Positions 1 to 64,000 of a stretch of DNA of 64,000 nt are shown one piece after another. This DNA comes from Pseudomonas frederiksbergensis (GTDB taxonomy: Bacteria; Pseudomonadota; Gammaproteobacteria; Pseudomonadales; Pseudomonadaceae). The notes beneath the pieces are model-generated. The model was given only the letters and a program-made list of their open reading frames with translations, did not search any database and was not told where the DNA came from. A program made the translations under genes and the position numbers. The stretch is taken from NCBI RefSeq assembly GCF_035751725.1, contig NZ_CP142104.1, positions 2,728,001-2,792,000 on the forward strand, read 5' to 3'. Numbering within the stretch: the stretch's first letter is position 1; each line of letters opens with the position of its first letter.

Positions 1-849
1 ACGCGCAACCCACTGTTGTACACCTACGGCATGCCGCGCACCTTCACGCTCAAGGCTGTTCAGGGCCTGGGCGAGTTGCAGCACTTCCGGCACGTCAACG
101 ACACCGACACCATCCCCAGCGCGCCACCCGAAGCGGCGTTGGATAATTACCTGTACGACTTGTACGGCCCGTTGGGCACCACCCTGGGATTTACCTGGTC
201 GTTGCTTCAGCTAACGGCCAGCGCAGTGTTCAAACATGGCGATCCTTTTTGTCACCACGGCGAAATCGCCATGTTCTTCAGGGCCGAACAACACGTGCAG
301 GAACGTGGCTCGCAATACCCGGCCTATCGCAACAAGGATGGGCTCGGCGCGCCTTACTACACCACCATCGCTCGTCCCCTGCAGGAAAAGGCCAAGTTCT
401 ACCTCGTACCCAGCCTGAGCCCTGAGGACGACCAACAGGCCAAGCAGGCGCAAGAAGGCCTGATCGGCACGCTGCGACCGGGTGATCGGGCCCGTTATTT
501 CCCGCCCCACGGCAACCCCAAGAAGGGCCGACTGAGTGGCCTCGGCAACCATTTCATGAGCGAGTATCAACCCTACCTGCATAACCATCTGCTGGAGTCG
601 ATCAACCCCGAGCGGGAGCCCTTGATGAAGGAGCAGCTTGAGCGACAACGCTTCGAGCAGCAGATGCACGAGCATTACAGCCGCATCCACGAACACGAAC
701 GGGACCGTAACCGGGTCTTCCTGGGTTTGCAGGGTTTGCTGACCCAGGCCTTGGGCACCACACGGGAGGTCGAGGGCGGTATCGAGGCGTTACAGCGCTT
801 TGACGCCGTGGCCGACCCGAATACCTACTTTACGAAGACCTGGGGCTGA
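1..849 (+). CDS. Class-3 lipase, probable T6SS lipase effector (5' truncated by window edge)
   Basis: The reading frame is open from base 1, so the N-terminus and the nucleophile elbow (GxSxG) lie outside the window; 282 residues are visible. Visible residues 7-13 (YTYGMPR) match the strand before the acid residue of class-3 lipases. NDTDTIP at residues 33-39 carries the likely catalytic Asp, and CHHGE at 84-88 the likely catalytic His. The last 100 residues are charged and helical, with no family I recognise. Three lipoprotein genes, a PAAR gene and tss genes follow at once, which is the context of a Tle phospholipase effector delivered by VgrG/PAAR. The effector role is inferred from context; the lipase fold is supported by motifs. 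Confidence 0.75.
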   Translation, partial: TRNPLLYTYGMPRTFTLKAVQGLGELQHFRHVNDTDTIPSAPPEAALDNYLYDLYGPLGTTLGFTWSLLQLTASAVFKHGDPFCHHGEIAMFFRAEQHVQERGSQYPAYRNKDGLGAPYYTTIARPLQEKAKFYLVPSLSPEDDQQAKQAQEGLIGTLRPGDRARYFPPHGNPKKGRLSGLGNHFMSEYQPYLHNHLLESINPEREPLMKEQLERQRFEQQMHEHYSRIHEHERDRNRVFLGLQGLLTQALGTTREVEGGIEALQRFDAVADPNTYFTKTWG

Positions 850-877
850 GTCCGTCGACACGAGCAAGGAGTGGATC

Positions 878-1651
878 ATGATCAAGAAAATACCCATCGT
901 CATAGTGGCAATGCTCATCAGTCTCAGCGGTTGCGCCAAGGACTACGGCCTGGCGCCACCTGCGGACAGCGAAAAAGTGACGGTAACGGTAAAACTGCCC
1001 AAGGAGCTGACAAATGAAGTCATGCAGGTCGTTTACCGCTCCACCATCTGTACCTTCACCGACCACACTGCAATGGGCAAACCCTACCAACGTGACGAGT
1101 ATCAGCGAACTGATATATGGCCAGTGCGTCAAGGACAGAGTGATCTCTATCGAGCCGAGCTACCTATGGACGGTGGCGGCGCTTGCCAATGGCACTTGAG
1201 CAACGTGACCTTCGGCGTCGTTTATGCCGACCCGACTCGTTTTGGCGAGAGCGTGGTTGTTGGTGGCGGCGGCGGCATTGTGGTCATCTTCGATCACAAC
1301 AACTCTCCACGGGGAGGAGCAGACTTCAAGATCGATGGTGACTTAATGATCAAGAAGGATTACTACCCATGGTTAAAGGAAAACTTCCTAGACGGATATG
1401 TAAAGCGCATCAGTTTGGCAGGCGAAGCTAGTCTCTACCTCAAGTATCAAGCCCTACAGGCTCGGCAAGTATTTTTCGAACCCATACTGCATTCCAATTA
1501 CCTGGTCACCTCTGAAGGAACAAAAGTACATAAAGTCGGAAGCTTCATTAAATTCACCTACCCCGACGGCACCGTGGTGGCCGATGGTTCACATAATCCC
1601 GACCTGCGCAAGCTCCAAGCCATTCGCCTGGCTGCGGAGAACAAAAAATGA
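878..1651 (+). CDS. Lipoprotein, probable lipase immunity protein, paralogue 1
   Basis: 257 residues. An AAGGAG ribosome site at 866-871 supports the ATG at 878 over the longer frame that runs back into the lipase gene. The signal peptide ends in a lipobox (LSGC, lipidated Cys19) followed by Ala-Lys, which predicts outer-membrane anchoring facing the periplasm. The rest is beta-rich, with a Gly-rich stretch (VVVGGGGGIVVIFDHNN) and no enzyme motif. It sits 28 bp after the lipase gene and heads three tandem paralogues. Periplasmic lipoproteins next to T6SS lipases normally neutralise them, so immunity is the best guess. It is the most diverged of the three copies, mainly between residues 45 and 80 and near the C-terminus. 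Confidence 0.75.
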   Translation: MIKKIPIVIVAMLISLSGCAKDYGLAPPADSEKVTVTVKLPKELTNEVMQVVYRSTICTFTDHTAMGKPYQRDEYQRTDIWPVRQGQSDLYRAELPMDGGGACQWHLSNVTFGVVYADPTRFGESVVVGGGGGIVVIFDHNNSPRGGADFKIDGDLMIKKDYYPWLKENFLDGYVKRISLAGEASLYLKYQALQARQVFFEPILHSNYLVTSEGTKVHKVGSFIKFTYPDGTVVADGSHNPDLRKLQAIRLAAENKK

Positions 1652-2434
1652 AATCAGTTCTCCCGGTTATATTTATCACTTCGTTCGCGAGCCTCAGCGG
1701 CTGCGCCAAGGACTACAGCCTGGCGCCACCGGCGGACAGCGAAAAAGTGACGGTAACGGTAAAACTGCCCAAGGAGCTGAAAACCGAAACCATGTGGGTG
1801 ATGTATCGCTCGGCCGCTTGTAAGCGCATCAGCTATGGCGCTAGCGGCCAACGTACCGAACGGGATGGCCATAACTCCGTTTATAAAGAGTTCGAACGCC
1901 AGGGGCAGAGTGATATTTATCAAGTCGAACTACCCAAGGATGGGGGCGGAGCATGCCAATGGCACCTGGCCAATGTCACCTTCGGTGTTGCTTATGCCGA
2001 TCCCGCTCGCTTTGGTGAAAACGTAATCCCAGGAGGAGGCGGTGGCGTGGTGGTAATTTTTGACCACAACAACTCTCCACGAGGAGGCGCTGACTTCAAA
2101 GTAGATGGAGACTTAATAATACAAAAAAATTATTACCCATGGGTGAGCGAGGCATTTTTAGGGGGGTATAAAAAACACATCAGTCTATTAGGTGAAGGGC
2201 ATTTATATCTTAAATATCAGGCACTGCAAGCTCAGAAAATATATTTCGAACCTATCTTGCACACCAACTTCATGCTGCGCTCTTTAGGGGTCAAGGAGAA
2301 AAAAGAGGGCAACAACATTGCATTCACCTTCCCCGATGGAAGTGTTTGGGCTGATGGCCGCCTGGACTCGAAGTTTCAGAAGCTCCAAGCCATTCGCCTG
2401 GCTGCGGAGAACAAAAAATGAAATCAGTTCTCCC
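1611..2434 (+). repeat. Identical junctions of the tandem lipoprotein duplication (unit 770 bp)
   Basis: The 54 bases 1611-1664 recur exactly at 2381-2434, an offset of 770 bp. They cover the end of one copy, the ATGA overlap and the start of the next. A second shared block lies in the first 100 bp of each gene, from the lipobox to the segment encoding EKVTVTVKLPKEL, and is nearly identical in all three. The pattern points to unequal crossing-over or gene conversion keeping the N-terminal parts uniform. Confidence 0.85.
1648..2421 (+). CDS. Lipoprotein, probable lipase immunity protein, paralogue 2
   Basis: 257 residues. The ATG overlaps the stop of paralogue 1 (ATGA), implying translational coupling. 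Lipobox LSGC with Cys19. The first 25 mature residues are almost identical to the other two copies, while residues around 47-75 (region containing RISYGASGQRTER) differ from paralogue 1 but match paralogue 3. The 3' part is noticeably A/T-rich for this genome (near 2110-2240), which fits horizontally acquired effector-immunity DNA. Periplasmic immunity against the upstream lipase, or against a related lipase not encoded here, is inferred. Confidence 0.72.
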   Translation: MKSVLPVIFITSFASLSGCAKDYSLAPPADSEKVTVTVKLPKELKTETMWVMYRSAACKRISYGASGQRTERDGHNSVYKEFERQGQSDIYQVELPKDGGGACQWHLANVTFGVAYADPARFGENVIPGGGGGVVVIFDHNNSPRGGADFKVDGDLIIQKNYYPWVSEAFLGGYKKHISLLGEGHLYLKYQALQAQKIYFEPILHTNFMLRSLGVKEKKEGNNIAFTFPDGSVWADGRLDSKFQKLQAIRLAAENKK

Positions 2435-3191
2435 AGTTGTATTTGTCACTTCGTTCGCGAGCCTCAGCGGTTGCGCCAAGGACTACAGCCTGGCGCCACC
2501 GGCGGACAGCGAAAAAGTGACGGTAACGGTAAAACTGCCCAAGGAGCTGAAAACCGAAACCATGTGGGTGATGTATCGCTCGGCCACTTGTAAGCGCATC
2601 AGCTATGGCGCCAGTGGTCAGCGTACCGAGCGGGACGGTCACAACTCCGTTTATAAAGAGTTCGAACGCCAAGGACAGAGCGATCTTTACCAAATTGAGC
2701 TGCCGAAAGATGGGGGCGGTGCATGCCAATGGCATCTGGCCAATGTCACCTTCGGTGTTGCTTATGCCGATCCCGCTCGCTTTGGTGAAAACGTAATTCT
2801 TGGAGGAGGCGGTGGAGTTGTGGTGATCCTTGACCACAACAACTCTCCACGAGGAGGAGCTGACTTCAAAATAGATGGAGACTTAACGATACAAAAAGAT
2901 TATTACCCATGGGTGAGCGAGGCATTTTTAGGAGGATATAAAAAACACATCAGCCTATTAGGTGAAGGGCGTTCATACCTTAAATATCAGGCGCTGCAAG
3001 CTCAGAAAATATACTTCGAACCCGTCCTGCACTCCGATTTCGTGCTTCGTTCAACCGAGCCCAAGGAGAAAAAAAAGGGCAACTACATTGCATTCACCTT
3101 CCCCGATGGAAGTGTTTGGGCTGATGGCCGCCTGGACTCGAAGTTCCAAAAACTCCAAGCCATTCGCCTGGCAGCGGAGAACAAAGAATGA
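2418..3191 (+). CDS. Lipoprotein, probable lipase immunity protein, paralogue 3
   Basis: 257 residues, again starting with an ATGA overlap. It is very close to paralogue 2 along its length. Most differences cluster in one C-terminal stretch (residues about 205-225, FVLRSTEPKEKKKGN against FMLRSLGVKEKKEGN), which could be the surface that sets specificity. Lipobox LSGC with Cys19. The stop is followed by a 74-bp gap before the PAAR gene. Identical lengths and repeated junctions show that this copy arose by tandem duplication. The immunity role is inferred from position. Confidence 0.72.
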   Translation: MKSVLPVVFVTSFASLSGCAKDYSLAPPADSEKVTVTVKLPKELKTETMWVMYRSATCKRISYGASGQRTERDGHNSVYKEFERQGQSDLYQIELPKDGGGACQWHLANVTFGVAYADPARFGENVILGGGGGVVVILDHNNSPRGGADFKIDGDLTIQKDYYPWVSEAFLGGYKKHISLLGEGRSYLKYQALQAQKIYFEPVLHSDFVLRSTEPKEKKKGNYIAFTFPDGSVWADGRLDSKFQKLQAIRLAAENKE

Positions 3192-3227
3192 AGCCGCTTG
3201 TTCCCGTTCTGCTTGAAGCAAGCTCAA

Positions 3228-3242
3228 TTAGTTATTAACTAA
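3228..3242. promoter_or_regulatory. Perfect 15-base palindrome before the PAAR gene
   Basis: TTAGTTA-T-TAACTAA is a perfect inverted repeat around one T, 24 bp before the PAAR start in an A/T-rich gap. It could be an operator, or a weak processing hairpin separating the effector-immunity block from the structural genes. No T-run follows it, so it is not a classic terminator. Confidence 0.35.
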
Positions 3243-3265
3243 CCTTAGGAACAGGAGTTCTAAAT

Positions 3266-3532
3266 ATGTCACAAGGATTTGTTTTGCTGGGTGATAAAAC
3301 CACTCACAACGGAGAAGTCATCTCAGCTTCTTCCACGATGAGTATCAAAGGCAAACCCGTAGCGTTGGTCGGCGACAAGGTCCGCTGTCCGATACCGGGG
3401 CATGGGATCAATTCCATCGTCGAAGGCTGCGGGGAATGGGCCGAGAATGGTCGCCAGATGGTCGTCAACGGTTGCCGCAGCGAGTGCGGTTGCCAGTTGA
3501 TTTCCAGCGCACCCGATTGCGCGGTGGGCTGA
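3266..3532 (+). CDS. PAAR-domain T6SS spike tip protein
   Basis: 88 residues, essentially one PAAR domain with no effector extension. It starts with the typical GDKTTHNGEV segment and continues through KGKPVALVGDKVRCPIPGHG and a C-terminal Cys-rich part (GCRSECGCQ). PAAR proteins form the metal-stabilised cone that sharpens the VgrG spike and can carry effectors. An AGGAG ribosome site lies 8 bp upstream. Its position between effector/immunity genes and the unknown gene preceding tssM suggests it tips the VgrG that carries the lipase. Confidence 0.9.
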   Translation: MSQGFVLLGDKTTHNGEVISASSTMSIKGKPVALVGDKVRCPIPGHGINSIVEGCGEWAENGRQMVVNGCRSECGCQLISSAPDCAVG

Positions 3533-3535
3533 GCC

Positions 3536-4696
3536 ATGGGTTGGGATCGTCAGGCATCCGAAGTGGTGAAGGCCCCGGCACCTATCGTGCTAGGTCGCTG
3601 GGTATTTGGGGCAGGCGCGGCGGTGTTGGCGTCTGTTTTGCTGTTCCTCCTACATGCCGCCGAACATTTGCCGATATTGCAGACATTGAGCATCTGGGCA
3701 TTTTCCGGCTCGCCGTTGCTGGCTTGGGCATTGGCGTTCGGTGCCCGCGCCTATGCCTATGGTGGCGCGCTGAGTCATCACCAGTTCCTGCAAGCGGAGG
3801 CGCAAGATGCGCAACACGCCTGGCAGGACTGGGCGCATCGTTATATGGCTGTGCAGGCCAGTTGTGTGCTGTTGCCAGATCGCGTCTCTGCCAGCGTGGT
3901 CGTTCAAGATGGACTTAACGTGCCGCCTCGAACTGGACAGGCACGGCGCATTGCCGAGGTCCAGCAGCAGCCCCAACGGGCGCCCGCCGGACTGTCATTG
4001 CTATTGTCGGCGCTGGAGCCGGCCGCGCGAGTTTTGCCGGTAAGACAACCGTTGCGCGTCACTCTGCTGAGCGATATCGAGCCCGGGCAATACGCAGTGT
4101 TGCGCGAGGCATGGCATCAGATCTGGGTCAATGACATGGGATTGCCGGCGCCAGAGTCGGTCATCGTATCTGCTCAATTGTCATACCAGTGGATCGACGA
4201 GACGCTGAGGACCGGCAGTACCGCCATTGAGTTGATCCTGGTGTTGCAGCTACATGGCGAGTCGGCGTACTCGGACGGCTTGGCTGCCTTGCTGTTGTGT
4301 CCTGACAAGTTGGCGCTCGCATGGGAGCTGCCGGTAGTCGGTGGCTTATTGCGCCCCATGTCGCTGGATACCAACCGCTTGCCCCACGAACTACCGGTAT
4401 TTCTGCAATCCCAAACCGGAGCTCTTCGAGCGACTGGACTGCTGGCTGATGGTACCGACTGGCAGCCGTTGATGGGCCAGGTTTTCGCCGCCGGCGGTGC
4501 GCTGGGCGCTTCGCTCGAAGTAGGGCAGCAGTGGATTCAGCAGCGTCTGTGCGGAGTGACGGGGCCGTTCAGTCATTGGCTGACGGCAGCGTTGGGCGTG
4601 GAGATGGCCAGGCACCAACAACGTCCTTTGTTGCTCTTGGCCAAAGATGCATCAGGGCATTGGATCGGCACCGTGACGTCCGGAGAGATCGCATGA
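3536..4696 (+). CDS. T6SS-associated membrane protein of unknown function
   Basis: 386 residues. It starts 3 bp after the PAAR stop and its own stop overlaps the tssM start (ATGA), so it belongs to the structural operon. Two hydrophobic segments near residues 20-40 and 53-70 are followed by a roughly 300-residue soluble part with no catalytic motif I recognise. I recall proteins of this type between PAAR and tssM in related T6SS loci, but no function. Possible roles are membrane-complex accessory or effector loading factor; neither is shown by the sequence. Confidence 0.7.
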   Translation: MGWDRQASEVVKAPAPIVLGRWVFGAGAAVLASVLLFLLHAAEHLPILQTLSIWAFSGSPLLAWALAFGARAYAYGGALSHHQFLQAEAQDAQHAWQDWAHRYMAVQASCVLLPDRVSASVVVQDGLNVPPRTGQARRIAEVQQQPQRAPAGLSLLLSALEPAARVLPVRQPLRVTLLSDIEPGQYAVLREAWHQIWVNDMGLPAPESVIVSAQLSYQWIDETLRTGSTAIELILVLQLHGESAYSDGLAALLLCPDKLALAWELPVVGGLLRPMSLDTNRLPHELPVFLQSQTGALRATGLLADGTDWQPLMGQVFAAGGALGASLEVGQQWIQQRLCGVTGPFSHWLTAALGVEMARHQQRPLLLLAKDASGHWIGTVTSGEIA

Positions 4697-7600
4697 GGAC
4701 CTTCAGTAATTTATGGCGCCGAGCGGGTGCAGCGGTGTGGCTCATCACGCTGACTGCGCTTTCGGGATGGGCTATCTGGGTTTACGGCGAACGGGTTGGC
4801 TTAGTGGACGATGCCCACAAGCTGTTGGCTTTGTTATTGATCATGACCATGGCTGTGCTGGGGTATCTGGCACCTCTTTTACTGATCTATCTCAAGCGGC
4901 AGTTCCACCGTGAGCACGAGTTGGCGAATAAAGCGCGCCCTCATGAAGATGCGTATTTGGCGCTGCCCCCTCAATCAGGTTCTGAGCATTCGGAGCTGCG
5001 TAATTACCTCCGCCACCTATACGGCCCCCTCTGGCGCCACAAAACCCGCCTCCTGCTCATCGTCGGCGAACCCACGGAGATCACCGCCATCGCCCCGCAC
5101 CTGGCGAAGAAGAAATGGCTCGAAGGCCAGCGCACTGTGCTGCTTTGGGGCGGCAGCCTCCAGGAAACGCTGGAATGCCCACTGCTGGATCAGTGGCTCG
5201 GCCTGCGTCGTGGGCGCGCATTGGATGGCGTGGTCTGGGCGCTGACCCCGGAGCAAAGCGCCGATGCCGTGGCGCTGGACAAGGGGTTGCGGCATTTGCA
5301 GGAGCTGGCGCGGCGGGCACGTCGGCAGTTGCCGTTGCACCTGTGGCAGGTGTGCGAGAACGCATGGTCCCAGGAGGGTCGCGAAAGCCAGCCGGTGGGT
5401 TGTCTGTTGCCGGCCAAGGTGACGCCAGCGATGCTGGAGGATTGTCTGGAGGAGCTGGTCGAGCCGCTGCGTCACCAGGGCATTGCGCAGATGAAGCTCA
5501 AGAAGCAGATGCACCACGATTTCCTGCTGCGCTTGTCCCGGGATTTGCAGGCCAATGGCATCGCCCGTTGGCGGCAGGCGTTGGCACCGTTGTTGAGTGG
5601 TTTCAACCCTGGGTTGCTGCTGCGCGGGGTGTGGTTCAGCCAGCCGTTGCGCGCCACTGACAGTGGCGAGATCGAGCATTTCTGGTGGCCGGATCCGGCG
5701 TGGCATGGCGTGCAGCGCGACAAGGCCGTCGGCGCTCGCCTGGGCTGGCGTGCACCGCGAGTCGCCTACGGGCTGTTCCTGGGGTTGGCGGTGATGTGGG
5801 GCGCGGGAATGGTGCTGTCGTTCGTCAGCAACTGGGCGCAGATCGTCCAGGTGCAGGCCGTGTCGACGGCGTTGCAACAGGCATCGACCCCGGAGGCACA
5901 ATTGCTGGCGCTCAATGAGCTGGTCCACGTGCTGGCGCGCCTGGATCACCGCGCCGTATACGGTGCACCTTGGTATCAGCGCTTTGGCTTGAACCGCAAC
6001 CCCCAGCTGCTCGAAACGCTCTGGCCACGTTATGTCGAGGCCAATAAGCGCCTGGTGCGGGATCCGGCGGCGGCGCGCTTGCGCGAGCAGCTGGAGGCGT
6101 TGGTCAAGCTGGCGCCGGGCAGTCCCCAGCGCGTCGAGCGCTCGGCGGTTGCCTATGATCAGCTCAAGGCGTACCTGATGATGGCGCGCCCGGAAAAAGC
6201 CGAGGCGGATCTTCTGGTCAAGACGCTTGCCCATGCCGAACCCACCTGGGAGGGCGTGTCCCCCGCGCTCTGGCGAACGGTGGCGGCCAACGTCTGGCAG
6301 TTCTACGCCGAGCAACTGGCCGCGCACCCCGACTGGCGCATCGAGGCCGACCCTCGGTTGGTGGCGCAGGTGCGCCAGGCGTTGCTCGACCAGTTGGGCC
6401 AGCGCAACGCCGAGGCCAGCCTGTATCAACAGGTGCTGGACGACGCGGCCCAGCATTACCCGGCCCTGGGCCTGGCGCAAATGGTCGGCGACACCGAGGC
6501 TGCCGGGCTGTTTTCCAGCAAGGCCAGCGTGCCGGGGGTGTTCACACGCCAGGCCTGGGAGGGCCAGGTGCGCCGGGCCATCGACGAGATCGCCCAGGCG
6601 CGGCGAGAGGAAATCGACTGGGTGCTCAGCGACAGGCCCGGCGGGGTCGACGCCCGGTTGACGCCGCACGAGCTCAAGACGCGCCTGACCGAGCGCTATT
6701 TCCAGGACTACGCCAGCGCCTGGCTGGTGTTCCTCAACAGCCTGCGCACCCGTGAACCGAAAAGCCTGGACGCGGTGATCGACCAGCTGACGCTGATGGG
6801 CGATGTGCGTCAATCGCCGCTGATCGCGCTGCTCAACACCCTGGCCTATCAAGGGCAAGCCGGCACTCGCGCACCGGCCCTGAGCGACTCGTTGATGAAG
6901 TCCGCGCACAAACTGATCGGGCCGGACATGGCGCCGCTGATCGACCCACGGGTGGATTTTCCAGGTGGACCGCTGGACGCCACTTTCGGACCGCTGCTGA
7001 CCCTGCTCAAGGGCGGCACTGATAATTTGAACCTGCAGGCCTACCTCACCCAAGTGACCCGCGTGCGCCTGAAGCTGCAACAGATCAGCACCGCCAGCGA
7101 CCCCATGGAAATGACCCAGGCGCTGGCGCAAACCGTGTTCCAGGGCCGTGACATCGACCTGACCGATACCCAGTCCTATGGCCGGTTGATGGCGGCGAGC
7201 CTGGGCGCGCAATGGGCCGGCGTTGGCGAAATGCTGTTCGTGCAGCCGCTGGAACAGGCCTGGCAGCGGGTGCTGCAACCGTCGGTGGCGGGCCTTAACA
7301 GCCAGTGGCAGCGCTCGATCGTCGGGCATTGGAACGCGGCCTTCGCCGGGCGTTATCCGTTTGCCGCGACTGCCAGCGATGCTTCGTTGCCGATGTTGGG
7401 GCAGATGATCCGCGCCGACACGGGGCGCATCGAGCGCTTCCTGCACAGTCAGTTGAGCGGCGTGCTGCGCAAGGAGGGCAACCGCTGGGTGGCCGACCCG
7501 CGCCACGGCCGTGGCTTGCGGGTCAACCCGCAGTTCCTGGCGGCGGTCAATCAACTGAGCGACCTGGCCGACGTGCTCTACACCGATGGCGGCCTGGGGT

Positions 7601-8043
7601 TGAGCTTCGAACTGAGTGGCAAAGGTGTGCGCGATGTGGTGCAGACCACGTTCATCCTCAATGGCGAAAAACATGAGTACTTCAACCAGAAGGAACGCTG
7701 GCAGCGCTTCGGCTGGCCGGGGCGCAGCGATTATCCCGGGGTCAGCCTGACCTGGACCAGCGTCCACACCGGCGAGCGACTGTTCGCCGACTACGCCGGC
7801 ACCTGGGGGCTGATCCGCTTGCTGGAACAGGCCAAGTTCACGCCGCTGGACGATGGCGACAGCCGCTATCGCATGGTGCTCAAGGCCCCCGATGGCCTGG
7901 GCCTGACCTGGCACCTGCGCACCGAACTGGATGCCGGGCCGATGACGTTGCTCAAGTTACGCGGGTTTACGTTGCCGGGGCGGATATTTCTCACCGAGAA
8001 CGGGGCAGCGGCGTCCTATACGCACAACGAGGCTTTCGAATGA
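4693..8043 (+). CDS. tssM: Type VI secretion membrane-complex protein TssM (IcmF-type) without a Walker A motif
   Basis: 1116 residues from the ATG at 4693, which overlaps the upstream stop; a longer frame from 4531 runs through the previous gene and is rejected. Two N-terminal membrane helices (about 15-35 and 43-66) and a third near 356-378 give the usual IcmF topology, with a large periplasmic C-terminal half that contacts TssJ. Where NTP-binding TssM proteins have GxxxxGKS/T, this one reads LLIVGEPTEITAIAP (about residues 115-130), so nucleotide binding is unlikely. The stop overlaps the tssA start by four bases. TssM with TssL and TssJ forms the trans-envelope channel. Confidence 0.95.
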   Translation: MRTFSNLWRRAGAAVWLITLTALSGWAIWVYGERVGLVDDAHKLLALLLIMTMAVLGYLAPLLLIYLKRQFHREHELANKARPHEDAYLALPPQSGSEHSELRNYLRHLYGPLWRHKTRLLLIVGEPTEITAIAPHLAKKKWLEGQRTVLLWGGSLQETLECPLLDQWLGLRRGRALDGVVWALTPEQSADAVALDKGLRHLQELARRARRQLPLHLWQVCENAWSQEGRESQPVGCLLPAKVTPAMLEDCLEELVEPLRHQGIAQMKLKKQMHHDFLLRLSRDLQANGIARWRQALAPLLSGFNPGLLLRGVWFSQPLRATDSGEIEHFWWPDPAWHGVQRDKAVGARLGWRAPRVAYGLFLGLAVMWGAGMVLSFVSNWAQIVQVQAVSTALQQASTPEAQLLALNELVHVLARLDHRAVYGAPWYQRFGLNRNPQLLETLWPRYVEANKRLVRDPAAARLREQLEALVKLAPGSPQRVERSAVAYDQLKAYLMMARPEKAEADLLVKTLAHAEPTWEGVSPALWRTVAANVWQFYAEQLAAHPDWRIEADPRLVAQVRQALLDQLGQRNAEASLYQQVLDDAAQHYPALGLAQMVGDTEAAGLFSSKASVPGVFTRQAWEGQVRRAIDEIAQARREEIDWVLSDRPGGVDARLTPHELKTRLTERYFQDYASAWLVFLNSLRTREPKSLDAVIDQLTLMGDVRQSPLIALLNTLAYQGQAGTRAPALSDSLMKSAHKLIGPDMAPLIDPRVDFPGGPLDATFGPLLTLLKGGTDNLNLQAYLTQVTRVRLKLQQISTASDPMEMTQALAQTVFQGRDIDLTDTQSYGRLMAASLGAQWAGVGEMLFVQPLEQAWQRVLQPSVAGLNSQWQRSIVGHWNAAFAGRYPFAATASDASLPMLGQMIRADTGRIERFLHSQLSGVLRKEGNRWVADPRHGRGLRVNPQFLAAVNQLSDLADVLYTDGGLGLSFELSGKGVRDVVQTTFILNGEKHEYFNQKERWQRFGWPGRSDYPGVSLTWTSVHTGERLFADYAGTWGLIRLLEQAKFTPLDDGDSRYRMVLKAPDGLGLTWHLRTELDAGPMTLLKLRGFTLPGRIFLTENGAAASYTHNEAFE

Positions 8044-9626
8044 GTCTGCAAAGCTTGATCACTCGTTGCCTGGGGCCACGCGACGCGGTAGCGATTGCCC
8101 GTGGACAGGCCGCACGCTGGCAAACTTGGTTGCAACCCATCAGCGAGGCCTCACCCGTCGGGGAAGATCCCGGCTATGACGATGACTTCCAGCGCATGCG
8201 TGAAGAAGTCGACAAGTTGTCCGGTGCCGATGCCGAGCAAGTGGCGCAGTTGGCCGAGAAGCTGCTGACCCGGACCTGCAAGGATCTGCGCGTGGCCACC
8301 TATTACGTGTGGGCGCGTTTGCACGGCGACGGAGAGGCGGGGCTGGCCGATGGCCTGGGCCTGCTGGCGGCGTTGGTGGAGCGGTTCGCCGATAGCGTGC
8401 TGCCGGTGCGCCCCAACAGTCGCAAGGTGGCATTGCAATGGCTGGCCGGTGGCAAGGTGCTGGACACCCTGTCGCTGTATCCGGAGGTGGTCAAGGCTGA
8501 AGCTGAGCGAACTGCGGCGGCGCTGGCCTGGCTGGAGCGAGGGCTGGACGCGTGGCCGGAAGATCAACGTCCTTGTCTCGCGGCTTTGCACGCCGCGCTG
8601 TCCGCGCGTCTGGCTCAATCCGGCGGTGTGGAAGCGGTGGTCCCGCAGAACGCGGCGAGCCAGGAGTCGAGTGCCCTGGCGGGAGCGTCGACGGTGCCCG
8701 CCATCAAGTCCGGTCGGGATCTGTTGGACCATGGACGGGCCCTGGCCGGTTATCTGCGCGATCAGCCCCAGGGCTGGCTGGCGGCCCATCGATTGATGAA
8801 AAGCCTGCGCTGGGACACGGTGCACCAGGCGCCACCCCAGGACGCCGCCGGCAAGACCCGGCTGATGCCGCCGAGGCCTGACTATCGGGCGCAGCTCAAG
8901 CGTTTGTATCTGCAGCAGGGTTGGAGCCAGTTGCTCGACCAGGTGGAACGGATCTATGCCGAAGGCGTAAATCATTTCTGGCTGGATTTGCAGTGGTACG
9001 TGTACCAGGCCTTGAGGCAGCAACCTGCGCCCCAGAGCGACTGGGCCGACGTGACCCAGCGAGACCTGGGCATGTTCCTTGATCGCTTGCCTGGACTGGA
9101 ACTGCTGTGCTGGAACGACGGTACGCCCTTCGCCGATGAGACCACCCGTGAATGGATCGCCCAGCACGCCAGCGGCAACCGAGCAGGGCAATGGTCACCC
9201 GCTCCAGCGTCGGCGCCGGGCATCGGCGATGCCGACATGTTGTCGTGGGAAGGCGAAGCCCTGGCGCAGGCCGACAGGGAAGGGGTCGAGCAAGCGTTGG
9301 CCTGGCTGGCGGCGCGGCCGGACATCCAGGGTGGGCGCCAACGTTGGCTGCTGCGTTTGCTGATGGCGCGGGTAGCCGAACAGTTCGGCAGGACGGACCT
9401 GGCCATTCACTCGCTGGAGGCACTGGACGCCGCCGCCCAACACCACGACCTGCGTGGGTGGGAGCCCGATCTGTATTTCGAGGTAAAGGCTCGCCTGCTC
9501 AAGCTGCTGCGCCTGAAAGCCCAGCGCAATGACACCGATAAACCGGCCCTTGCCCGACGCATGGAAACCTTGCTGGCGGCGCTGGTGGCCATCGATCCGG
9601 TACGTGCCGCAGTGCTCTGCGGATGA
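8040..9626 (+). CDS. tssA: Type VI secretion protein TssA (ImpA N-terminal domain, VasJ-type C-terminus)
   Basis: 528 residues, ATGA-coupled to tssM. The N-terminal ImpA domain is recognisable over residues about 30-150 (segment CKDLRVATYYVWARLHGD, then PVRPNSRKVALQWL). After a variable Ala/Ser-rich linker around 205-225, the C-terminal part resembles the longer TssA variants (VasJ type). TssA proteins join the baseplate and guide or cap sheath/tube polymerisation. The length is typical of the long class. Confidence 0.92.
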   Translation: MSLQSLITRCLGPRDAVAIARGQAARWQTWLQPISEASPVGEDPGYDDDFQRMREEVDKLSGADAEQVAQLAEKLLTRTCKDLRVATYYVWARLHGDGEAGLADGLGLLAALVERFADSVLPVRPNSRKVALQWLAGGKVLDTLSLYPEVVKAEAERTAAALAWLERGLDAWPEDQRPCLAALHAALSARLAQSGGVEAVVPQNAASQESSALAGASTVPAIKSGRDLLDHGRALAGYLRDQPQGWLAAHRLMKSLRWDTVHQAPPQDAAGKTRLMPPRPDYRAQLKRLYLQQGWSQLLDQVERIYAEGVNHFWLDLQWYVYQALRQQPAPQSDWADVTQRDLGMFLDRLPGLELLCWNDGTPFADETTREWIAQHASGNRAGQWSPAPASAPGIGDADMLSWEGEALAQADREGVEQALAWLAARPDIQGGRQRWLLRLLMARVAEQFGRTDLAIHSLEALDAAAQHHDLRGWEPDLYFEVKARLLKLLRLKAQRNDTDKPALARRMETLLAALVAIDPVRAAVLCG

Positions 9627-9648
9627 CAATCATCGAACAGGATTCTTT

Positions 9649-11418
9649 ATGGACATGGACAATCTGACACTGCGCTATTTCGACGCCGAGATGCGCTACC
9701 TGCGCGAGGCTGGCAAAGAATTCGCCGAAGCGTTCCCGGACCGGGCGGCGCATCTCAACCTGGACAAGCCAGGCGCGCAGGATCCTTACGTGGAACGCTT
9801 GTTCGAGGGCTTTGCGTTCCTGATGGGGCGCCTGCGGGAAAAGCTCGACGATGATCTGCCGGAGCTGACCGAAGGCCTCGTGAGTCTGTTGTGGCCGCAT
9901 TACCTGCGGACCATCCCGTCGCTGTCGATCGTCGAACTGGTGCCTGATCTTGCGCAGATAAAGCGCAGCGAACGAATCGCCAAGGGGTTCGAGATCCTGT
10001 CGCAACCCATCGGCCCCCAGCGCACCCGGTGTCGCTATACCACTACGCAAGACGTGACGTTGCAGCCGCTGGCGGTGACTTGCGTGGAACGTGACCATGA
10101 ACCCGATGGCCGCTCGCTGCTGCGCTTGCGCTTTGCCCGTAGCGAATCCGTCCCTTGGGCGCAGATCGACCTGAGTTGCCTGCCGTTGTACTTGAATGCC
10201 GATGCACCGCTGGCCAGCGCCTTGCATCAAGCCCTGACCTTGAACAAGCAGACGATGTACGTGCGCATGGCAGGGCAGTCTGGCCGCCTGAACGTGGACG
10301 GCCATTTCGCGGCCAAGGGGTTTGCCGACGAAGATCGGCTGTGGCCCAAGGGCGACAGTGCCTTCAGCGGTTATCAGCTGCTGCTGGAGTATTTTACGTT
10401 CCGTGAAAAATTCATGTTCGTCACCCTTTGCGGATTGGACCAACTGACGATTGAATCCAATGCACCCTGGTTCGATCTTGAAGTGGTGCTGCGCGAACCC
10501 TGGCCTCATGCCTTCGACTTGGGCGTCGAACACATCCGCCTGCATGCCGTGCCAGTGATCAATCTGTTTGTGCTGGAGGCCGACCCGCTGGAGCTCGACC
10601 CTTTGCAAACCGATTACCTGCTACGTCCCATGCGTTTGCAAGATGGCCATCTGGAGATCTATTCCGTGGACCAGGTCACCGCATCGAAGGAAACCGAGCG
10701 CCTGGACTACGTGCCATTCACCAGCTTTCGCCACAAGGGCGGCATGCTGCGCGACGAAGCTCCGGAACGTTATTTCCACACTCGCTTGAAGCGGGCCGCC
10801 AATGGCTTGCATGACACCTGGCTGATCCTGGGCGGCGAAGGCTTCGACGAGGATCGCCTGCAGACCCTTGAACGCCTGTCATTGAGCCTCACCGGTACCC
10901 ACGGCCAACTGCCGCGCAAGGCGTTGCAGGGCGCGGTACTCGATACGACGGTGCAGTCGACCCAGCTCGGCCTGCGGGTGCGTAATCTATGTGCCCCGAC
11001 GTTGCCATGCTATCCGCCCAATCGTGACCGCTTTCATTGGCGCATTCTCAGCCACCTGGGCTCCAATTTCTTGCCGATGCTCGACAGTGCCGAGGTGCTG
11101 CGCGGGACGTTGGCGTTGTACGACTGGGCAGGCAGCGAGCTGAACCGGCGCCGCCTGGCGGCGATCGTCGAGGTCAAGCATCACCTGGTCCAGCGTTTCG
11201 AAAAGGGCTTCCTGATGCGTGGCGTGGACATCGAGATCACGCTGGATGCCAGCGGGTTTTCAGGGGAGGGCGATATCAGTCTGTTCGGTGAGATGCTCAA
11301 CCGCTTCTTTGCGCTCTACGCGGACATCCACTTGTACACCCAGCTCACGCTGGTTCTTCAACCTACTGGAGCGTGCCTGCGATGGAGCGAGAACCACAGC
11401 CAGCGTATTCCCGGTTGA
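9649..11418 (+). CDS. tssF: Type VI secretion baseplate subunit TssF
   Basis: 589 residues from the ATG at 9649, which begins MDMDNLTLRYFDAEMRYL, the standard TssF opening; a longer frame from 9529 lies inside tssA and is rejected. It continues with the conserved DPYVERLFEGFAFL and the ELTEGLVSLLWPHYLR stretch. TssF and TssG form the wedge heterotrimer of the baseplate. Its end overlaps the start of tssG by 37 bases, so the two are likely translated together. Confidence 0.95.
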   Translation: MDMDNLTLRYFDAEMRYLREAGKEFAEAFPDRAAHLNLDKPGAQDPYVERLFEGFAFLMGRLREKLDDDLPELTEGLVSLLWPHYLRTIPSLSIVELVPDLAQIKRSERIAKGFEILSQPIGPQRTRCRYTTTQDVTLQPLAVTCVERDHEPDGRSLLRLRFARSESVPWAQIDLSCLPLYLNADAPLASALHQALTLNKQTMYVRMAGQSGRLNVDGHFAAKGFADEDRLWPKGDSAFSGYQLLLEYFTFREKFMFVTLCGLDQLTIESNAPWFDLEVVLREPWPHAFDLGVEHIRLHAVPVINLFVLEADPLELDPLQTDYLLRPMRLQDGHLEIYSVDQVTASKETERLDYVPFTSFRHKGGMLRDEAPERYFHTRLKRAANGLHDTWLILGGEGFDEDRLQTLERLSLSLTGTHGQLPRKALQGAVLDTTVQSTQLGLRVRNLCAPTLPCYPPNRDRFHWRILSHLGSNFLPMLDSAEVLRGTLALYDWAGSELNRRRLAAIVEVKHHLVQRFEKGFLMRGVDIEITLDASGFSGEGDISLFGEMLNRFFALYADIHLYTQLTLVLQPTGACLRWSENHSQRIPG

Positions 11419-12479
11419 ACGCCGATGATTTGCTGGATACGTTGCAGGAGCGGGTGGCCGAGGCCAGCGTGTACCGTTTTTGCCAGTTGCTGGAACAAGC
11501 GTTGCCCAACCAACCGCTGCTGGGCAGCACCGCGCGCCCGGCCGATGATCCGGTGCGTTTTCGACCCGATCCCGGCATGGGCTTTCCAGCGGGCGAGCTG
11601 AAAGGGATCGAGTTCGATCAGCAGAACCCGCGGCGTCCGGCGACGGTACGCACGCGCGTGCTGGGGTTGTACGGCGTCGACTCGCCGATGCCGACGGCGT
11701 TCGTGGATGACATCGCTCAACGCCGTGAAGGCCATGAAGCCCTGGAAGCTTTCCTGGCCATTTTCAATCACCGGATCTTCACCCAGTTCTACCGGATCTG
11801 GCGCAAGTATTCCTACCCAGCCACTTTCGCGGCAGGCGGCACCGATGCGACGTCGCAATGCCTGCTGGGCCTGATCGGATTGGGTATTCCCGGAACCGCG
11901 CGGCACGTGGCTACGCCGATGTCGCGTTTCCTCGCGTTGCTCAGCGTCATGCGCCTGCCGACCCGCAACGCAGAAGGCATCGAGGCGCTGGTCAAGTTGC
12001 TGGCGACCCACACCCAAGCGCGAGTCAGCCCGCACTGGCCGCAAAAGATTGCCTTGCCGCAGCCGGCGAGTCTTCACCCGTCCCGCCCAGTAGGTTTGTC
12101 GGTGGGTACGCCGCTGGGCAGTGTCGGAAGAGACGTCAACAGCCAGTTGCGCCTGGTGCTGTCCACCAATGACGCTCGGGAGGCCAACGATTGGTTGCCC
12201 GGCGCAGCGCTGCACCGCGACTTGCTCGTACTGCTGCGCGTATACCTGGGGTGGCGTTGCAGTGCGACGCTCCAATTGACGGTCGCGGTGAGCAGCCTGC
12301 CGCCGGCAGTCCTGGGAAACCCCAGAATACGTCTAGGCATGACCGGTGTGCTGGGTTTGGGAACAGACAGCTGGCAGGCGAAAGAACACGACACGATCAC
12401 CATCAATCTAGGTCGGTACCAAGGCCTCTCGACCCATTCTCGGAACAGGGAAACACAGCATGTCTCGTACTCTTTTTAA
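11382..12479 (+). CDS. tssG: Type VI secretion baseplate subunit TssG
   Basis: 365 residues from the ATG at 11382; GGAG at 11368-11371 is well placed for this codon and too close for the GTG at 11373. Family hallmarks include the early FCQLLEQAL, VRTRVLGLYGVDSPMP and the FLAIFNHRIFTQFYRIW segment (about residues 125-142). TssG binds TssF and TssE in the baseplate wedge and helps recruit TssK. It overlaps tssF at the 5' end and tssJ at the 3' end. Confidence 0.93.
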   Translation: MEREPQPAYSRLNADDLLDTLQERVAEASVYRFCQLLEQALPNQPLLGSTARPADDPVRFRPDPGMGFPAGELKGIEFDQQNPRRPATVRTRVLGLYGVDSPMPTAFVDDIAQRREGHEALEAFLAIFNHRIFTQFYRIWRKYSYPATFAAGGTDATSQCLLGLIGLGIPGTARHVATPMSRFLALLSVMRLPTRNAEGIEALVKLLATHTQARVSPHWPQKIALPQPASLHPSRPVGLSVGTPLGSVGRDVNSQLRLVLSTNDAREANDWLPGAALHRDLLVLLRVYLGWRCSATLQLTVAVSSLPPAVLGNPRIRLGMTGVLGLGTDSWQAKEHDTITINLGRYQGLSTHSRNRETQHVSYSF

Positions 12480-12996
12480 TGTTTTGACACTGATGGCGAT
12501 GGCCTTGGCGCTGGGCGGGTGTGGCTTGACCCAGACCGTCACGCAAGGCACCGCGTCCGCCGCCGAGAGTGTTTTTCATAGGCAGGTGAAAACCCTGCAT
12601 CTGGATTTCAACGCGCGCGCGACACTGAACACCGACACTGCGGACATGAGCGCCTTGTCGCTGCCGACCCTGGTCCGGGTGTATCAGCTGCGCGACAGCA
12701 AAGCGCTGGATTTGGCCACCTACGAGGGCTTGATGAGCGGTGACGAGGGGCTGCTCGGCGGTGCATTGCTGGACAAGCGTGCCGTGGTGGTGAAACCCGG
12801 GGCAGGAGCGCAGTTGAGCGTACCGATGGACCCGCAGGCGCGGGTGGTTGCGCTAGTGGCCTTGTTTCGCAGTCCTGACGCCCAATTGGACACCTGGCGC
12901 TTGATGCTGACGCGCGATGACCTGGACCCGGATCGGGCCCGGCTCATCGAGATGCGTGACAACCAACTGACCTTGCGTCCCTTGGCGAAGGAGTGA
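12460..12996 (+). CDS. tssJ: Type VI secretion outer-membrane lipoprotein TssJ
   Basis: 178 residues. The signal peptide ends in the lipobox LGGC with Cys21, giving an outer-membrane-anchored periplasmic protein. The mature part has the TssJ pattern: LPTLVRVYQLRDSKALD, a loop with GDEGLLGG, then VVKPGAGAQLSVPMDPQARVVALVALFR. TssJ anchors the TssM periplasmic domain at the outer membrane. The start overlaps tssG by 20 bases, and tssE begins 3 bp after its stop. Confidence 0.93.
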   Translation: MSRTLFNVLTLMAMALALGGCGLTQTVTQGTASAAESVFHRQVKTLHLDFNARATLNTDTADMSALSLPTLVRVYQLRDSKALDLATYEGLMSGDEGLLGGALLDKRAVVVKPGAGAQLSVPMDPQARVVALVALFRSPDAQLDTWRLMLTRDDLDPDRARLIEMRDNQLTLRPLAKE

Positions 12997-12999
12997 GCC

Positions 13000-13446
13000 A
13001 TGACTGAGCCCAACCCGTCGCTTTACGAAATGCTGTTGCAAAATTTTGCCGGTGAGCTGGATTTGCATCGGGTCAGCGAACAGGACTGGCACACACTGTC
13101 GGTCCTGGACAATCTGCAACGCATCCTCAATTGCAGGGCGGGAACGCTCAGTCATCTGCCTGACTACGGGCTGCCCGACATGGGGACGGTTTTGCAAGGG
13201 TTGCCTGCGACGGCCCACACCTTGATGAGGACGATGACCAATACCTTGCTCAAATACGAACCACGGCTGGCGGAGCTTTCCATCGAGCTGCTGCCGCAGG
13301 CCATGCCGGGGCATCTGGAGTGTGCCCTGGACGGACGATTGAAAGGCGGGCGGCGGGTGGTTTTCGGCACGACCTTGGGTCCGGAGGGCAAAGTCCTGGT
13401 GCGTCATCTGGCGCAACAGAATTATCTGTCGATGCCCCTCAATTAG
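13000..13446 (+). CDS. tssE: Type VI secretion baseplate protein TssE (gp25-like)
   Basis: 148 residues, within the normal range. The order of segments fits gp25/TssE: LDNLQRILNCRAGTLSHLPDYGLPD (residues about 32-58), then a helix, then the core strand with IELLP and the DGRLKGGRRVVFGTTL stretch. It connects the baseplate wedge to the contractile sheath. It is the last gene of the run; a 107-bp gap separates it from an unrelated SDR gene. Confidence 0.92.
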   Translation: MTEPNPSLYEMLLQNFAGELDLHRVSEQDWHTLSVLDNLQRILNCRAGTLSHLPDYGLPDMGTVLQGLPATAHTLMRTMTNTLLKYEPRLAELSIELLPQAMPGHLECALDGRLKGGRRVVFGTTLGPEGKVLVRHLAQQNYLSMPLN

Positions 13447-13553
13447 ATGTCGATCAAAATCAAAACCGTTGACGGCAATGATTACGGTCATCATCATAGA
13501 GTCCCCCGACACGCATCGATGCCGGGTCCGACCCAACTGCCGAGGAAAATTTC

Positions 13554-14366
13554 ATGACAACTCACAAGCCCGTAGCGTTGGTCACCGGCGCTTCGTCCGG
13601 TATCGGCGAAGCGATCGCCAAGGCGCTCGTGACGGCCGGCTATCAGGTATACGGCACCAGCCGGCGCGGGACCCGGGCCGATCACCAGACCTATGCGATG
13701 CTGGCGCTTGACGTGACCGATGACGCCTCCGTCGAGGCGGCCGTCGCGCAATTGTTGCGGTTGGAAGGGCGTATCGACTTGCTGGTCAACAATGCCGGTT
13801 TCGGGCTTGCTCCGGCCGCGGCGGAAGAGAGCTCGATCGAGCAGGCCAAGGCGATCTTCGATACCAATTTCCTCGGTATTGTGCGAATGACGCGCGCCGT
13901 TGTGCCTCACATGCGGCGCCAGGGCGTGGGTCGCATCATCAATATCGGTTCGATCCTGGGTGTCGTCTCCGTACCCTATGTGGCGCTCTATGTGGCCAGC
14001 AAACACGCGGTGGACGGGTATTCGCAGGCCTTGGACCATGAGCTGCGGACCCATGGCGTCCGGGTCGTTGTCATCGAACCCGGGTATACCAAGACAGCCT
14101 TCGAAAGCAACAGCCTTGAGGCTGATGCCAAGCTGGACCTGTACGAAGAGATTCGTGTGAAGGTCACCAAGGTCGTCAATCAAGCAATGGCGACAGCCGA
14201 GGGCCCCGATGTCGTCGCTGACGTGGTGCTCAAGGCCGCTCGCGCCGACCGTCCGAAGTTGCGTTACACCGCGGGAAAGGCCGCCGCCCAATTGCAGTTC
14301 ATGCGCCGCTTCGCGCCCGCGGGTGTCTTGGATACGGGGATCCGCAAGGCGATGCAACTCGCATGA
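13554..14366 (+). CDS. Short-chain dehydrogenase/reductase (classical SDR)
   Basis: 270 residues. It carries the cofactor motif TGASSGIGEA (residues about 10-19), NNAGFG, and an intact catalytic YxxxK (YVASK) preceded by a Ser in INIGSIL. NAD(P)-dependent oxidoreductase; the substrate cannot be told. A GAGGA ribosome site precedes the ATG. The upstream gap contains TTGACG (near 13468) and CATCAT 17 bases later, a possible promoter. It is convergent with the hydroxyproline dehydrogenase operon (9 bp between stops), so it is probably not part of that pathway. Confidence 0.85.
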   Translation: MTTHKPVALVTGASSGIGEAIAKALVTAGYQVYGTSRRGTRADHQTYAMLALDVTDDASVEAAVAQLLRLEGRIDLLVNNAGFGLAPAAAEESSIEQAKAIFDTNFLGIVRMTRAVVPHMRRQGVGRIINIGSILGVVSVPYVALYVASKHAVDGYSQALDHELRTHGVRVVVIEPGYTKTAFESNSLEADAKLDLYEEIRVKVTKVVNQAMATAEGPDVVADVVLKAARADRPKLRYTAGKAAAQLQFMRRFAPAGVLDTGIRKAMQLA

Positions 14367-14375
14367 GCCCGCCCA

Positions 14376-15632
14376 TCAGGGAGATGAGATGTCTCCCAGG
14401 CTCAGCAACGTTTCGATCCGCGCCGGACTGAAGGGTGGGCGAGGAATGGGCGGCGTCCAGCCAAACAAGTGTTCCAACGCAGCGCCGCAGACCCGGCCTT
14501 GGCAGGCGCCCATACCGCAGCGGCTGGCGAGCTTCGCCTCGCGCCAGTCGGCATGGCCACTCAATGCCTCGTAGGCCACGTCCTCGCAACGACAAACGAC
14601 CGTATCGCCCTGGGGCAGGCCTTTCAAACGAGCGTCGAGGGCGAAGGCGTCGTTCAGCGCCCGGGCAAACCCCTGCCATCGCCCGCGACGCGCCCACAGG
14701 CGCTCGGCTGCCGCTGTATCACCGACGGCGGCGTGGCCGGCGATGGCGCCTTCCACCAAGGCCAGTTCGCTGCCGCCGAAACCGGTGCATTCACCCGCGG
14801 CGTAATGATCGCGGCGAGTGGTGGCCTGCCAGGCGTCGACTGCCAGGGCCTGGCCAGCGAGTTCGCAACCCAACGCCTGGCCCAACTGGGTATTGGGAAT
14901 GAGACCGAAGCCGCAGGCCAACCGGTCGCAAGCCAATTCCACCGTCTGGCCTTGCTGCAGCAGGCGCACGCCTTCGAGCGTGTCCCGTCCCAGGGCCTCC
15001 AACACATGAGTGCCGGTGCGGTAACGGGCATCGAACAGGCTGAGCGCCTGCCATGATTTACCCGGCCAACGTGGCAGTTGCATGGCAAAACCCATGACGG
15101 CGGTGCGCCTGGCCTGCTCGGCGATGCGCAATACTTGGGCTCCGTGATGCCGCGCCGTGGCAGCGCTGGCCAGCAGCAGGGGGCCGCTGCCGGCAATCAC
15201 CAGGCGTTCGCCGCGCACCGGCAGGCCGCCCTTGATCAGCGCTTGCAAGCCACCGGCACCGGTGACGCCGGGCAGCGTCCAGCCGGGAAAGGGCAGCAGC
15301 AGTTCCCGGGCGCCGGTGCACAGGATCAAGCGGTCGTAACTGATCAGCCAACCCTGCTCGGCGTTTTCCACCAGCAAGGTCTTATCGGCAGCGCTGGCAA
15401 TCACCCGGGTTGCCGTGTGACAGTGCACGTTGGCGCAGGCAAGCAAACGCTCGCGCATTCGTCGCGCCTCGACAGGCAAGTGGGCCTGTGGTCCGTCGCG
15501 CCAGATCTGTCCGCCGGGAGTCGGGTTGTCATCGAGCAACACGATGCGCACGCCGCTGTTCGCTGCAGCCAGGGCGGCGGCCATGCCGGCGGGGCCACCG
15601 CCGATGATGAGAAGGTCGGCGAATTCGGTCAT
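14376..15632 (-). CDS. D-hydroxyproline dehydrogenase, FAD/NAD-binding subunit with BFD-like [2Fe-2S] domain
   Basis: 418 residues from the ATG at 15632; a longer frame runs into the neighbouring gene. The Rossmann motif IIGGGPAGMAAA lies near residues 9-20 and a second dinucleotide motif (VIAGSGPLLLASA) near 160. The C-terminal Cys cluster VVCRCEDV (about residues 346-353) with CGMGACQGRVCG is a bacterioferritin-associated-ferredoxin-type [2Fe-2S] site. This is the layout of HcnB-like/alpha subunits of heteromeric amino-acid dehydrogenases. Its start overlaps the small ferredoxin subunit (ATGA). With the epimerase upstream, D-hydroxyproline oxidation is the likely role. Confidence 0.85.
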   Translation of the reverse strand: MTEFADLLIIGGGPAGMAAALAAANSGVRIVLLDDNPTPGGQIWRDGPQAHLPVEARRMRERLLACANVHCHTATRVIASAADKTLLVENAEQGWLISYDRLILCTGARELLLPFPGWTLPGVTGAGGLQALIKGGLPVRGERLVIAGSGPLLLASAATARHHGAQVLRIAEQARRTAVMGFAMQLPRWPGKSWQALSLFDARYRTGTHVLEALGRDTLEGVRLLQQGQTVELACDRLACGFGLIPNTQLGQALGCELAGQALAVDAWQATTRRDHYAAGECTGFGGSELALVEGAIAGHAAVGDTAAAERLWARRGRWQGFARALNDAFALDARLKGLPQGDTVVCRCEDVAYEALSGHADWREAKLASRCGMGACQGRVCGAALEHLFGWTPPIPRPPFSPARIETLLSLGDISSP

Positions 15633-15865
15633 GGTCGGGTGTTCACGTGCATGCCGTCGCGGCACAAGGTCTGGCAGGCCAGGCGCCGTCGGCCATCGAT
15701 CATCACCCGACATTCCTGGCAAACGCCCATGCCGCACAAAGGCGCGCGGCGCTGGCCGGTCACCGAGGTGCGACTGCAGCCATCGGCGCCCATGGCCAAT
15801 GCCGCCGCTACGCTGGTGCCATTGACGACAGACAGCGCGCGGCCATCGACAAACAAATCAGGCAT
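15629..15865 (-). CDS. D-hydroxyproline dehydrogenase, small [2Fe-2S] ferredoxin-like subunit
   Basis: 78 residues from the ATG at 15865; the open frame extends further upstream, but only inside the neighbouring FAD gene. The fold is a truncated plant-type ferredoxin: LFVDGRALSV at the start, then LCGMGVCQEC (Cys-x4-Cys-x2-Cys) and a fourth Cys in RRLACQTLC. This is the HcnA-like/gamma subunit that passes electrons between the two flavoproteins. It overlaps the beta subunit by 8 bases and the alpha subunit by 4, so the three are translationally coupled. Easily missed because of its size and overlaps. Confidence 0.88.
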   Translation of the reverse strand: MPDLFVDGRALSVVNGTSVAAALAMGADGCSRTSVTGQRRAPLCGMGVCQECRVMIDGRRRLACQTLCRDGMHVNTRP

Positions 15866-16973
15866 GGACCGGTGCTCCCAAAAAACGCTGCGGCAGATAG
15901 GGTTTTGCGGCCAGCGGCGCGGTTTCGTTGAACAGTTGCGCGACCAGCAGGTCGGCCGTCGCTGGCGCAGTCGTGACGCCAAGCCCTTCATGACCCACCG
16001 CCAGCCACAAACCCTTGCGCTGCGGATGTTGCCCCACCAGCGGCAAGCCGTCGGGACTCGCCGCGCGAAAGCCGGTCCAGGCGCGAATGCCGTTGAGGTC
16101 CGCCAGCCCTGGCATGTAGTCCACGGCGCGCTTGAGCATTTTTGCCAGCATCCAACCTTCCACTTGCGGATCGACGTTGCCGAACTGCCGCGAAGCGCCG
16201 ATGAACAGCTGTCCGGTCGGGCGCGGTTGGATGTTGCACGCCACCGACGGTCCGCTGGCGTTATGAGCGCTGGTGACGTAACCCAGCTCAACCAGGGTGT
16301 GGACGACAGTGGCGGGGTAGCGATCGGTGATCAACAGGTGGCCCTTCTTGGGTTCTATCGGCAGCTCCGGGCACAGCTCGGTGGCTTGGATGCCATTGGC
16401 GAGCACCACCGCTTCGGCGCTGAGCCAACGGCCATCGGCGAGGCGTACGCGGTCGCCGTCCACTTCGCTGACTTGCGCGTGTTGTTGACGAATATTGGTG
16501 TGATCGAGCATCCAGCGGGCGGCCGCTGGCGCGTAGAGAATACCGTCGCCCTTGATCAGCAGCCCACCTTCCAGGCCCGCCCGCAATTCCGGCTCGCGCT
16601 GCTGCAAGGTGGCGCGGCCAATCAGTTCGCAGGGCTCATCATGGGCCATCAGGTTCAGGTATTTGCTATGGGCGACAGTCATTTCCTCGGCATTGGCCGC
16701 CAGCCATAAAGTGCCGTTGTTGCGCCAGGCACAAGCATCGGGCAGCGCAGGCGCCAACTCCCTCCAGCGCCGCAAGGAATATTGACTCAGGGCCAGCTCC
16801 GCCGGGTTGTCGTCGAGCACCAGTAAATGCCCCATGCCGGCCGCCGTGGCGCCGTGCCATCCAGCGTCCAGCACCAGCACCCGCAAACCACGCCGTGCCA
16901 GGGCCTGGGCGCAGGCCGCGCCAATGATGCCAGCGCCGATGACGATCACGTCTGCGGCATGGCCTTCGTTCAC
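15858..16973 (-). CDS. D-hydroxyproline dehydrogenase, FAD-dependent (DAO-family) catalytic subunit
   Basis: 371 residues with a GTG start at 16973 that overlaps the epimerase stop (GTGA). The N-terminal FAD motif [19 protein letters not shown] and the later [14 protein letters not shown] and [14 protein letters not shown] segments are those of D-amino-acid oxidase/dehydrogenase (DadA/HcnC-like) proteins. It should oxidise cis-4-hydroxy-D-proline to the pyrroline carboxylate, delivering electrons through the small and alpha subunits to the respiratory chain. The assignment rests on the adjacent epimerase; a related D-amino acid substrate remains possible. Confidence 0.87.
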
Positions 16974-17902
16974 GGGCGAATGCCCCAGGCGAAAGGATCG
17001 TCCGGCTCGATGATCAGTGTGCTCTCGGCGCTGATATAGGCCCGGCCGCGAATCGTCGGCACGATGCGCTCGCCCGATCGCTCATACGATCCTTCGAATT
17101 CACTGCCGATGACACTGGCCTGGCGCCAGACCTCCCCAGGTTGCAACTTGCCATCGGCCGCCAGGCACGCCAGTTTGGCGCTGGTCCCGGTGCCGCAAGG
17201 AGAGCGGTCATAGGCCTTGCCGGGGCAGAGCACGAAATTTCGGCTGTCGGCCTGGGGATCGTCGGCGAACAGCTCGATATGATCGATCAGCCCGCCGTCC
17301 TCGCCGCGAAAGCCTTGCTGCTCCAGGGCCTGCTGTACAGCGAAGGTATAAGCGGTCAATGCGTCGAGGTTGTCGCCCGCCACACGCTGGCCGTGATCGG
17401 CGATCAGGAAGAACCAATTGCCGCCCCACGCCACATCGCCGGTCACCGGGCCGATGCCCGGCACCTCCAGGCGCAGGGCCTGGCGATATCGGTAGGCCGG
17501 CACGTTGCGCACACTGACCGAGCGATCTTCATGGAGCGTCGCCTGTACCGTGCCCACCGGCGTCTCGATACCATGCACGCCGGGACCGATTCGTCCCAGA
17601 TGAGCCAATGATGCAACCAGGCCGATGGTGCCGTGGCCGCACATGCCCAGGTAGCCGCTGTTATTGAAAAAGATCACCCCGGCACAGGCGGCCGGGTCCA
17701 CCGGTTCGCACAGCAACGCGCCCACCAGCACATCGCTGCCGCGAGGTTCCAACACGCTAGCGGTGCGCCAGGCGTCGTGTTGTTCGGCCAGGCGCTGCCT
17801 GCGCTCGGCCATGCTGCCCTGGCCCAGGTCGGGGAAACCGTCGGTCACCAGCCGGGTCGGTTCGCCGCCGGTGTGGGAGTCGATCACGGTGATGCGTTTC
17901 AT
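16970..17902 (-). CDS. lhpA: 4-hydroxyproline 2-epimerase (proline racemase family)
   Basis: 310 residues from the ATG at 17902; a GTG 10 codons upstream is possible but adds residues not usual in the family. Opening [19 protein letters not shown] is characteristic. Both catalytic cysteines are present, in MCGHGTIG (about residue 88) and in [10 protein letters not shown] (about residue 236). That marks an epimerase/racemase rather than the Thr-containing dehydratase branch. It converts trans-4-hydroxy-L-proline to cis-4-hydroxy-D-proline. It heads the four-gene operon, with the GntR gene just upstream on the same strand. Confidence 0.92.
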
Positions 17903-18011
17903 GGCGCCACGTCCGTTCAGATGAGTGGACACAAGCGTGGCGCGCGCCGGGGGCTGTCGGCTTGATGGATTTAGCTGCTGTCGGTGACGAAATCAGCACA
18001 GCGCCATGGCG

Positions 18012-18683
18012 TCACCGGCTCGTCGGCAGGAACTCGAACAGCGTCTTGCAGACCCCGGCGATATGCTCGTCCAACAGTTTCACCGCACGCTCCACATCCC
18101 CGGCGCGGCAGGCGTCGAGGATTTCACGGTGTTCATGATCGGCGCGCTCCTTGCCGGCCGACAGGCTCATTTGCATGCGCAGGTAACGCTCGAGTTTGTC
18201 GTGGACCGAGCGGATCAGGCTCACCATGAAGGGCCGCTGCGCGGGTTCGTAGAGGCAGGCATGCAACTGCCAGTTCAGCTCGGCCCAGCGACCGACGTCG
18301 TCCTCACCGATGAATTCCCGGCAAATGCTGTCGGCGCGGGTGAAGGTCGCTTCGGTCATGTTGGGAATTGCCAGGCGCAGCACCTTGTCCTCGAGCAGCA
18401 TCCGCACCTCGAACATCTGCGCCAGCTCCGCCTCGGAGATCCGCGTGACCATCGCCCCGCGATTGCGCTGGAACATCACCAGGCCCTCGGCCTCCAGGCG
18501 CTTGAGCGCTTCACGCACGGGGATCTTGCTGACGTTGAATTGCCGGGCGATGTCGTCCTGGCGAATCGGCTCGTCCTCGGCGAAGTGCCCGGCCACGATG
18601 GCGTCGCGCAGGTGCCGAGTGATGATTTCCGAGGTGGATGGGGTGTTGCCCAGGTCGGGCAGGTTGAACTTGGATAAAGTCAC
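18012..18683 (-). CDS. GntR-family (FCD) transcriptional regulator of the hydroxyproline operon
   Basis: 223 residues with a GTG start. Winged helix at residues about 20-85 (IRQDDIARQFNVSKIPVREALKRLEAEGLV is a textbook GntR recognition helix region), then an all-helical FCD ligand domain with metal-type residues (FEVRMLLE, ELNWQLHACLYEPA, DHEHREIL). It lies 109 bp upstream of the epimerase and on the same strand, so local control of hydroxyproline use is likely. The inducer is not visible from sequence. A palindromic GTATAC lies about 33 bp upstream of its start. Confidence 0.88.
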   Translation of the reverse strand: MTLSKFNLPDLGNTPSTSEIITRHLRDAIVAGHFAEDEPIRQDDIARQFNVSKIPVREALKRLEAEGLVMFQRNRGAMVTRISEAELAQMFEVRMLLEDKVLRLAIPNMTEATFTRADSICREFIGEDDVGRWAELNWQLHACLYEPAQRPFMVSLIRSVHDKLERYLRMQMSLSAGKERADHEHREILDACRAGDVERAVKLLDEHIAGVCKTLFEFLPTSR

Positions 18684-18710
18684 GGCGGCGGTCGTTTGGC
18701 TGAGGTGGAG

Positions 18711-18724
18711 ATATGGTATACGAC
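18711..18724. promoter_or_regulatory. Candidate GntR operator
   Basis: ATATGGTATACGAC contains the perfect palindrome GTATAC. FCD-type GntR regulators often bind short palindromes with TGGTATACCA-like cores. The site is 28-41 bp upstream of the GntR start, placed for autoregulation. Confidence 0.4.
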
Positions 18725-18774
18725 CCGGCTATCGCGATGTCGAGTGACGTCTGCCGTTGTGGCGAGGGGATTCG

Positions 18775-19941
18775 TCAGCTGGGGGAAGGTTGGGCGACAA
18801 AGGCCTCTGTCCGGACGATGCGCACCCCGGTAATCGTTGCGCCTGCCAACAGTGCCAGGCCAAACACCGTCAGCGCCACGTCAGCGCCGAATTGGTCGGC
18901 CAACCACCCGGTCACGACGACCGGGATACTGAATCCAACATAGGCGAACAGGAAGAACCCGGCGCTGACCCGGGCTTTTTGCGCACCGGCCATGGCCGTG
19001 ATTGCTGACAGTCCGCCCAGGTACAGAAAGCCGTAGCATGCACTGCTGGCGCCCAGCGCCCCGAGCAGCACGGCGGGCAGCGAACCCCGGCTTGCGCCCC
19101 AGGCGAGCAACGCATAGCTCAAAGGCAAGACGAGCAGGCCCAACCCCGTGGCCCTGGCCGGCTGCATGCGTTTCACCCAGGGCTGGAAGATCAATCCGCA
19201 ACTGATGACGGTAAATGTCGACAGGCCGGACCAGCGCTGCAAGCCATGGGCAGCAAGCACCGAAGGCAGGATGGCGATGACCAGCCCCGACGTCGCCCAG
19301 GCCAGCAACATGGAGAAGCTGTAGGGCAGGCTGCCAGCGGGAAACAACGGCAGGCGCAACAGCGGCGCGTGGCTGAATCTCGGGGCAGGGTCCGGCAGCC
19401 GCGCCACCACGATCATCGCTAGGGCAGCCAACCCCAGCTGCAACCAGAAACTGCCTGGCGTAACGCTGTGATGGGCGAACAGGAAAAGGCTGGTCAGCGC
19501 CGCGCCCAGGCCAAACCCCAGGGAGGTGCTGGCCGTGACTCGGTTGGCCGGCGCCCGTGCGTCGCCGGTCGGCATCAGTTCCACCATGTAGGCGGTGGAT
19601 GTCGCCGAGGCCAACCCGGTGCCGACGCCCATCATCAGGCGCGCCACGCCCAGCGCCGTCAGGTTCGGCCAGATCGAAGTGATCACCGTCGCCAGCATCG
19701 ACAGGCAAAGCGCCGCCAGGATCAACGGTTTGCGACCCACGCGGTCGGCCAGTCCGCCGAACGCCAGCAACACCGGCAATACGCCCAGGACATAACCGGA
19801 AAACGCCACCGCCGTGGCGCCTGCGCCGTAACCGGAAAGCTGCGCATAGGTGGTGTAAAGCGGCGCCTGGAGGTTGACCGCCAGGGTGATCAGGCAAAGA
19901 CCAAAGGCCAGTCCCCATGAATGTCGCTGCTGTGCGTCCAA
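18775..19941 (-). CDS. Major facilitator superfamily transporter
   Basis: 388 residues from a TTG at 19941, chosen because CAAGGA lies just upstream; a start 20 codons earlier lacks a good ribosome site. About twelve hydrophobic segments. The MFS loop 2-3 signature appears as GGLADRVGRKPLIL (about residues 62-75), and MMGVGTGLASA near helix 4 resembles drug/sugar efflux members. The inner-membrane transport substrate is unknown. It is divergent from a MocR-type regulator, which probably controls it. Confidence 0.88.
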   Translation of the reverse strand: MDAQQRHSWGLAFGLCLITLAVNLQAPLYTTYAQLSGYGAGATAVAFSGYVLGVLPVLLAFGGLADRVGRKPLILAALCLSMLATVITSIWPNLTALGVARLMMGVGTGLASATSTAYMVELMPTGDARAPANRVTASTSLGFGLGAALTSLFLFAHHSVTPGSFWLQLGLAALAMIVVARLPDPAPRFSHAPLLRLPLFPAGSLPYSFSMLLAWATSGLVIAILPSVLAAHGLQRWSGLSTFTVISCGLIFQPWVKRMQPARATGLGLLVLPLSYALLAWGASRGSLPAVLLGALGASSACYGFLYLGGLSAITAMAGAQKARVSAGFFLFAYVGFSIPVVVTGWLADQFGADVALTVFGLALLAGATITGVRIVRTEAFVAQPSPS

Positions 19942-19945
19942 GAGT

Positions 19946-20049
19946 GTTCCTTGCAAGTGAGAGTCTGGACGGACTATCAATGCCGCACCGCAGGCAAACA
20001 AGGAACAGAGCGGGGTCTTTTATGCTTAACTGTTCGCTCGAAATTCGAG
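19946..20049. promoter_or_regulatory. MFS/MocR divergent control region with two inverted repeats
   Basis: GTTCCTTG at 19946-19953 is matched by CAAGGAAC at 19999-20006, a spaced inverted repeat; its left arm covers the MFS ribosome site. CTCGAA-A-TTCGAG at 20037-20049 is a perfect 13-base palindrome 24 bp before the MocR start. MocR regulators usually bind in the region shared with the divergent gene. Either element could be the operator. Confidence 0.4.
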
Positions 20050-20073
20050 AACACTTAGCCGAGATCCCGCGCC

Positions 20074-21468
20074 ATGGACCTGAACATCGATCGAAACGCC
20101 ACGGGATCCGTGGTCCGGCAACTGGTCGCCAGTGTCACCGAATGGATCCACAGCCATGGCATTCGTGCGGGCGCGCGCATGCCTTCGATCCGCCAACTGG
20201 CGACGGAAAACGGCCTGAGCCTGTCGAGCGTGATCAAGGCGTATGACCAGTTGGTCGCCGGCGGCGTCCTGGAGTCCCGGCATGGCTCGGGCTTTTTCGT
20301 GGCACAGCAGATGTCCCAGGCGTCGGCACCGCAGGCCGAGGATGAAGCAACCGCCTGGCCCTTGTTCGATAACGCATCGACCCAACTCAAGCTGGGGTGC
20401 GGTTGGCTGCCAGACGCGTGGCGCGACGACACCGACCTGGGCCAGGCGATCCGCCAGGTGGTGCGCAGCGACAATCAGGCGCTGTTCAACTACAGCACGC
20501 CGTTGGGCTCGGCTGATCTGCGCTCGCAGATCCAGAAACGCCTGGGCCTGATCGACATTCATGTCGACCTGCGCCAGATCATCACCACTCAGGGCGCCAG
20601 CCATGGCTTGGACCTGCTGGTGCGCACGTTGCTCAAGCCGGGCGACCTGGTTTTGGTGGAAAGCCCCGGCTACTACAACCTGTTCAACCTGCTGGAGCTG
20701 CACGGGGTCAAGACCCTGGCCGTGCCGAGGACTGCCCAAGGCCCTGACATCGCCCATCTGGAACGGCTGCTCGATGGGCACAAGCCGGCGTATTTCTTCA
20801 TCAACAGCATGTACCAGAACCCCACTGGCACCAGCCTCGCGCCGAGCGTTGCCTATCGCCTGTTGCAACTGGCGACGTTGCACGACTTTCGCCTCATCGA
20901 AGACGATATCTACGCCGATTTCCAGAACGGCCCGACATCGCGCCTGGCGTCCCTCGACGCGTTGGATCGGGTGATCTACCTGGCGAGCTTCTCCAAGACC
21001 TTGTCCAGTTCGTTGCGCATCGGCTACGTCGTCGCGCAACCGGAAATCATCAAGCGCCTGGCGCACATCAAAATGGTCACCGGCATCGGCTGTTCACTGC
21101 TTTCGGAAAATGTCGTGGCAACCTTGTTGGCGAACGGCGCGTATCGCAAGCTGATCCAACGCCTGCGCGGGCGCCTGAACAAGCAGATGGCGAGCACGTT
21201 GCGCCTGCTTGATCCCAACCACTGGGAAGTGTTTGCCGAGCCCAGTGGAGGCTTGTTCGTGTGGGCGCGGCCTCGGCACGTAGCGTCCGAGCGGGTCCGG
21301 CAGATCGCCGAGCAGTTGCAAATCCAATTGTCCCAGGGCTCGACGTTCTTGCCGGAGGGGGAGGCATGCGACTGGTTGCGGCTGAACGTGGCGTACAGCC
21401 AGGACGTTCGGGCCCAGGCTTTTTTCAGGCAAATCGAACAAACGTCAAAATTGGAACGGCAGTGCTAA
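20074..21468 (+). CDS. MocR/PdxR-type regulator: GntR DNA-binding domain fused to an aminotransferase fold
   Basis: 464 residues. The N-terminal GntR winged helix spans about 1-80 (GARMPSIRQLATENGLSLSSVIKAYDQL). A fold-type I aminotransferase domain follows, with NPTGTS and the likely PLP lysine in YLASFSKTLSSSLRIGYV. Members use PLP or an amino-acid adduct as effector. Divergent from the MFS gene, with 132 bp between starts, so transcriptional control of that transporter and of itself is the likely role. Confidence 0.9.
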   Translation: MDLNIDRNATGSVVRQLVASVTEWIHSHGIRAGARMPSIRQLATENGLSLSSVIKAYDQLVAGGVLESRHGSGFFVAQQMSQASAPQAEDEATAWPLFDNASTQLKLGCGWLPDAWRDDTDLGQAIRQVVRSDNQALFNYSTPLGSADLRSQIQKRLGLIDIHVDLRQIITTQGASHGLDLLVRTLLKPGDLVLVESPGYYNLFNLLELHGVKTLAVPRTAQGPDIAHLERLLDGHKPAYFFINSMYQNPTGTSLAPSVAYRLLQLATLHDFRLIEDDIYADFQNGPTSRLASLDALDRVIYLASFSKTLSSSLRIGYVVAQPEIIKRLAHIKMVTGIGCSLLSENVVATLLANGAYRKLIQRLRGRLNKQMASTLRLLDPNHWEVFAEPSGGLFVWARPRHVASERVRQIAEQLQIQLSQGSTFLPEGEACDWLRLNVAYSQDVRAQAFFRQIEQTSKLERQC

Positions 21469-21568
21469 TGGGAATAAATATCAAATAGGAATGAGTTGCT
21501 GTATCTTTCGCGACACATTCTTGCCGGCCTCCCTGGGAACGGCGTTCTTTCATTAGGATTGTGTGTCG

Positions 21569-23710
21569 ATGCGTCGGATACTCGTTTCACTGTGTGTGCT
21601 CCAGGCTTATTCCATTTCCACCTGGGCAGAAGAGCCCAGTTCCACGGCGAAGGCGCCGCTGGAGTTGCAAGCCACCGATATCGTTGGCACCTCGGACTTC
21701 GAGACGGCACAGGGTCCGGTGAAGGGCTACCACGCCACCCGTTCCGCCAGCGCCACGCGCACCGACACCGCCATTCATGAAACGCCGCAGTCGATCTCGG
21801 TCGTGTCCCGCGACGTCGTCGAAGACCTCAGCGCCACGCGCCTGCAAGATGCCCTGGATTATGCTGGCGGCGTCGGCAGGGGGAACAATTTCGGCGGCCA
21901 GGGGCTGACCACGTTTACCGTGCGCGGCTTCACCACCGGAGAGTTCTACCGCAACGGGTTTCCAATCAACCGCGGCTACCCGAACATGCCTGATGCCAAC
22001 ACCATCGAGCGCCTGGAGGTCTTGCGTGGGCCGGCAACCATGCTTTATGGCCGTGGCGACCCGGGCGGCACCTTCAACGTGGTGTCCAAGCAACCGTTGG
22101 CCGAGCGCACGGTGACCCTGGGCAGCCAGGTCAGCGACCAGGGGATGCGTCGCGGTACCCTGGATGCGTCCGGCCCGCTGGATGATGAAGGCCGCCTGGC
22201 TTATCGCTTGAATGTGGTGGGCGAGGGCGGCGACACGTTTCGTGATCATGTCGAGACCGAACGTTATGGCGTCGCCCCTGTGGTCACCTGGCAAGTCAAC
22301 GACACCACGCGCCTGACGTTCGAGGGCGATTTCATGCGCAACAATGCGCCGCTGGACCGTGGCCTGACGCACTACGCCGGCCAACGTGGCTCCGCGTCGC
22401 GCGATACGTTCTTCGGCGAAAAGGACGCCGGCAAACTGCACAACGACAACAACATGCTGCAGGTGCGTTTCGAGCACATGCTCAACGACGACTGGACCCT
22501 GGCCGGTGGTACCCAGTGGCTCGACGGCACGTTGCAGGGCAACGCGGTGGAAGGCAATGGCATCGCCGCCGATGGGCGCACCCTGGGCCGTAACTTCAAC
22601 TACCGCAAGTTGGAATGGACCGACCGTGATACCCAGCTCAACCTCACCGGGCATTTCTCCACGGGCGGGTTCGAGCACACGCTGCTGACCGGGATCGAGT
22701 ACGAAGATTACGACTACAAGTCCATCATCCGGCGTTCCGCCGCCGGCACCGGCGCGTATCCGATCGACATCTTCGATCCGGTGTATGGCCAGCCACGCCC
22801 GGCGTTGACCCGCACGCCGACCCATGACGAGGAAAACCTCAAGACCTTCGGCGTGTTTATCCAGGACCAGGTGGCGTTGACCGAGCGGCTGAAGGTGCTG
22901 GCGGGCGCGCGTTTCGAGCGGTTCGAGCATGAGTACGAGACCTTCGTCCCCCAGGCGCGCCCCGGCAGCCGGAACTGGGACGTTACCGATAATGCGGTCA
23001 CCCCGCGCCTGGGCGTGATCTACGACCTGACCGACACCGTGGCCGTCTACGCCAACACCGCCCGCTCGTTCAAACCGAACAACGGCGCCAGCCGCGAGGG
23101 CGGGGGATTCAAGCCCGAAGAAGGCAAATCCTACGAGGTGGGCGTCAAGTGGGAGGCGCTGGATCGCCAGTTGAGCGTCGATGCGGCGGTCTACCAGATC
23201 GAAAAACGCAACGTCTTGACCCCCGATCCACTGGACTCGACCTTCAACGTTGCCGCTGGCGAAGTGCGCAGCCGTGGTTTCGACTTGAACGTGGCGGGCA
23301 ACCTGACGCCGGAGTGGCGCGTGATCGGCGGCTACGCCTATGTGGATGCCGAAGTGACCAAGGACGCCAGCATCCCCACCGGGACGCGCTTGCTCAACGT
23401 GCCGAAGAACACCGTCAGCCTGCTGAACGTCTATGAGTTCCAGGACGGCGGTCTCAAGGGGCTGGGCTTGGGCCTGGGCGCCAGGTACGTGGATGAGCGG
23501 GCCGGCAACACCGCAGCCACCACCTTCACCATGGACGACTACACGGTGGTCGACTTGCTCGGCTACTACAAGGTCAACGAGCGCATCCGCCTCAATCTGG
23601 ACTTGAAGAACCTGTTTGACGCCGATTACGAAGAAGGCGCGTTTGGTGGCGTCTACGCTTACCCGGGCGCACCGCGGACGGTGCAGGCGGGCATCTCCTA
23701 CACGCTGTAG
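21569..23710 (+). CDS. TonB-dependent outer-membrane siderophore receptor
   Basis: 713 residues from the ATG at 21569 (AGGA 10 bp upstream); a GTG two codons earlier is less well placed. Signal peptide about 1-20, no N-terminal signalling (STN) extension, then the plug (ETPQSISVVSRDVVEDLSATRLQDAL, RGFTTGEFYRNGFPINRGYP, IERLEVLRGPATMLYGRGDPGG), which is diagnostic of the FhuA/FpvA-type class. A 22-strand barrel ending in an aromatic/hydrophobic tail (ISYTL) follows. The ligand is unknown; ferric hydroxamate-like uptake is possible. No clear Fur box was found in the 100-bp leader. A strong terminator follows. Confidence 0.92.
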   Translation: MRRILVSLCVLQAYSISTWAEEPSSTAKAPLELQATDIVGTSDFETAQGPVKGYHATRSASATRTDTAIHETPQSISVVSRDVVEDLSATRLQDALDYAGGVGRGNNFGGQGLTTFTVRGFTTGEFYRNGFPINRGYPNMPDANTIERLEVLRGPATMLYGRGDPGGTFNVVSKQPLAERTVTLGSQVSDQGMRRGTLDASGPLDDEGRLAYRLNVVGEGGDTFRDHVETERYGVAPVVTWQVNDTTRLTFEGDFMRNNAPLDRGLTHYAGQRGSASRDTFFGEKDAGKLHNDNNMLQVRFEHMLNDDWTLAGGTQWLDGTLQGNAVEGNGIAADGRTLGRNFNYRKLEWTDRDTQLNLTGHFSTGGFEHTLLTGIEYEDYDYKSIIRRSAAGTGAYPIDIFDPVYGQPRPALTRTPTHDEENLKTFGVFIQDQVALTERLKVLAGARFERFEHEYETFVPQARPGSRNWDVTDNAVTPRLGVIYDLTDTVAVYANTARSFKPNNGASREGGGFKPEEGKSYEVGVKWEALDRQLSVDAAVYQIEKRNVLTPDPLDSTFNVAAGEVRSRGFDLNVAGNLTPEWRVIGGYAYVDAEVTKDASIPTGTRLLNVPKNTVSLLNVYEFQDGGLKGLGLGLGARYVDERAGNTAATTFTMDDYTVVDLLGYYKVNERIRLNLDLKNLFDADYEEGAFGGVYAYPGAPRTVQAGISYTL

Positions 23711-23727
23711 ATTCAAGGCTGCATGAA

Positions 23728-23761
23728 AACCCCGAAGGTCTTGCCTTCGGGGTTTTTTTTT
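23728..23761 (+). terminator. Rho-independent terminator of the TonB receptor gene
   Basis: Stem CCCCGAAGG / CCTTCGGGG with loop TCTTG, followed by nine T. AAAA flanks the other side, so it may also end the convergent SDR transcript. Confidence 0.9.
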
Positions 23762-24494
23762 ACCACTTGCCGGTGCTCATCCCGCCGTCCACCGGCAGGA
23801 TCGCCCCGGTGGTGAAGTCGGCTGCCGCCAGGTACAACACGGCGTCGGCGATCTCATCGATGGTGCCGACCCGGCCGGCCGGGGCCAGATTGTTGAGGAA
23901 GTCGCGGTGCGCCGGGTCATGCATCGGTGTGTCGATGATGCCGGGTGCTACGGCGTTGACCTTGATGTTGTGGGGCGACAGTTCCAGTGCCAAGGCGCGG
24001 GTCATCTGGTTGACGCCGCCCTTGATCAACACGGGCAGCGCCGCCGGCACCTGGATGTTCGGTTGCAGGGCCACCGAGGCGGAGATGTTGATGATGAAAC
24101 CTTGCTGGCGGCTGATCATGTGCGCGGCAGCTGCCTGGCTGGCATAGACGAGACCCTTGAGGTTGGTGTCGAGCAGCGATTCCAGGTCCTGCGGGCTGTA
24201 TTCGACAAAGGGTTTGGGCAGGAAGAAACCGGCGTTATTGACCAACCCATCCACCGCGCCGAATGCCGCGATGGCTTTGTCGACAAGGGCGGTAGATGTC
24301 GCTGGATCGGCAATGTCGCCGGCCACGCCGATGAAGCTCGCTGGATGGCCCAATTGGCCGGCGGCATCGTCCAGGCCGGATTGGGAGCGGGCATTGCCCA
24401 CCACGTTGTAACCGCGCGCCAGGAACGCCTTGACCAGGCCAAGGCCGATCCCGCTGGAAGCGCCGGTGATGATGACGGTTTTCTGATTGCTCAT
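23760..24494 (-). CDS. SDR-family protein lacking the catalytic tyrosine
   Basis: 244 residues. Cofactor motif TGASSGIGLG (about residues 10-19), NNAGF and the ISASVAL serine are present, and the C-terminal VNAVAPG and PVDGGMS are normal SDR features. At the YxxxK position the sequence is PVLIK, so Lys is kept but Tyr is replaced by Pro. Either chemistry differs or the protein is regulatory. A LysR-type box lies 113 bp upstream of its start, and a tautomerase and LysR gene follow upstream, suggesting one regulon. Confidence 0.85.
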   Translation of the reverse strand: MSNQKTVIITGASSGIGLGLVKAFLARGYNVVGNARSQSGLDDAAGQLGHPASFIGVAGDIADPATSTALVDKAIAAFGAVDGLVNNAGFFLPKPFVEYSPQDLESLLDTNLKGLVYASQAAAAHMISRQQGFIINISASVALQPNIQVPAALPVLIKGGVNQMTRALALELSPHNIKVNAVAPGIIDTPMHDPAHRDFLNNLAPAGRVGTIDEIADAVLYLAAADFTTGAILPVDGGMSTGKW

Positions 24495-24606
24495 GATGTT
24501 GACTCCTGATCACGTTGAGTTGGAACCGCTGCGCCTGTCTGGGCGTTGGTTGTGATCAGGGTATTGATGCGCTTGGGTTTGATAAATGGGGGTTCTGGTA
24601 CTTGAG

Positions 24607-24626
24607 TTGATACTCGGTGTAATCAA
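24607..24626. promoter_or_regulatory. Operator-like box 1 (LysR type), upstream of the SDR gene
   Basis: TTGAT-N10-ATCAA, 113 bp upstream of the SDR start. The 20 bases recur with three changes at 25043-25062, just before the LysR gene, so both are candidate binding sites for that regulator. Confidence 0.5.
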
Positions 24627-24648
24627 TTATCGGAGCCCGCGCAGTTTG

Positions 24649-24674
24649 CTGTGGGAGCCTGCTCGCTCCCACAG
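24649..24674. repeat. REP-type hairpin
   Basis: CTGTGGGAGC and GCTCCCACAG enclose a 6-base loop. The GTGGGAGC core is a common intergenic repeat in the fluorescens group. It lies between the SDR promoter region and the tautomerase terminator. Confidence 0.7.
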
Positions 24675-24689
24675 GTTTATCAAGCGCAT

Positions 24690-24717
24690 TAAAAAGCCCG
24701 GTCATTGAGGCCGGGCT
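24690..24717 (-). terminator. Rho-independent terminator of the tautomerase gene
   Basis: Read on the minus strand: stem AGCCCGG / CCGGGCT followed by TTTTT, 16 bp past the tautomerase stop. It separates tautomerase transcription from the downstream SDR gene. Confidence 0.8.
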
Positions 24718-24732
24718 CGGTAAGGTGAAGCC

Positions 24733-24939
24733 TTATTCCTTGGGTTTACTTCGATACTCGGTTGTCGTCATGCCCGCATAACCCCAGTTATCGGTGTCGA
24801 CTTCCTCGATCACGATATGGGTCAGGTGCGGGTCCTTGCCCAACACGCGTCGCAAGGTTTCGGTGATTTCGCTAATGACCTGGGCTTTCTGCTCGCGGGT
24901 AACGCCGTCGCGGGTAATACGCACATTGACGAAAGGCAT
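24733..24939 (-). CDS. 4-oxalocrotonate tautomerase family protein
   Basis: 68 residues from the ATG at 24939 with GGAG upstream; the open frame extends 30 codons further but the start must place Pro at position 2. MPFVNVRIT leaves Pro1 as the general base after Met removal, as in 4-OT enzymes. The remaining sequence (KAQVISEITETLRRVLGKDPHLTHIVIEEV) fits the beta-alpha-beta unit. The substrate is unknown. Divergent from the LysR gene at 25065 and near an SDR gene, suggesting a small inducible pathway. Confidence 0.9.
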   Translation of the reverse strand: MPFVNVRITRDGVTREQKAQVISEITETLRRVLGKDPHLTHIVIEEVDTDNWGYAGMTTTEYRSKPKE

Positions 24940-25042
24940 GCTGCACTCCGGTGGGTGACATTTGCGCAGGAGAAGCCCGCGCAATCGAGGACCACTGTAT
25001 TTATACGCCACGGCCTGATAAACAGGCATCGGGAATCTTCAG

Positions 25043-25062
25043 TTGATACGCGGTGTAATGAA
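25043..25062. promoter_or_regulatory. Operator-like box 2 (LysR type), at the LysR/tautomerase divergent promoter
   Basis: TTGAT-N10-ATGAA ends 2 bp before the LysR start codon, a position suited to autorepression. It is a near copy of 24607-24626. Confidence 0.5.
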
Positions 25063-25064
25063 TC

Positions 25065-25988
25065 ATGAAGCGTCACTTCGAAGACTTGCAGTTAGGCAGT
25101 ATCGAACTGTTCTGCCTGGCGGCCGAGGCGGGCAGTTTCACGGCGGCGGCGCAGGTAGCGGGCGTTACCCCAGCGGCGGTGAGCCGTTCGATCTTTCGTT
25201 TGGAAGAGCGCCTCGGTTCGCGGCTGTTTGTGCGCACCACCCGCAGCATCCGCCTGACCGAGGCCGGCAGGACCTTTTTCGAGCAATGTCGCCAGGCGCT
25301 GACGCAACTGGTCGAGGCGCAACAGGAAGTCATGGGCGCGCAATCGGTGCCGTCCGGACAATTGCGCATCAGCGTGCCCACCACCTACGGCCATCACCGC
25401 ATCCTGCCGTTGCTGCCGACATTTCGCGCGCAATACCCGCAGGTCACCATTGATGTTCACCTGAGCAACCGCAATATCGACTTTGTTGCCGAGGGCTATG
25501 ACCTGGCGATACGAGTGCGCGCCCAGCCGGATTCGTCGATGATCGCCCGGTTGCTCGAAGACGCGAAACTGGCGGTGGTCGCTTCCCCGGATTACCTGCG
25601 AAGGGTCGGCACGCCGCAAACCCTGGAAGACCTCGACCTGCATGAGTGCATCCAATTCGAACTGCCCAGCAGCGGTCGTCGTATCTCTTGGTTGTTCAAT
25701 GTCGAGGGCAAGGAGAAAGAGGTGTTCGGGCAGGGCGGGTATTGCTGCTCCGACGATGTGCTGGGCGGAGTGACGCTGGCCAAGCATGGCGCCGGGCTGT
25801 TCCAGACCTACCGATTCATTGTCGAACAGGAATTGGCGGACGGGCGATTGGTGGAAGTGCTGGCGCCGTTCGCGGGGCGCTCGCGTCCGTTTACGCTGCT
25901 GTATCCCCATGGGCGGTACGTGCCGCAGCGGGTACGGGCGTTTGTGGATTTCCTGTTGGAACACCGGCAACAGTGGGCGGCGGAGTGA
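25065..25988 (+). CDS. LysR-family transcriptional regulator (local tautomerase/SDR control)
   Basis: 307 residues. The N-terminal HTH (residues about 10-70, AEAGSFTAAAQVAGVTPAAVSRSIFRLEERLG) is followed by a periplasmic-binding-type effector domain. Its type resembles regulators of oxidoreductase genes (RTTRSIRLTEAG, then DVHLSNRNIDFVAEGYDLAIR). It is divergent from the tautomerase gene, and two copies of a TTGAT...ATCAA box flank the unit. The effector is unknown. Confidence 0.9.
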   Translation: MKRHFEDLQLGSIELFCLAAEAGSFTAAAQVAGVTPAAVSRSIFRLEERLGSRLFVRTTRSIRLTEAGRTFFEQCRQALTQLVEAQQEVMGAQSVPSGQLRISVPTTYGHHRILPLLPTFRAQYPQVTIDVHLSNRNIDFVAEGYDLAIRVRAQPDSSMIARLLEDAKLAVVASPDYLRRVGTPQTLEDLDLHECIQFELPSSGRRISWLFNVEGKEKEVFGQGGYCCSDDVLGGVTLAKHGAGLFQTYRFIVEQELADGRLVEVLAPFAGRSRPFTLLYPHGRYVPQRVRAFVDFLLEHRQQWAAE

Positions 25989-26017
25989 AGTAAAGACCTG
26001 CCTCGACTGGATTCCCG

Positions 26018-26043
26018 TGGCGAGGGAGCAAGCTCCCTCGCCA
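26018..26043. repeat. REP-type hairpin
   Basis: TGGCGAGGGAGC and GCTCCCTCGCCA around AA, between the convergent LysR and NTF2-like genes. It can act as a bidirectional transcript end. Confidence 0.8.
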
Positions 26044-26062
26044 ATGAGGTTCTGTCCGAGTG

Positions 26063-26494
26063 TTAGAACCGGAACGCCTGACGCCCGATCAACAGCCATT
26101 TGCCGTTCTGTTTCTGCCAGATCTGGAAATTCTCGATTTCGGTCGGGACCACTTCGGTGCCCTTGAGCGCTTGGGCGGAGAAGTGGTTGCGCACCATGGC
26201 TACGTCGCCTGAGACGGTGATTTTCTGGTTCTTCATTTCCAGGGTCTTGAACGCGCTCTTACCGGTCTCGATGTCGGCTATGAAAGCTTTCTTGTCCTGG
26301 ATATTGCCGCTGGAGTGGCCGTAGGTCAGGTTCTCGGCGGCCAAGGCCTGAAGCTGGGGAATGTCTTTGTGCAGCATGGCCTGGGTCAGGTGGTCGACTG
26401 CTTCGGCCACTTCCTTCTCGGCCGGTGCGGGGGCGGCTGCGACGTAGCCGCTGAAGAGGCAAACGAAACCGATCAGCAATGATGCTTTTTTCAT
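26063..26494 (-). CDS. Secreted NTF2/SnoaL-like (DUF4440-type) protein
   Basis: 143 residues from the ATG at 26494 with AAGGA upstream; the frame extends 20 codons further without a ribosome site. Signal peptide about 1-21 with AAA-type cleavage. The mature part has the cone fold pattern: helix (EAVDHLTQAMLHKDIPQLQALAAENLTYGHSSG), strands (VSGDVAMVRNHFSAQA) and the closing WQKQNGKWLLIGRQAFRF. Proteins of this type are periplasmic, with small-molecule or unknown roles. No neighbour suggests a pathway. Confidence 0.8.
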   Translation of the reverse strand: MKKASLLIGFVCLFSGYVAAAPAPAEKEVAEAVDHLTQAMLHKDIPQLQALAAENLTYGHSSGNIQDKKAFIADIETGKSAFKTLEMKNQKITVSGDVAMVRNHFSAQALKGTEVVPTEIENFQIWQKQNGKWLLIGRQAFRF

Positions 26495-26714
26495 GGGTTT
26501 TTTTCCTTGTTTTTGTAGGTATCTGGAGTTCGAGCATCTAGGCTCATCGGTCATCGTACAACCTGTCGTGGTGCGCGGGAATAGCCAAGTGGACGTGGGC
26601 CATGAATTTGATAGAGAAGATTGCAGTCAGGTTTCCTAAACGCGCCCACCCGCTATCATTCCGCCGACTGTGCGCTGTTTGGGCGCGGACGAAATCGAAA
26701 CTGAAGGAATCAGA

Positions 26715-27617
26715 ATGGCCTCGACACTTTTGGACCGCTATCGCGGATGCCTGCTGGGCTTGGCATGTGGCGACGCCGTTGGCACGACAGTTGAATTCAA
26801 ACCACGGAATTCCTTTCCACCGGTAACCGACATGGTAGGTGGCGGGCCTTTCAACCTCCAGCCTGGCCAATGGACCGATGACACCTCCATGGCGTTGTGT
26901 CTGGCAGAGAGTCTGTTGCAAAAGCGTGGCTTTGATGCGGCTGACCAAATGGGCCGATACCTCAACTGGTGGCATTGGGGTTACCTGAGTTCCACGGGCG
27001 CTTGCTTTGACATCGGCATGACCGTTCGCGACGCACTGGAGCGCTATCAGTCACATCGAGACCCATTCGCGGGTAGCACCCATCCTCAAACGGCTGGCAA
27101 TGGCTCGCTCATGCGACTGGCACCGGTTGTGCTGTTCTTTTATCCGGATCGCAACCGTATCCGTGAGTTCGCCGCGCTGAGTTCGCGCACGACTCACGGG
27201 GCAACGGAGGCGGTGGAGTGTTGCCAGGTGTTGGCCGATGTCATCGGTAACGCATTGAACGGTGACTCAAAGATGGACGTGTTGCGTGTGTCGTCCGAGC
27301 AACTGACCGAGGCCAAGGTAATCGCGCTCGCCCAAGGCCAGTATCAGGGAAAAGCCCGCAGTGAGGTGTCGGGCACCGGCTATTCGGTCGAGTCTCTGGA
27401 GGCGGCGTTGTGGTGTTTTTTCCATACGGACAGTTTCGCTGAAGCAGTGCTGGCCGCGACGAACCTGGGCGACGACGCCGATACCACCGCCGCCATTGTC
27501 GGGCAGTTGGCCGGGGCGTTTTATGGAGTACAGGCTATTCCCTCCGATTGGTTGCAGAAGTTGTGGATGCGACAGGAGATTGAAACCATCGCCGATGCGC
27601 TTCATCTCAAGGACTGA
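26715..27617 (+). CDS. ADP-ribosylglycohydrolase (DraG-like) family protein
   Basis: 300 residues from the ATG at 26715 with GAAGGA upstream; a start 15 codons earlier has no good site. Family motifs in order: GCLLGLACGDAVG (about 9-21), QWTDDTSMAL (metal-binding Thr-Asp-Asp), GNGSLMRLAP, SRTTHGA, and NLGDDADTTAAIVGQLAGAFYG near the C-terminus, which completes the two-Mg site. It should hydrolyse ADP-ribose from protein, nucleic acid or small-molecule adducts. No ADP-ribosyltransferase or dinitrogenase regulator gene is nearby, so the target is open. Confidence 0.9.
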   Translation: MASTLLDRYRGCLLGLACGDAVGTTVEFKPRNSFPPVTDMVGGGPFNLQPGQWTDDTSMALCLAESLLQKRGFDAADQMGRYLNWWHWGYLSSTGACFDIGMTVRDALERYQSHRDPFAGSTHPQTAGNGSLMRLAPVVLFFYPDRNRIREFAALSSRTTHGATEAVECCQVLADVIGNALNGDSKMDVLRVSSEQLTEAKVIALAQGQYQGKARSEVSGTGYSVESLEAALWCFFHTDSFAEAVLAATNLGDDADTTAAIVGQLAGAFYGVQAIPSDWLQKLWMRQEIETIADALHLKD

Positions 27618-27680
27618 ATTGCTTTTCGAATCCTTGCCTAGTGCGGAGTCAGTCGGTAGCGCAAGCCTCTGGCTCCGTTT

Positions 27681-28577
27681 TCACATTCCCTCCCGAACCG
27701 CCCCGCGAATCCCCTCCAGCAACATCGAAAACGCCGGGTTGTCGTTGTCCTGACGCCATACCAGATGCAGTTCGCTCTGCACCCCTTCGCCCAAGTCGAT
27801 CTCACGAAACACCACCTGTCGGAACGCCACGCTGGTCGCACAACGCGGCACCAGTGCCAGGCCCATGCCCGCGTTGACCAGCGCCAGGATGGTCAGCGAG
27901 GAGCCTAGCCATTGCACGAACTGCGGGGCGACCCGGGCCGAGCGCAGCATGCCGGTGAGCAGTTCGTTGAAGGGCGGGTAGGCGGAGTGGGCGTACATCA
28001 GGAACGGCTGTCCGTCGAGATCCTGCACGCCGACGGTCTCGGCGTTGGCCAGCGGATGGTCCGCAGGTACCGCCAGGACAAACGGTTCGCGCACCAGGCA
28101 TTCGGTGACGTAGCCGGTTTCCAGCAGGGGCGAGCGGACGATGCCCAGGTCGATACGCCGGGCGCGCAGGGCTTCGTGTTGCTGGTAGGTGTTCATTTCC
28201 GACAGGACGATTTTGACTTGTGGTTGCTTGAGCCGTGCCTCGGCGATGACCTTGGGCAAGAACTCATACACTGCGCTGCCGACGAAGCTGATGGTGACCG
28301 AGCCGATGTCGCCCTGGGCAAAACGCTTGGCGGCCTCGGCGGCCTGCTGCGCTTGTTGCAGCAGGTTCTGCGCTTCGATGAAAAACGCTCGGCCGGCGGC
28401 AGTGAGGGCAACGCTGCGGGTGCTTCGGGTGAACAGTTCGACACCCAGGTGATGCTCCAGCAATTGGATCTGTCGGCTCAAGGGCGGTTGGGTCATGTTC
28501 AGGCGTTCGGCGGCGCGACGGAAGTTGAGTTCAGTCGCCACGGTGGTGAAGCAGCGCAGTTGGGCCAGCTCAAACAT
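27681..28577 (-). CDS. LysR-family regulator of the adjacent dehydratase gene
   Basis: 298 residues from the ATG at 28577; the frame is open much further upstream but that part lies in the control region and the divergent gene. Start MFELAQLRCFTTVATELNFRRAAERLNMTQPPLSRQIQLLE is typical of the CatR/BenM-like subgroup of LysR proteins. The effector domain covers about 95-298. It is divergent from a glucarate-dehydratase-family gene with 96 bp between starts, so it likely senses an aldarate or related acid. Confidence 0.9.
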   Translation of the reverse strand: MFELAQLRCFTTVATELNFRRAAERLNMTQPPLSRQIQLLEHHLGVELFTRSTRSVALTAAGRAFFIEAQNLLQQAQQAAEAAKRFAQGDIGSVTISFVGSAVYEFLPKVIAEARLKQPQVKIVLSEMNTYQQHEALRARRIDLGIVRSPLLETGYVTECLVREPFVLAVPADHPLANAETVGVQDLDGQPFLMYAHSAYPPFNELLTGMLRSARVAPQFVQWLGSSLTILALVNAGMGLALVPRCATSVAFRQVVFREIDLGEGVQSELHLVWRQDNDNPAFSMLLEGIRGAVREGM

Positions 28578-28597
28578 TGATTCAATCCAGGTATCAA
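28577..28597. promoter_or_regulatory. LysR box between the LysR and dehydratase genes
   Basis: TTGAT-N11-ATCAA (T-N11-A rule) ends at the first base of the LysR start codon and lies 77 bp upstream of the dehydratase start. Suited to autorepression and activation of the divergent gene. Confidence 0.5.
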
Positions 28598-28673
28598 TCA
28601 AGTGCCAAGTTAGATTAGACGGTAACAATCGACGGCGTCCATCATCGGCGCGGAAAACTTCCGGAGCCTTTGC

Positions 28674-29948
28674 ATGAAGATCAAACGCGTCACTGTGACC
28701 CCCATCGCTTTTCGCGACCCTCCATTGCTGAACGCCAGCGGCATCCATGAGCCCTTCGCGCTGCGCTCGATCATCGAGATCGAAAGCGACAATGGCTACA
28801 TCGGCCTCGGTGAGAGCTACGGCGATGCGCCGGCCCTGGCGATCCAACAGCAGGTCAAGGATCAGTTGGTCGGCATGGATCCGTTCAACCTCAACCAACT
28901 GCGGACCATTGTCCAGGCCACCGTGGCGGCCCATAAGCCGGCCAGCGTTGGCGGAGCCGAGTTGGCGCCGGGTTCACACGCGAGCAAAGCCGTCAGCAAT
29001 GCCTATTCGGCATTCGAGGTGGCCTGCCTGGACCTGCAGGCCCATTACCTGAACGTACCGCTGGTGGATTTGCTGGGCGGTGCGATTCGCGATGAAGTGC
29101 CATTCAGCGCCTACCTGTTTTTCAAGTACGCCGAGCACATCGATTCGCCGTACCCGGCGGACAATTGGGGCGAAGCGCTGAACGAACAACAGATCGTCGC
29201 CCAGGCGCGGCGGATGATCGAGGAATACGGGTTCAAGAGCATCAAGCTCAAGGCCGGCACCCTCGAACCGGAGCATGAGGTGGCCTGCATCAAGGCGCTG
29301 AAGAAGGCTTTCCCTGGCTTCCCATTGCGTATCGACCCCAACGGTAATTGGTCGCTGGAAACCTCGATCCGCATGGCCGAGCTGCTCGGGGATGACCTGC
29401 AGTATTACGAAGACCCGACGCCTGGGCTGGAGGGCATGGCCGAGCTGCACAGGCGCACGGGTCTGCCACTGGCGACCAATATGGTGGTCACCGATTTCGA
29501 CGAGTTGCGCCGCAGCGTGGCCCAGGACAGCGTGCAGATTGTCCTGGCTGATCACCATTATTGGGGCGGGCTGCGCGATACCCAGGTGTTGGCGAAAATG
29601 TGCGACACCTTTGGCCTTGGCGTGTCGATGCATTCCAATTCGCACTTGGGCATCAGCCTCATGGCCATGGCTCACGTGGCGGCGTCGGTGCCGAACCTGG
29701 ATTACGCCTGTGACACCCATTACCCCTGGCAGGAGCCGGATGAAGAAGTGATCAAGGGTGGCAAGCTGCCGTTTGTCGACGGCTGCGTGAAGATCACCCG
29801 GGCGCCGGGCCTGGGGCTGGAGCTGGACCGCGATCAGTTGGGCAAGCTGCATGAGCAGTTCCTCAGCTGCGGCATTCGCCAGCGCGATGACGTGAGGCAG
29901 ATGCGGCGCTACAAGCCGGATTGGAAGACCGTCAAGCCGCGGTTCTGA
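28674..29948 (+). CDS. Glucarate-dehydratase-family enolase superfamily enzyme
   Basis: 424 residues. Catalytic features of the glucarate dehydratase branch are visible: KLK in SIKLKAG (about residue 190), the metal ligands in RIDPNGNW (about 222), YYEDP (about 243) and the downstream VTDFDEL / LADHHYWGG, and the His in SMHSNSHLGIS (about 322). It should dehydrate an aldarate (D-glucarate or L-idarate type) to a 5-keto-4-deoxy acid. It is shorter than classical GudD, and no transporter or KDG aldolase is next to it, so a related acid sugar is possible. Confidence 0.85.
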   Translation: MKIKRVTVTPIAFRDPPLLNASGIHEPFALRSIIEIESDNGYIGLGESYGDAPALAIQQQVKDQLVGMDPFNLNQLRTIVQATVAAHKPASVGGAELAPGSHASKAVSNAYSAFEVACLDLQAHYLNVPLVDLLGGAIRDEVPFSAYLFFKYAEHIDSPYPADNWGEALNEQQIVAQARRMIEEYGFKSIKLKAGTLEPEHEVACIKALKKAFPGFPLRIDPNGNWSLETSIRMAELLGDDLQYYEDPTPGLEGMAELHRRTGLPLATNMVVTDFDELRRSVAQDSVQIVLADHHYWGGLRDTQVLAKMCDTFGLGVSMHSNSHLGISLMAMAHVAASVPNLDYACDTHYPWQEPDEEVIKGGKLPFVDGCVKITRAPGLGLELDRDQLGKLHEQFLSCGIRQRDDVRQMRRYKPDWKTVKPRF

Positions 29949-29960
29949 GGAGACCGCGAG

Positions 29961-29979
29961 GGGCCTGCGCAGCAGGCCC
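29961..29979 (+). terminator. Hairpin after the dehydratase gene
   Basis: GGGCCTGC-GCA-GCAGGCCC, a perfect 8-bp stem 12 bp past the stop. No T-run follows, so it is a weak terminator or an RNA-stabilising hairpin. Confidence 0.5.
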
Positions 29980-30206
29980 AAACCAGCAACTCAGTTTGAC
30001 TGCCCAATGGGTTGATCCTCCTGACCCACCCACCGGCCCACACCCAAAGTACCGCGCCCCGCGGCATTGGGGTCTTACTTCAAAACTGCCGCGCCGGGCC
30101 GGCGCTGCCAAAGCAGCCGACAATCACCTCCAAGGCAGCGTATGACGCGCCCGAGTGCCTTTCGATAATCGCCTCCGACATCCCGTCCCCTGTTGCGGAG
30201 CGCGCC

Positions 30207-31391
30207 ATGCACAACAATAAGAATACCTGCCTGCGTTTTTTGCCTGCGTTCATCGCCGGCCTCTCGACCCTCGGCTCGATGCCTTGGGCCCAAGCCGAAA
30301 TCATGCTGTACGACAAGGACCAGACGACTTTTTCCACCGACGGCTATATCAACGCTTTCTACGTCAACAGTGATGTCGACCGCGCCGGGGAACAGTTCGA
30401 CCGGCGCCAGTCGCGCGTCAAGATGGGGTTCTTGCCCAACTACCTGGGCTTCAACATGGGCAAGCAGGTCGATGACCTCAAGCTCGGCGCCCGGGCCTCG
30501 TTCTGGGTGACCATCAACGACAGTGAAACCAACGGCACCGACACCGCGATCGACGTACGGCAGTTCTACGGCACCGTTGCCAACCCGGAGTGGGGCGAGG
30601 TGCTGATCGGCAAGGACTTCGGCCTGTTCGCCCGCTCCAACATCCTGCTCGATGAGTTGCTGGCCGGTTATGGCCAGGTCAGCGACACCCTGGGCCTGGT
30701 GGACGGTGGCGGCGTGTCGTTCGGCAATATCGGCAGCGGTTATCCGTACCCGTTCCCGACGTCGCAGATCACTTATCGCACCCCCATCATGGACGGGTTG
30801 CGCGTGGCAGTGGGCATCATGGACCCGGTGGACACCAACGACAGCAGCGCCACCGGCAAGGCCTACCAGGAAAACCCGCGCACCGAGAGCGAAGTCACCT
30901 ACCAGTTCGACCTGGGTGGGGCGAAGATCTACAGCTGGCTGAACGGCAGCTACCAGACCTCCGACAACACCGATTCCAGCGTCGAGTCCGTCACCTCCAA
31001 AGGGCTGGGTTATGGGGTCCAGGCGAAGATGGGCGGGCTGTCGCTCACCGGCTCCGGTTTCCAGGCCAAGGGCATCAACCCGTTCTTCACCAACAATGCC
31101 GGCGAAGCCACGTTGCGCAACGTCGACAGCACGGGCTATCTGCTGCAGGGCTCCTACAAACTGGGCAAGAATCGCCTGGCGCTGTCCTACGGCAAGACCG
31201 AGGACGACGGCAACGGCGTGGTCGGCAGCGGCGCCGACTATGAGACGCGTGGAGTCGCGCTGTTCCACGACATCAATGACAACCTCAAGCTCGTGGCCGA
31301 GTACAACCAGTTCGAAATCAACGGCCATGACACCAGCGCGCAGGACGAAGACACCGACACCTTCGCGGTGGGGGCGGTGTTGACCTGGTAA
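30207..31391 (+). CDS. Gram-negative outer-membrane porin
   Basis: 394 residues from the ATG at 30207 (GGAG 6 bp upstream). Signal peptide about 1-30 ending AQA. The mature part alternates in beta-barrel fashion and matches general trimeric porins: ITYRTPIMDGLRVAVGIMDP, YGVQAKMGGLSLTGSGFQ, and the end VALFHDINDNLKLVAEYNQFEI...AVGAVLTW with a C-terminal Trp for BAM recognition. It lies 258 bp after the dehydratase gene and just before the alcohol-oxidation cluster; its solute is unknown. That gap holds only a hairpin. Confidence 0.88.
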   Translation: MHNNKNTCLRFLPAFIAGLSTLGSMPWAQAEIMLYDKDQTTFSTDGYINAFYVNSDVDRAGEQFDRRQSRVKMGFLPNYLGFNMGKQVDDLKLGARASFWVTINDSETNGTDTAIDVRQFYGTVANPEWGEVLIGKDFGLFARSNILLDELLAGYGQVSDTLGLVDGGGVSFGNIGSGYPYPFPTSQITYRTPIMDGLRVAVGIMDPVDTNDSSATGKAYQENPRTESEVTYQFDLGGAKIYSWLNGSYQTSDNTDSSVESVTSKGLGYGVQAKMGGLSLTGSGFQAKGINPFFTNNAGEATLRNVDSTGYLLQGSYKLGKNRLALSYGKTEDDGNGVVGSGADYETRGVALFHDINDNLKLVAEYNQFEINGHDTSAQDEDTDTFAVGAVLTW

Positions 31392-31491
31392 GGACGCAGC
31401 GGCCCCGCCACAACGGCGGTCCGGAGCAAATCCTGGGTTTTCGTGGCGGCCCCAACCGTGCGCATCGCGGCGGGGGGCGCCACGGTTCTCA

Positions 31492-31530
31492 TCCCATGGA
31501 AGCGTCCACCCGCTACCCAAGTAGCATTCG
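31492..31530 (+). promoter_or_regulatory. Two-part ped/exa motif upstream of the FIST gene
   Basis: Box 1 TCCCATGGAA at 31492 and box 2 GTAGCATTCG with GCAT at 31524, 32 nt apart; 64 nt to the start codon. Box 2 is extended leftwards by CTACCCAA, which forms CTAC-CCAA-GTAG. Confidence 0.5.
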
Positions 31531-31587
31531 TGGGCCCGACGCGGATTCGTACACTCAAGCCTCTATCACGCACCGTCGGAGGCGCAG

Positions 31588-32751
31588 ATGCAGCAGGCCC
31601 AGAGCGAGGGTGTGGTCAGCGCCATGTCCCAGGCAACAGATGTCGAGCAAGTGGCCCAGGAACTGGCGCGACAGTTGTTGCACCCGTACCTGGGGTTCGT
31701 GCTGTTTTTCTGCTCCGCCGAATACGATTTGCCTGGCCTGGCCAAGGCGCTGTCCCAGAGCTTCGGCGGGATTCGCCTGGTGGGCTGCACCAGCGCCGGG
31801 GAAATCACCCCGCAAGGCTATGGCCGCAATTGCGTGACAGCGGTGGGGTTCGATCACCGGCATTTTTCCATCGCTGCCGAGCTGATCGGCGAGATGGAGC
31901 ACTTCTGCTTGATCGATGCCCAGCAGATGGTCGAGCGCCTGGCGAGCGGCTGTCGCAGCAACGCCTTGGCGCCGATCAAGGGCCACAGTTTTGCCTTGAC
32001 CCTGCTCGATGGCTTGTCCAGCCGCGAGGAGATGGTGCTGGCGGCGTTGAGCGCGGCACTGGGCGACATCCCGCATTTCGGCGGCTCGGCCGGAGATGAC
32101 AACTACCTGACCCATACCCACGTCTACTTCGAAGGCCAGTTCCACAGCGGCGCTGCCGTGGTGGTGCTGATCAACACCTGGTTGGAATTCGAGGTGTTCA
32201 CCACCCATCACATCTTGCCCCGGCAAGAAAAACTGGTGGTCACCGGCGCCGACAGCGCCTCGCGGCGGGTCTACGAGCTCAACGCCGAGCCTGCCGCCGA
32301 GGAATACGCGCGACACATCGGCGTGCCGGTGAGCGCGCTGGATTACCGGGTCTTCGCCGCCCATCCACTGGCGGTGCGGATCAACGACCAGTACTACGTG
32401 CGCGCCATTCAGCAGGTCCACTCGGACCTGAGCCTGAGTTTCTATTGCGCGGTCGAGAACGGCATCGTCCTCACCGCCATGAGCCCGGGGCCGTTGCTGC
32501 ACAACCTGCAAGACCTGTTCGACGGGTTGCAGGCCCGCCTCGGGGATTTGCTGCTGACCCTCGGCTGCGACTGTTTCCTGCGGCGCCTGGAGCTGGAGGA
32601 TCGCGATGGCCTGGAACAGATTGGCCAGTTCCTGCGGGAGCATCGGGTGATGGGGTTCAACACCTATGGAGAACAGTTCAATGGCATGCACATCAACCAG
32701 ACGTTCACCGGAGTTGCCATTGCCCGCCATCGCGTCCCCGGCCATCGCTGA
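31588..32751 (+). CDS. FIST-domain signal-transduction protein
   Basis: 387 residues with GGAGG before the ATG. FIST N-terminal part (about 35-225; GCTSAGEITPQGYG, LTLLDGLSSREE, GGSAGDDNYL) and C-terminal part (about 235-375; REHRVMGFNTYGEQ) are both complete. FIST domains are thought to sense small ligands, possibly amino acids, upstream of kinases. The gene overlaps the start of the hybrid kinase that follows, matching the P. aeruginosa arrangement before ErcS'. Cytoplasmic; ligand unknown. Confidence 0.9.
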   Translation: MQQAQSEGVVSAMSQATDVEQVAQELARQLLHPYLGFVLFFCSAEYDLPGLAKALSQSFGGIRLVGCTSAGEITPQGYGRNCVTAVGFDHRHFSIAAELIGEMEHFCLIDAQQMVERLASGCRSNALAPIKGHSFALTLLDGLSSREEMVLAALSAALGDIPHFGGSAGDDNYLTHTHVYFEGQFHSGAAVVVLINTWLEFEVFTTHHILPRQEKLVVTGADSASRRVYELNAEPAAEEYARHIGVPVSALDYRVFAAHPLAVRINDQYYVRAIQQVHSDLSLSFYCAVENGIVLTAMSPGPLLHNLQDLFDGLQARLGDLLLTLGCDCFLRRLELEDRDGLEQIGQFLREHRVMGFNTYGEQFNGMHINQTFTGVAIARHRVPGHR

Positions 32752-35323
32752 GCTGCAGGCGCAGCTCGCCGCCTTGCAACACGAAAACCACAAGCTGCGG
32801 CGCATCAACGACGCGCTGATCGAGCGGGTGGAATCCGGCGTGACTCGTGGCAACGACCCGTACGCAGCCTTCCAGCATTCGGTGGTGCTGGCCGAGCAGG
32901 TGCGTGAGCGTACCGATGCGTTGAACCAGGCCATGGCCGAACTCAAGGCCGGCAACCATTTGCTGGGGGAAGCGCGGCTGCGGGCGGAGACGGCCCATCG
33001 GCACTTGATCGATGCGATCGAGAGCATTTCCGATGCATTCGTGCTGTTTGACGAACAACAACGGATCGTCTTGTTCAACAGCCGTTTCAAGGCGTTCTGG
33101 GCCCACAGTCGGGTGCGGATCATCGCGGGGATGCGTCTTGCCGAGGTCAAGCGCCTGATGACCGCCAACGGTTTGTTCAGCGAAGAAACCCGCGGCCAGC
33201 CTGACGAGCCGGTGCTGTATCGCTTGCAGAACGGGCGTTGGCTGCAGGTCAGCGAGCGGCCGACCCAGGAAGGCGGGCGGGTGATCCTGTTCACCGACAT
33301 CACCGACGTCAAACTCAGTGAAACCGTGCGCCGCGAGCAAGCTGTCGCGCAGAAATCCCATCTGTTGCAGCGCGCCGTGGACAACCTGTCCCAGGGCGTG
33401 GCGATGGTCAACGCCCAGGGTGTGCTCGAGCTGTGGAACCGGCGCTTCCTGGAACTCAGCGGACTGGCGCCGGTGGCGGCCCATCGGCCGTTCAACGAGG
33501 TGATCGCCGACAGCGAGTTGCAACTGCTGACGCCGGCCAGTCGCGATGGCAATGGCCGGCTGATCCAGGAATGCGAGCAGCGCCTCAGCGATGGCCGGGT
33601 CCTGGAGATCCGCACCCATCCGCTGCCTACCGGCGGCTACGTCAACACTTTCACGGACATCACCGAGCGCTACCAGCATGCCGAGGCGTTGAGCGAGAGC
33701 GAGCGCTGGATTCGGCTGATCACCGACCATGTGCCGGCGCTGATCGCCTACCTCAATGCCGATCTGGTCTACGAGTTCACCAACAAGGTCTACGAGCAGT
33801 GGTATTGCTGGCCACGCGGCGTGATGCTCGGCCAGAGCCTGCGCGAAGCCCACAGCGAACAGCATTATCAGCGCCTGGAAGCGTACGTGGCACGGGCGTT
33901 GGCGGGCGAGAGCGTGACGTTCGAGTTCGCCGAGACCAACATCAACAACCAGGAGCGCTACATGTTGCGCTCCTATGTGCCGAACCGCTTGGCCAACGGC
34001 GAAGTGGTGGGGATCTTCGTGCTTATCCGCGACATCACCGAACGCCGTCGCACCGCCGAGGCGCTCCACCAGGCCTATCAGAACCTGGAACATCGGGTGC
34101 AGGAGCGCACCGCCGAACTGACCACCCTCAACGATCAGTTGCTGCGTGAGATCGACGAGCGCAGCCGGGTGGAGTTGCGCTTGCGCGAAGCCAAGCGCGA
34201 GGCCGAACGCGCTAACCTGTCGAAAACCAAATTTCTCGCGGCGGTCAGCCATGACCTGCTGCAACCGTTGAACGCGGCGCGGCTGTTCACCAGTGCCTTG
34301 CTCGAACGCCGCGAGCCGGTGGCGAACGCGCAACTGGTGCGCAACGTAAGCAACTCGCTGCAGGACGTGGAAAATCTGTTAGGCACGTTGGTGGACATTT
34401 CCAAGCTCGATGCCGGCGTGATCAAGGCCGATGTCGCGCCGTTCGCCTTGAGTGAGCTGCTCGATAACCTGGCGGCCGAATATTGCCAAGTGGCGCGCAG
34501 CGAAGGCCTCGAGTTGCGATTTGTGCCTTGCTCGGTGCTGGTGCGCAGCGATATCCAATTGTTGGCGCGGATCCTGCGCAACTTGCTGAGCAACGCGATC
34601 CGCTATACGCCGAAGGGCCGGGTGGTGTTGGGATGCCGTCGCCGCGGCAGTCGTGTGTCGATTGAAGTCTGGGATTCCGGCATCGGCATCGCCCAGGATC
34701 GCCTGGAAGAGATTTTCCAGGAGTTCAAGCGCGGTGACGTGCAACGCCCGGATCAGGACCGTGGCCTGGGCCTGGGTTTGGCGATTGTCGAGAAAATCGC
34801 CGGGATCCTTGGGCACCGGATCCAGGTTCGTTCATGGCCGGGCAGGGGCTCGGTGTTCGCCGTCGAAGTCCCTCTCAGCGCCACCGCGCCCAAGCCATTG
34901 CCTTGCCTGGAGATGAGCGAGCCGATGCTCGAACGCCTGCGCGGGGCAAGGGTCTGGGTGTTGGATAACGACGCGGCGATCTGCGCCGGCATGCGCACTT
35001 TGCTGGAAGGTTGGGGCTGCCGGGTCGTGACGGCGCTGTCGGAGCAGGACCTGGCGCGGCAGGTGGACGGCTACCGCGCCGACGCCGATCTGCTGATCGC
35101 CGATTATCATCTGGATCACGACCAGAACGGTGTGGATGCCGTGGCGCGGATCAACGCCTGCCGCCCTTCACCGATCCCGGCCCTGATGATCACCGCCAAC
35201 TACAGCAACGAGCTCAAGCAGCAGATCCGCGAACGTGGGCATACGCTGATGCACAAGCCGGTGCGGCCGATGAAGCTCAAGATTGCGATGAGTCATCTGT
35301 TGGGCCAAGCAACCAGCGGTTGA
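32720..35323 (+). CDS. pedS1: PAS-containing hybrid sensor histidine kinase (PedS1/ErcS'-like)
   Basis: 867 residues from TTG 32720, chosen because GGAG lies at 32710-32713; an ATG at 32666 or 32681 would lengthen the overlap with the FIST gene. No membrane segment, so cytoplasmic. Coiled coil about 13-75, three PAS units (about 90-195, 205-315, 335-455), a second coiled coil, HisKA with His511 in AAVSHDLLQPLNAARL, HATPase with NLLSNAIRYTP, and a C-terminal receiver with Asp795 (LLIADYHL). It should act with the LuxR-type regulator at 35403. Sensing probably depends on the FIST partner and PAS ligand. Confidence 0.9.
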   Translation: MPAIASPAIAELQAQLAALQHENHKLRRINDALIERVESGVTRGNDPYAAFQHSVVLAEQVRERTDALNQAMAELKAGNHLLGEARLRAETAHRHLIDAIESISDAFVLFDEQQRIVLFNSRFKAFWAHSRVRIIAGMRLAEVKRLMTANGLFSEETRGQPDEPVLYRLQNGRWLQVSERPTQEGGRVILFTDITDVKLSETVRREQAVAQKSHLLQRAVDNLSQGVAMVNAQGVLELWNRRFLELSGLAPVAAHRPFNEVIADSELQLLTPASRDGNGRLIQECEQRLSDGRVLEIRTHPLPTGGYVNTFTDITERYQHAEALSESERWIRLITDHVPALIAYLNADLVYEFTNKVYEQWYCWPRGVMLGQSLREAHSEQHYQRLEAYVARALAGESVTFEFAETNINNQERYMLRSYVPNRLANGEVVGIFVLIRDITERRRTAEALHQAYQNLEHRVQERTAELTTLNDQLLREIDERSRVELRLREAKREAERANLSKTKFLAAVSHDLLQPLNAARLFTSALLERREPVANAQLVRNVSNSLQDVENLLGTLVDISKLDAGVIKADVAPFALSELLDNLAAEYCQVARSEGLELRFVPCSVLVRSDIQLLARILRNLLSNAIRYTPKGRVVLGCRRRGSRVSIEVWDSGIGIAQDRLEEIFQEFKRGDVQRPDQDRGLGLGLAIVEKIAGILGHRIQVRSWPGRGSVFAVEVPLSATAPKPLPCLEMSEPMLERLRGARVWVLDNDAAICAGMRTLLEGWGCRVVTALSEQDLARQVDGYRADADLLIADYHLDHDQNGVDAVARINACRPSPIPALMITANYSNELKQQIRERGHTLMHKPVRPMKLKIAMSHLLGQATSG

Positions 35324-35338
35324 ATCGAGCCGCTTTTC

Positions 35339-35366
35339 GTGGCGAGGGAGCAAGCTTCCTCGCCAC
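35339..35366. repeat. REP-type hairpin between convergent pedS1 and agmR
   Basis: GTGGCGAGGGAGC and GCTTCCTCGCCAC with one mismatch. Probably ends both convergent transcripts. Confidence 0.8.
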
Positions 35367-35402
35367 AGGGGTGTTCACCCTGTCCCCGTAGCGTCCAGCC
35401 GT

Positions 35403-36068
35403 TCAACGCCGCAAGTACGCCCCGAAATCGATATCTCCGGCACTGAGAATCGCCTGCACCCGGTTGTGCACGTTGAGTTTGCGCAGGATTGCCGAGACGT
35501 GGGCCTTGACCGTGGTTTCGGCGATGTCCAGCGTGTAGGCGATCTGCTTGTTCGATTCGCCCTTGGTCATGCGTTCGAGCACCAGCAGTTGCTTGCGGGT
35601 CAGGGCCTGGAGCAGTTCGGGCGGGAACGCCGGGGTTTCGTTCAGGCGCCGGCCCGTGGGGCTTTTCTGGGTGCGGATGATGTCCGGCGGCAGGTACACG
35701 TTGCCATTGAGGATCTGCTCGATGGCGTCGGTCATTTGTGAGCGCGGCGACGACTTGGTGATGAAGCCCACCGCGCCATAGGTGATGGCCTGCAGGACGA
35801 TTTGCTTGTCCTGTTCGGCGGAAACGATCACCACCGGGATGGTCGGCGCTTCGTTGCGCAGGTTGATCAAGCCATTGAGGCCGTGCATGCCGGGCATGTT
35901 CAGGTCCAGCAAGATCAGGTCCAGGTCGTCGTGTTCGCGGGTCAGTGCGAGGGCACTGTCCAGGTCGGCGGTCTCCATCACTTCGCTACCGGCGAAACCG
36001 TCGCTGATGACGTTGTGGATGGCTTCGCGAAACAGTGGGTGATCGTCGGCTATCAGGATTTTATACAT
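35403..36068 (-). CDS. agmR: LuxR/NarL-family response regulator AgmR (ErbR/PedR1)
   Basis: 221 residues from the ATG at 36068, which has a GAGGTGA site at proper distance; an ATG two codons upstream is too close to it. Receiver with acidic pair (IADDH, Asp8-9), phospho-acceptor Asp55 ([10 protein letters not shown]) and Lys in ITKSS. C-terminal LuxR HTH ([43 protein letters not shown]). It is the master activator of PQQ alcohol oxidation in P. aeruginosa and P. putida. It lies 53 bp after the CxxxCW gene on the same strand and may be cotranscribed. Confidence 0.92.
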
Positions 36069-36121
36069 GGCCATTCACCTCGTTATTGTCGTATTGGGGC
36101 AGTTGCACGCAAGTCGCTGCA

Positions 36122-36655
36122 TCAGGGAAAAGGTTCGGGGCGGGCGGCTTGCAGGGGCAGGTTGGCCGCCTCCCAGGCGTCGAGGCCGTCGCGGTACCAA
36201 TACACCTCTTTATAGCCCATGGACGCGGCGCGTTTTACCGCGTTCCAGCTCAACCAGCAATCGGAGCGGCAGTAAAAGACCAATGGTTGATCCAGGCGTC
36301 CGGCGGTGGCTTTGCGCAGGTGAAAGGTGAAGTAATCCTGCCAGCTCGGTTCGAGCTCGCCATCGCCCGTATTGGCCAGCCACAGGCTGCCGGGAAGGTT
36401 GGCGTGGGGCTCGGTGTCGATGAAACGTCCCTGGACCCAGGGGCGCCGGTAGACGTCGATCAACACCGGGGCGGGTTTCTGCCCGAGCAAGCGCTGCAGG
36501 GCTTCAGTGTCGAGGGTTTGCGCGCCTTCGGCGCAGGCGGGTGTCGGGCTGCGGTATTGGGTAATGCGATAGCCCTGCGCAGAAAACAGCGTAGTGTCGG
36601 CCTGCGCGACATTCAGCGACAGGCCCAGCATGACGATCGCCAGCAATCGGGGCAT
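36122..36655 (-). CDS. Periplasmic rhodanese-like PQQ-associated CXXCW-motif protein
   Basis: 177 residues from the ATG at 36655; the frame is open upstream but only through the control region. Signal peptide about 1-19. The rhodanese fold carries FYCRSDCWLSWNA, the Cys-x3-Cys-Trp motif that defines a family found only with PQQ alcohol oxidation clusters. A role in redox maturation or thiol chemistry of quinoprotein dehydrogenases is suspected but unproven. It probably leads a transcript that includes agmR, and has a ped/exa motif 59 nt upstream. Confidence 0.88.
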   Translation of the reverse strand: MPRLLAIVMLGLSLNVAQADTTLFSAQGYRITQYRSPTPACAEGAQTLDTEALQRLLGQKPAPVLIDVYRRPWVQGRFIDTEPHANLPGSLWLANTGDGELEPSWQDYFTFHLRKATAGRLDQPLVFYCRSDCWLSWNAVKRAASMGYKEVYWYRDGLDAWEAANLPLQAARPEPFP

Positions 36656-36708
36656 GGGATTTATCCTTTTTGTTATGCGCCCATTACATGCCAGGGTGGA
36701 AGTCTTGT

Positions 36709-36745
36709 GAATGCGACCATAGACAGGAAAACCGGTACTAAAGTA
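36709..36745 (-). promoter_or_regulatory. Two-part ped/exa motif upstream of the CXXCW gene
   Basis: Minus strand: box 1 TACTTTAGTA beginning at 36745, box 2 TCGCATTC with GCAT at 36714, 31 nt apart; 59 nt to the start codon. Box 1 is palindromic (TACT-TT-AGTA). Confidence 0.5.
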
Positions 36746-36800
36746 GTAATTTGCGTCAGCGATCACACCGATCCCCTGTGGGACCGTGTGTGTGGGCTGC

Positions 36801-37592
36801 TCAATTGGCCTTGCGCAACACCGCATGCTGTGGATTGAACGTCCACACTGCCAGCAGCGCGAACACCAGCGTCAACCCCACGCACACGGCCATCGCCAGC
36901 GCGTTGAACTGTCCATACAGCGCGAACCGCACCAGTTCCACGCCTTGGGTGAACGGGTTCACCGCGCACAGCCAATACAACCAGGGGCTGGCTTCGAGCA
37001 TTTTCCACAGTGGGTACAGTGCCGAAGACAGGAAAAACATCGGAAAGATGACGAAATTCATCACCCCGGCGAAATTTTCCAACTGCCGGATCGCATTGGA
37101 CAACAACAGGCCCAGGGCGCTGAGCATCAACGCCACCAACAGCAGGGCCGGCAATGCCAGCAGCAGGCCCATGGCCGGCGGCTGGACGCCGTAGAGCCAG
37201 GCGATGGCGAGAAAGGCGTAGACCTGCAACAGCGAGATCAGCGAGGTCGCAAGCAATTTGCTCGCCAGCAGGAAGGCACGGGGCAGGGGGCTGGTCAGGA
37301 GCACGCGCATGCTGCCCATTTCCCGGTCGTAGACCATCGACAGCGAGCCCTGCATGCCGTTGAACAACAGGATCATGCAGGCCAGCCCCGGCACGATGTA
37401 CACCTCGTAGGGGATGTAGGTGTCGTAGGGCGCGATGATGGCGATGCCCAGCGCCGCCCGGAACCCGGCGGCGAACACCAGCAGCCACAGGAGCGGTCGG
37501 ACCAGGGCGCTGAGCAACCGCGAGCGCTGCAAGATGAAGCGCAGCCATTCGCGCATCACGATGCCGCTGAAACAATGCCAATACGCGCTCAT
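36801..37592 (-). CDS. pedA2: ABC-2 type transporter permease (PedA2-like)
   Basis: 263 residues, six hydrophobic segments, with the ABC-2 export fold (LVRPLLWLLVFAAGF, DREMGSMRVLLTSPLPRAFLLASKLLATS, NFVIFPMFFLSSALYPLWKM). The ATG overlaps the ATPase stop. With PedA1 it should form an inner-membrane exporter induced with alcohol oxidation; cargo unknown (a toxic intermediate or a metal chelator are options). Last gene of the pedC-B-A1-A2 transcript. Confidence 0.9.
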   Translation of the reverse strand: MSAYWHCFSGIVMREWLRFILQRSRLLSALVRPLLWLLVFAAGFRAALGIAIIAPYDTYIPYEVYIVPGLACMILLFNGMQGSLSMVYDREMGSMRVLLTSPLPRAFLLASKLLATSLISLLQVYAFLAIAWLYGVQPPAMGLLLALPALLLVALMLSALGLLLSNAIRQLENFAGVMNFVIFPMFFLSSALYPLWKMLEASPWLYWLCAVNPFTQGVELVRFALYGQFNALAMAVCVGLTLVFALLAVWTFNPQHAVLRKAN

Positions 37593-38320
37593 GCGGCGGC
37601 TCCCGAGGCGGTCAGACGATGGAAGGCCGAGCCGAGGTTGCCGCCGTGCTCCAGGCTGACGTCTTCTGCGCGACCGCTGGCGACCAGTCGGCCGTGATGC
37701 ACGATCAGCAAGTCATCGCTGGGCTGCACTTCATCGAGCAGATGAGTGGTCCAGAACACGCTGATGCCCTGTTCCCGGCACAGCTGCCGGATGTGCTGTC
37801 CCAGGGCCTGGCGGCTGGCCGGATCGAGGCCGACGCTCGGCTCGTCCAGCAGCAACAGGCGCGGTTCATGGAGCAGCGCTCGGGCGATTTCGACCCGGCG
37901 CCGGTGCCCGCCATTGAGGTTGCGCACCGGCTCGTGGCGCCTTTGCGTCAACTGCTGGCGGGCCAGCTCGGCGTCGATCCGCGCGCTGCCCTGGCGCCGT
38001 GACATGCCATGCAGGGCAAGGTGATAACGCAGGTTCTGCTCAATGCTGAGGTCAAGGTCGAGGGTGCTTTGCTGGAACACCACGCCCAACTGGCGCAAGG
38101 CCTGGCGCGGTGACGCGCGCAGCGACTGGCCGCCGACGTGGATCTCGCCGCGCTGCACGTCGTACAGGCGCGTCAGCAGGGCGATCAGCGTCGACTTGCC
38201 AGCGCCGTTCGGTCCGAGGAGTGCGGCGAAGTGTCCGGCGGGTACGCTGAAGTTGATCTGGCGCAAAGCTTCCCGGGCACCGTAGGCGAAGCTCAGGTCG
38301 CTGACCTCCAAGGCGTTCAT
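37589..38320 (-). CDS. pedA1: ABC transporter ATPase (PedA1-like) with variant signature motif
   Basis: 243 residues from the ATG at 38320 (ATGA overlap with the YVTN gene). Walker A GPNGAGKST (about residues 36-44), Q-loop FQQST, Walker B LLLLDEPSVGLD and switch His in TTHLLDE are all intact. The ABC signature reads LNGGH instead of LSGGQ. Both changes fall in the residues that contact ATP gamma-phosphate across the dimer. Partner of the ABC-2 permease downstream. Confidence 0.92.
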   Translation of the reverse strand: MNALEVSDLSFAYGAREALRQINFSVPAGHFAALLGPNGAGKSTLIALLTRLYDVQRGEIHVGGQSLRASPRQALRQLGVVFQQSTLDLDLSIEQNLRYHLALHGMSRRQGSARIDAELARQQLTQRRHEPVRNLNGGHRRRVEIARALLHEPRLLLLDEPSVGLDPASRQALGQHIRQLCREQGISVFWTTHLLDEVQPSDDLLIVHHGRLVASGRAEDVSLEHGGNLGSAFHRLTASGAAA

Positions 38321-39306
38321 GGCGTCACCACCACGCCCCACGGATAACGTCCCACCTTCACTGACTTCAGCACCTTGCGGCTCTGCACGTCGATCACCGA
38401 GACATCGCCGCTCACGCCATTGGTCGCCAGCAATTGTTTCTGGTCCGGGGTGAACGCCAGTTGCCAGACGCGCCGGCCCACCAGCAGGTAATCCAGCACT
38501 TCGAAGGTCCTGGCATCGATGACCGCTACATGGTTGGCCGGGCCCAGGGCAACAAACGCGAGCTTGCCGTCGACGCTGAGCTTGATCCCCACTGGTTGGA
38601 CTTTGTCCGGGTGCACGCCCTTGATCTTAAACGTCAGCGTCTTCAAGACTTGGCGGGTGGCGACGTCGAGAATCGTCAACGTCCCGCCGATTTCCGCCGA
38701 GGCCCAGAGCTGCGTGCCGTCGCGATTGAACTCGACGAAGCGTGGCCGTTGGTCCACCAGGGTGTTGTCCGCCAATGTCTGGGTACTGGTGTCGATCCAG
38801 TGCAGCATGTTGGTGGTTTCACTGGTATTGACCGCCCACTTGCCATCGGGGCTGACCGCCATGCCTTCGGGCTCGACGCCGACGCCGATCTGGCCGAGTA
38901 CTTCGGAGGTCTGGGTGTCGATTACCGTGACCAAGGCATCGTCCTCGTTGGACACGTAGAGCCAGCGATCATTGGGATGGAGGGCGAATTGCTCCGGGTC
39001 CTTGCCGGAAGGCAGCTCCTTGACGATCTTGCGGGTGGCGACGTCCATCACCTGGACGCGGTCCGAATCGCTGGCGCAGATGTACAGCAGCCGATTGTCA
39101 TGGGACAGCAACAGGCCCCGGGGACGTTGGCCTACCGCCAAGGTATCGATGACTTCCAGGCTCTGCAGGTCGATCAGGCTGAGGCTGTTGTCTTTTTCGT
39201 TGGAGACCCAGGCGATGCTGGCGGCAGCGGGACCGGCAAGGAGCAGCGAGGCGCCCAGGGCGAGGGCTTGGCACAGCAGAGCCGGGTTTAGCAGGGGGCG
39301 GCGCAT
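38317..39306 (-). CDS. pedB: Periplasmic YVTN beta-propeller protein (PedB-like)
   Basis: 329 residues from the ATG at 39306; the open frame continues upstream without meaning. Signal peptide about 1-27 (ends AAAS). Seven repeats with YVTN-type cores (DNSLSLIDLQSLEVIDTLAVGQRPRG, then LYVSNEDDALVTVIDTQTSEVLGQIGVGVEPEG). Propellers of this family occur with PQQ alcohol systems; function unproven, perhaps scaffold or cofactor handling. Part of the pedC-B-A1-A2 operon. Confidence 0.88.
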   Translation of the reverse strand: MRRPLLNPALLCQALALGASLLLAGPAAASIAWVSNEKDNSLSLIDLQSLEVIDTLAVGQRPRGLLLSHDNRLLYICASDSDRVQVMDVATRKIVKELPSGKDPEQFALHPNDRWLYVSNEDDALVTVIDTQTSEVLGQIGVGVEPEGMAVSPDGKWAVNTSETTNMLHWIDTSTQTLADNTLVDQRPRFVEFNRDGTQLWASAEIGGTLTILDVATRQVLKTLTFKIKGVHPDKVQPVGIKLSVDGKLAFVALGPANHVAVIDARTFEVLDYLLVGRRVWQLAFTPDQKQLLATNGVSGDVSVIDVQSRKVLKSVKVGRYPWGVVVTP

Positions 39307-39332
39307 GGCGTTTTCCTTATTGTTGTTATCGA

Positions 39333-40499
39333 TCAGGGGTAGCGACAGCTCACTTCGGGTCGGTCGAAGCCCAGGCTGTCCATTTCGTTGGAGGGGTGCA
39401 GGAAGCCGTCCTGGGGCGAGGTGCTGACCAGTGCCCGCGGCTGGACCAGGGGAATCGGCTGGCGCAACTGGCCATTCCAGGGGCGATAGCTGAGCTTGCG
39501 ACCCTTGAATCCGTCCAATGGCAACTGGTCGCCGAGGGCCAGTTGGCGGATGGCGAACGGGTCGTCCTGGCGCAGTTTGCTGACGGCGGCGGCGATGCTG
39601 CGCACAGCGATCCAGGCGGCAAAGTCGCGGTCGTTCATCCAGCGGCCAGCCAAGGCTTCGAAGCGCTTTTGCAACTGCGCTGCACCGTAGGTCTCGACGG
39701 TCTTGTGCCAACCGGTGGGCGTCAGCCCCTGGGTGCCCGCGACCGGGCGCGGAAACCAGGTCTGGTAGGGCACGTATTCGCCGAAGTCGCCGCGCTCATC
39801 GGCCACCAGCACCACGTCGTATTCGGCGGTCTGGGTGAAGAGCGGCATGTCGGCCTGGGCGCTGCGGCGCTGGTCGTTGTCGAACTGCCAGGGTTTTTCG
39901 GCAACGATCTTCATGCCGAAGCGTTTCATCGCCCGGCGCAACGCGGCGGCGTAGGCCTGGTCTTCCGGTGTCTGGCCGACGATCAGCAAGGCCCGCTGCC
40001 ATTTACGAACGACACTGAATTGGACCAAGGCATCGGCGAGGGTCGCGCGGTCGGGCAGCGTGTGCAGCACGTTGCCCAGGCAGTCGCTGGTGCGCAGGTT
40101 GTCGTCGGGGCTGCCGGCGTTGAACAACAGGCTGTCGGGGAGGGCGGCGCTGAGCTGGCGAAGGCTGGCGGCAGGCGCATTCACCACGAACAGGCGCAGA
40201 CCTTGCTCATGCTGGGCGCGGGCGGCCTGGAGCAGCGCTTCGGGGCTGTCGACGGTGGCGCTGTCGAGGCGGTAGTCGTGCTTGAGAAAGCGTCCGGTGC
40301 TGTTGCTGTCGATGATCGCCAGCTCGGCCCCGCGTAGCCCGGCGTCGGTGGGCTCGGCGATGACATTGGACAACAGCGGGCCTGGATCGGGACGGTAACC
40401 GAGGTAGCCGATGCGCACTTGCAATGGCACGGTATCGCCTGCCTGGGCGGTTGCCGCGGCCAACAGGTAAACCAGGGCGTAACTGACAAGCCGGCGCAT
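39333..40499 (-). CDS. pedC: ABC-type periplasmic substrate-binding protein (PedC-like)
   Basis: 388 residues from the ATG at 40499. Signal peptide about 1-20. Type I periplasmic-binding fold resembling branched-chain amino-acid binding proteins (IGYLGYRPDPGPLLSNV, LRGAELAIIDSNSTGRF, NAGSPDDNLRTSDCLGNVLHTLPDRATLADALVQF). The neighbouring exporter has only a permease and ATPase, so a binding protein here is unexpected and may have a sensing role. A ped/exa motif lies 59 nt upstream. Confidence 0.87.
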   Translation of the reverse strand: MRRLVSYALVYLLAAATAQAGDTVPLQVRIGYLGYRPDPGPLLSNVIAEPTDAGLRGAELAIIDSNSTGRFLKHDYRLDSATVDSPEALLQAARAQHEQGLRLFVVNAPAASLRQLSAALPDSLLFNAGSPDDNLRTSDCLGNVLHTLPDRATLADALVQFSVVRKWQRALLIVGQTPEDQAYAAALRRAMKRFGMKIVAEKPWQFDNDQRRSAQADMPLFTQTAEYDVVLVADERGDFGEYVPYQTWFPRPVAGTQGLTPTGWHKTVETYGAAQLQKRFEALAGRWMNDRDFAAWIAVRSIAAAVSKLRQDDPFAIRQLALGDQLPLDGFKGRKLSYRPWNGQLRQPIPLVQPRALVSTSPQDGFLHPSNEMDSLGFDRPEVSCRYP

Positions 40500-40554
40500 G
40501 ACGTCCTCCATTGCAGGTAGCGCCAGCATAGGAAGGCCACGGCCCTGGGGAAAT

Positions 40555-40588
40555 ATGCAGAAAGTACCGCCGGGGCAGTACCAAGGTA
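40555..40588 (-). promoter_or_regulatory. Two-part ped/exa motif upstream of pedC
   Basis: Minus strand: box 1 TACCTTGGTA (perfect TACC-TT-GGTA palindrome) beginning at 40588, box 2 CTGCATAT with GCAT at 40558, 30 nt apart; 59 nt to the start codon. Confidence 0.5.
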
Positions 40589-40656
40589 GTAGCTCGGTCC
40601 GGGCGCCGGGGTTTTAGGATGCTTCCAATCGTCATTGATCAGGGAGCGAACAGGTC

Positions 40657-40860
40657 ATGCGGGTTTTCAAGACGCTGCTGTTGCCGTTATTGCTGATCCT
40701 GAGCTTGATTGGAGTGGATCGACCCAAAGTGTCCCCTGTGGGGACGCGCCTGCTCGCGAAAGCAGTGGTTCAGCCGGCCTTGATGTTGGACGTGCCGCCG
40801 TTTTCGCGAGCAGGCGCGCTCCCACAGGGGGCCGGCGTGATTCGCAGGTTGGAGCACTGA
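40657..40860 (+). CDS. Small predicted secreted protein, coding region interrupted by a REPIN
   Basis: 67 codons beginning with a plausible signal peptide (MRVFKTLLLPLLLILSLIGVD) and a GGGAG site upstream, ending 2 bp before the pedS2 ATG. From codon 26 on, the frame runs through two inverted REP arms (40733-40831), so the middle is repeat-derived and only about 10 C-terminal codons could be original. It may be a once-shorter leader peptide gene altered by REPIN insertion, or chance. Confidence 0.35.
   Translation: MRVFKTLLLPLLLILSLIGVDRPKVSPVGTRLLAKAVVQPALMLDVPPFSRAGALPQGAGVIRRLEH
40733..40831. repeat. REPIN (inverted pair of REP sequences)
   Basis: CCCCTGTGGGGACGCGCCTG followed by CTCGCGAAA (40733-40761) is mirrored by TTTTCGCGAGCAGGCGCGCT with CCCACAGGGGG (40801-40831). 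Together they form a long cruciform upstream of pedS2. Confidence 0.85.
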
Positions 40861-40862
40861 CC

Positions 40863-42119
40863 ATGTCAGCCCTCTGGCGAATCAACCTCTGGGTCTCAGC
40901 GTTCTTTGCCTTGGTCACCCTGGCCTGTGCAACGCTGCTGCTGCACCAGGCCACGGCCGATGTGACACGCGAACTGCAATCGGCCGAGTCGGTGGTGCAT
41001 TACCTGCGCGAGACCGCCCAGCGCGATCCGGCCAGCCTTCAATCGCGGCTCACCGGCAGCCTGCGTCACGTGCGGGTGCGTTGGTTGGCCGCCGCAGAGC
41101 ATTCGCCGGCCCAGGAGCCCGGCTTGAACGCCTGGCTGGGGCGTCGACTCTTGCACGACGGTCCTGTCGCCCAGGTCGTTGAATTGCAGGACGGTCGTCG
41201 AGCCTGGATCGCCGTTGACCCCGGGGATGAAGTGGATGAAATCCTCGATTCCCTGGTGCAACTGCTCGGTGTTTGCGCGATGGCCTGGCTGCTCAGCCTG
41301 CTGGCAATCCGTTGGGCGGTGCGCCGGGGCATGCGCTTGCTGGACGATTTGCTGCGGGCGCTGCACCAGGTGTCCGCGGGCGACCTGCACGTGAACCTGC
41401 GGACCGAAGGCCTTTCGGAAGCCCAGCAACTGGCGGAGCATTTCAATCGGATGACTGCCGCCCTGGCCCAGACCCGGGCGGACAATGCCCGGCTGACCCA
41501 GGCGTTGCTGGCGGTACAAGAGCAGGAACGCAGATCCCTTGCGCAAACCTTGCACGACGATCTGGGCCAATATGTGGCGGGCATTCGAGCGCGGGCCTGT
41601 CTGCTGCGGCTGGTAATCCATCAGCCGCCGGCGCTGGAGCAGACCGCCAGCGAGTTGGAAGAACACTGTGACCATTTGCAGCAAGGCTTTCGCGCCTTGG
41701 TCAACGACTTGTACCCCGTCGTGCTCCAGCATTTGCCGTTGGGCGAAGCCATCGAGTTGTTGGCCCGGCAATGGCAGGACAGCCACGGCATCGCCTGCCA
41801 GTTGCGGGTCGATGGCGCGATACCGCCATTGGCCGGGTCGGACAAAGCCCACCTGTACCGCCTGTTGCAGGAAGCGCTGACCAACATCGCCCGGCATGCC
41901 GACGCCAGCCAGGTGCGGATCCGCATGCAGCATCGCGCCGGTCGCCTGCGGCTATGGGTGCGCGATAACGGACGCGGTGCCAAGCAGCCCGCCCGGGCCG
42001 GGGTGGGCTTGCATTCGATGGCCGAACGGGCCCGCAGCCTCGGCGGTGAGCTGCGGGTCATGAGCCGGCCCGGCGCGGGTTGGGCGCTGGACTTGAACAT
42101 TCCCCTGGAGGCGTCATGA
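40863..42119 (+). CDS. pedS2: Membrane sensor histidine kinase PedS2-like
   Basis: 418 residues. Two membrane helices (about 7-27 and 133-155) bound a periplasmic sensor loop of about 105 residues; a HAMP linker follows, then HisKA_3 with the phospho-His in LAQTLHDDLGQYV (about residue 230) and HATPase (LLQEALTNIARHADASQ, GVGLHSMAERA). In P. putida this kinase responds to lanthanides and switches between PedE and PedH. The stop overlaps pedR2 (ATGA). Sensor specificity is taken from synteny, not from residues I can identify. Confidence 0.9.
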   Translation: MSALWRINLWVSAFFALVTLACATLLLHQATADVTRELQSAESVVHYLRETAQRDPASLQSRLTGSLRHVRVRWLAAAEHSPAQEPGLNAWLGRRLLHDGPVAQVVELQDGRRAWIAVDPGDEVDEILDSLVQLLGVCAMAWLLSLLAIRWAVRRGMRLLDDLLRALHQVSAGDLHVNLRTEGLSEAQQLAEHFNRMTAALAQTRADNARLTQALLAVQEQERRSLAQTLHDDLGQYVAGIRARACLLRLVIHQPPALEQTASELEEHCDHLQQGFRALVNDLYPVVLQHLPLGEAIELLARQWQDSHGIACQLRVDGAIPPLAGSDKAHLYRLLQEALTNIARHADASQVRIRMQHRAGRLRLWVRDNGRGAKQPARAGVGLHSMAERARSLGGELRVMSRPGAGWALDLNIPLEAS

Positions 42120-42754
42120 ACATTTTGTTGGTGGATGACCACGCCGTGGTCCGGCAAGGCTACGCCAGCCTGTTGCGGGCACTGATGCCGGAGCTGCAGG
42201 TTCGCGAAGCCGCTTCGGGCGAAGAGGCATTGAGCCAGGTGCAGGAGCAAGTGCCAAACCTGGTGATCATGGACTTCGGCCTGCCGGGCATCAGCGGGCT
42301 GGAAACCACCCGGCGCCTGCGCCAACGCTTGCCGCAACTGCGGGTGCTGTTCTTCAGCATGCACGACGAATTGCCGTTGGTGCGCCAGGCGCTGGAGGCG
42401 GGCGCGGCGGGCTATCTGACCAAGAACTCGGCACCGCAGGTATTGGTGGAGGCGGTGCGGCGGGTGCTGGCCGGCCACGCCTACATCGAGCAGGCTCTGG
42501 CCACTCAGTTGGCCTGCGCAACCAACCGCCACGACAGCGATCCGCGCCTGCAATCAATGACCCAGCGGGAGTTGGAAATCTTCGTCATGCTCGCCAAGGG
42601 CACCCCCGCGCGGACCATTGCCGAACAGCTGTGCATCAGCGCCAAGACCGTGTCCAACCACCTGACGTTGCTCAAGAGCAAATTGCAGGTCAGTTCCCAC
42701 GCCGAGTTGGTGCATTTGGGAATTGATATGGGGGTGGTGCGGGTGGCGGGGTGA
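42116..42754 (+). CDS. pedR2: LuxR-family response regulator PedR2-like
   Basis: 212 residues from the ATG at 42116; the longer frame lies in the kinase gene. Receiver with VDDH, Asp53 (VIMDFGLPG) and Lys in YLTKNSA, then LuxR HTH (MTQRELEIFVMLAKGTPARTIAEQLCISAKTVSNHLTLLKSKL). It pairs with PedS2 and should control the calcium and lanthanide dehydrogenase genes. Followed by a REP hairpin that separates it from the convergent pentapeptide gene. Confidence 0.92.
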   Translation: MNILLVDDHAVVRQGYASLLRALMPELQVREAASGEEALSQVQEQVPNLVIMDFGLPGISGLETTRRLRQRLPQLRVLFFSMHDELPLVRQALEAGAAGYLTKNSAPQVLVEAVRRVLAGHAYIEQALATQLACATNRHDSDPRLQSMTQRELEIFVMLAKGTPARTIAEQLCISAKTVSNHLTLLKSKLQVSSHAELVHLGIDMGVVRVAG

Positions 42755-42778
42755 AACCAGGCGATGAAGATAAATTAT

Positions 42779-42803
42779 GGTGAGGGGGATTTATCCCCTC
42801 GCC
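42779..42803. repeat. REP-like hairpin between pedR2 and the pentapeptide gene
   Basis: GGTGAGGGGGAT-TT-ATCCCCTCGCC, nearly symmetric, between two convergent stops; probable bidirectional end. Confidence 0.7.
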
Positions 42804-42816
42804 ACGGGTAATGTGT

Positions 42817-43461
42817 TCAGCGCTCCCAAGACGTTGGGCACCCGACACACCCCTTCATATTCGCATCCTGGAAATTCCCGTAATGCTGGCGCGAACCCGT
42901 CAGGTTGGCCTGTTCCAGATTGCTTTCGCCGAGCTTGACCTCTTGTAGGTTGGCATCGCGCAAATCGGCGCCCTTGAGGTCGGCCTTGCTCAGCCAAGCC
43001 ATTTCCAGGTCGGCGGCTTGAAGGTTGGCGTCGTGCAGACGGGCGCCGGACAAGCGGGCGAACTGGAGATAGGCCGCTGTCAAATCAGCGCGCTGAAATT
43101 GCGCACCCTGGGCAAACAGGCCCCAGCCCTGGATCGCCTTCAGCGTGGCACCGCTGAAGTCCGCCAGGCGCAGGTTGCTTTGTTGCAGGCTTGCGCGACT
43201 CAGGTTGGCGCCCTGTAGCTGGGCTTTTTCCAGATTGGCCAGGTCCAGTCGCGCGTGGCGCAGGTCGGCATCGCGCAGATCCGCGCCGGCGAGGTTCATC
43301 TTGCGCAGGTCCTGGTTGGCCAGTTGTGCGCCGCGCAGGTTGGCGCCGGGGCATTGGCTGGATTCGGCGATGGTGCAGCCGTTGATTGTCAGCGGGATAT
43401 CAGTGTCGTCGGCATGGGCAACGGCGCCGATGAACAGAAATAGCAATGGCAGTGACTTCAT
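42817..43461 (-). CDS. Secreted pentapeptide-repeat protein
   Basis: 214 residues. Signal peptide about 1-17. From residue 38 on it has about 25 A(D/N)Lxx repeats (GANLRGAQLANQDLRKMNLAGADLRDADL and so on) forming a right-handed quadrilateral helix, with Cys pairs at both ends (NGCTIAESSQC; GCVGC). The P. putida cluster has a similar gene between pedR2 and pedE. The periplasmic role is unknown; a scaffold for dehydrogenase or cytochrome is possible. Confidence 0.9.
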   Translation of the reverse strand: MKSLPLLFLFIGAVAHADDTDIPLTINGCTIAESSQCPGANLRGAQLANQDLRKMNLAGADLRDADLRHARLDLANLEKAQLQGANLSRASLQQSNLRLADFSGATLKAIQGWGLFAQGAQFQRADLTAAYLQFARLSGARLHDANLQAADLEMAWLSKADLKGADLRDANLQEVKLGESNLEQANLTGSRQHYGNFQDANMKGCVGCPTSWER

Positions 43462-43480
43462 GGCATGAACTCAGGCAAGT

Positions 43481-43582
43481 GTTGGAGCGGGCTTGCTCCG
43501 GGCGGCGATCCGACGAAGACGTCGGCACAGTCAGAATCCCTATCAACTGAACCACCGCTTTCACGAGCAAGCCCGCTCCAAC
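43481..43582. repeat. REPIN
   Basis: GTTGGAGCGGGCTTGCTC at 43481 and GAGCAAGCCCGCTCCAAC ending at 43582 are inverted, 60 bp apart, between the pentapeptide start and the pedE stop. Confidence 0.85.
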
Positions 43583-43606
43583 TGGGGATGGGGTACAAGT
43601 CAGGGG

Positions 43607-45463
43607 TTATTTCTGCGCCGTCGCCTTATCCCAACTCGGGATCTTGAACACCCAGAACGACCCGCCCTGGGCCACCGGCTTGGTCAGTTCGGCCATGTCG
43701 CCGCCCCACAACGGCACGGCGCCGCCATAGCCGACGGTCACGCCGATGTACTGCTCGCCGTCCTGCTCCCACGTAACCGGCGGGGAGACGATGCCGCTGC
43801 CGGTCTGGAACTTCCACAGCTCCTTGCCGGTTTTCGCATCGAAGGCCTTGAAGAAGCCGTCACCGGTGCCGGTGAACACCAGGTTGCCCTTGGTTGCCAG
43901 CACGCCGGCCCACAATGGCAGTGGTTCCTTGTGCTCCCACACCACTTTGCCGGTGGTGGGGTTCATCGCCCGCAAACTGCCGACGTGATCGTCATACATA
44001 CGCTTGATGCGGAAGCCCATGCCCAGGTAGGCCGAGCCTTTCTTGTAACTGACTTCCTCGGTCCAGTATTCCTCTTTCCACTGGTTGCCCGGTACGTAGA
44101 AAAGCCCGGTGTCCTGGCTGTAGGCCATGGGGTTCCAGTTCTTGCCACCGAGGAACGGCGGCGAGACTTCCACCGGTTTGCCCTTGGTTTCACCGGGCAG
44201 AGGCTTGGCCGGACGCTGGCCCGGGTTTTCCACCGGGCGGCCGGTCTTCAAGTCGATGTGGCTGGCCCAGGTGATGTTATCGACGAAGGGAAAGGCGTTC
44301 TGCAGCTTGCCGTTGTTGCGGTCCACCACGTAGAAGAAGCCGTTGCGGTCGGCGTGGGCGGTAGCCTTGACGACTTTGCCGTCCTTGTCCTTGTAGTCGA
44401 ACAGCACCAGTTCGTTGTTGCCGGAGAAGTCCCAGGCATCGTTGGGCGTGTGCTGGTAGAACCATTTCACTTCACCCGTGCTTGGATCGACGCCCACCTG
44501 GCCCGAGGTATAGAGGCTGTCGTAGTCATGGGGATTGCCGTCCTTGGCCGTGCGCGCCCAGGTGTTCCAGGGGCCTGGGTTACCCGCGCCGACGATGATG
44601 GTGTTGGTCTCCGGGTCGAAGCTGGCGCTCTGCCAAGGCGCGCCGCCGCCGTGGCTCCAGGCCTCGACCTTGCCGGTCTCGGTGGTCTTGTCGTCAGGCC
44701 ATGAGGGCGCCTTGACGTCGCCGGTCGGCGTGCTGTCCTTGCCATTTAGACGGCCCATGTGGCCTTCGACGAACGGGCGCATCCAGACTTCCTCGCCGGT
44801 GTCCGGGTCACGGGCGAACAACTGCCCGACGACACCGAACTCGTCGCCGGAACTGCCGTGGATCAGCAGGACTTTGCCGCTGGTCTTGTCCTTGATCAGC
44901 ACCGGGGCCCCGGTCATGGTGTAGCCGCCGGCGTGGTCACCGAACTTCTTGTTCCACACCACTTTGCCGGTGTTCTTGTCCAGGGCGACAACCCGGGCGT
45001 CGAGCGTGCCGAAATAGATCTTGTCGCCGTAGATGGCCGCGCCGCGATTGACCACGTCGCAGCACGGGCGAATGTTGTCCGGCAGCCGGTGGTTGTAGGT
45101 CCACAAGCGCTTGCCGGTCTTGGCGTCGAGGGCGAATACCCGCGAATACGAGCCGGTGACGTAGACCACGCCGTCGCTGACGATGGCCTGGGACTCCTGG
45201 CCGCGCTGTTTTTCGTCGCCGAATGAATAGGACCAGGCCGGGGTCAGCTTGAACACGTTTTTGTCGTTGACCTGGGCCAGCGGGCTCCAGCGCTGGGCGT
45301 TCGTGCCCATGCCGTATTGCAGCACGTCCTTGGTGGTCAGGTGGTCGTTGGCAATGTCTTCCCAGCTAACGGCAGCGTTGGCCTGCGGGCCCAGGGACAG
45401 GCTGCCGGCCAGCAGCAAGGCAACGGTCAGGGAGGAGAGGGCAGGGAGCGTTTTTATTGTCAT
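43607..45463 (-). CDS. pedE: PQQ-dependent, calcium-type alcohol dehydrogenase PedE/ExaA
   Basis: 618 residues from the ATG at 45463; the frame is open further upstream without support. Signal peptide about 1-34. Eight-bladed propeller with W-motifs, adjacent Cys pair DNIRPCCDVVNRG (redox disulfide near PQQ), and the catalytic Asp at about 345 in AWDFSGNNE. The residue two after it is Ser, not Asp, so the enzyme should use Ca2+. It oxidises ethanol and other alcohols in the periplasm and passes electrons to PedF. Divergent from pedF with 251 bp of shared control region. Confidence 0.95.
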   Translation of the reverse strand: MTIKTLPALSSLTVALLLAGSLSLGPQANAAVSWEDIANDHLTTKDVLQYGMGTNAQRWSPLAQVNDKNVFKLTPAWSYSFGDEKQRGQESQAIVSDGVVYVTGSYSRVFALDAKTGKRLWTYNHRLPDNIRPCCDVVNRGAAIYGDKIYFGTLDARVVALDKNTGKVVWNKKFGDHAGGYTMTGAPVLIKDKTSGKVLLIHGSSGDEFGVVGQLFARDPDTGEEVWMRPFVEGHMGRLNGKDSTPTGDVKAPSWPDDKTTETGKVEAWSHGGGAPWQSASFDPETNTIIVGAGNPGPWNTWARTAKDGNPHDYDSLYTSGQVGVDPSTGEVKWFYQHTPNDAWDFSGNNELVLFDYKDKDGKVVKATAHADRNGFFYVVDRNNGKLQNAFPFVDNITWASHIDLKTGRPVENPGQRPAKPLPGETKGKPVEVSPPFLGGKNWNPMAYSQDTGLFYVPGNQWKEEYWTEEVSYKKGSAYLGMGFRIKRMYDDHVGSLRAMNPTTGKVVWEHKEPLPLWAGVLATKGNLVFTGTGDGFFKAFDAKTGKELWKFQTGSGIVSPPVTWEQDGEQYIGVTVGYGGAVPLWGGDMAELTKPVAQGGSFWVFKIPSWDKATAQK

Positions 45464-45598
45464 GGTGGGATTTCCCAGTGAGGTTTTGGCCTGACTAGGG
45501 TCGGTCTCATCACCCACGACCGATACGGAAAAAGTCCCGCCCTTGCCGGGAAGACTTCCCAAACCGCCTGTCTTTGCGACTTGCGTCGGATGGCCTGC

Positions 45599-45637
45599 TA
45601 CCAAGGAACTAGACCCCGGCCACCAAAGCAGCATTCG
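45599..45637 (+). promoter_or_regulatory. Two-part ped/exa motif between pedE and pedF
   Basis: Box 1 TACCAAGGAA at 45599, continuing CTAG, and box 2 AAAGCAGCATTCG with GCAT at 45631, 32 nt apart; 84 nt to the pedF start. Its position 136 bp from pedE could also serve the divergent gene. Confidence 0.55.
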
Positions 45638-45714
45638 GCTGGTGGCAAGCGGTTCCTAAGATGACGGCACGGCCTCTGCGAAGAGGTCTTGCGTGCAATT
45701 TCGAGGGCATAACA

Positions 45715-46176
45715 ATGACAACAAAACGCAACGCCATCATCGCTACCGCATTGCTGATGGGGCTGACCGGCGCAGGCTCCGCGTGGGCCCATGGCAACGT
45801 GGTGCCCCAGGCAGTGGAAACCAAGGGACTGACCCCGATCAAGGACACCAACCTGCCATTGGATGCCGATGGCTGGGCCGCACAGAACCCCTATCGCAAT
45901 TCTCCTGAGCGGGACAAAGCCGTGGAAATCGGCGCCTCGGCCTATAACCAGAACTGCGCGGCCTGCCATGGCCTGGAAGCCAAGTCCGGCGGGATCGCCC
46001 CGGACCTGCGCATGCTCGACGCCGCCGAAGCCGGTGACGAATGGTTCGTTGAACGCGTGCGCCACGGCGCGGTGCGCGACGGCCGCGTGTATATGCCGAA
46101 AATGGCCGATTACCTGAGCCAGGAAGCGCTTTGGGCGGTGCGGACCTATCTGGACAGCGTACACGTCGAGGAGTGA
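45715..46176 (+). CDS. pedF: Periplasmic cytochrome c550 (PedF/ExaB)
   Basis: 153 residues from the ATG at 45715. Signal peptide about 1-25 (AWA). A single haem site CAACH at about residue 80 in YNQNCAACHGLEAKSGG; the distal Met is probably in VYMPKMADYL. It accepts electrons from the quinoprotein dehydrogenases and feeds the oxidase chain. First gene of a four-gene run to 48777 with gaps of 5, 9 and 16 bp. Confidence 0.92.
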   Translation: MTTKRNAIIATALLMGLTGAGSAWAHGNVVPQAVETKGLTPIKDTNLPLDADGWAAQNPYRNSPERDKAVEIGASAYNQNCAACHGLEAKSGGIAPDLRMLDAAEAGDEWFVERVRHGAVRDGRVYMPKMADYLSQEALWAVRTYLDSVHVEE

Positions 46177-46181
46177 TTGCC

Positions 46182-47057
46182 ATGCGCCTGTTCGCGTGGG
46201 TGATGTGTAGCCTGCTGCTTTGTGGCCAGGCGGCGCAGGCGCAGGTCCGCAGTTACGACCAGATGATCGCCGACGGCGAATTGAAGGTGGCGGTCTACAA
46301 GGATTTCGCCCCGTACAGTTTCGAAGACCAGGGCGAGCCCCGGGGCGTCGATGTGGAATTGGCGCAGGCGCTGGCCAAGGCCATGGGCGTGCGGCTGAAA
46401 TTGATGTGGGCACCACCCGGTGAAAAGCTCGACGATGACCTGCGCGACTACATCTGGCGCAGCAGTCCGCTGCACGACCGGCAACTGGCCGACCTGATGA
46501 TGCGCGTTCCGTACGACCACGACTATGTGCAACGGCGCAACGACATCGGTGAGCTGGAAAATGCCCAGGTCGTGATGTTCGGGCCGTATCAGCAGGAGTG
46601 CTGGCAGGTGGCGTATGACCGCCGCCGACTGGATTCGGTGGGCAGTGTCGCGGTGTTCCAGCAACACCCGATCGGCGTCGAAGTCGACAGCGTGCCGTCG
46701 TTCTACCTGACCTCGGTGTTCAACGGCATGCTCAGTGCCAAGACTCGCCACTACCCGTCCGTCGCCAAGGCCTTCGGGGCGATGCAGGCTGGGGCAGTCG
46801 ACGCTGTCATGGCGATGCGCGGGGAGGTCGATTGGCAGGTCCATGAAGCGGCGGATCCGCAATGGGCCCTCGCTGAGAACGCCTACCCGAACATGGGCAA
46901 GCAACGCTGGGACATCGGCATGGCGGTGCATGAGAGCAACCGTCAGTTGGCCTATGCCGTGGAAGAAGCGCTGGAGGGCTTGATACGCGATGGCAGCCTC
47001 AAGGCGCTGTATGCCCGCTATGGCCTGCGCTACGAAGTACCCGAAATGTACCAATAG
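46182..47057 (+). CDS. pedG: Periplasmic solute-binding protein associated with quinoprotein dehydrogenases (PedG)
   Basis: 291 residues from the ATG at 46182. Signal peptide about 1-20. SBP family 3 fold (LKVAVYKDFAPYSFEDQGEPRGVDVELAQALAKAMGVRL; QAGAVDAVMAMRGEVDW; YGLRYEVPE). Known as the 'PQQ dehydrogenase-associated' or MoxJ-like type, thought to help assemble or activate the dehydrogenase rather than transport. Role inferred from context. Confidence 0.88.
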   Translation: MRLFAWVMCSLLLCGQAAQAQVRSYDQMIADGELKVAVYKDFAPYSFEDQGEPRGVDVELAQALAKAMGVRLKLMWAPPGEKLDDDLRDYIWRSSPLHDRQLADLMMRVPYDHDYVQRRNDIGELENAQVVMFGPYQQECWQVAYDRRRLDSVGSVAVFQQHPIGVEVDSVPSFYLTSVFNGMLSAKTRHYPSVAKAFGAMQAGAVDAVMAMRGEVDWQVHEAADPQWALAENAYPNMGKQRWDIGMAVHESNRQLAYAVEEALEGLIRDGSLKALYARYGLRYEVPEMYQ

Positions 47058-47066
47058 GAGCGCGGG

Positions 47067-47822
47067 ATGAACTGGCGAGCGTTTGGCCTGCTGTTGGGGT
47101 GCCTGCCGTTGATGGCGAGTGCCGTCGAGCCGGGAAAGGACCCGGTGCCGTCGGTAATGTGGGCCTTTTACCACAAACAGTTGCTGGCGGACGCGCCGTT
47201 CGTGTTCGACGAGCGGGTGCGTCTGTTGGCGCCACCCTTCGCCGAAGACGCGCGCCAGGTGCCGCTGGAAATCGATGCCCGGGCGTTCGCCGGCGATGTC
47301 GTGCGGATACTGGCCTGGGCCGAACTCAACCCGCTGCCCAGGATTGTCGATTTCCAGCCTTCGGAGCGGGTGCTGCCGTGGTTGTCGATCCGTATTCGTA
47401 TCGAACAGGCCACGCCGTTGCGCGCCGCCGTGCAGACTCGCGACGGCCTGTGGCACGTTGGCTCGACCGTGATCGACGCGGCAGGTGGCGGTTGCACCGC
47501 GCCCAGCGTGGTGCGTACCCAAGCGGGTTGGGAGGAGCACCTGGGCGAGGTGTTGGGCGGGCGTTACCCGCGTGGGGATTCGAATCGCCTGCGCTTGCAG
47601 ATCGCCCATCCCATGGACAACGGCCTGGTGAGCGGCATCCCTGAATTCTTCATCAACCAGGCGCAACTGTTCGACGCCGACGGCAAGCTGCTGGCGCGCC
47701 TGGAGCTATTTCCGGCGGTGAGCGAAAACCCCAACCTGGGCTTCGACATCCGAGGCTCGGGCCAGACCCGCCTGGTGCTGCGTGACAACAGCGGCAACCA
47801 GTTCGACGCGGCCATACCCTGA
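47067..47822 (+). CDS. Quinoprotein dehydrogenase-associated SoxYZ-like carrier protein
   Basis: 251 residues. Signal peptide about 1-20. The N-terminal SoxY-like half ends in AAGGGCTAPS (about residues 139-148), matching the SoxY swinging-arm Cys (GGCGG). The C-terminal half is SoxZ-like (IAHPMDNGL, FFINQAQLFDADGKLLARLELFPAVSENPNLGFDI). No sox sulfur genes are nearby, so a carrier arm seems borrowed for alcohol oxidation. It would carry a bound intermediate on Cys; the cargo is unknown. Confidence 0.88.
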   Translation: MNWRAFGLLLGCLPLMASAVEPGKDPVPSVMWAFYHKQLLADAPFVFDERVRLLAPPFAEDARQVPLEIDARAFAGDVVRILAWAELNPLPRIVDFQPSERVLPWLSIRIRIEQATPLRAAVQTRDGLWHVGSTVIDAAGGGCTAPSVVRTQAGWEEHLGEVLGGRYPRGDSNRLRLQIAHPMDNGLVSGIPEFFINQAQLFDADGKLLARLELFPAVSENPNLGFDIRGSGQTRLVLRDNSGNQFDAAIP

Positions 47823-47838
47823 CCACAAGGAGCGCGCC

Positions 47839-48777
47839 ATGCGCTGGTTGCTGCTGATCTGTCTTGGGCTGTGCCTGCCGGCGTGGTCCGCCACCGATTA
47901 CTCCCTCAAGCCGCGGCAGATCGCCGAGGGCACCTGGTTGCTGGAAGGCAGCACGGAAAATTTCGCCAAGGCCAACGGTGGCAATATCGTCAACACGGCG
48001 TTCATCGTTACCGACGCCGGTGTGGTAGTCATCGACACCGGGCCGTCGAAGCGTTATGGCGAAGCGCTGCGCCAGGCCATCGCGGCGACCACCGACAAAC
48101 CGGTGATCCAGGTGCTGCTGACCCATCATCATCCCGATCACGTATTGGGCAACCAGGCCTTCAGCGACGTGCCCATTGGGGCGTTGCCCGGCACCGTCGA
48201 CCTGCTGCGACAGCAGGGCGATGCGCTGGCGGAAAACATGTACCGGTTGGTAGGCGATTGGATGCGCGGCACCGAGGTGGTGCTGCCGACCCAGGCGCTG
48301 AACCCCGGGACGCTGAAGGTGGGCGACCATTCGATGCGCCTGCTGGCGTTGGCCGGCCATACCGGGGCGGACCTGGCGATCCTGGACGAAACCACCGGCG
48401 TGCTGTTTGCCGGCGACCTGGTATTTTATGAGCGCGCCCTGACGACCCCGAACAGCCCCGGCCTTGAGGTCTGGCTCAAGGACTTGGACACCCTCCAGGC
48501 GCTGCCCTGGAAGCAAATCGTCCCCGGCCACGGCCCGGTGGCGACCGACGCCCGGCCGTTTTCGCAAATGCACGACTACCTTGGCTGGCTCGACCAACTG
48601 ATGCGCGACGGCGCCGCCCGCGGCGACGACATGGCCGAGATGATCCGCAGCCCCATCCCCGAGCGCTTCGCCGGGATCAGCTTGAGCCGGTATGAGTTGA
48701 TTCGCAGTGTCAGTCATCTCTATCCGCGTTATGAGCGGGCGGGGATGAAGCGGGTGGACACCCACGATCCTGACTGA
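47839..48777 (+). CDS. Quinoprotein relay zinc metallohydrolase (MBL fold)
   Basis: 312 residues from the ATG at 47839. Signal peptide about 1-18. Metallo-beta-lactamase motifs THHHPDH (about residues 94-100), AGHTGAD, FAGDLVF and VPGHGPV complete the two-metal site. SoxH-related; it pairs genetically with the SoxYZ-like carrier and may hydrolyse whatever is loaded on its Cys. Substrate unknown. End of the pedF operon. Confidence 0.88.
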
Positions 48778-48820
48778 ACACATCTGCCTCGCCACGGGGG
48801 GATTCGCTTACTTCCACATG

Positions 48821-48858
48821 TACCAAGGAACTAGAAAACTCAACACAGCGGGCAATTG
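48821..48858 (+). promoter_or_regulatory. Two-part ped/exa motif upstream of pedH (box 2 weak)
   Basis: Box 1 TACCAAGGAACTAGA at 48821 is identical over 15 bases to the pedE/pedF copy. Box 2 is poor (GCAATTG at 48852, 31 nt on); 89 nt from there to the start codon. Confidence 0.45.
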
Positions 48859-48940
48859 TTGGCGGCGGCCCCTGGCCCAAGAATCTGTGGCAGACCGGGA
48901 AAATTTCCCGGGTATAACAATAACCGCAGAGGTAGCCGCC

Positions 48941-50716
48941 ATGATTCATCCCGCACGTCGCCAGCCCTTCGCCGTGAACCTGCTGCTCAGTGCCATGCTG
49001 CTGTCCGGTTCGGCCTTGGCCGCCGTGACCGATCAGGAAATTCTCCAGGACCCGAAGAACCCGCAACAGATCGTCACCAACGGCTTGGGTGTCCAGGGCC
49101 AGCGCTACAGCCCGCTCGATGCCCTCAATGTCGATAACGTCAAGGACCTGCGACCGGTCTGGGCGTTTTCCTTCGGCGGTGAGAAGCAGCGCGGCCAGCA
49201 GGCCCAGCCGATGATCAAGGACGGGGTGATGTACCTCACAGGTTCCTATTCGCGAGTGTTCGCGGTGGACGCACGCACCGGCAAGAAACTCTGGCAGTAC
49301 GATGCACGACTACCCGATGACATCCGTCCTTGCTGCGACGTGATCAACCGGGGCGTGGCCTTGTATGGCGACCTGGTGTTCTTCGGCACCCTCGACGCCA
49401 AGCTGGTGGCGTTGAACAAGGACACCGGCAAAGTGGTGTGGAGCAAGAAAGTCGCCGACCACAAGGAAGGCTACTCCATCAGTGCCGCGCCCATGGTCGT
49501 GAATGGCAAGCTCATTACCGGGGTGGCCGGGGGGGAGTTCGGCGTGGTCGGCCAGATCAGCGCGTTCGATCCAAAAAATGGCGCGTTGCTGTGGACCCGG
49601 CCGACCGTGGAAGGCCACATGGGCTACGTCTACAAGGACGGCAAGGCGGTGGAGAACGGCATTTCCGGCGGCGAAGCCGGCAAGACCTGGCCGGGTGACC
49701 TCTGGAAAACCGGCGGCGCGGCGCCTTGGCTGGGCGGCTACTACGACCCGGAAACCAACCTGCTGCTGTTCGGCACCGGCAACCCGGCCCCGTGGAACTC
49801 CCACCTGCGTCCTGGCGACAACCTCTATTCGTCCTCGCGCCTGGCCCTGAACCCGGACGACGGCACGATCAAGTGGCACTTCCAGAGCACACCCCACGAC
49901 GGCTGGGACTATGACGGTGTCAACGAGCTGATCTCGTTCAACTACAAGGAAGGCGGCAAGGACATCAAGGCCGCAGCGACCGCCGACCGTAACGGCTTCT
50001 TCTACGTGCTCGACCGTACCAACGGCAAGTTCATCCGCGGCTTCCCATTCGTCGACAAGATCACTTGGGCCAGCGGCCTGGACAAGGACGGGCGGCCAAT
50101 CTACGTCGACTCCAGCCGTCCGGGTGCGCCGGGCAGCGAAGCCAAGGGCAGCTCGGTATTCGTCGCCCCGGCATTCCTCGGTGCGAAAAACTGGATGCCG
50201 ATGGCCTACAACCAGGACACCGGCCTGTTCTACGTGCCGTCCAACGAATGGGGCATGGACATCTGGAACGAAGGCATCGCCTACAAGAAGGGCGCGGCAT
50301 TCCTCGGGGCCGGGTTCACCATCAAGCCGCTGAACGAGGACTACATCGGCGTGCTGCGGGCCATCGACCCCAAGACCGGCAAGGAGGTCTGGCGCCACAA
50401 GAACTTCGCGCCGCTGTGGGGCGGGGTCCTGACCACCAAGGGCAACCTGGTATTCACCGGTACACCTGAAGGGTTCCTGCAGGCATTCAACGCCAAGACC
50501 GGGGAAAAGGTCTGGGAATTCCAGACAGGCTCCGGCGTGCTCGGCTCGCCGATCACCTGGGAAATGGACGGCGAGCAGTACGTCTCGGTGGTTTCCGGCT
50601 GGGGCGGCGCGGTGCCGCTGTGGGGCGGCGAGGTGGCCAAGCGCGTGAAGGACTTCAACCAGGGCGGCATGCTGTGGACCTTCAAGTTGCCGAAAGAGCT
50701 GGTGGCCAAGCGCTAA
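48941..50716 (+). CDS. pedH: PQQ-dependent, lanthanide-type alcohol dehydrogenase PedH
   Basis: 591 residues from the ATG at 48941. Signal peptide about 1-28. Same propeller architecture as PedE, with [23 protein letters not shown] and the Trp-docking repeats. At the catalytic Asp the sequence is GWDYDGVNE: the second Asp, two residues on, is the extra ligand of lanthanide-dependent (XoxF-like) enzymes. Periplasmic alcohol and aldehyde oxidation when rare earths are present; electrons probably pass to PedF. Preceded by a motif shared with the pedE/pedF promoter and followed by a REPIN. Confidence 0.95.
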
Positions 50717-50731
50717 AAGCTTGTCGAAAAC

Positions 50732-50825
50732 CGTGGCGAGGGAGCTTGCTCCCGCTCGGCTGCGAAGCAGTCGCCAAAAGCGGGGAGTGCTGCGCACTCC
50801 AGCGGGAGCAAGCTCCCTCGCCACA
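50732..50825. repeat. REPIN
   Basis: CGTGGCGAGGGAGCTTGCTC... at 50732-50756 is inverted at 50801-50825, with an inner hairpin GGAGTGC-TGC-GCACTCC. It separates pedH from pedI. Confidence 0.85.
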
Positions 50826-50871
50826 AGGGCCTGCGCTGGCCTTGAACTTGCTCCTGTCGCTTGAAATCTAC

Positions 50872-50910
50872 GACCAAATAACGAGAGAGCCCCTGCCAAT
50901 GACGCATTCG
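50872..50910 (+). promoter_or_regulatory. Two-part ped/exa motif upstream of pedI
   Basis: Box 1 GACCAAATAA at 50872 and box 2 TGACGCATTCG with GCAT at 50904, 32 nt apart; 81 nt to the start codon. Confidence 0.45.
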
Positions 50911-50984
50911 TCCACCGCACGGGGCTCTCTACCATCGGCCTATCGCCTGTCCCGCGACAGGCATCGACCAGGCAGAGGCCCATC

Positions 50985-52505
50985 ATGATCTACGCACAAC
51001 CCGGAACCCCAGGCGCCGTCGTTTCCTTTAAACCGCGCTATGGCAATTTCATTGGCGGCGAGTTCGTCGCGCCGGTCAACGGCGAGTACTTCACCAACAC
51101 GTCGCCGGTCAATGGCGAAGTCATCGGCGAATTCCCGCGCTCCAGCGCCGCCGACATCGACAAGGCCCTGGACGCGGCCCATGCCGCCGCCGATGCGTGG
51201 GGCAAGACTTCGGTGCAGGACCGTTCCCTGGTGTTGCTGAAAATCGCCGACCGCATCGAGCAGAACCTGGAAATCCTCGCGGTCAGCGAGACCTGGGACA
51301 ACGGCAAGGCCGTGCGTGAAACCCTGAACGCCGACGTACCGCTGTCAGCCGACCATTTCCGTTACTTTGCCGGCTGCATTCGCGCGCAAGAGGGCGGGGC
51401 TGCCGAGATCAACGAGTTGACAACGGCCTATCATTTCCATGAGCCGCTGGGCGTGGTCGGGCAGATCATCCCCTGGAACTTCCCGCTGCTGATGGCCGCC
51501 TGGAAACTCGCCCCGGCCCTGGCCGCCGGCAACTGCATCGTGCTCAAGCCGGCGGAACAGACGCCGCTGTCGATCACGGTATTCATCGAGCTGATCGCCG
51601 ACCTGCTGCCAGCCGGCGTGTTGAACATCGTCCACGGCTTTGGCCGCGAGGCCGGTGAAGCGCTGGCCACCAGCAAGCGCATCGCCAAGATCGCCTTCAC
51701 CGGCTCGACCCCGGTGGGCTCGCACATCATGAAATGCGCCGCCGAGAACATCATCCCGTCCACCGTGGAACTGGGCGGCAAGTCGCCGAACATCTTCTTC
51801 GAAGACATCATGCAGGCCGAGCCGGCATTCATCGAGAAGGCCGCCGAGGGCCTGGTGCTCGCGTTTTTCAACCAGGGCGAAGTCTGCACCTGCCCATCCC
51901 GTGCCCTGGTCCAGGAATCGATCTACGCGCCGTTCATGGCCGAAGTCATGAAGAAGATCGCCAAGATCAAGCGCGGCAACCCACTGGACACCGAGACCAT
52001 GGTTGGCGCCCAGGCGTCCCAGCAGCAGTACGACAAGATTCTTTCGTACCTGGACATCGCCCGGGAAGAGGGCGCCGAGTTGCTCACCGGTGGCGCGGCG
52101 GAGCGCCTTGAAGGGGATCTGTCGAGCGGCTATTACATCCAGCCAACCCTGCTCAAGGGCCACAACAAGATGCGCGTGTTCCAGGAAGAAATCTTTGGCC
52201 CGGTGGTGGGCGTGACCACCTTCAAGGACGAAGCCGAAGCCCTGGCGATCGCCAACGACACCGAGTTCGGCCTCGGTGCCGGCCTCTGGACCCGGGACAT
52301 CAACCGCGCCTACCGCATGGGCCGGGCGATCAAGGCCGGTCGCGTGTGGACCAACTGCTACCACCTGTACCCGGCCCACGCTGCGTTCGGTGGGTACAAG
52401 AAGTCCGGCGTCGGTCGCGAGACCCACAAGATGATGCTCGACCATTACCAGCAGACCAAGAATTTGCTGGTGAGCTATGACGTGAATCCGTTGGGGTTCT
52501 TCTGA
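50985..52505 (+). CDS. pedI: NAD-dependent aldehyde dehydrogenase PedI/ExaC
   Basis: 506 residues. Catalytic Glu in VELGGKSPN and Cys in [11 protein letters not shown], with the cofactor loop FTGSTPVG; all intact. It oxidises acetaldehyde and other aldehydes, made by PedE/PedH, to acids in the cytoplasm. Its own ped/exa motif and a REPIN upstream indicate a separate promoter. The 268-bp gap before it holds only those elements. Confidence 0.93.
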
Positions 52506-52536
52506 CCCCTGGGCATTCACCGAGTGGCTCCTGTAG

Positions 52537-52576
52537 TACCAACGCACCCTAGCCATCGCTTCGAAAGTAGCATTCG
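52537..52576 (+). promoter_or_regulatory. Two-part ped/exa motif upstream of pqqA
   Basis: Box 1 TACCAACGCA at 52537 and box 2 GAAAGTAGCATTCG with GCAT at 52570, 33 nt apart; 73 nt to the pqqA start. Confidence 0.55.
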
Positions 52577-52642
52577 GGCCCTGATCGCCCCGTGTATTAA
52601 TGAACCTGCCGGAATCGCCCGGTACAAGAAGAGGAAAGACCC

Positions 52643-52714
52643 ATGTGGACTAAACCCGCGTACACCGACCTGCGTATCGGCTTTGAAGTGACGATGTACT
52701 TCGCCAACCGATGA
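52643..52714 (+). CDS. pqqA: PQQ precursor peptide PqqA (solitary copy)
   Basis: 23 codons: [20 protein letters not shown] and ANR. It contains the EVTMY core whose Glu and Tyr are cross-linked to make PQQ. A strong GAGGA ribosome site lies at 52631-52635. No pqqB-E genes follow, so this is an extra precursor gene in the alcohol regulon; the main pqq operon must be elsewhere. Too short for most gene finders. A GC hairpin after the stop may terminate or stabilise its mRNA. Confidence 0.93.
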
Positions 52715-52720
52715 GTGCCG

Positions 52721-52747
52721 GCCCGGCCTGATGCATTCGGGCCGGGC
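52721..52747 (+). terminator. Hairpin after pqqA
   Basis: GCCCGGCC / GGCCGGGC, 8-bp stem with an 11-base loop that itself contains GCATTCG; no T-run. Partial termination would raise pqqA over ercA mRNA. Confidence 0.55.
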
Positions 52748-52825
52748 TACCCATTGGTCGGATTGCATTCACGGCGGGATGCTTTAGGCTCAACGTATCC
52801 CACGACAATAACAACAGGCTTACCG

Positions 52826-54001
52826 ATGAGCCCCCCTGGAAAAATGAGCCTCAGTCCGCTGCGCAAGTTCGTCTCCCCTGAAATCATGTTCGGTGCCGGC
52901 TGTCGGCACAATGTCGGCAACTACGCCAAGACCTTCGGCGCCCGCAAGGTGCTGGTGGTGACCGATCCCGGGGTCATCGCCGCCGGTTGGGTCGGCGATA
53001 TCGAAGCCAGCCTTCAAGCCCAGGGCATCGATTACTGCATCTATAGCGACGTCTCGCCCAACCCACGGGTCGAGGAAGTCATGCTCGGAGCCGAGACCTA
53101 CCGCGAGAACCATTGCGATGTAATCGTCGCGGTCGGTGGCGGCAGCCCCATGGACTGCGGCAAGGCGATCGGGATCGTGGTCGCCCATGGCCGCAGCATT
53201 CTTGAGTTCGAAGGCGTGGATACGCTGAAAGTACCCAGCCCGCCGTTGATCCTGATTCCCACTACCGCCGGCACGTCGGCCGACGTCTCCCAGTTCGTCA
53301 TCATCTCGAACCAGCAAGAACGCATGAAGTTCTCCATCGTCAGCAAAGCGGCGGTGCCGGACGTGTCGTTGATCGACCCGGAAACGACCCTGAGCATGGA
53401 CCCGTTCCTGTCCGCCTGTACCGGCATCGACGCGCTGGTGCATGCCATTGAGGCGTTCGTCTCCACCGGCCACGGGCCGTTGACCGATCCCCATGCTCTG
53501 GAGGCGATGCGCCTGATTAACAACAACCTGGTGCAGATGATCGCCAACCCGGCGGACGTCGCGCTGCGGGAGAAGATCATGCTCGGCAGCATGCAGGCCG
53601 GGTTGGCATTCTCCAACGCGATCCTCGGCGCGGTGCATGCGATGTCCCACAGCTTGGGCGGCTTCCTCGACTTGCCCCATGGCTTGTGCAACGCGGTGTT
53701 GGTGGAGCATGTGGTGGCGTTCAACTACACCTCGGCGCCGGACCGCTTCAAAGTCATCGCCGAGACCCTGGGCATCGATTGCCGTGGGCTCAACCATCGG
53801 CAGATCCGCACCCGGCTGGTGGAACACCTGATCGCCCTCAAGCGCACCATCGGTTTCCACGAAACCCTTGGGCTGCATGGCGTGAGCACCTCGGACATTC
53901 CGTTCCTGTCGCAACACGCGATGCATGACCCGTGCATCCTTACCAACCCTCGGGAGTCGAGCCAGCGGGATGTCGAGGTCGTCTATGGCGAAGCCCTCTG
54001 A
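52826..54001 (+). CDS. ercA: Iron-containing alcohol dehydrogenase (ErcA-like)
   Basis: 391 residues from the ATG at 52826; an ATG at 52844 (385 residues) is equally possible, as ribosome sites are weak. Group III ADH features: GGGSPMDCGKAIG, TTAGTSADVS, metal His residues in TGIDALVHAIEAF and LGAVHAMSHSLGG...LPHGLCNAV. In P. aeruginosa the orthologue is required for normal ethanol-induced regulation rather than bulk oxidation. GCATTCAC 61 bp upstream resembles box 2 of the ped/exa motif. Confidence 0.9.
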   Translation: MSPPGKMSLSPLRKFVSPEIMFGAGCRHNVGNYAKTFGARKVLVVTDPGVIAAGWVGDIEASLQAQGIDYCIYSDVSPNPRVEEVMLGAETYRENHCDVIVAVGGGSPMDCGKAIGIVVAHGRSILEFEGVDTLKVPSPPLILIPTTAGTSADVSQFVIISNQQERMKFSIVSKAAVPDVSLIDPETTLSMDPFLSACTGIDALVHAIEAFVSTGHGPLTDPHALEAMRLINNNLVQMIANPADVALREKIMLGSMQAGLAFSNAILGAVHAMSHSLGGFLDLPHGLCNAVLVEHVVAFNYTSAPDRFKVIAETLGIDCRGLNHRQIRTRLVEHLIALKRTIGFHETLGLHGVSTSDIPFLSQHAMHDPCILTNPRESSQRDVEVVYGEAL

Positions 54002-55355
54002 GGAGCAACAAAAAGCCCTGGCCGGCTTGCTGGGGTTGGGCAATCACTCGACACGCAAGAGCCATTACCCGGAATTGGCGGCGCGCCTCGATGAGCTGGA
54101 GCAGGCCCGACAACGCTTGCAACAGCTCAATGATCAACTGGAGCAGCGGGTGGCCGAACGCACCGATGCGCTGCTGGAGGCCAACCACAACCTGCAACAG
54201 CAGATCGCCCAGCGCGAGTTGATCGAACAACAGTTGCGCGATGCCCGTGACGCCGCCCAGGCCGCCAACCGCAGCAAGGACAAATACCTGGCCGCCGCCA
54301 GCCATGACCTGCTGCAACCGTTGAACGCCGCACGCCTGCTGATCGCGACCTTACGCGAGCGGCAACTGCCCAGTGCGGAGCATGTGCTGGTGGAGCGGAC
54401 TCATCAGGCGCTCGAAGGCGCTGAAGATCTGCTCACCGACCTCCTGGACATCTCGCGCCTGGATCAAGCCGCTGTCAGGCCGGACCTGGCGCCTTATCGG
54501 GTGGATGAGCTATTGGCGCCGCTGGTGTCCGAATTCCAGTCGGTGGCCGGTGCCGCGGGCCTGGACTTGCGCGTGCGGTTTGCCGACGACGCGGTACTGA
54601 CGGATTTGCGATTGCTCACGCGGATCCTGCGCAACCTGCTCAGCAATGCCTGTCGCTACACTGACCAGGGCGGCATCCTGCTGGCGGCCCGGCGACGGGG
54701 AGGGCGATTGCGCCTGGAAGTCTGGGACACGGGACGCGGCATTGCTGCCGATAGCCTGGAGTCGATTTTCCTGGAGTTCAACCAGCTGGACGTCGGCCGT
54801 GCGGCGGATCGCAAGGGCGTGGGCCTGGGGCTGGCAATCGTTGAGCGCATCGCCCATATCCTCGGCTATCGGGTGCAGGTGCGCTCGCGACCGGGACGCG
54901 GCTCGGTGTTCAGCATCGAAGTGCCGCTGTCCGCCGAACGGCCGCTGCCCATGTCCCAGGTTCCGGTGCAGGCAGTGGCCGGCAATCCGCTGCCGGGGCG
55001 ACGGCTGCTGGTGATCGATAACGAAGTGAGCATCCTGCAGAGCATGGCGGCGCTGCTGGAGCAGTGGGGCTGCGAGGTGCTGACCGCCACCGACGAAGCG
55101 GCTGCCCTCGACGTCCTTCAAGGCCGCGCCCCGGAACTGGTCCTGGCGGACTTCCACCTTGACCATGGCGTGGTCGGCTGCGAAGTGGTCAAGCATCTGC
55201 GCGAGCATTTCCAACAGGCGATCCCCGCCGTGATCATCACTGCCGACCGCAGCGACCAATGCCGCCGGGCCTTGCGCAAGCTGAACGCGCCGCTGCTGAA
55301 CAAACCGGTGAAACCAGGCAAGTTGCGGGCGGTACTGAGCCAGTTGCTCGGCTAG
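53985..55355 (+). CDS. ercS: Soluble hybrid histidine kinase ErcS-like
   Basis: 456 residues from the ATG at 53985 with GAGGTC upstream, overlapping ercA by 17 bases. No membrane or PAS domain: a coiled coil (about 28-95), HisKA (AAASHDLLQPLNAARLLIATL, His about residue 107), HATPase (NLLSNACRYTD), and receiver (LVLADFHLDHG). The kinase/receiver part closely resembles that of the kinase at 32720, so the two may exchange phosphate or form mixed dimers. Input could come from ErcA. Confidence 0.9.
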   Translation: MAKPSEEQQKALAGLLGLGNHSTRKSHYPELAARLDELEQARQRLQQLNDQLEQRVAERTDALLEANHNLQQQIAQRELIEQQLRDARDAAQAANRSKDKYLAAASHDLLQPLNAARLLIATLRERQLPSAEHVLVERTHQALEGAEDLLTDLLDISRLDQAAVRPDLAPYRVDELLAPLVSEFQSVAGAAGLDLRVRFADDAVLTDLRLLTRILRNLLSNACRYTDQGGILLAARRRGGRLRLEVWDTGRGIAADSLESIFLEFNQLDVGRAADRKGVGLGLAIVERIAHILGYRVQVRSRPGRGSVFSIEVPLSAERPLPMSQVPVQAVAGNPLPGRRLLVIDNEVSILQSMAALLEQWGCEVLTATDEAAALDVLQGRAPELVLADFHLDHGVVGCEVVKHLREHFQQAIPAVIITADRSDQCRRALRKLNAPLLNKPVKPGKLRAVLSQLLG

Positions 55356-55707
55356 CCAAGTTTCACACAGCCTCCACAAGGTTCATTTGTCGGCGTTTTT
55401 ACCTTGAATGTAAAAATGCGCTTCGGTCTGCTTATTTCCTTAGGTAAACTCCCCCCGCTGCGACAATCGGGCACGGTCACTCCGGGCCCGCTCCAGACCG
55501 TTTTGCAGTGTCCCTCACCCAGCTGAAGCCAAGACCTACAAGAAGTCAGCGCCGGAGAGACATAAATGTGAGGCCGATACGCTCGGCCCTGTAGGTCCAT
55601 CCTCCAGTCCACTCGATACCCGCCCGTCGGCAAAGCCGGAATGGGGTGCGGTTCATGCTTGAACGGAATTGGAGGACGGAATGGCGTTCCATCCTAGGGA
55701 TACACAC
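55356..55707. other. Non-coding interval before mqo
   Basis: 352 bp without a credible gene. A perfect inverted repeat TTTTTAC / GTAAAAA with a 7-base spacer lies at 55396-55416, which could be an operator. No terminator hairpin for ercS and no riboswitch I recognise. Confidence 0.5.
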
Positions 55708-57351
55708 ATGTTGAAGAAAACACACACGGCGCTCTTGGGCCTGGCGATGGCGATGGGTCTTGCGACCACGCACGCCGCCGAGCCGAAAAAAGTGGATGTC
55801 TTGCTCATTGGTGGCGGCATCATGAGTTCGACCCTCGGTATCTGGCTCAATGAGCTGGAGCCGGGCTGGACCATGGAAATGGTCGAGCGCCTGGACGGTG
55901 TTGCCGAAGAAAGCTCCAATGGCTGGAACAACGCCGGTACCGGTCACTCCGCGTTGGCCGAGTTGAACTACACCCCGGAAGACAAGAACGGCAAGGTCGA
56001 CATCTCCAAGGCAATCGAAATCAACGAAGCCTTCCAGATTTCCCGTCAGTTCTGGTCCTGGCAGGTCAAGAACGGCGTGCTGAAGAACCCGCGCTCGTTC
56101 ATCAACTCCACGCCGCACATGAGTTTCCTGTGGGGCGACGACAACATCGCGTTCCTGAAGAAGCGCTACGACGCACTCCAGGCCAGCCCGCTGTTCGCCG
56201 GCATGCAGTACTCCGAAGATCCGGCGCAGATCAGCAAGTGGGTTCCGCTGATGATGCAAGGGCGTGACCTGAGCCAGAAAGTCGCGGCGACCTGGAGCCC
56301 GCTGGGTACCGACGTGAACTTCGGCGAGATCACTCGCCAGTTCGCGGCTTACCTGCAATCCAAGCCGAACTTCTCCCTCAAGCTGTCCAGCGAAGTGCAA
56401 GACATCACCCGCAACGAAGACGGCAGCTGGCGCGTTTCGTACAAGAACCTCAAAGACGGTACCGAAACCGAGACCGACGCCAAGTTCGTGTTCATCGGCG
56501 CCGGTGGCGGTGCCTTGCACCTGCTGCAGAAGTCCGACATTCCGGAAGCCCGTGAATACGCCGGTTTCCCGGTGGGTGGCTCGTTCCTCGTGACCGAAAA
56601 CCCGACCATCGCCCAACTGCACCTGGCCAAGGCCTACGGCAAGGCTTCGGTGGGCGCGCCGCCGATGTCGGTTCCACACCTGGACACTCGCGTGCTCGAC
56701 GGCAAGCGCGTGATCCTGTTTGGCCCGTTCGCCACGTTCTCCACCAAGTTCCTGAAGAACGGCTCGTACTTTGACCTGCTGACCAGCACCACGACCCACA
56801 ACGTGTGGCCGATGACCAAGGTCGGTATCGAACAGTACCCGCTGGTGGAATACCTCGCCGGTCAACTGATGCTGTCGGACGAAGACCGCTTCAACGCTCT
56901 GAAGGAATACTTCCCGGACGCCAAGCAGGAAGACTGGCGCCTGTGGCAAGCCGGCCAGCGTGTGCAGATCATCAAGCGTGACGAAGAGAAGGGCGGCGTG
57001 CTGAAACTCGGCACCGAAGTCGTCGCTTCCCAGGACGGCAGCATTGCCGGTCTGCTGGGCGCCTCGCCAGGTGCTTCGACTGCCGCGCCGATCATGCTGA
57101 CCGTGCTTGAGAAAGTCTTCAAGGACAAGGTAGCCACCCCGGTCTGGCAGGAAAAACTGCGCCAGATCGTACCGAGCTACGGCACCAAGCTGAACGAAAG
57201 CCCTGAGCGTGTTGCTCAGGAATGGGCCTATACCAGTGAAGTGCTGCAACTGGATCCGCCACCGGCCATCGGCAAGGCTGGGACCGCTGTAGCGCCGGCA
57301 CAACCGGCTGCTGCTCGGGAAGCCAATCCAGCGGCCGACATGGCGCTGTAA
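55708..57351 (+). CDS. mqo: Malate:quinone oxidoreductase
   Basis: 547 residues from the ATG at 55708 (start [14 protein letters not shown], as in the P. aeruginosa enzyme); an ATG at 55681 with a stronger GGAGGA site would add 9 residues. FAD motif [13 protein letters not shown] (about 32-44), [24 protein letters not shown] is family-diagnostic, as is [16 protein letters not shown] near the end. Membrane-bound flavoenzyme oxidising malate to oxaloacetate and reducing quinone in the TCA cycle. The Ala/Pro-rich tail (about 525-547) is an extension. Strong terminator follows. Confidence 0.95.
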
Positions 57352-57373
57352 ACCGGACGCTGTCTGGCCTGGT

Positions 57374-57407
57374 AAAAAAACGCCGCTCAAATGAGCGGCG
57401 TTTTTTT
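57374..57407 (+). terminator. Bidirectional terminator between mqo and the Rrf2 gene
   Basis: A7-CGCCGCTC-AAAT-GAGCGGCG-T7; symmetric, so it can end both convergent genes. Confidence 0.92.
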
Positions 57408-57424
57408 ATGTGTGCTCCCGCGGA

Positions 57425-57874
57425 TTAGAGGTGACGTTCAACCTTGGGCCCACTGCGAAACCGCACATCAAAGTCCTCGGCCAACTGGGCCAACGTAATA
57501 CTGCCCAGACGCTTGAGCAACAACGCCTGGGCTTCATCGAACGCATCCGTCAGCGCCGCATTCACCGCCTGTTCCACCAGGCATTGCGGATGATCGGTGG
57601 ACAGGCCGATGGCAAAGATCGACGTGCTGCCCAACGCCTGATGAATGTCCAACAGCGTCATCTCCGCCAACGGTTTAGCCAGGCTCCAGCCGCCGCGATG
57701 GCCTTTCTCCGAAGTGACGTAACCCTGTTCCTTGAGCAACGCCATGGTTCGGCGCACCACCACAGGGTTGGTGCCCAGCATTTGGGCGAGGGTGTCGGAG
57801 GTGGTCGATTGCTGGTGGCGATCCATATGAATCAAGACGTGCAGCATGCGCGATAGGCGGGTGTCGTTTCTCAT
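57425..57874 (-). CDS. Rrf2-family transcriptional regulator
   Basis: 149 residues from the ATG at 57874. Winged helix (RLSRMLHVLIHMDRHQQSTTSDTLAQMLGTNPVVVRRTMALLKEQGYVTSEKGHRGGWSL) with the RGGW wing, then a dimerisation helix. Only one Cys (PQCLVEQAV), so no Fe-S cluster of the IscR type; redox or small-molecule sensing through that Cys is possible. Divergent from the flavoprotein gene at 58008, which it probably represses. Confidence 0.88.
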   Translation of the reverse strand: MRNDTRLSRMLHVLIHMDRHQQSTTSDTLAQMLGTNPVVVRRTMALLKEQGYVTSEKGHRGGWSLAKPLAEMTLLDIHQALGSTSIFAIGLSTDHPQCLVEQAVNAALTDAFDEAQALLLKRLGSITLAQLAEDFDVRFRSGPKVERHL

Positions 57875-57912
57875 GGGCGGGTCCGAAGGTGAATCTGCGC
57901 CGAGTATCGCCT

Positions 57913-57966
57913 GTAATTGCAAAAGTTACGAGACTGTTGACAGGCGCTTTTCAAGAAACTTACGAT
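57913..57966 (+). promoter_or_regulatory. Promoter and operator-like repeat for the flavoprotein gene
   Basis: GTAATTGCAAAAGTTAC (57913-57929) is an imperfect palindrome (GTAA...TTAC) lying just upstream of a consensus -35 TTGACA (57937-57942) with TACGAT 18 bases later (57961-57966). Good candidate for the Rrf2 site. Confidence 0.55.
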
Positions 57967-58007
57967 GTTTCGAGAAAGCCCACGCCTTCCAAACATGGAG
58001 ATCGCCC

Positions 58008-58907
58008 ATGGAACACGACGTCATCATTGCTGGCGGCAGCTACGCCGGCTTGTCCGCAGGTCTGCAATTGGCCCGCGCCCGCCAGAAGGTGCTGGTGATC
58101 GACGCAGGCCAGCGTCGCAATCGGTTTGCGGCTACTTCCCATGGTTTTCTCGGGCAGGACGGTCGCGCCCCAGGCGACATTGCCAGTGACGCCCGCGCTC
58201 AACTCATGGCTTACCGAACCGTGGAATGGTTGTCGGATAGCGCGATCCACGCCGCCCGCGACGCGGACGGCTTTGTCGTCGAGACGGCCCACGGACAACG
58301 CTACCGTGCCAAACGCCTGCTGCTGGCCACCGGCGTGATCGATGAGTTGCCCGATGTGCCAGGGCTGACGGAGCGCTGGGGGAAAAGTGTTTTTCATTGC
58401 CCGTACTGCCACGGCTATGAATTGGAGCAAGGGCCGATTGGCGTGCTGGCGACGTCACCGATGTCGCTGCACCATGCCTTGATGCTGCCCGACTGGGGCC
58501 CGACCACTTTTTTCACCAATGGCGTGTTCGAGCCCGACCTTGAGCAACGGCAAAGCCTGGCGCAACGTGGTGTAACCCTGGTGCCGGAACGTGTCCAACG
58601 TCTAGAAGGCGAACGGGCCAACGTGGTGTTGGTGGACGGGCGGGTGATCGCCGTTGACGGACTGTTTGTCTTGCCGCATACCCGCGTTTCCAGTTCACTC
58701 GCCAGCGCCCTGGGTTGCAACTTTGAAGAGGGTCCGCTCGGCGCGTTCATTCAGGCCGACCCGATGACTCGTGAAACCAGCATTCCCGGGGTATTCGCCT
58801 GCGGCGACGCGGCGATGCCGTTCGGCTCGGTCGCGCTGGCCGTTGGCGATGGGGTGAGGGCGGGCTCGGGGGTGCATCGGTCGTTGATCTTCCAGGCCCA
58901 CCCTTGA
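58008..58907 (+). CDS. Thioredoxin-reductase-like FAD/NAD(P)H oxidoreductase
   Basis: 299 residues from the ATG at 58008 (GGAG upstream). FAD motif IIAGGSYAGLSAGLQLARARQ, redox motif CPYC in FHCPYCHGYELE (about residue 130) and C-terminal FACGDAAMPFGSVALAVGDG. Shorter than TrxB, and the second dinucleotide motif is not in classical GxGxxA form, so it may act on a small disulfide or quinone. Divergent from the Rrf2 regulator, with 133 bp between starts. Confidence 0.88.
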   Translation: MEHDVIIAGGSYAGLSAGLQLARARQKVLVIDAGQRRNRFAATSHGFLGQDGRAPGDIASDARAQLMAYRTVEWLSDSAIHAARDADGFVVETAHGQRYRAKRLLLATGVIDELPDVPGLTERWGKSVFHCPYCHGYELEQGPIGVLATSPMSLHHALMLPDWGPTTFFTNGVFEPDLEQRQSLAQRGVTLVPERVQRLEGERANVVLVDGRVIAVDGLFVLPHTRVSSSLASALGCNFEEGPLGAFIQADPMTRETSIPGVFACGDAAMPFGSVALAVGDGVRAGSGVHRSLIFQAHP

Positions 58908-58910
58908 CGT

Positions 58911-60218
58911 TCAGACTTGTACCGCGCCGGTTGCGACGGCGAAAGCGAGCATCACCAGGCTGACGCCCCAGGCCCAGAAAAACGTATAGGCCATGTGCTT
59001 GCGCAGTTCCACGCCGGACAGCGCAAGCGCCAGGTAAACGCTGGGCACTACCGGGCTGATGGAGAACCCGGTGTTTTCACCGATCAACATGGCCCGGGCG
59101 ACGGCTTCAAGGGGAACGCCGGCTGCGGCGGCCACGTCCTTGATCACCGGCAGGAGCGCGAAGTAATACGCGTCCGGCGAAAAGATCATGCCCAGGGGCA
59201 CGCCGAAGAAACCAACGATCACGTGCAGGTATTGGGCAGAACCCGCAGGCAGGATATCGATCAACGCCAAGGCCATGCCGTCGGACATCTTCGCGCCGGA
59301 GAGCACGCCCAGCAGGACGGCCGCGGCCATCATCACCAGGACCATTTGCAGCGCATCGGACGCATGCGCCTTGAGGCGTTCGGCCTGGGCGTCCAGGGAC
59401 GGGAAATTGAGCGGCAGGGCGATGCCCAGTCCCACCATGAAACAGGCGTACAAGGGGAAAATGCCGGTGAACAGGCACACCAGGATTGCCGCGGTGAGCC
59501 CGACGTTCAGCCAGTAGCGCAACTCCCGGGGAGAGAGGCTGAATTCGCGGCTTTGCGTTTGCAGATCGTCCATGTCGCACGTCGCGGCGGCGCCCAGCGA
59601 CATCGGTTGGCGACGTTGGGCGCGCAGGCCCAGGATCGTCGCCACCCCGAGCATGCACACCAGGCCCACCATCTGCACTGGCAGCAAGCCCAGCCACAGC
59701 TCCGTGGCGTCCAGGCCCGACACCGCGGCGGCGCGGGCGGTCGTGCCGCCCCAAGGCACCATGTTGATGACGCCAGCCGTGGTGCCGACCAGGCACAGCA
59801 GCATCGCCGGGCTCATGTTCAGGCGTTTGTACAAGGGCAGCAACGCCGGGATGGTCAGCAAGAACGTGGCGGCGCCGACACCGTCGAGGTGCACCACCGA
59901 GGTCACCAGTACCGTCACCACCGCCACGGCCAGTGGCTTGCCGCCCGTGCTGCGGATCAGCAGGTTGACCAAGGGATCGAACAGCCCCCGGTCACGCATG
60001 ATGCCAAAGAACAGGATGGCAAACAGAAACAGCGCGGCGGTCGGGGCCACCGTGATCAGGCCCGCCTTGATGAACTCGCCGATCTGGCCAAGATTGAAGC
60101 CGGCCAGCAGGCAAACGACCACGGGGAGGGTGGTGAACGCCACCACCGGGCTGATCCTGCGCAGCAATATCAATCCGATGATGGCCAACATCATCAGGAA
60201 ACCCAGGGTTGTAATCAT
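58911..60218 (-). CDS. CitMHS-family transporter for citrate-like acids
   Basis: 435 residues, 11-12 membrane segments. The typical CitMHS repeats are visible: LDGVGAATFLLTIPALLPLYKRL and GVINMVPWGGTTARAAAVSG in the first half, MIFSPDAYYFALLPVI and ENTGFSISPVVPSVYLA in the second. Uptake of metal-citrate or related di/tricarboxylates. It follows the AtuA-like pair (51 bp gap) and is probably in the same operon. Confidence 0.9.
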   Translation of the reverse strand: MITTLGFLMMLAIIGLILLRRISPVVAFTTLPVVVCLLAGFNLGQIGEFIKAGLITVAPTAALFLFAILFFGIMRDRGLFDPLVNLLIRSTGGKPLAVAVVTVLVTSVVHLDGVGAATFLLTIPALLPLYKRLNMSPAMLLCLVGTTAGVINMVPWGGTTARAAAVSGLDATELWLGLLPVQMVGLVCMLGVATILGLRAQRRQPMSLGAAATCDMDDLQTQSREFSLSPRELRYWLNVGLTAAILVCLFTGIFPLYACFMVGLGIALPLNFPSLDAQAERLKAHASDALQMVLVMMAAAVLLGVLSGAKMSDGMALALIDILPAGSAQYLHVIVGFFGVPLGMIFSPDAYYFALLPVIKDVAAAAGVPLEAVARAMLIGENTGFSISPVVPSVYLALALSGVELRKHMAYTFFWAWGVSLVMLAFAVATGAVQV

Positions 60219-60269
60219 GTTGCAGCCTCTCTTTTTATTGTTGTCGGTGAGTTTGGGGCGATGGACCGG

Positions 60270-60593
60270 TCAGTCCTGCGGACCTGGCAGGCGCAAGGCC
60301 AATAGCAGGTAACTCAGGCTCTTGCCGTGGCGGTCCAGGCCGCAACTGCGGTTCACGCCGCCCTCCAGGGCATCCTCGAGGACGAAATTCAGCGCGTTCA
60401 GGTTCGGCAGTTCATAGCGGTGCACCTTGGAGGGGCTTCGCGTGGCGAATTGCTCGGCGACCCGGTCGCAGGTCAGCTCCTGCAGCATCCAGGCGTAGTG
60501 GGCCGCGTCGTGAGGAAATACCGCAATGCTGAGAATGTTGCCCTTGTCGCCGGCACGGGCGTGAGCGAAATCGGCGAGGGTGACGAGGTTCAT
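60270..60593 (-). CDS. AtuA-associated small subunit-like protein
   Basis: 107 residues from the ATG at 60593, which shares one base with the upstream stop (TGATG). It opens VTLADFAHARAGDKGNILSIAVF and corresponds to the C-terminal domain that AtuA-type proteins carry fused or separate. Tight coupling suggests a complex with the large protein. No catalytic motif I recognise. Confidence 0.85.
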   Translation of the reverse strand: MNLVTLADFAHARAGDKGNILSIAVFPHDAAHYAWMLQELTCDRVAEQFATRSPSKVHRYELPNLNALNFVLEDALEGGVNRSCGLDRHGKSLSYLLLALRLPGPQD

Positions 60594-61942
60594 CAGTACC
60601 ACTCCAGGGTTGTGTGGATTTCATCGCGCGGCAACAGGAAACTTCGCGTGGTGACGGCCTCGACGAGGTGGCGGCGCACACCACCGCCACCTGCCGGCCC
60701 GTTGGTGTAGAGCGATTCCACCTCGGCCAACAGCGCTTCCACCAGCGGCCGGTCGGTGTGGGTCAGGCCGATGCGCACGCGCACGTCTTCCAGGGCCGGC
60801 GCCTGGGCCAATTGCTGTTGCAGGTACAGGCCGCCCTGATCGTTGAACAGGCTGGCGACGCCGGAAAGGTCGATCCAGGGCTGCACCCCTGGCGCCAATC
60901 GGTCGAAACGTTCAAGCAGGATTTCTCGCGCCAGTGCCGCACGCGCCAAGGCGCCGGGGCCGGCATAGGATATTTCCGCTTCGCCAAACCAGAGGCCGCG
61001 TACACCCGCCAAGCCCTTGAGGGTATCGGGGTGTGGATGGCCAAGCAGGCCGCTGATCTCGACGCGGTCTGCGCCCAAGTCCTGCACGCGCGCTTCGCCC
61101 AGATCCAGTACAACGTCGGGCGTCAGGTAGCGTCGAGGATCGTGTACTTCATAAAGAAGCTGTTCCTTCACGGTTTGCTCGCTGACCCGGCCTCCGCTGT
61201 GGCGGGTCTTGCCGATAATCAGGCGGCCGTCCTCGTGGATCTCGGCAATCGGACAGCCGAGATTGGCCGGGTCTGGAATGTCTTTCATGCCGGGGTGGGC
61301 AAAATAGCCACCGGTGACCTGTGTGCAGCACTCCAACAAGTGTCCAGCCGCCGTCGCCACCGCGATTTTCTGCCAATCATCGGCTTTCCAACCCAGCCCA
61401 TGGCGGATCGCACCGACGGCCAGCGAGGGGTCGGCGACACGGCCGCACAGGACGATGCCGGCACCATCGGTCAACGCCTGGACGATACCGTCGGCGCCGG
61501 TGTAGACGTTTACGGATACAGGCTGTTCCTGCGGATCGGACGACAGCCATCGTGCGTAGCGCGCAGGTGTTTCGTCCAAGAGGTCGTCACCCAGCACGCA
61601 AGCGATCTTCAGCCCAGGGAAACGACCCGCCAGGGTGTGGCGCAATCGCTGGGCGGCTGCCCTCGGATTGGCGGCGCCGCCATTGGTGATGATCGGGATC
61701 CCGGCTTCGATGCACAGGTCCAGCATGGGCTCGAGAAAATCGAACAGCCGGGCGGAATAACCGGCCTGTGGGTCGAGACGCTTGCGCAATTGCGCTTCGG
61801 CCAGGGTCCGTTCCGCCAACAGCTCCAGCATGATGTAGCGCTGGCCGCTGCGTTGTGCCAGGTCCTGGGCCAGGCGCAGGGCGGCGTCAGGCCGGTCATT
61901 GGCGAAACCGGCGCCACACCCGACGAGAATTGTTTTTGTCAT
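60593..61942 (-). CDS. AtuA-like (DUF1446) acyl-utilisation protein
   Basis: 449 residues. Start TILVGCGAGFANDRPDAALRLAQ, IITNGGAANPRAAAQRL and GHLLECCTQVTGGYFAHPGMKD are the hallmarks of the AtuA family, named from acyclic terpene use but found in many acid-degradation operons. Biochemistry unknown. With the small protein and a CitMHS carrier it may take part in degradation of a (hydroxy)acid. Divergent LysR gene 101 bp away. Confidence 0.88.
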   Translation of the reverse strand: MTKTILVGCGAGFANDRPDAALRLAQDLAQRSGQRYIMLELLAERTLAEAQLRKRLDPQAGYSARLFDFLEPMLDLCIEAGIPIITNGGAANPRAAAQRLRHTLAGRFPGLKIACVLGDDLLDETPARYARWLSSDPQEQPVSVNVYTGADGIVQALTDGAGIVLCGRVADPSLAVGAIRHGLGWKADDWQKIAVATAAGHLLECCTQVTGGYFAHPGMKDIPDPANLGCPIAEIHEDGRLIIGKTRHSGGRVSEQTVKEQLLYEVHDPRRYLTPDVVLDLGEARVQDLGADRVEISGLLGHPHPDTLKGLAGVRGLWFGEAEISYAGPGALARAALAREILLERFDRLAPGVQPWIDLSGVASLFNDQGGLYLQQQLAQAPALEDVRVRIGLTHTDRPLVEALLAEVESLYTNGPAGGGGVRRHLVEAVTTRSFLLPRDEIHTTLEWY

Positions 61943-62011
61943 GTCCGTTTTCCACTGAAGGGTGGCCCTATAGTGGAGACGCTGGATTGTTCTGTGAATT
62001 TTAAAGGTAGA

Positions 62012-62021
62012 ATCAATTGAT
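62012..62021. promoter_or_regulatory. Palindrome in the AtuA/LysR divergent region
   Basis: ATCAATTGAT, perfect 10-base palindrome 23 bp before the LysR start; the flank is A/T-rich (GATCCATTAATT). Possible LysR site. Confidence 0.35.
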
Positions 62022-62043
62022 CCATTAATTTTATGAGCGGGCC

Positions 62044-62910
62044 ATGAACGTCTCCTTCCGCCAGCTTCGCGCCTTCATCCTGATCGCTGAAACCTCCAGT
62101 TTTACCCGCACGGCTGAACAACTGCACCTGTCCCAGCCGGCGCTGAGCTACAGCATCCGCAAACTGGAGGAGAGCATGGGTTTGCAGTTGCTCGCGCGTA
62201 ACACCCGCAGCGTCGAGTTGACGCCCGCCGGTGAGCATTTCCTGCCCCAGGCCCGGCGTATGCTGCGGGACATGGACGACGCCGTGCGCGACGCCCGCGA
62301 CACCCTCAGCCTGATCCGCGGCACGCTCCGGCTGGCGGCGCTGCCTACCGCTGCCGCGTCATTCCTGCCAGTGGTTATCGCCTCGTTCCAGCGTGAGCAC
62401 CCAGGCGTGAAGGTGCATCTTCTGGATGGTCGCGCCGGGGAAATCATGGGTTGGGTGCAGGGAGGCGAGGTGGACGCCGGCATCAGTTCGTTGCCGGACG
62501 ACTTGTCTGGCTTGAGCTTCGAGCGCCTGCTGGATGACAACCTGGTCCTGCTCAGCCACAAGGATCATCACCGCGACTGGAAACAGCAGCCCTATATCGC
62601 CCTGACGCCGGACACCAGCATCCGGCCTTTGGCCGATGCGGCATTGCGCTATTTAAACGTTGACCCAGCGCCAGCCTGGGAAGTGGCGCACATGAGCACG
62701 GCCACGGCGCTGGTCCGCGAGGGGCTGGGGTTTTCCTTGCTGCCGGCCAGTTGCACGGCGGTGTTCAACATCGGTGAACAGTGTGCGATCACCGCCATCG
62801 ACCAACCGGCGAAACGCTCGATTGGCTTGCTGCAGCGCAAGCCGGTGGCTCCGTCGCCGTCGTTAAGCCAGTTCATGGGGCATGTGCGGCGGGTATTGCG
62901 CCAGGAATGA
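62044..62910 (+). CDS. LysR-family regulator of the AtuA/CitMHS operon
   Basis: 288 residues. HTH about 1-60 (NVSFRQLRAFILIAETSSFTRTAEQLHLSQPALSYSIRKLEESMG), effector domain shorter than usual. Divergent from the AtuA-like operon, so it probably activates it with a pathway acid as inducer. Confidence 0.9.
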   Translation: MNVSFRQLRAFILIAETSSFTRTAEQLHLSQPALSYSIRKLEESMGLQLLARNTRSVELTPAGEHFLPQARRMLRDMDDAVRDARDTLSLIRGTLRLAALPTAAASFLPVVIASFQREHPGVKVHLLDGRAGEIMGWVQGGEVDAGISSLPDDLSGLSFERLLDDNLVLLSHKDHHRDWKQQPYIALTPDTSIRPLADAALRYLNVDPAPAWEVAHMSTATALVREGLGFSLLPASCTAVFNIGEQCAITAIDQPAKRSIGLLQRKPVAPSPSLSQFMGHVRRVLRQE

Positions 62911-62948
62911 AGGCCCATGCGCGGCCTTCGCGAGCCCGCCCAGCACCG

Positions 62949-63800
62949 TCACTGAGTGCCAAACATCGCCGTCCAATAAATCCCCGCATCGCTCTTCGGG
63001 TCCACCGCATACCCAGCCCCCAGTTCGCGAAATTGCGGATTCATCAGGTTGGCGCAGTGCCCCGGGCTCGCCAGCCAGCCGTCCACCACCTTCAGCGCCG
63101 TGTCTTGCCCGGCGGCGATGTTTTCGCCGATGGCCTGCGCGAGGTAGCCCGCCAGCTCGGCGCGGTCGCCCGGCATGCGCCCGTCACGGTCCCTGTGATC
63201 GAAGAAGTTGTTATTGGCCATGGCGCGGGTGTGATTGACAGCGGCCAGGGCCAGGGTGGCGTTCCAGGCCAGTGGCGTCGTGGCGGTGAAGGCCTCGGTC
63301 CCGCAACGGCGCGGCTGCGCACGGGCGCTGTTGATCAGCTTGAGCAGTTTCTGGCCTTCGGCCTGCCAGTCACCGAGGCGCGCGGACAACAGTGGGCGGG
63401 CGAGCACAATACGCCATTCACGGTCCAGGCGGCTGACGCCGATGTCGACAAACTGCGGGTCCAGCACGACTTGGCAGAAGCTTTCTTGTACGGCTTTCAT
63501 CGCGGCCTGGGCGTCGCGAGGTCCGGAAAGGCTGATGGCTTGCACATTGACCATCGGATAGGCCGCCCGGGCCAAGGCCTGTTGAAGATCGCCGATGCCA
63601 TTGGCCGACAGGATCAACCGCGAATCCATCGCCAGCGGAGGCAACTCCAGGGATGCCTGGCCGGCGCAGCTTTGGGACTGGCTGCGGTAGAGGTTGATGG
63701 ACTCGACCAGTTGCGTCTCTTCGGTAGCTGCGGCGCTGGCGGCAAAAGCCAGTCCCAGCGACAGCGCGGCAAGGCGCATGACGGAAAAAATGGCACGCAT
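62949..63800 (-). CDS. Secreted CAP-domain (SCP/YkwD-like) protein
   Basis: 283 residues from the ATG at 63800; the frame is open 42 codons further, unsupported. Signal peptide about 1-24. An N-terminal domain of about 120 residues I do not recognise is followed by the CAP domain (about 140-283): AVNHTRAMANNNFFDHRDRDG, GENIAAGQ and GWLASPGHCANLMNPQFRELG, including the conserved His/Glu pocket. Bacterial CAP proteins are extracytoplasmic; function here unknown. Confidence 0.88.
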   Translation of the reverse strand: MRAIFSVMRLAALSLGLAFAASAAATEETQLVESINLYRSQSQSCAGQASLELPPLAMDSRLILSANGIGDLQQALARAAYPMVNVQAISLSGPRDAQAAMKAVQESFCQVVLDPQFVDIGVSRLDREWRIVLARPLLSARLGDWQAEGQKLLKLINSARAQPRRCGTEAFTATTPLAWNATLALAAVNHTRAMANNNFFDHRDRDGRMPGDRAELAGYLAQAIGENIAAGQDTALKVVDGWLASPGHCANLMNPQFRELGAGYAVDPKSDAGIYWTAMFGTQ

Positions 63801-64000
63801 GTAAATCTCCCTTGAGCGGACGGCGCCTATGATGCGCAATTTTTGCCCCGCTGGGGCAACGGTATTCACGCTCTCTTGAAATCCCGTGCAACGGCACCGT
63901 TTGGTACCGTTTGGGATGATCCTCAAGTAGTCGGATCAATTTTCAAGCGAATAGGTCCATTTTCGTCGTCTCAAGGCCATAAAACTTCGAGCGCATCAGC
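63801..64000. other. Interval at the window edge
   Basis: 200 bp. A short hairpin (TGCCCCGCTGGGGCA near 63844-63858) and a repeated ACCGTTTGG near 63896-63915 are visible; no gene start could be recognised. Confidence 0.4.

Follow-up and report, generated by a model that had tools for sequence, protein, structure and literature searches.

A two-part site conserved upstream of Pseudomonas alcohol oxidation genes is most likely an operator for the response regulator AgmR

What is the two-part DNA motif that stands in front of seven transcription units of the quinoprotein (ped) cluster of Pseudomonas frederiksbergensis, and which regulator would read it? We addressed this question in a window of 64,000 nucleotides (assembly GCF_035751725.1, contig NZ_CP142104.1, positions 2,728,001 to 2,792,000), from whose first letter all coordinates below are counted. 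Each of the seven box 1/box 2 pairs is present at the place and on the strand reported by the first-pass annotation. On the plus strand, the nosP/FIST unit carries box 1, an 18-bp dyad, at 31488..31505 and box 2 (CTACCCAAGTAGCATTCG) at 31510..31530, centred 22 bp from box 1; the corresponding boxes lie at 45595..45612 and 45617..45637 (CACCAAAGCAGCATTCG) for pedF, at 48817..48834 and 48838..48858 (a weak box 2, GCAATTG) for pedH, at 50868..50885 and 50890..50910 (TGCCAATGACGCATTCG) for pedI, and at 52533..52550 and 52556..52576 (CTTCGAAAGTAGCATTCG, centred 23 bp from box 1) for pqqA. On the minus strand, the unit formed by the CXXCW (PP_2666-like) gene and agmR has its dyad at 36732..36749 and box 2 at 36708..36728 (centred 21 bp from box 1), and the pedA1A2BC unit has the dyad TACTACCTTGGTACTG at 40575..40592 and box 2 (GGTACTTTCTGCATATTTC, a weak match to the dyad core) at 40552..40572. 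The label pedC once attached to the unit at 40588 was an error, the gene there being pedA1, which encodes a periplasmic binding protein and is the first gene of pedA1A2BC. The originally reported distances of 30–33 nt from the first base of box 1 to GCAT (GCAA at pedH) and of 59–89 nt from GCAT to the start codon hold in all seven units. The pedF and pedH boxes also have a longer sequence run in common.

Box 1 by itself has the form of a dimer site. It is an 18-bp dyad, CTACTACCnnGGnAGTAG, also written CTACTACC-nn-GGnAGTAG, with the core CTAC-N4-GTAG, and its column profile correlates with its own reverse complement at r = 0.68, a value reached by 0 of 5000 column permutations. Its half-sites lie in the 7-2-7 arrangement of a NarL/LuxR-type operator. 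The sites of NarL are 7-2-7 dyads beginning with TAC, with the half-site TACYYMT, and the boxes described here resemble these NarL/NarP operators of Escherichia coli in having inverted 7-bp half-sites that begin with TAC and stand 2 bp apart. They differ in that the half-site is TACTACC, that a second, weaker copy stands about 22 bp further on, and that the genes served are those of alcohol oxidation. The idea of a single dimer site stretched across three helical turns is not upheld, since box 1 alone is the 18-bp dyad; the 30–33 nt on which that idea was built are correct as a distance, measured up to the GCAT close to the right-hand end of box 2.

Is the recurrence of the motif more than chance? 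Read loosely, the pattern is insufficient to say so: TACCnnGG (at most one mismatch), 30–33 nt, and GCATTC (at most one mismatch) occur in the window in this order 17 times; 100 first-order Markov resamplings gave 13.3 ± 4.0, and just three of the seven sites fit the pattern. Counts of single boxes are likewise near chance: AGCATTCG occurs six times, with a shuffle mean of 2.6 and at least as many in 6 of 100 shuffles, and TACCNNGGNAC three times, with a mean of 0.85 and 9 such shuffles in 100. The exact gapped pattern, searched across the whole genome, finds pedF alone. The unenriched loose pattern and the longer run common to the pedF and pedH boxes are what one would expect if the resemblance were accidental or due to duplicated promoters carried along, an account to which we give next to no credence, as the spacing between the boxes stays fixed while the spacers differ, six of the seven sites are recovered when held out, and the site is specific within the whole genome. 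In the held-out test, orthologues of six units supplied a matrix with which the window site of the seventh was scored; against a background limit of 10.4–13.0 (2 x 64 kb, 99.99th percentile), the scores were 36.2 for pedF, 28.3 for pedI, 24.0 for nosP, 22.1 for pqqA, 17.6 for CXXCW and 16.4 for pedA1, and pedH, at 8.6, fell below the limit. Nor is the motif equally frequent at unrelated promoters: a site profile (R1, from alignment A1 of 82 of the 169 sites described below, the seven window sites being among the 82 training rows) found exactly seven matches with E<=1.7e-4 in the 6.0-Mb genome, all of them in the window, and the next match had E=0.11. The regions of the four sub-threshold matches in this genome (E=0.11–9.4; L149, L150, L129 and L130) hold no homologue of a cluster protein. 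Together with the conservation in orthologous units, held-out recovery and genome specificity mark the motif as more than chance.

That the motif is oriented with the gene and kept upstream of orthologous units was confirmed in 169 of 177 upstream regions from this genome and its same-genus relatives, which carry both boxes at the spacing specific to the unit. By unit, with the window itself counted once in each, these were 38/38 regions for pedF, 23/23 for pedA1, 27/27 for pedH, 10/10 for nosP, 24/24 for CXXCW, 25/29 for pedI and 22/26 for pqqA; the eight regions in which an acceptable site is absent are thus four of pedI and four of pqqA. All regions counted are at least 250 nt long and belong to genes with a match that starts no later than residue 12. 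In a set of 80 named pedF loci, which overlaps partly in strains with the 177 regions, box 1 has at most 4 mismatches in 18 positions in 80/80, box 2 has at most 1 mismatch in 15 positions in 78 and 3–4 in the other two, and the boxes are spaced by 22 in 79. P. aeruginosa does not appear among the best 80 contig-scan matches listed. Beyond the genus, in 20 loci from ten other genera that lay outside the model's training, 50 of 53 matches face one of the seven genes or agmR from no more than 300 bp upstream; viewed from the genes, 64 starts of the seven are present in these genera, of which 49 have a match and 15 do not.

Which regulator, then, would bind? The first-pass annotation had suggested a LuxR-type response regulator, either AgmR/PedR1 or PedR2. 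The first part is supported by the box 1 dyad, by the domains of AgmR and by co-occurrence; of the two candidates, AgmR gains support and PedR2 does not. The agmR gene (pedR1/erbR; 35403..36074, minus strand), whose product is the probable binder of the boxes, encodes a response regulator with a receiver and a LuxR-type HTH domain (PF00072 and PF00196), an organization found in NarL/NarP as well, and its best solved relative by sequence is NarL (1a04). An AgmR orthologue (78–100% identity) is present in 58/58 pedF-bearing genomes, three of which (G120, G124 and G135) gave no match to model R1. PedR2 (pedR2 at 42116..42754, plus strand) has an orthologue in 49 of these 58 genomes; in the other nine its best match reaches 37–38%, and each of the nine nevertheless keeps 6–7 motif matches, so the motif is not lost when PedR2 is lost. 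Among 119 same-genus genomes, pedF was matched at E<=1e-50 in 52, the other 67 having no match (54) or weak matches only (13); our AgmR and motif searches covered 38 of the former and 33 of the latter (20 listed as without match plus the 13 weak ones). The motif was found in 41/41 of the tested genomes with AgmR and, at a threshold of E<=0.01, in 0/30 of those without. In the 33 without pedF it was found in three, which are exactly the three with an AgmR orthologue; these have 2–4 sites and no PedR2 (best match 37–38%), and their sites stand before agmR and before an iron-type alcohol dehydrogenase gene in 3/3, with further sites before nosP and pedI in one of them (G006), alcohol or aldehyde dehydrogenase genes thus being among those that carry the motif upstream in the three. 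Elsewhere in the order, beyond the family, a match at E<=0.001 occurs in 13 genomes; within these motif-bearing genomes, to which the search for AgmR was confined and of which seven had their loci inspected, 12 possess an AgmR orthologue (68–82%), and eight of the 12 show no PedR2 match above 42%.

We would like to note that the ped cluster is inherited along with AgmR, and co-occurrence as such is therefore not proof; the informative cases are the nine genomes without PedR2 and the three without pedF. As the motif tracks AgmR across relatives, it is most likely the landing place from which AgmR (PedR1), and not PedR2, would switch the alcohol genes on. A site for PedR2 (ExaE/EraR), the regulator of the lanthanide switch, would agree with its being encoded in the cluster and with the moderate fall of pedE, pedF and pedI in pedR2 and pedS2 deletions of KT2440 described in the available text of PMC13390443, but we consider it very improbable, as the nine PedR2-less pedF genomes and the three AgmR-only genomes have their sites, pedE, the classical PedR2 target, has no match in its own orientation in this genome, and the pedS2R2 promoter needs PedR1 only (PMC13390443, same text). 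The PedS2/PedR2 (ExaD/ExaE, EraS/EraR) rare-earth switch shares with the present system its cluster and a LuxR-type response regulator, yet our motif persists without PedR2, and a different palindrome, GGGAAN2-4TTCCC, marks pedE and pedH, the genes on which PedS2/PedR2 acts according to the part of PMC6115532 available.

How would the boxes be placed relative to the promoter? We infer promoter positions from -10-like hexamers, which in the window are TACACT for nosP (31550-31555), TAAGAT for pedF (45657-45662), AAGAAT for pedH (48879-48884), TACCAT for pedI (50930-50935) and ATTAAT for pqqA (52596-52601) on the plus strand, and TGTAAT for CXXCW-agmR (36688-36683) and TATGCT for pedA1 (40530-40525) on the minus strand. 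The distance from the start of box 1 to that of the -10 is 62 nt in 37/38 pedF, 21/23 pedA1, 27/27 pedH, 22/25 pedI and 9/10 nosP regions; it is 61 nt in 17/24 CXXCW regions (the window included), the best -10 falling elsewhere in the other 7/24, and 63 nt in 15/22 pqqA regions (the window again included). Box 1 would therefore be centred near -65.5, and box 2 near -43.5, running into the -35 region. A box 2 and a -10-like hexamer at promoter positions in seven units are also what a promoter type read by an alternative sigma factor, with no operator, would display. We hold this to be most unlikely, since the box 1 dyad at about -65.5 is outside the region of sigma contact, the -10 is sigma-70-like, and occurrence follows AgmR in the same-genus genomes tested.

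Box 2 has the look of a second, weaker box 1 about 22 bp downstream (centre to centre 20–23 bp, about two turns). In fixed register its profile correlates with that of box 1 at r=0.44, reached by 17/5000 permutations; when shifts are allowed, the likeness is reached by 263/5000. When the core CTAC-N4-GTAG is scanned at all offsets (mean 2.03, sd 0.59, one match being given by the GCAT anchor), it fits best 11 nt before GCAT, at 4.86/8. Box 2 could instead be an activator-dependent -35 region, whose GCATTCG would end near -32, or a site for some other factor, with box 1 alone bound by AgmR; we view this as possible though doubtful, and it would leave the core of the AgmR reading standing. For it speak the overlap with the inferred -35, the fact that GCATTCG is the best-conserved part of box 2, a dyad symmetry of box 2 below significance (r=0.28, reached by 404/5000 permutations), poor core fits at pedA1 (1.8/8) and pedH (3.1/8), and a GCAT whose position varies among units by as much as 3 nt, against a nearly constant distance from box 1 to the -10. 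Against it are the core's best fit at that one offset, the perfect core of the nosP box 2 in the window, and the strong dyad of pedS2R2, which itself occupies -43.5, the box 2 position. The earlier alternative of one site plus a promoter element is right in part, because box 2 overlaps the -35 region.

The pedS2R2 promoter adds to the seven units listed originally. The pedA1 dyad, placed at -65.5 for pedA1, also has the position -43.5 relative to a conserved -10 that points the other way, towards pedS2R2 (TAGGAT, 40615..40620, plus strand). Among 17 loci with pedS2, this -10 begins 40 nt after the start of the dyad in 15, of which two have a higher score elsewhere; among six loci that lack a complete pedS2, one has it intact at that place.

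We consider it highly probable that the motif is an AgmR operator with one dimer on box 1 near -65.5, a probable second dimer on box 2, and a dyad shared by pedA1 and pedS2R2. A dimer of active AgmR (PedR1/ErbR), of the NarL/LuxR type, would bind box 1 at promoters of the sigma-70 type whose -35 is poor, and a second dimer would most likely bind box 2, two turns away on the same face, where it could make class II contacts with RNA polymerase; the dimer on the stronger upstream site may reach the alpha subunit or aid binding of the second. In the pedA1-pedS2 interval, one strong dyad would serve both promoters. The agmR gene is probably autoregulated, because it follows the CXXCW gene that bears a site. 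We are evenly divided on a broader proposal, a single bidirectional operator grammar in which two sites lie on one face of the helix at a spacing of 22 bp, the pedS2-facing -10 decays upon loss of pedS2R2, and AgmR with its autoregulatory site would be an ancestral alcohol-response module that survives without pedF and PedR2 and now drives an iron-type alcohol dehydrogenase.

These predictions can be set beside the genetics of KT2440, another strain. According to the available text of PMC13390443 (2026), in which direct action of AgmR is inferred from genetics, deletion of pedR1 strongly lowers pedE, pedF and pedI, and the promoter of pedS2R2 depends on PedR1 alone and works in E. coli given pedR1; our sites are present at the AgmR-dependent pedF, pedI and pedS2R2. 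Dependence on AgmR is likewise described for the ped core genes and for the pqq operon in the accessible part of PMC12997753. The AgmR/ErbR/PedR1 regulon so described thus has the same targets, to which the present analysis adds a site, its positions, its divergent double use and the CXXCW-agmR feedback. The available parts of PMC13390443 and PMC12997753 describe no DNA site for AgmR/PedR1, the main text of the HT-SELEX atlas PMC8041468, as far as available, mentions EraR once, and we found no printed consensus for this site in the open-access literature searched. AgmR has been described as the top activator of Pseudomonas alcohol oxidation, with directness so far argued from mutants; a defined operator with fixed positions would make direct action testable, offer a reason for the sole dependence of pedS2R2 on AgmR, predict that agmR autoregulation is positive, allow the regulon to be read in other genomes, and provide a short alcohol-responsive promoter design for engineering P. 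putida.

The main pqqFABCDE operon, which AgmR is said to activate in the available text of PMC12997753, has no model match in this genome, and no motif was seen upstream of pqqA in locus L134; its dependence on AgmR may be indirect, or its site divergent. Unlike the main operon, the pqqA copy of the ped cluster does have a site.

The 6.00 Mb host genome is a single contig, and its ped cluster lies in the 64 kb window, where it comprises nosP (FIST), pedS1, agmR, a CXXCW/rhodanese gene, pedC, pedB, pedA2, pedA1, pedS2, pedR2, pedD, pedE, pedF, pedG, SoxYZ- and SoxH-like genes, pedH, pedI, the 23-residue pqqA, yiaY and a hybrid kinase. The gene names follow a table of PMC12997753 and common usage. 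The first-pass annotation had placed a two-part motif (box 1 and box 2) before seven units, and all seven sites were found where it put them. The unit it called pedC is pedA1; the box of the CXXCW-agmR pair (36675-36751) stands 5' of the pair.

That the motif goes beyond chance follows from conservation and not from its frequency in the window: written loosely, the pattern occurs there 17 times versus 13.3 ± 4.0 in 100 resampled windows, which is no excess, and just three of these seven sites fit it. The orthologous upstream regions settle the question. Such regions were taken from 42 records of 39 genomes (the window and the loci L005 and L032-L071), and both boxes were present in 169 of 177. 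With the window's own rows counted, the pair recurs at 38/38 pedF, 23/23 pedA1, 27/27 pedH, 25/29 pedI, 10/10 nosP, 24/24 CXXCW and 22/26 pqqA regions; three of the four siteless pedI regions (L041, L043 and L071) come from loci without pedH between soxH and pedI. The centre-to-centre distance between the boxes is specific to the unit, at 22 for pedF, 20 for pedA1, 21 for pedH, 22 for pedI (three at 23), 22 for nosP (one at 23), 21 for CXXCW (four at 22) and 23 for pqqA (six at 22), and it persists even as the spacer itself drifts among orthologues. Among 80 named pedF loci, which overlap in part with strains of the 39-genome set, box 1 has at most 4/18 mismatches in all 80, box 2 has at most 1/15 in 78 and 3-4 in two, and the spacing is 22 in 79 and 21 in one.

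When each window site was left out and scored with a matrix from the six other units, the sites of pedF (36.2), pedI (28.3), nosP (24.0), pqqA (22.1), CXXCW (17.6) and pedA1 (16.4) all exceeded the background limit of 10.4-13.0 (99.99th percentile, both strands of the window), and the pedH site, at 8.6, fell below it and failed. The pedF dyad read in reverse scored 15.8-22.0, reaching above the pedA1 site. A gapped profile, R1, was built from 82 of the 169 sites; the genome scan suggested earlier returned seven matches at E<=1.7e-4, all of them the seven window sites, which are in the training set, and the next match stood at 0.11. In 20 loci from ten other genera, none used in training, 50 of 53 matches at E<=0.05 lay no more than 300 bp upstream of, and were directed towards, agmR or one of the seven genes. 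Of the other three, one lay beyond pedC close to where the stretch ends, one separated pedF from pedA1, and one was at the pedA1 dyad, on its pedS2 side. A match preceded 49 of 64 gene starts in these genera (pedF 16/20, pedA1 9/9, pedH 10/12, pedI 6/7, nosP 3/4, CXXCW 3/6, pqqA 2/6), and at the four unmatched pedF starts (L106, L108, L109, L119) inspection by eye shows a degenerate box pair.

Box 1 is an 18-bp dyad, CTACTACC-nn-GGnAGTAG, in a 7-2-7 arrangement, and its correlation with its own reverse complement (r=0.68) was reached in 0 of 5000 permutations. With a hand-typed E. coli-like -10 table, the best -10 began 62 nt from the start of box 1 in 37/38 pedF, 21/23 pedA1, 27/27 pedH, 22/25 pedI and 9/10 nosP regions, at 61 nt in 17/24 CXXCW regions (the other seven at 72-73) and at 63 nt in 15/22 pqqA regions (the others at 62). 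If this hexamer is taken as -12 to -7, the centres of box 1 and box 2 would fall at about -65.5 and near -43.5, respectively, with GCATTCG of box 2 running into a poor -35. The earlier proposal of a dimer site spaced over three helical turns thus holds as to a regulator dyad but not as to a three-turn unit, since box 1 alone is the dyad and box 2 lies two turns off.

Box 2 may be merely a -35 region; its own symmetry is not significant (r=0.28, 404/5000 permutations). It nevertheless resembles a weaker version of box 1, with r=0.44 in the same register (17/5000 permutations, or 263/5000 once shifts are allowed). The core CTAC-N4-GTAG fits box 2 best 11 nt before GCAT, at 4.86 of 8 (all offsets: mean 2.03, sd 0.59), one match being given by the GCAT anchor; by unit the fit ranges from near perfect at nosP (7.8) to poor at pedH (3.1) and pedA1 (1.8). 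Upstream of yiaY (52730-52815), many of the 15 regions read carry a GGTCTGATTGCATTC-like element that shares GCATTC with box 2 and lacks a conserved box 1; this element has no R1 match in this genome.

As to the binder, AgmR (PedR1/ErbR) and PedR2 had both been put forward; AgmR co-occurs with the motif, and the motif persists without PedR2. An AgmR orthologue (78-100% identity) is present in 58/58 pedF-bearing genomes of 11 genera, 55 of which have R1 matches; no match passed in G120, G124 and G135, although AgmR is present. PedR2 (57% or more) occurs in 49 of the 58, and the nine genomes without an orthologue (G060, G053, G040, G092, G002, G097, G126, G129, G257; best match 37-38%) each retain 6-7 motif matches. 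In 33 of the 67 same-genus genomes without pedF, 30 had no R1 match at E<=0.01 and three (G006, G051, G083) had 2-4 each; these three alone have AgmR (78-89%, the other 30 at most 47%), and their best PedR2 match is 37-38%, no orthologue. Within the genus, the motif was thus found in 41/41 tested genomes with AgmR and 0/30 without. The three pedF-less genomes with AgmR all carry sites before agmR itself and before a gene for a 382-residue iron-type alcohol dehydrogenase (L261 5009-5081, L262 5630-5702, L259 6017-6089), which we read as a rewired regulon; G006 additionally has sites before nosP and pedI. Among 245 genomes order-wide, 13 outside the family matched at E<=0.001 versus about 0.25 false matches expected, and 12 of these have AgmR (68-82%), eight of them with no PedR2 match above 42%; G505 lacks AgmR. 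Six of seven loci read outside the family have matches before pedF, pedH, pedI, pedA1 or pqqA, the seventh being that of G505. One genome has its agmR broken across two frames (G213:C1:341369-342036), by either sequencing error or recent loss, and retains seven motif matches.

AgmR consists of a receiver and a LuxR-type HTH, its best solved relative being NarL. The recognition helix of NarL contains TVK, which AgmR retains; PedR2 has TVS in its place. On the simplest account, an AgmR dimer would bind box 1 and a second dimer box 2, on the same face two turns apart, and AgmR would act as a class II activator of a sigma-70 promoter. In the window agmR follows the CXXCW gene, and in four loci (L051 and, from the pedF-less genomes, L259, L260 and L263) the box stands directly before agmR with no intervening CXXCW gene; positive autoregulation of agmR is therefore predicted as likely. 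Some observations count against the AgmR account. In KT2440, pedE, pedF and pedI are moderately lower without PedR2 or PedS2, according to PMC13390443, and no motif site was found at the main pqqFABCDE operon, which AgmR is said to activate (PMC12997753). The first-pass annotation knew of no published consensus, and none was found in the open-access literature, where a motif-string search gave no related paper, judged on titles and abstract starts; PMC13390443 mentions no binding site, motif or palindrome, and neither EMSA nor footprint.

A different palindrome, GGGAAN2-4TTCCC, lies upstream of pedE (45440-45600) and in the pedH leader (48895-48925), between the -10 and the start codon. Upstream of pedE it is strict in 32/50 regions, loose in 14 more and lacking in four; at pedH the strict form occurs in 26/30 loci with PedR2 versus 5/9 without (Fisher p=0.065). 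In a check of nine further units, pedF alone was positive (17/38), and pedF and pedE have in common the intergenic region where the palindrome resides. Its placement would suit a PedR2 operator activating pedE and blocking pedH, but it persists in PedR2-less genomes, which such a role does not explain.

Read in the opposite direction, the pedA1 dyad is followed by a -10-like TA(G/C)(C/G)AT whose start lies 40 nt downstream of that of the dyad; relative to a promoter directed at pedS2R2, the dyad would then be at -43.5. Of 17 loci that have pedS2, 15 show this -10 (the best place in 13, with a better hexamer elsewhere in L050 and L061); the two without it, L054 and L055, have the pedS2 start about 1.7 kb off. 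Six loci have no full pedS2; among them, L053 retains an intact -10, L068 has a degenerate one, L066 has it displaced by 3 nt, and L064, L069 and L070 have none. A 2026 study of KT2440 (PMC13390443) describes the pedS2R2 promoter as solely PedR1-dependent and working in E. coli given pedR1. One strong dyad would thus serve both positions that box 1 and box 2 occupy elsewhere. Between this promoter and pedS2 (40656-40860) lies a short reading frame (MRVFKTLLLPLLLILSLIGVD...), possibly a small leader or membrane peptide, with look-alikes seen by eye in several relatives (L038, L039, L044, L046). Inverted repeats in pairs, built around GCTCGCGA/GAGCAAGC cores and also seen by eye, occupy the intergenic stretches 40700-40845 and 43480-43590 and are presumably REP-like.
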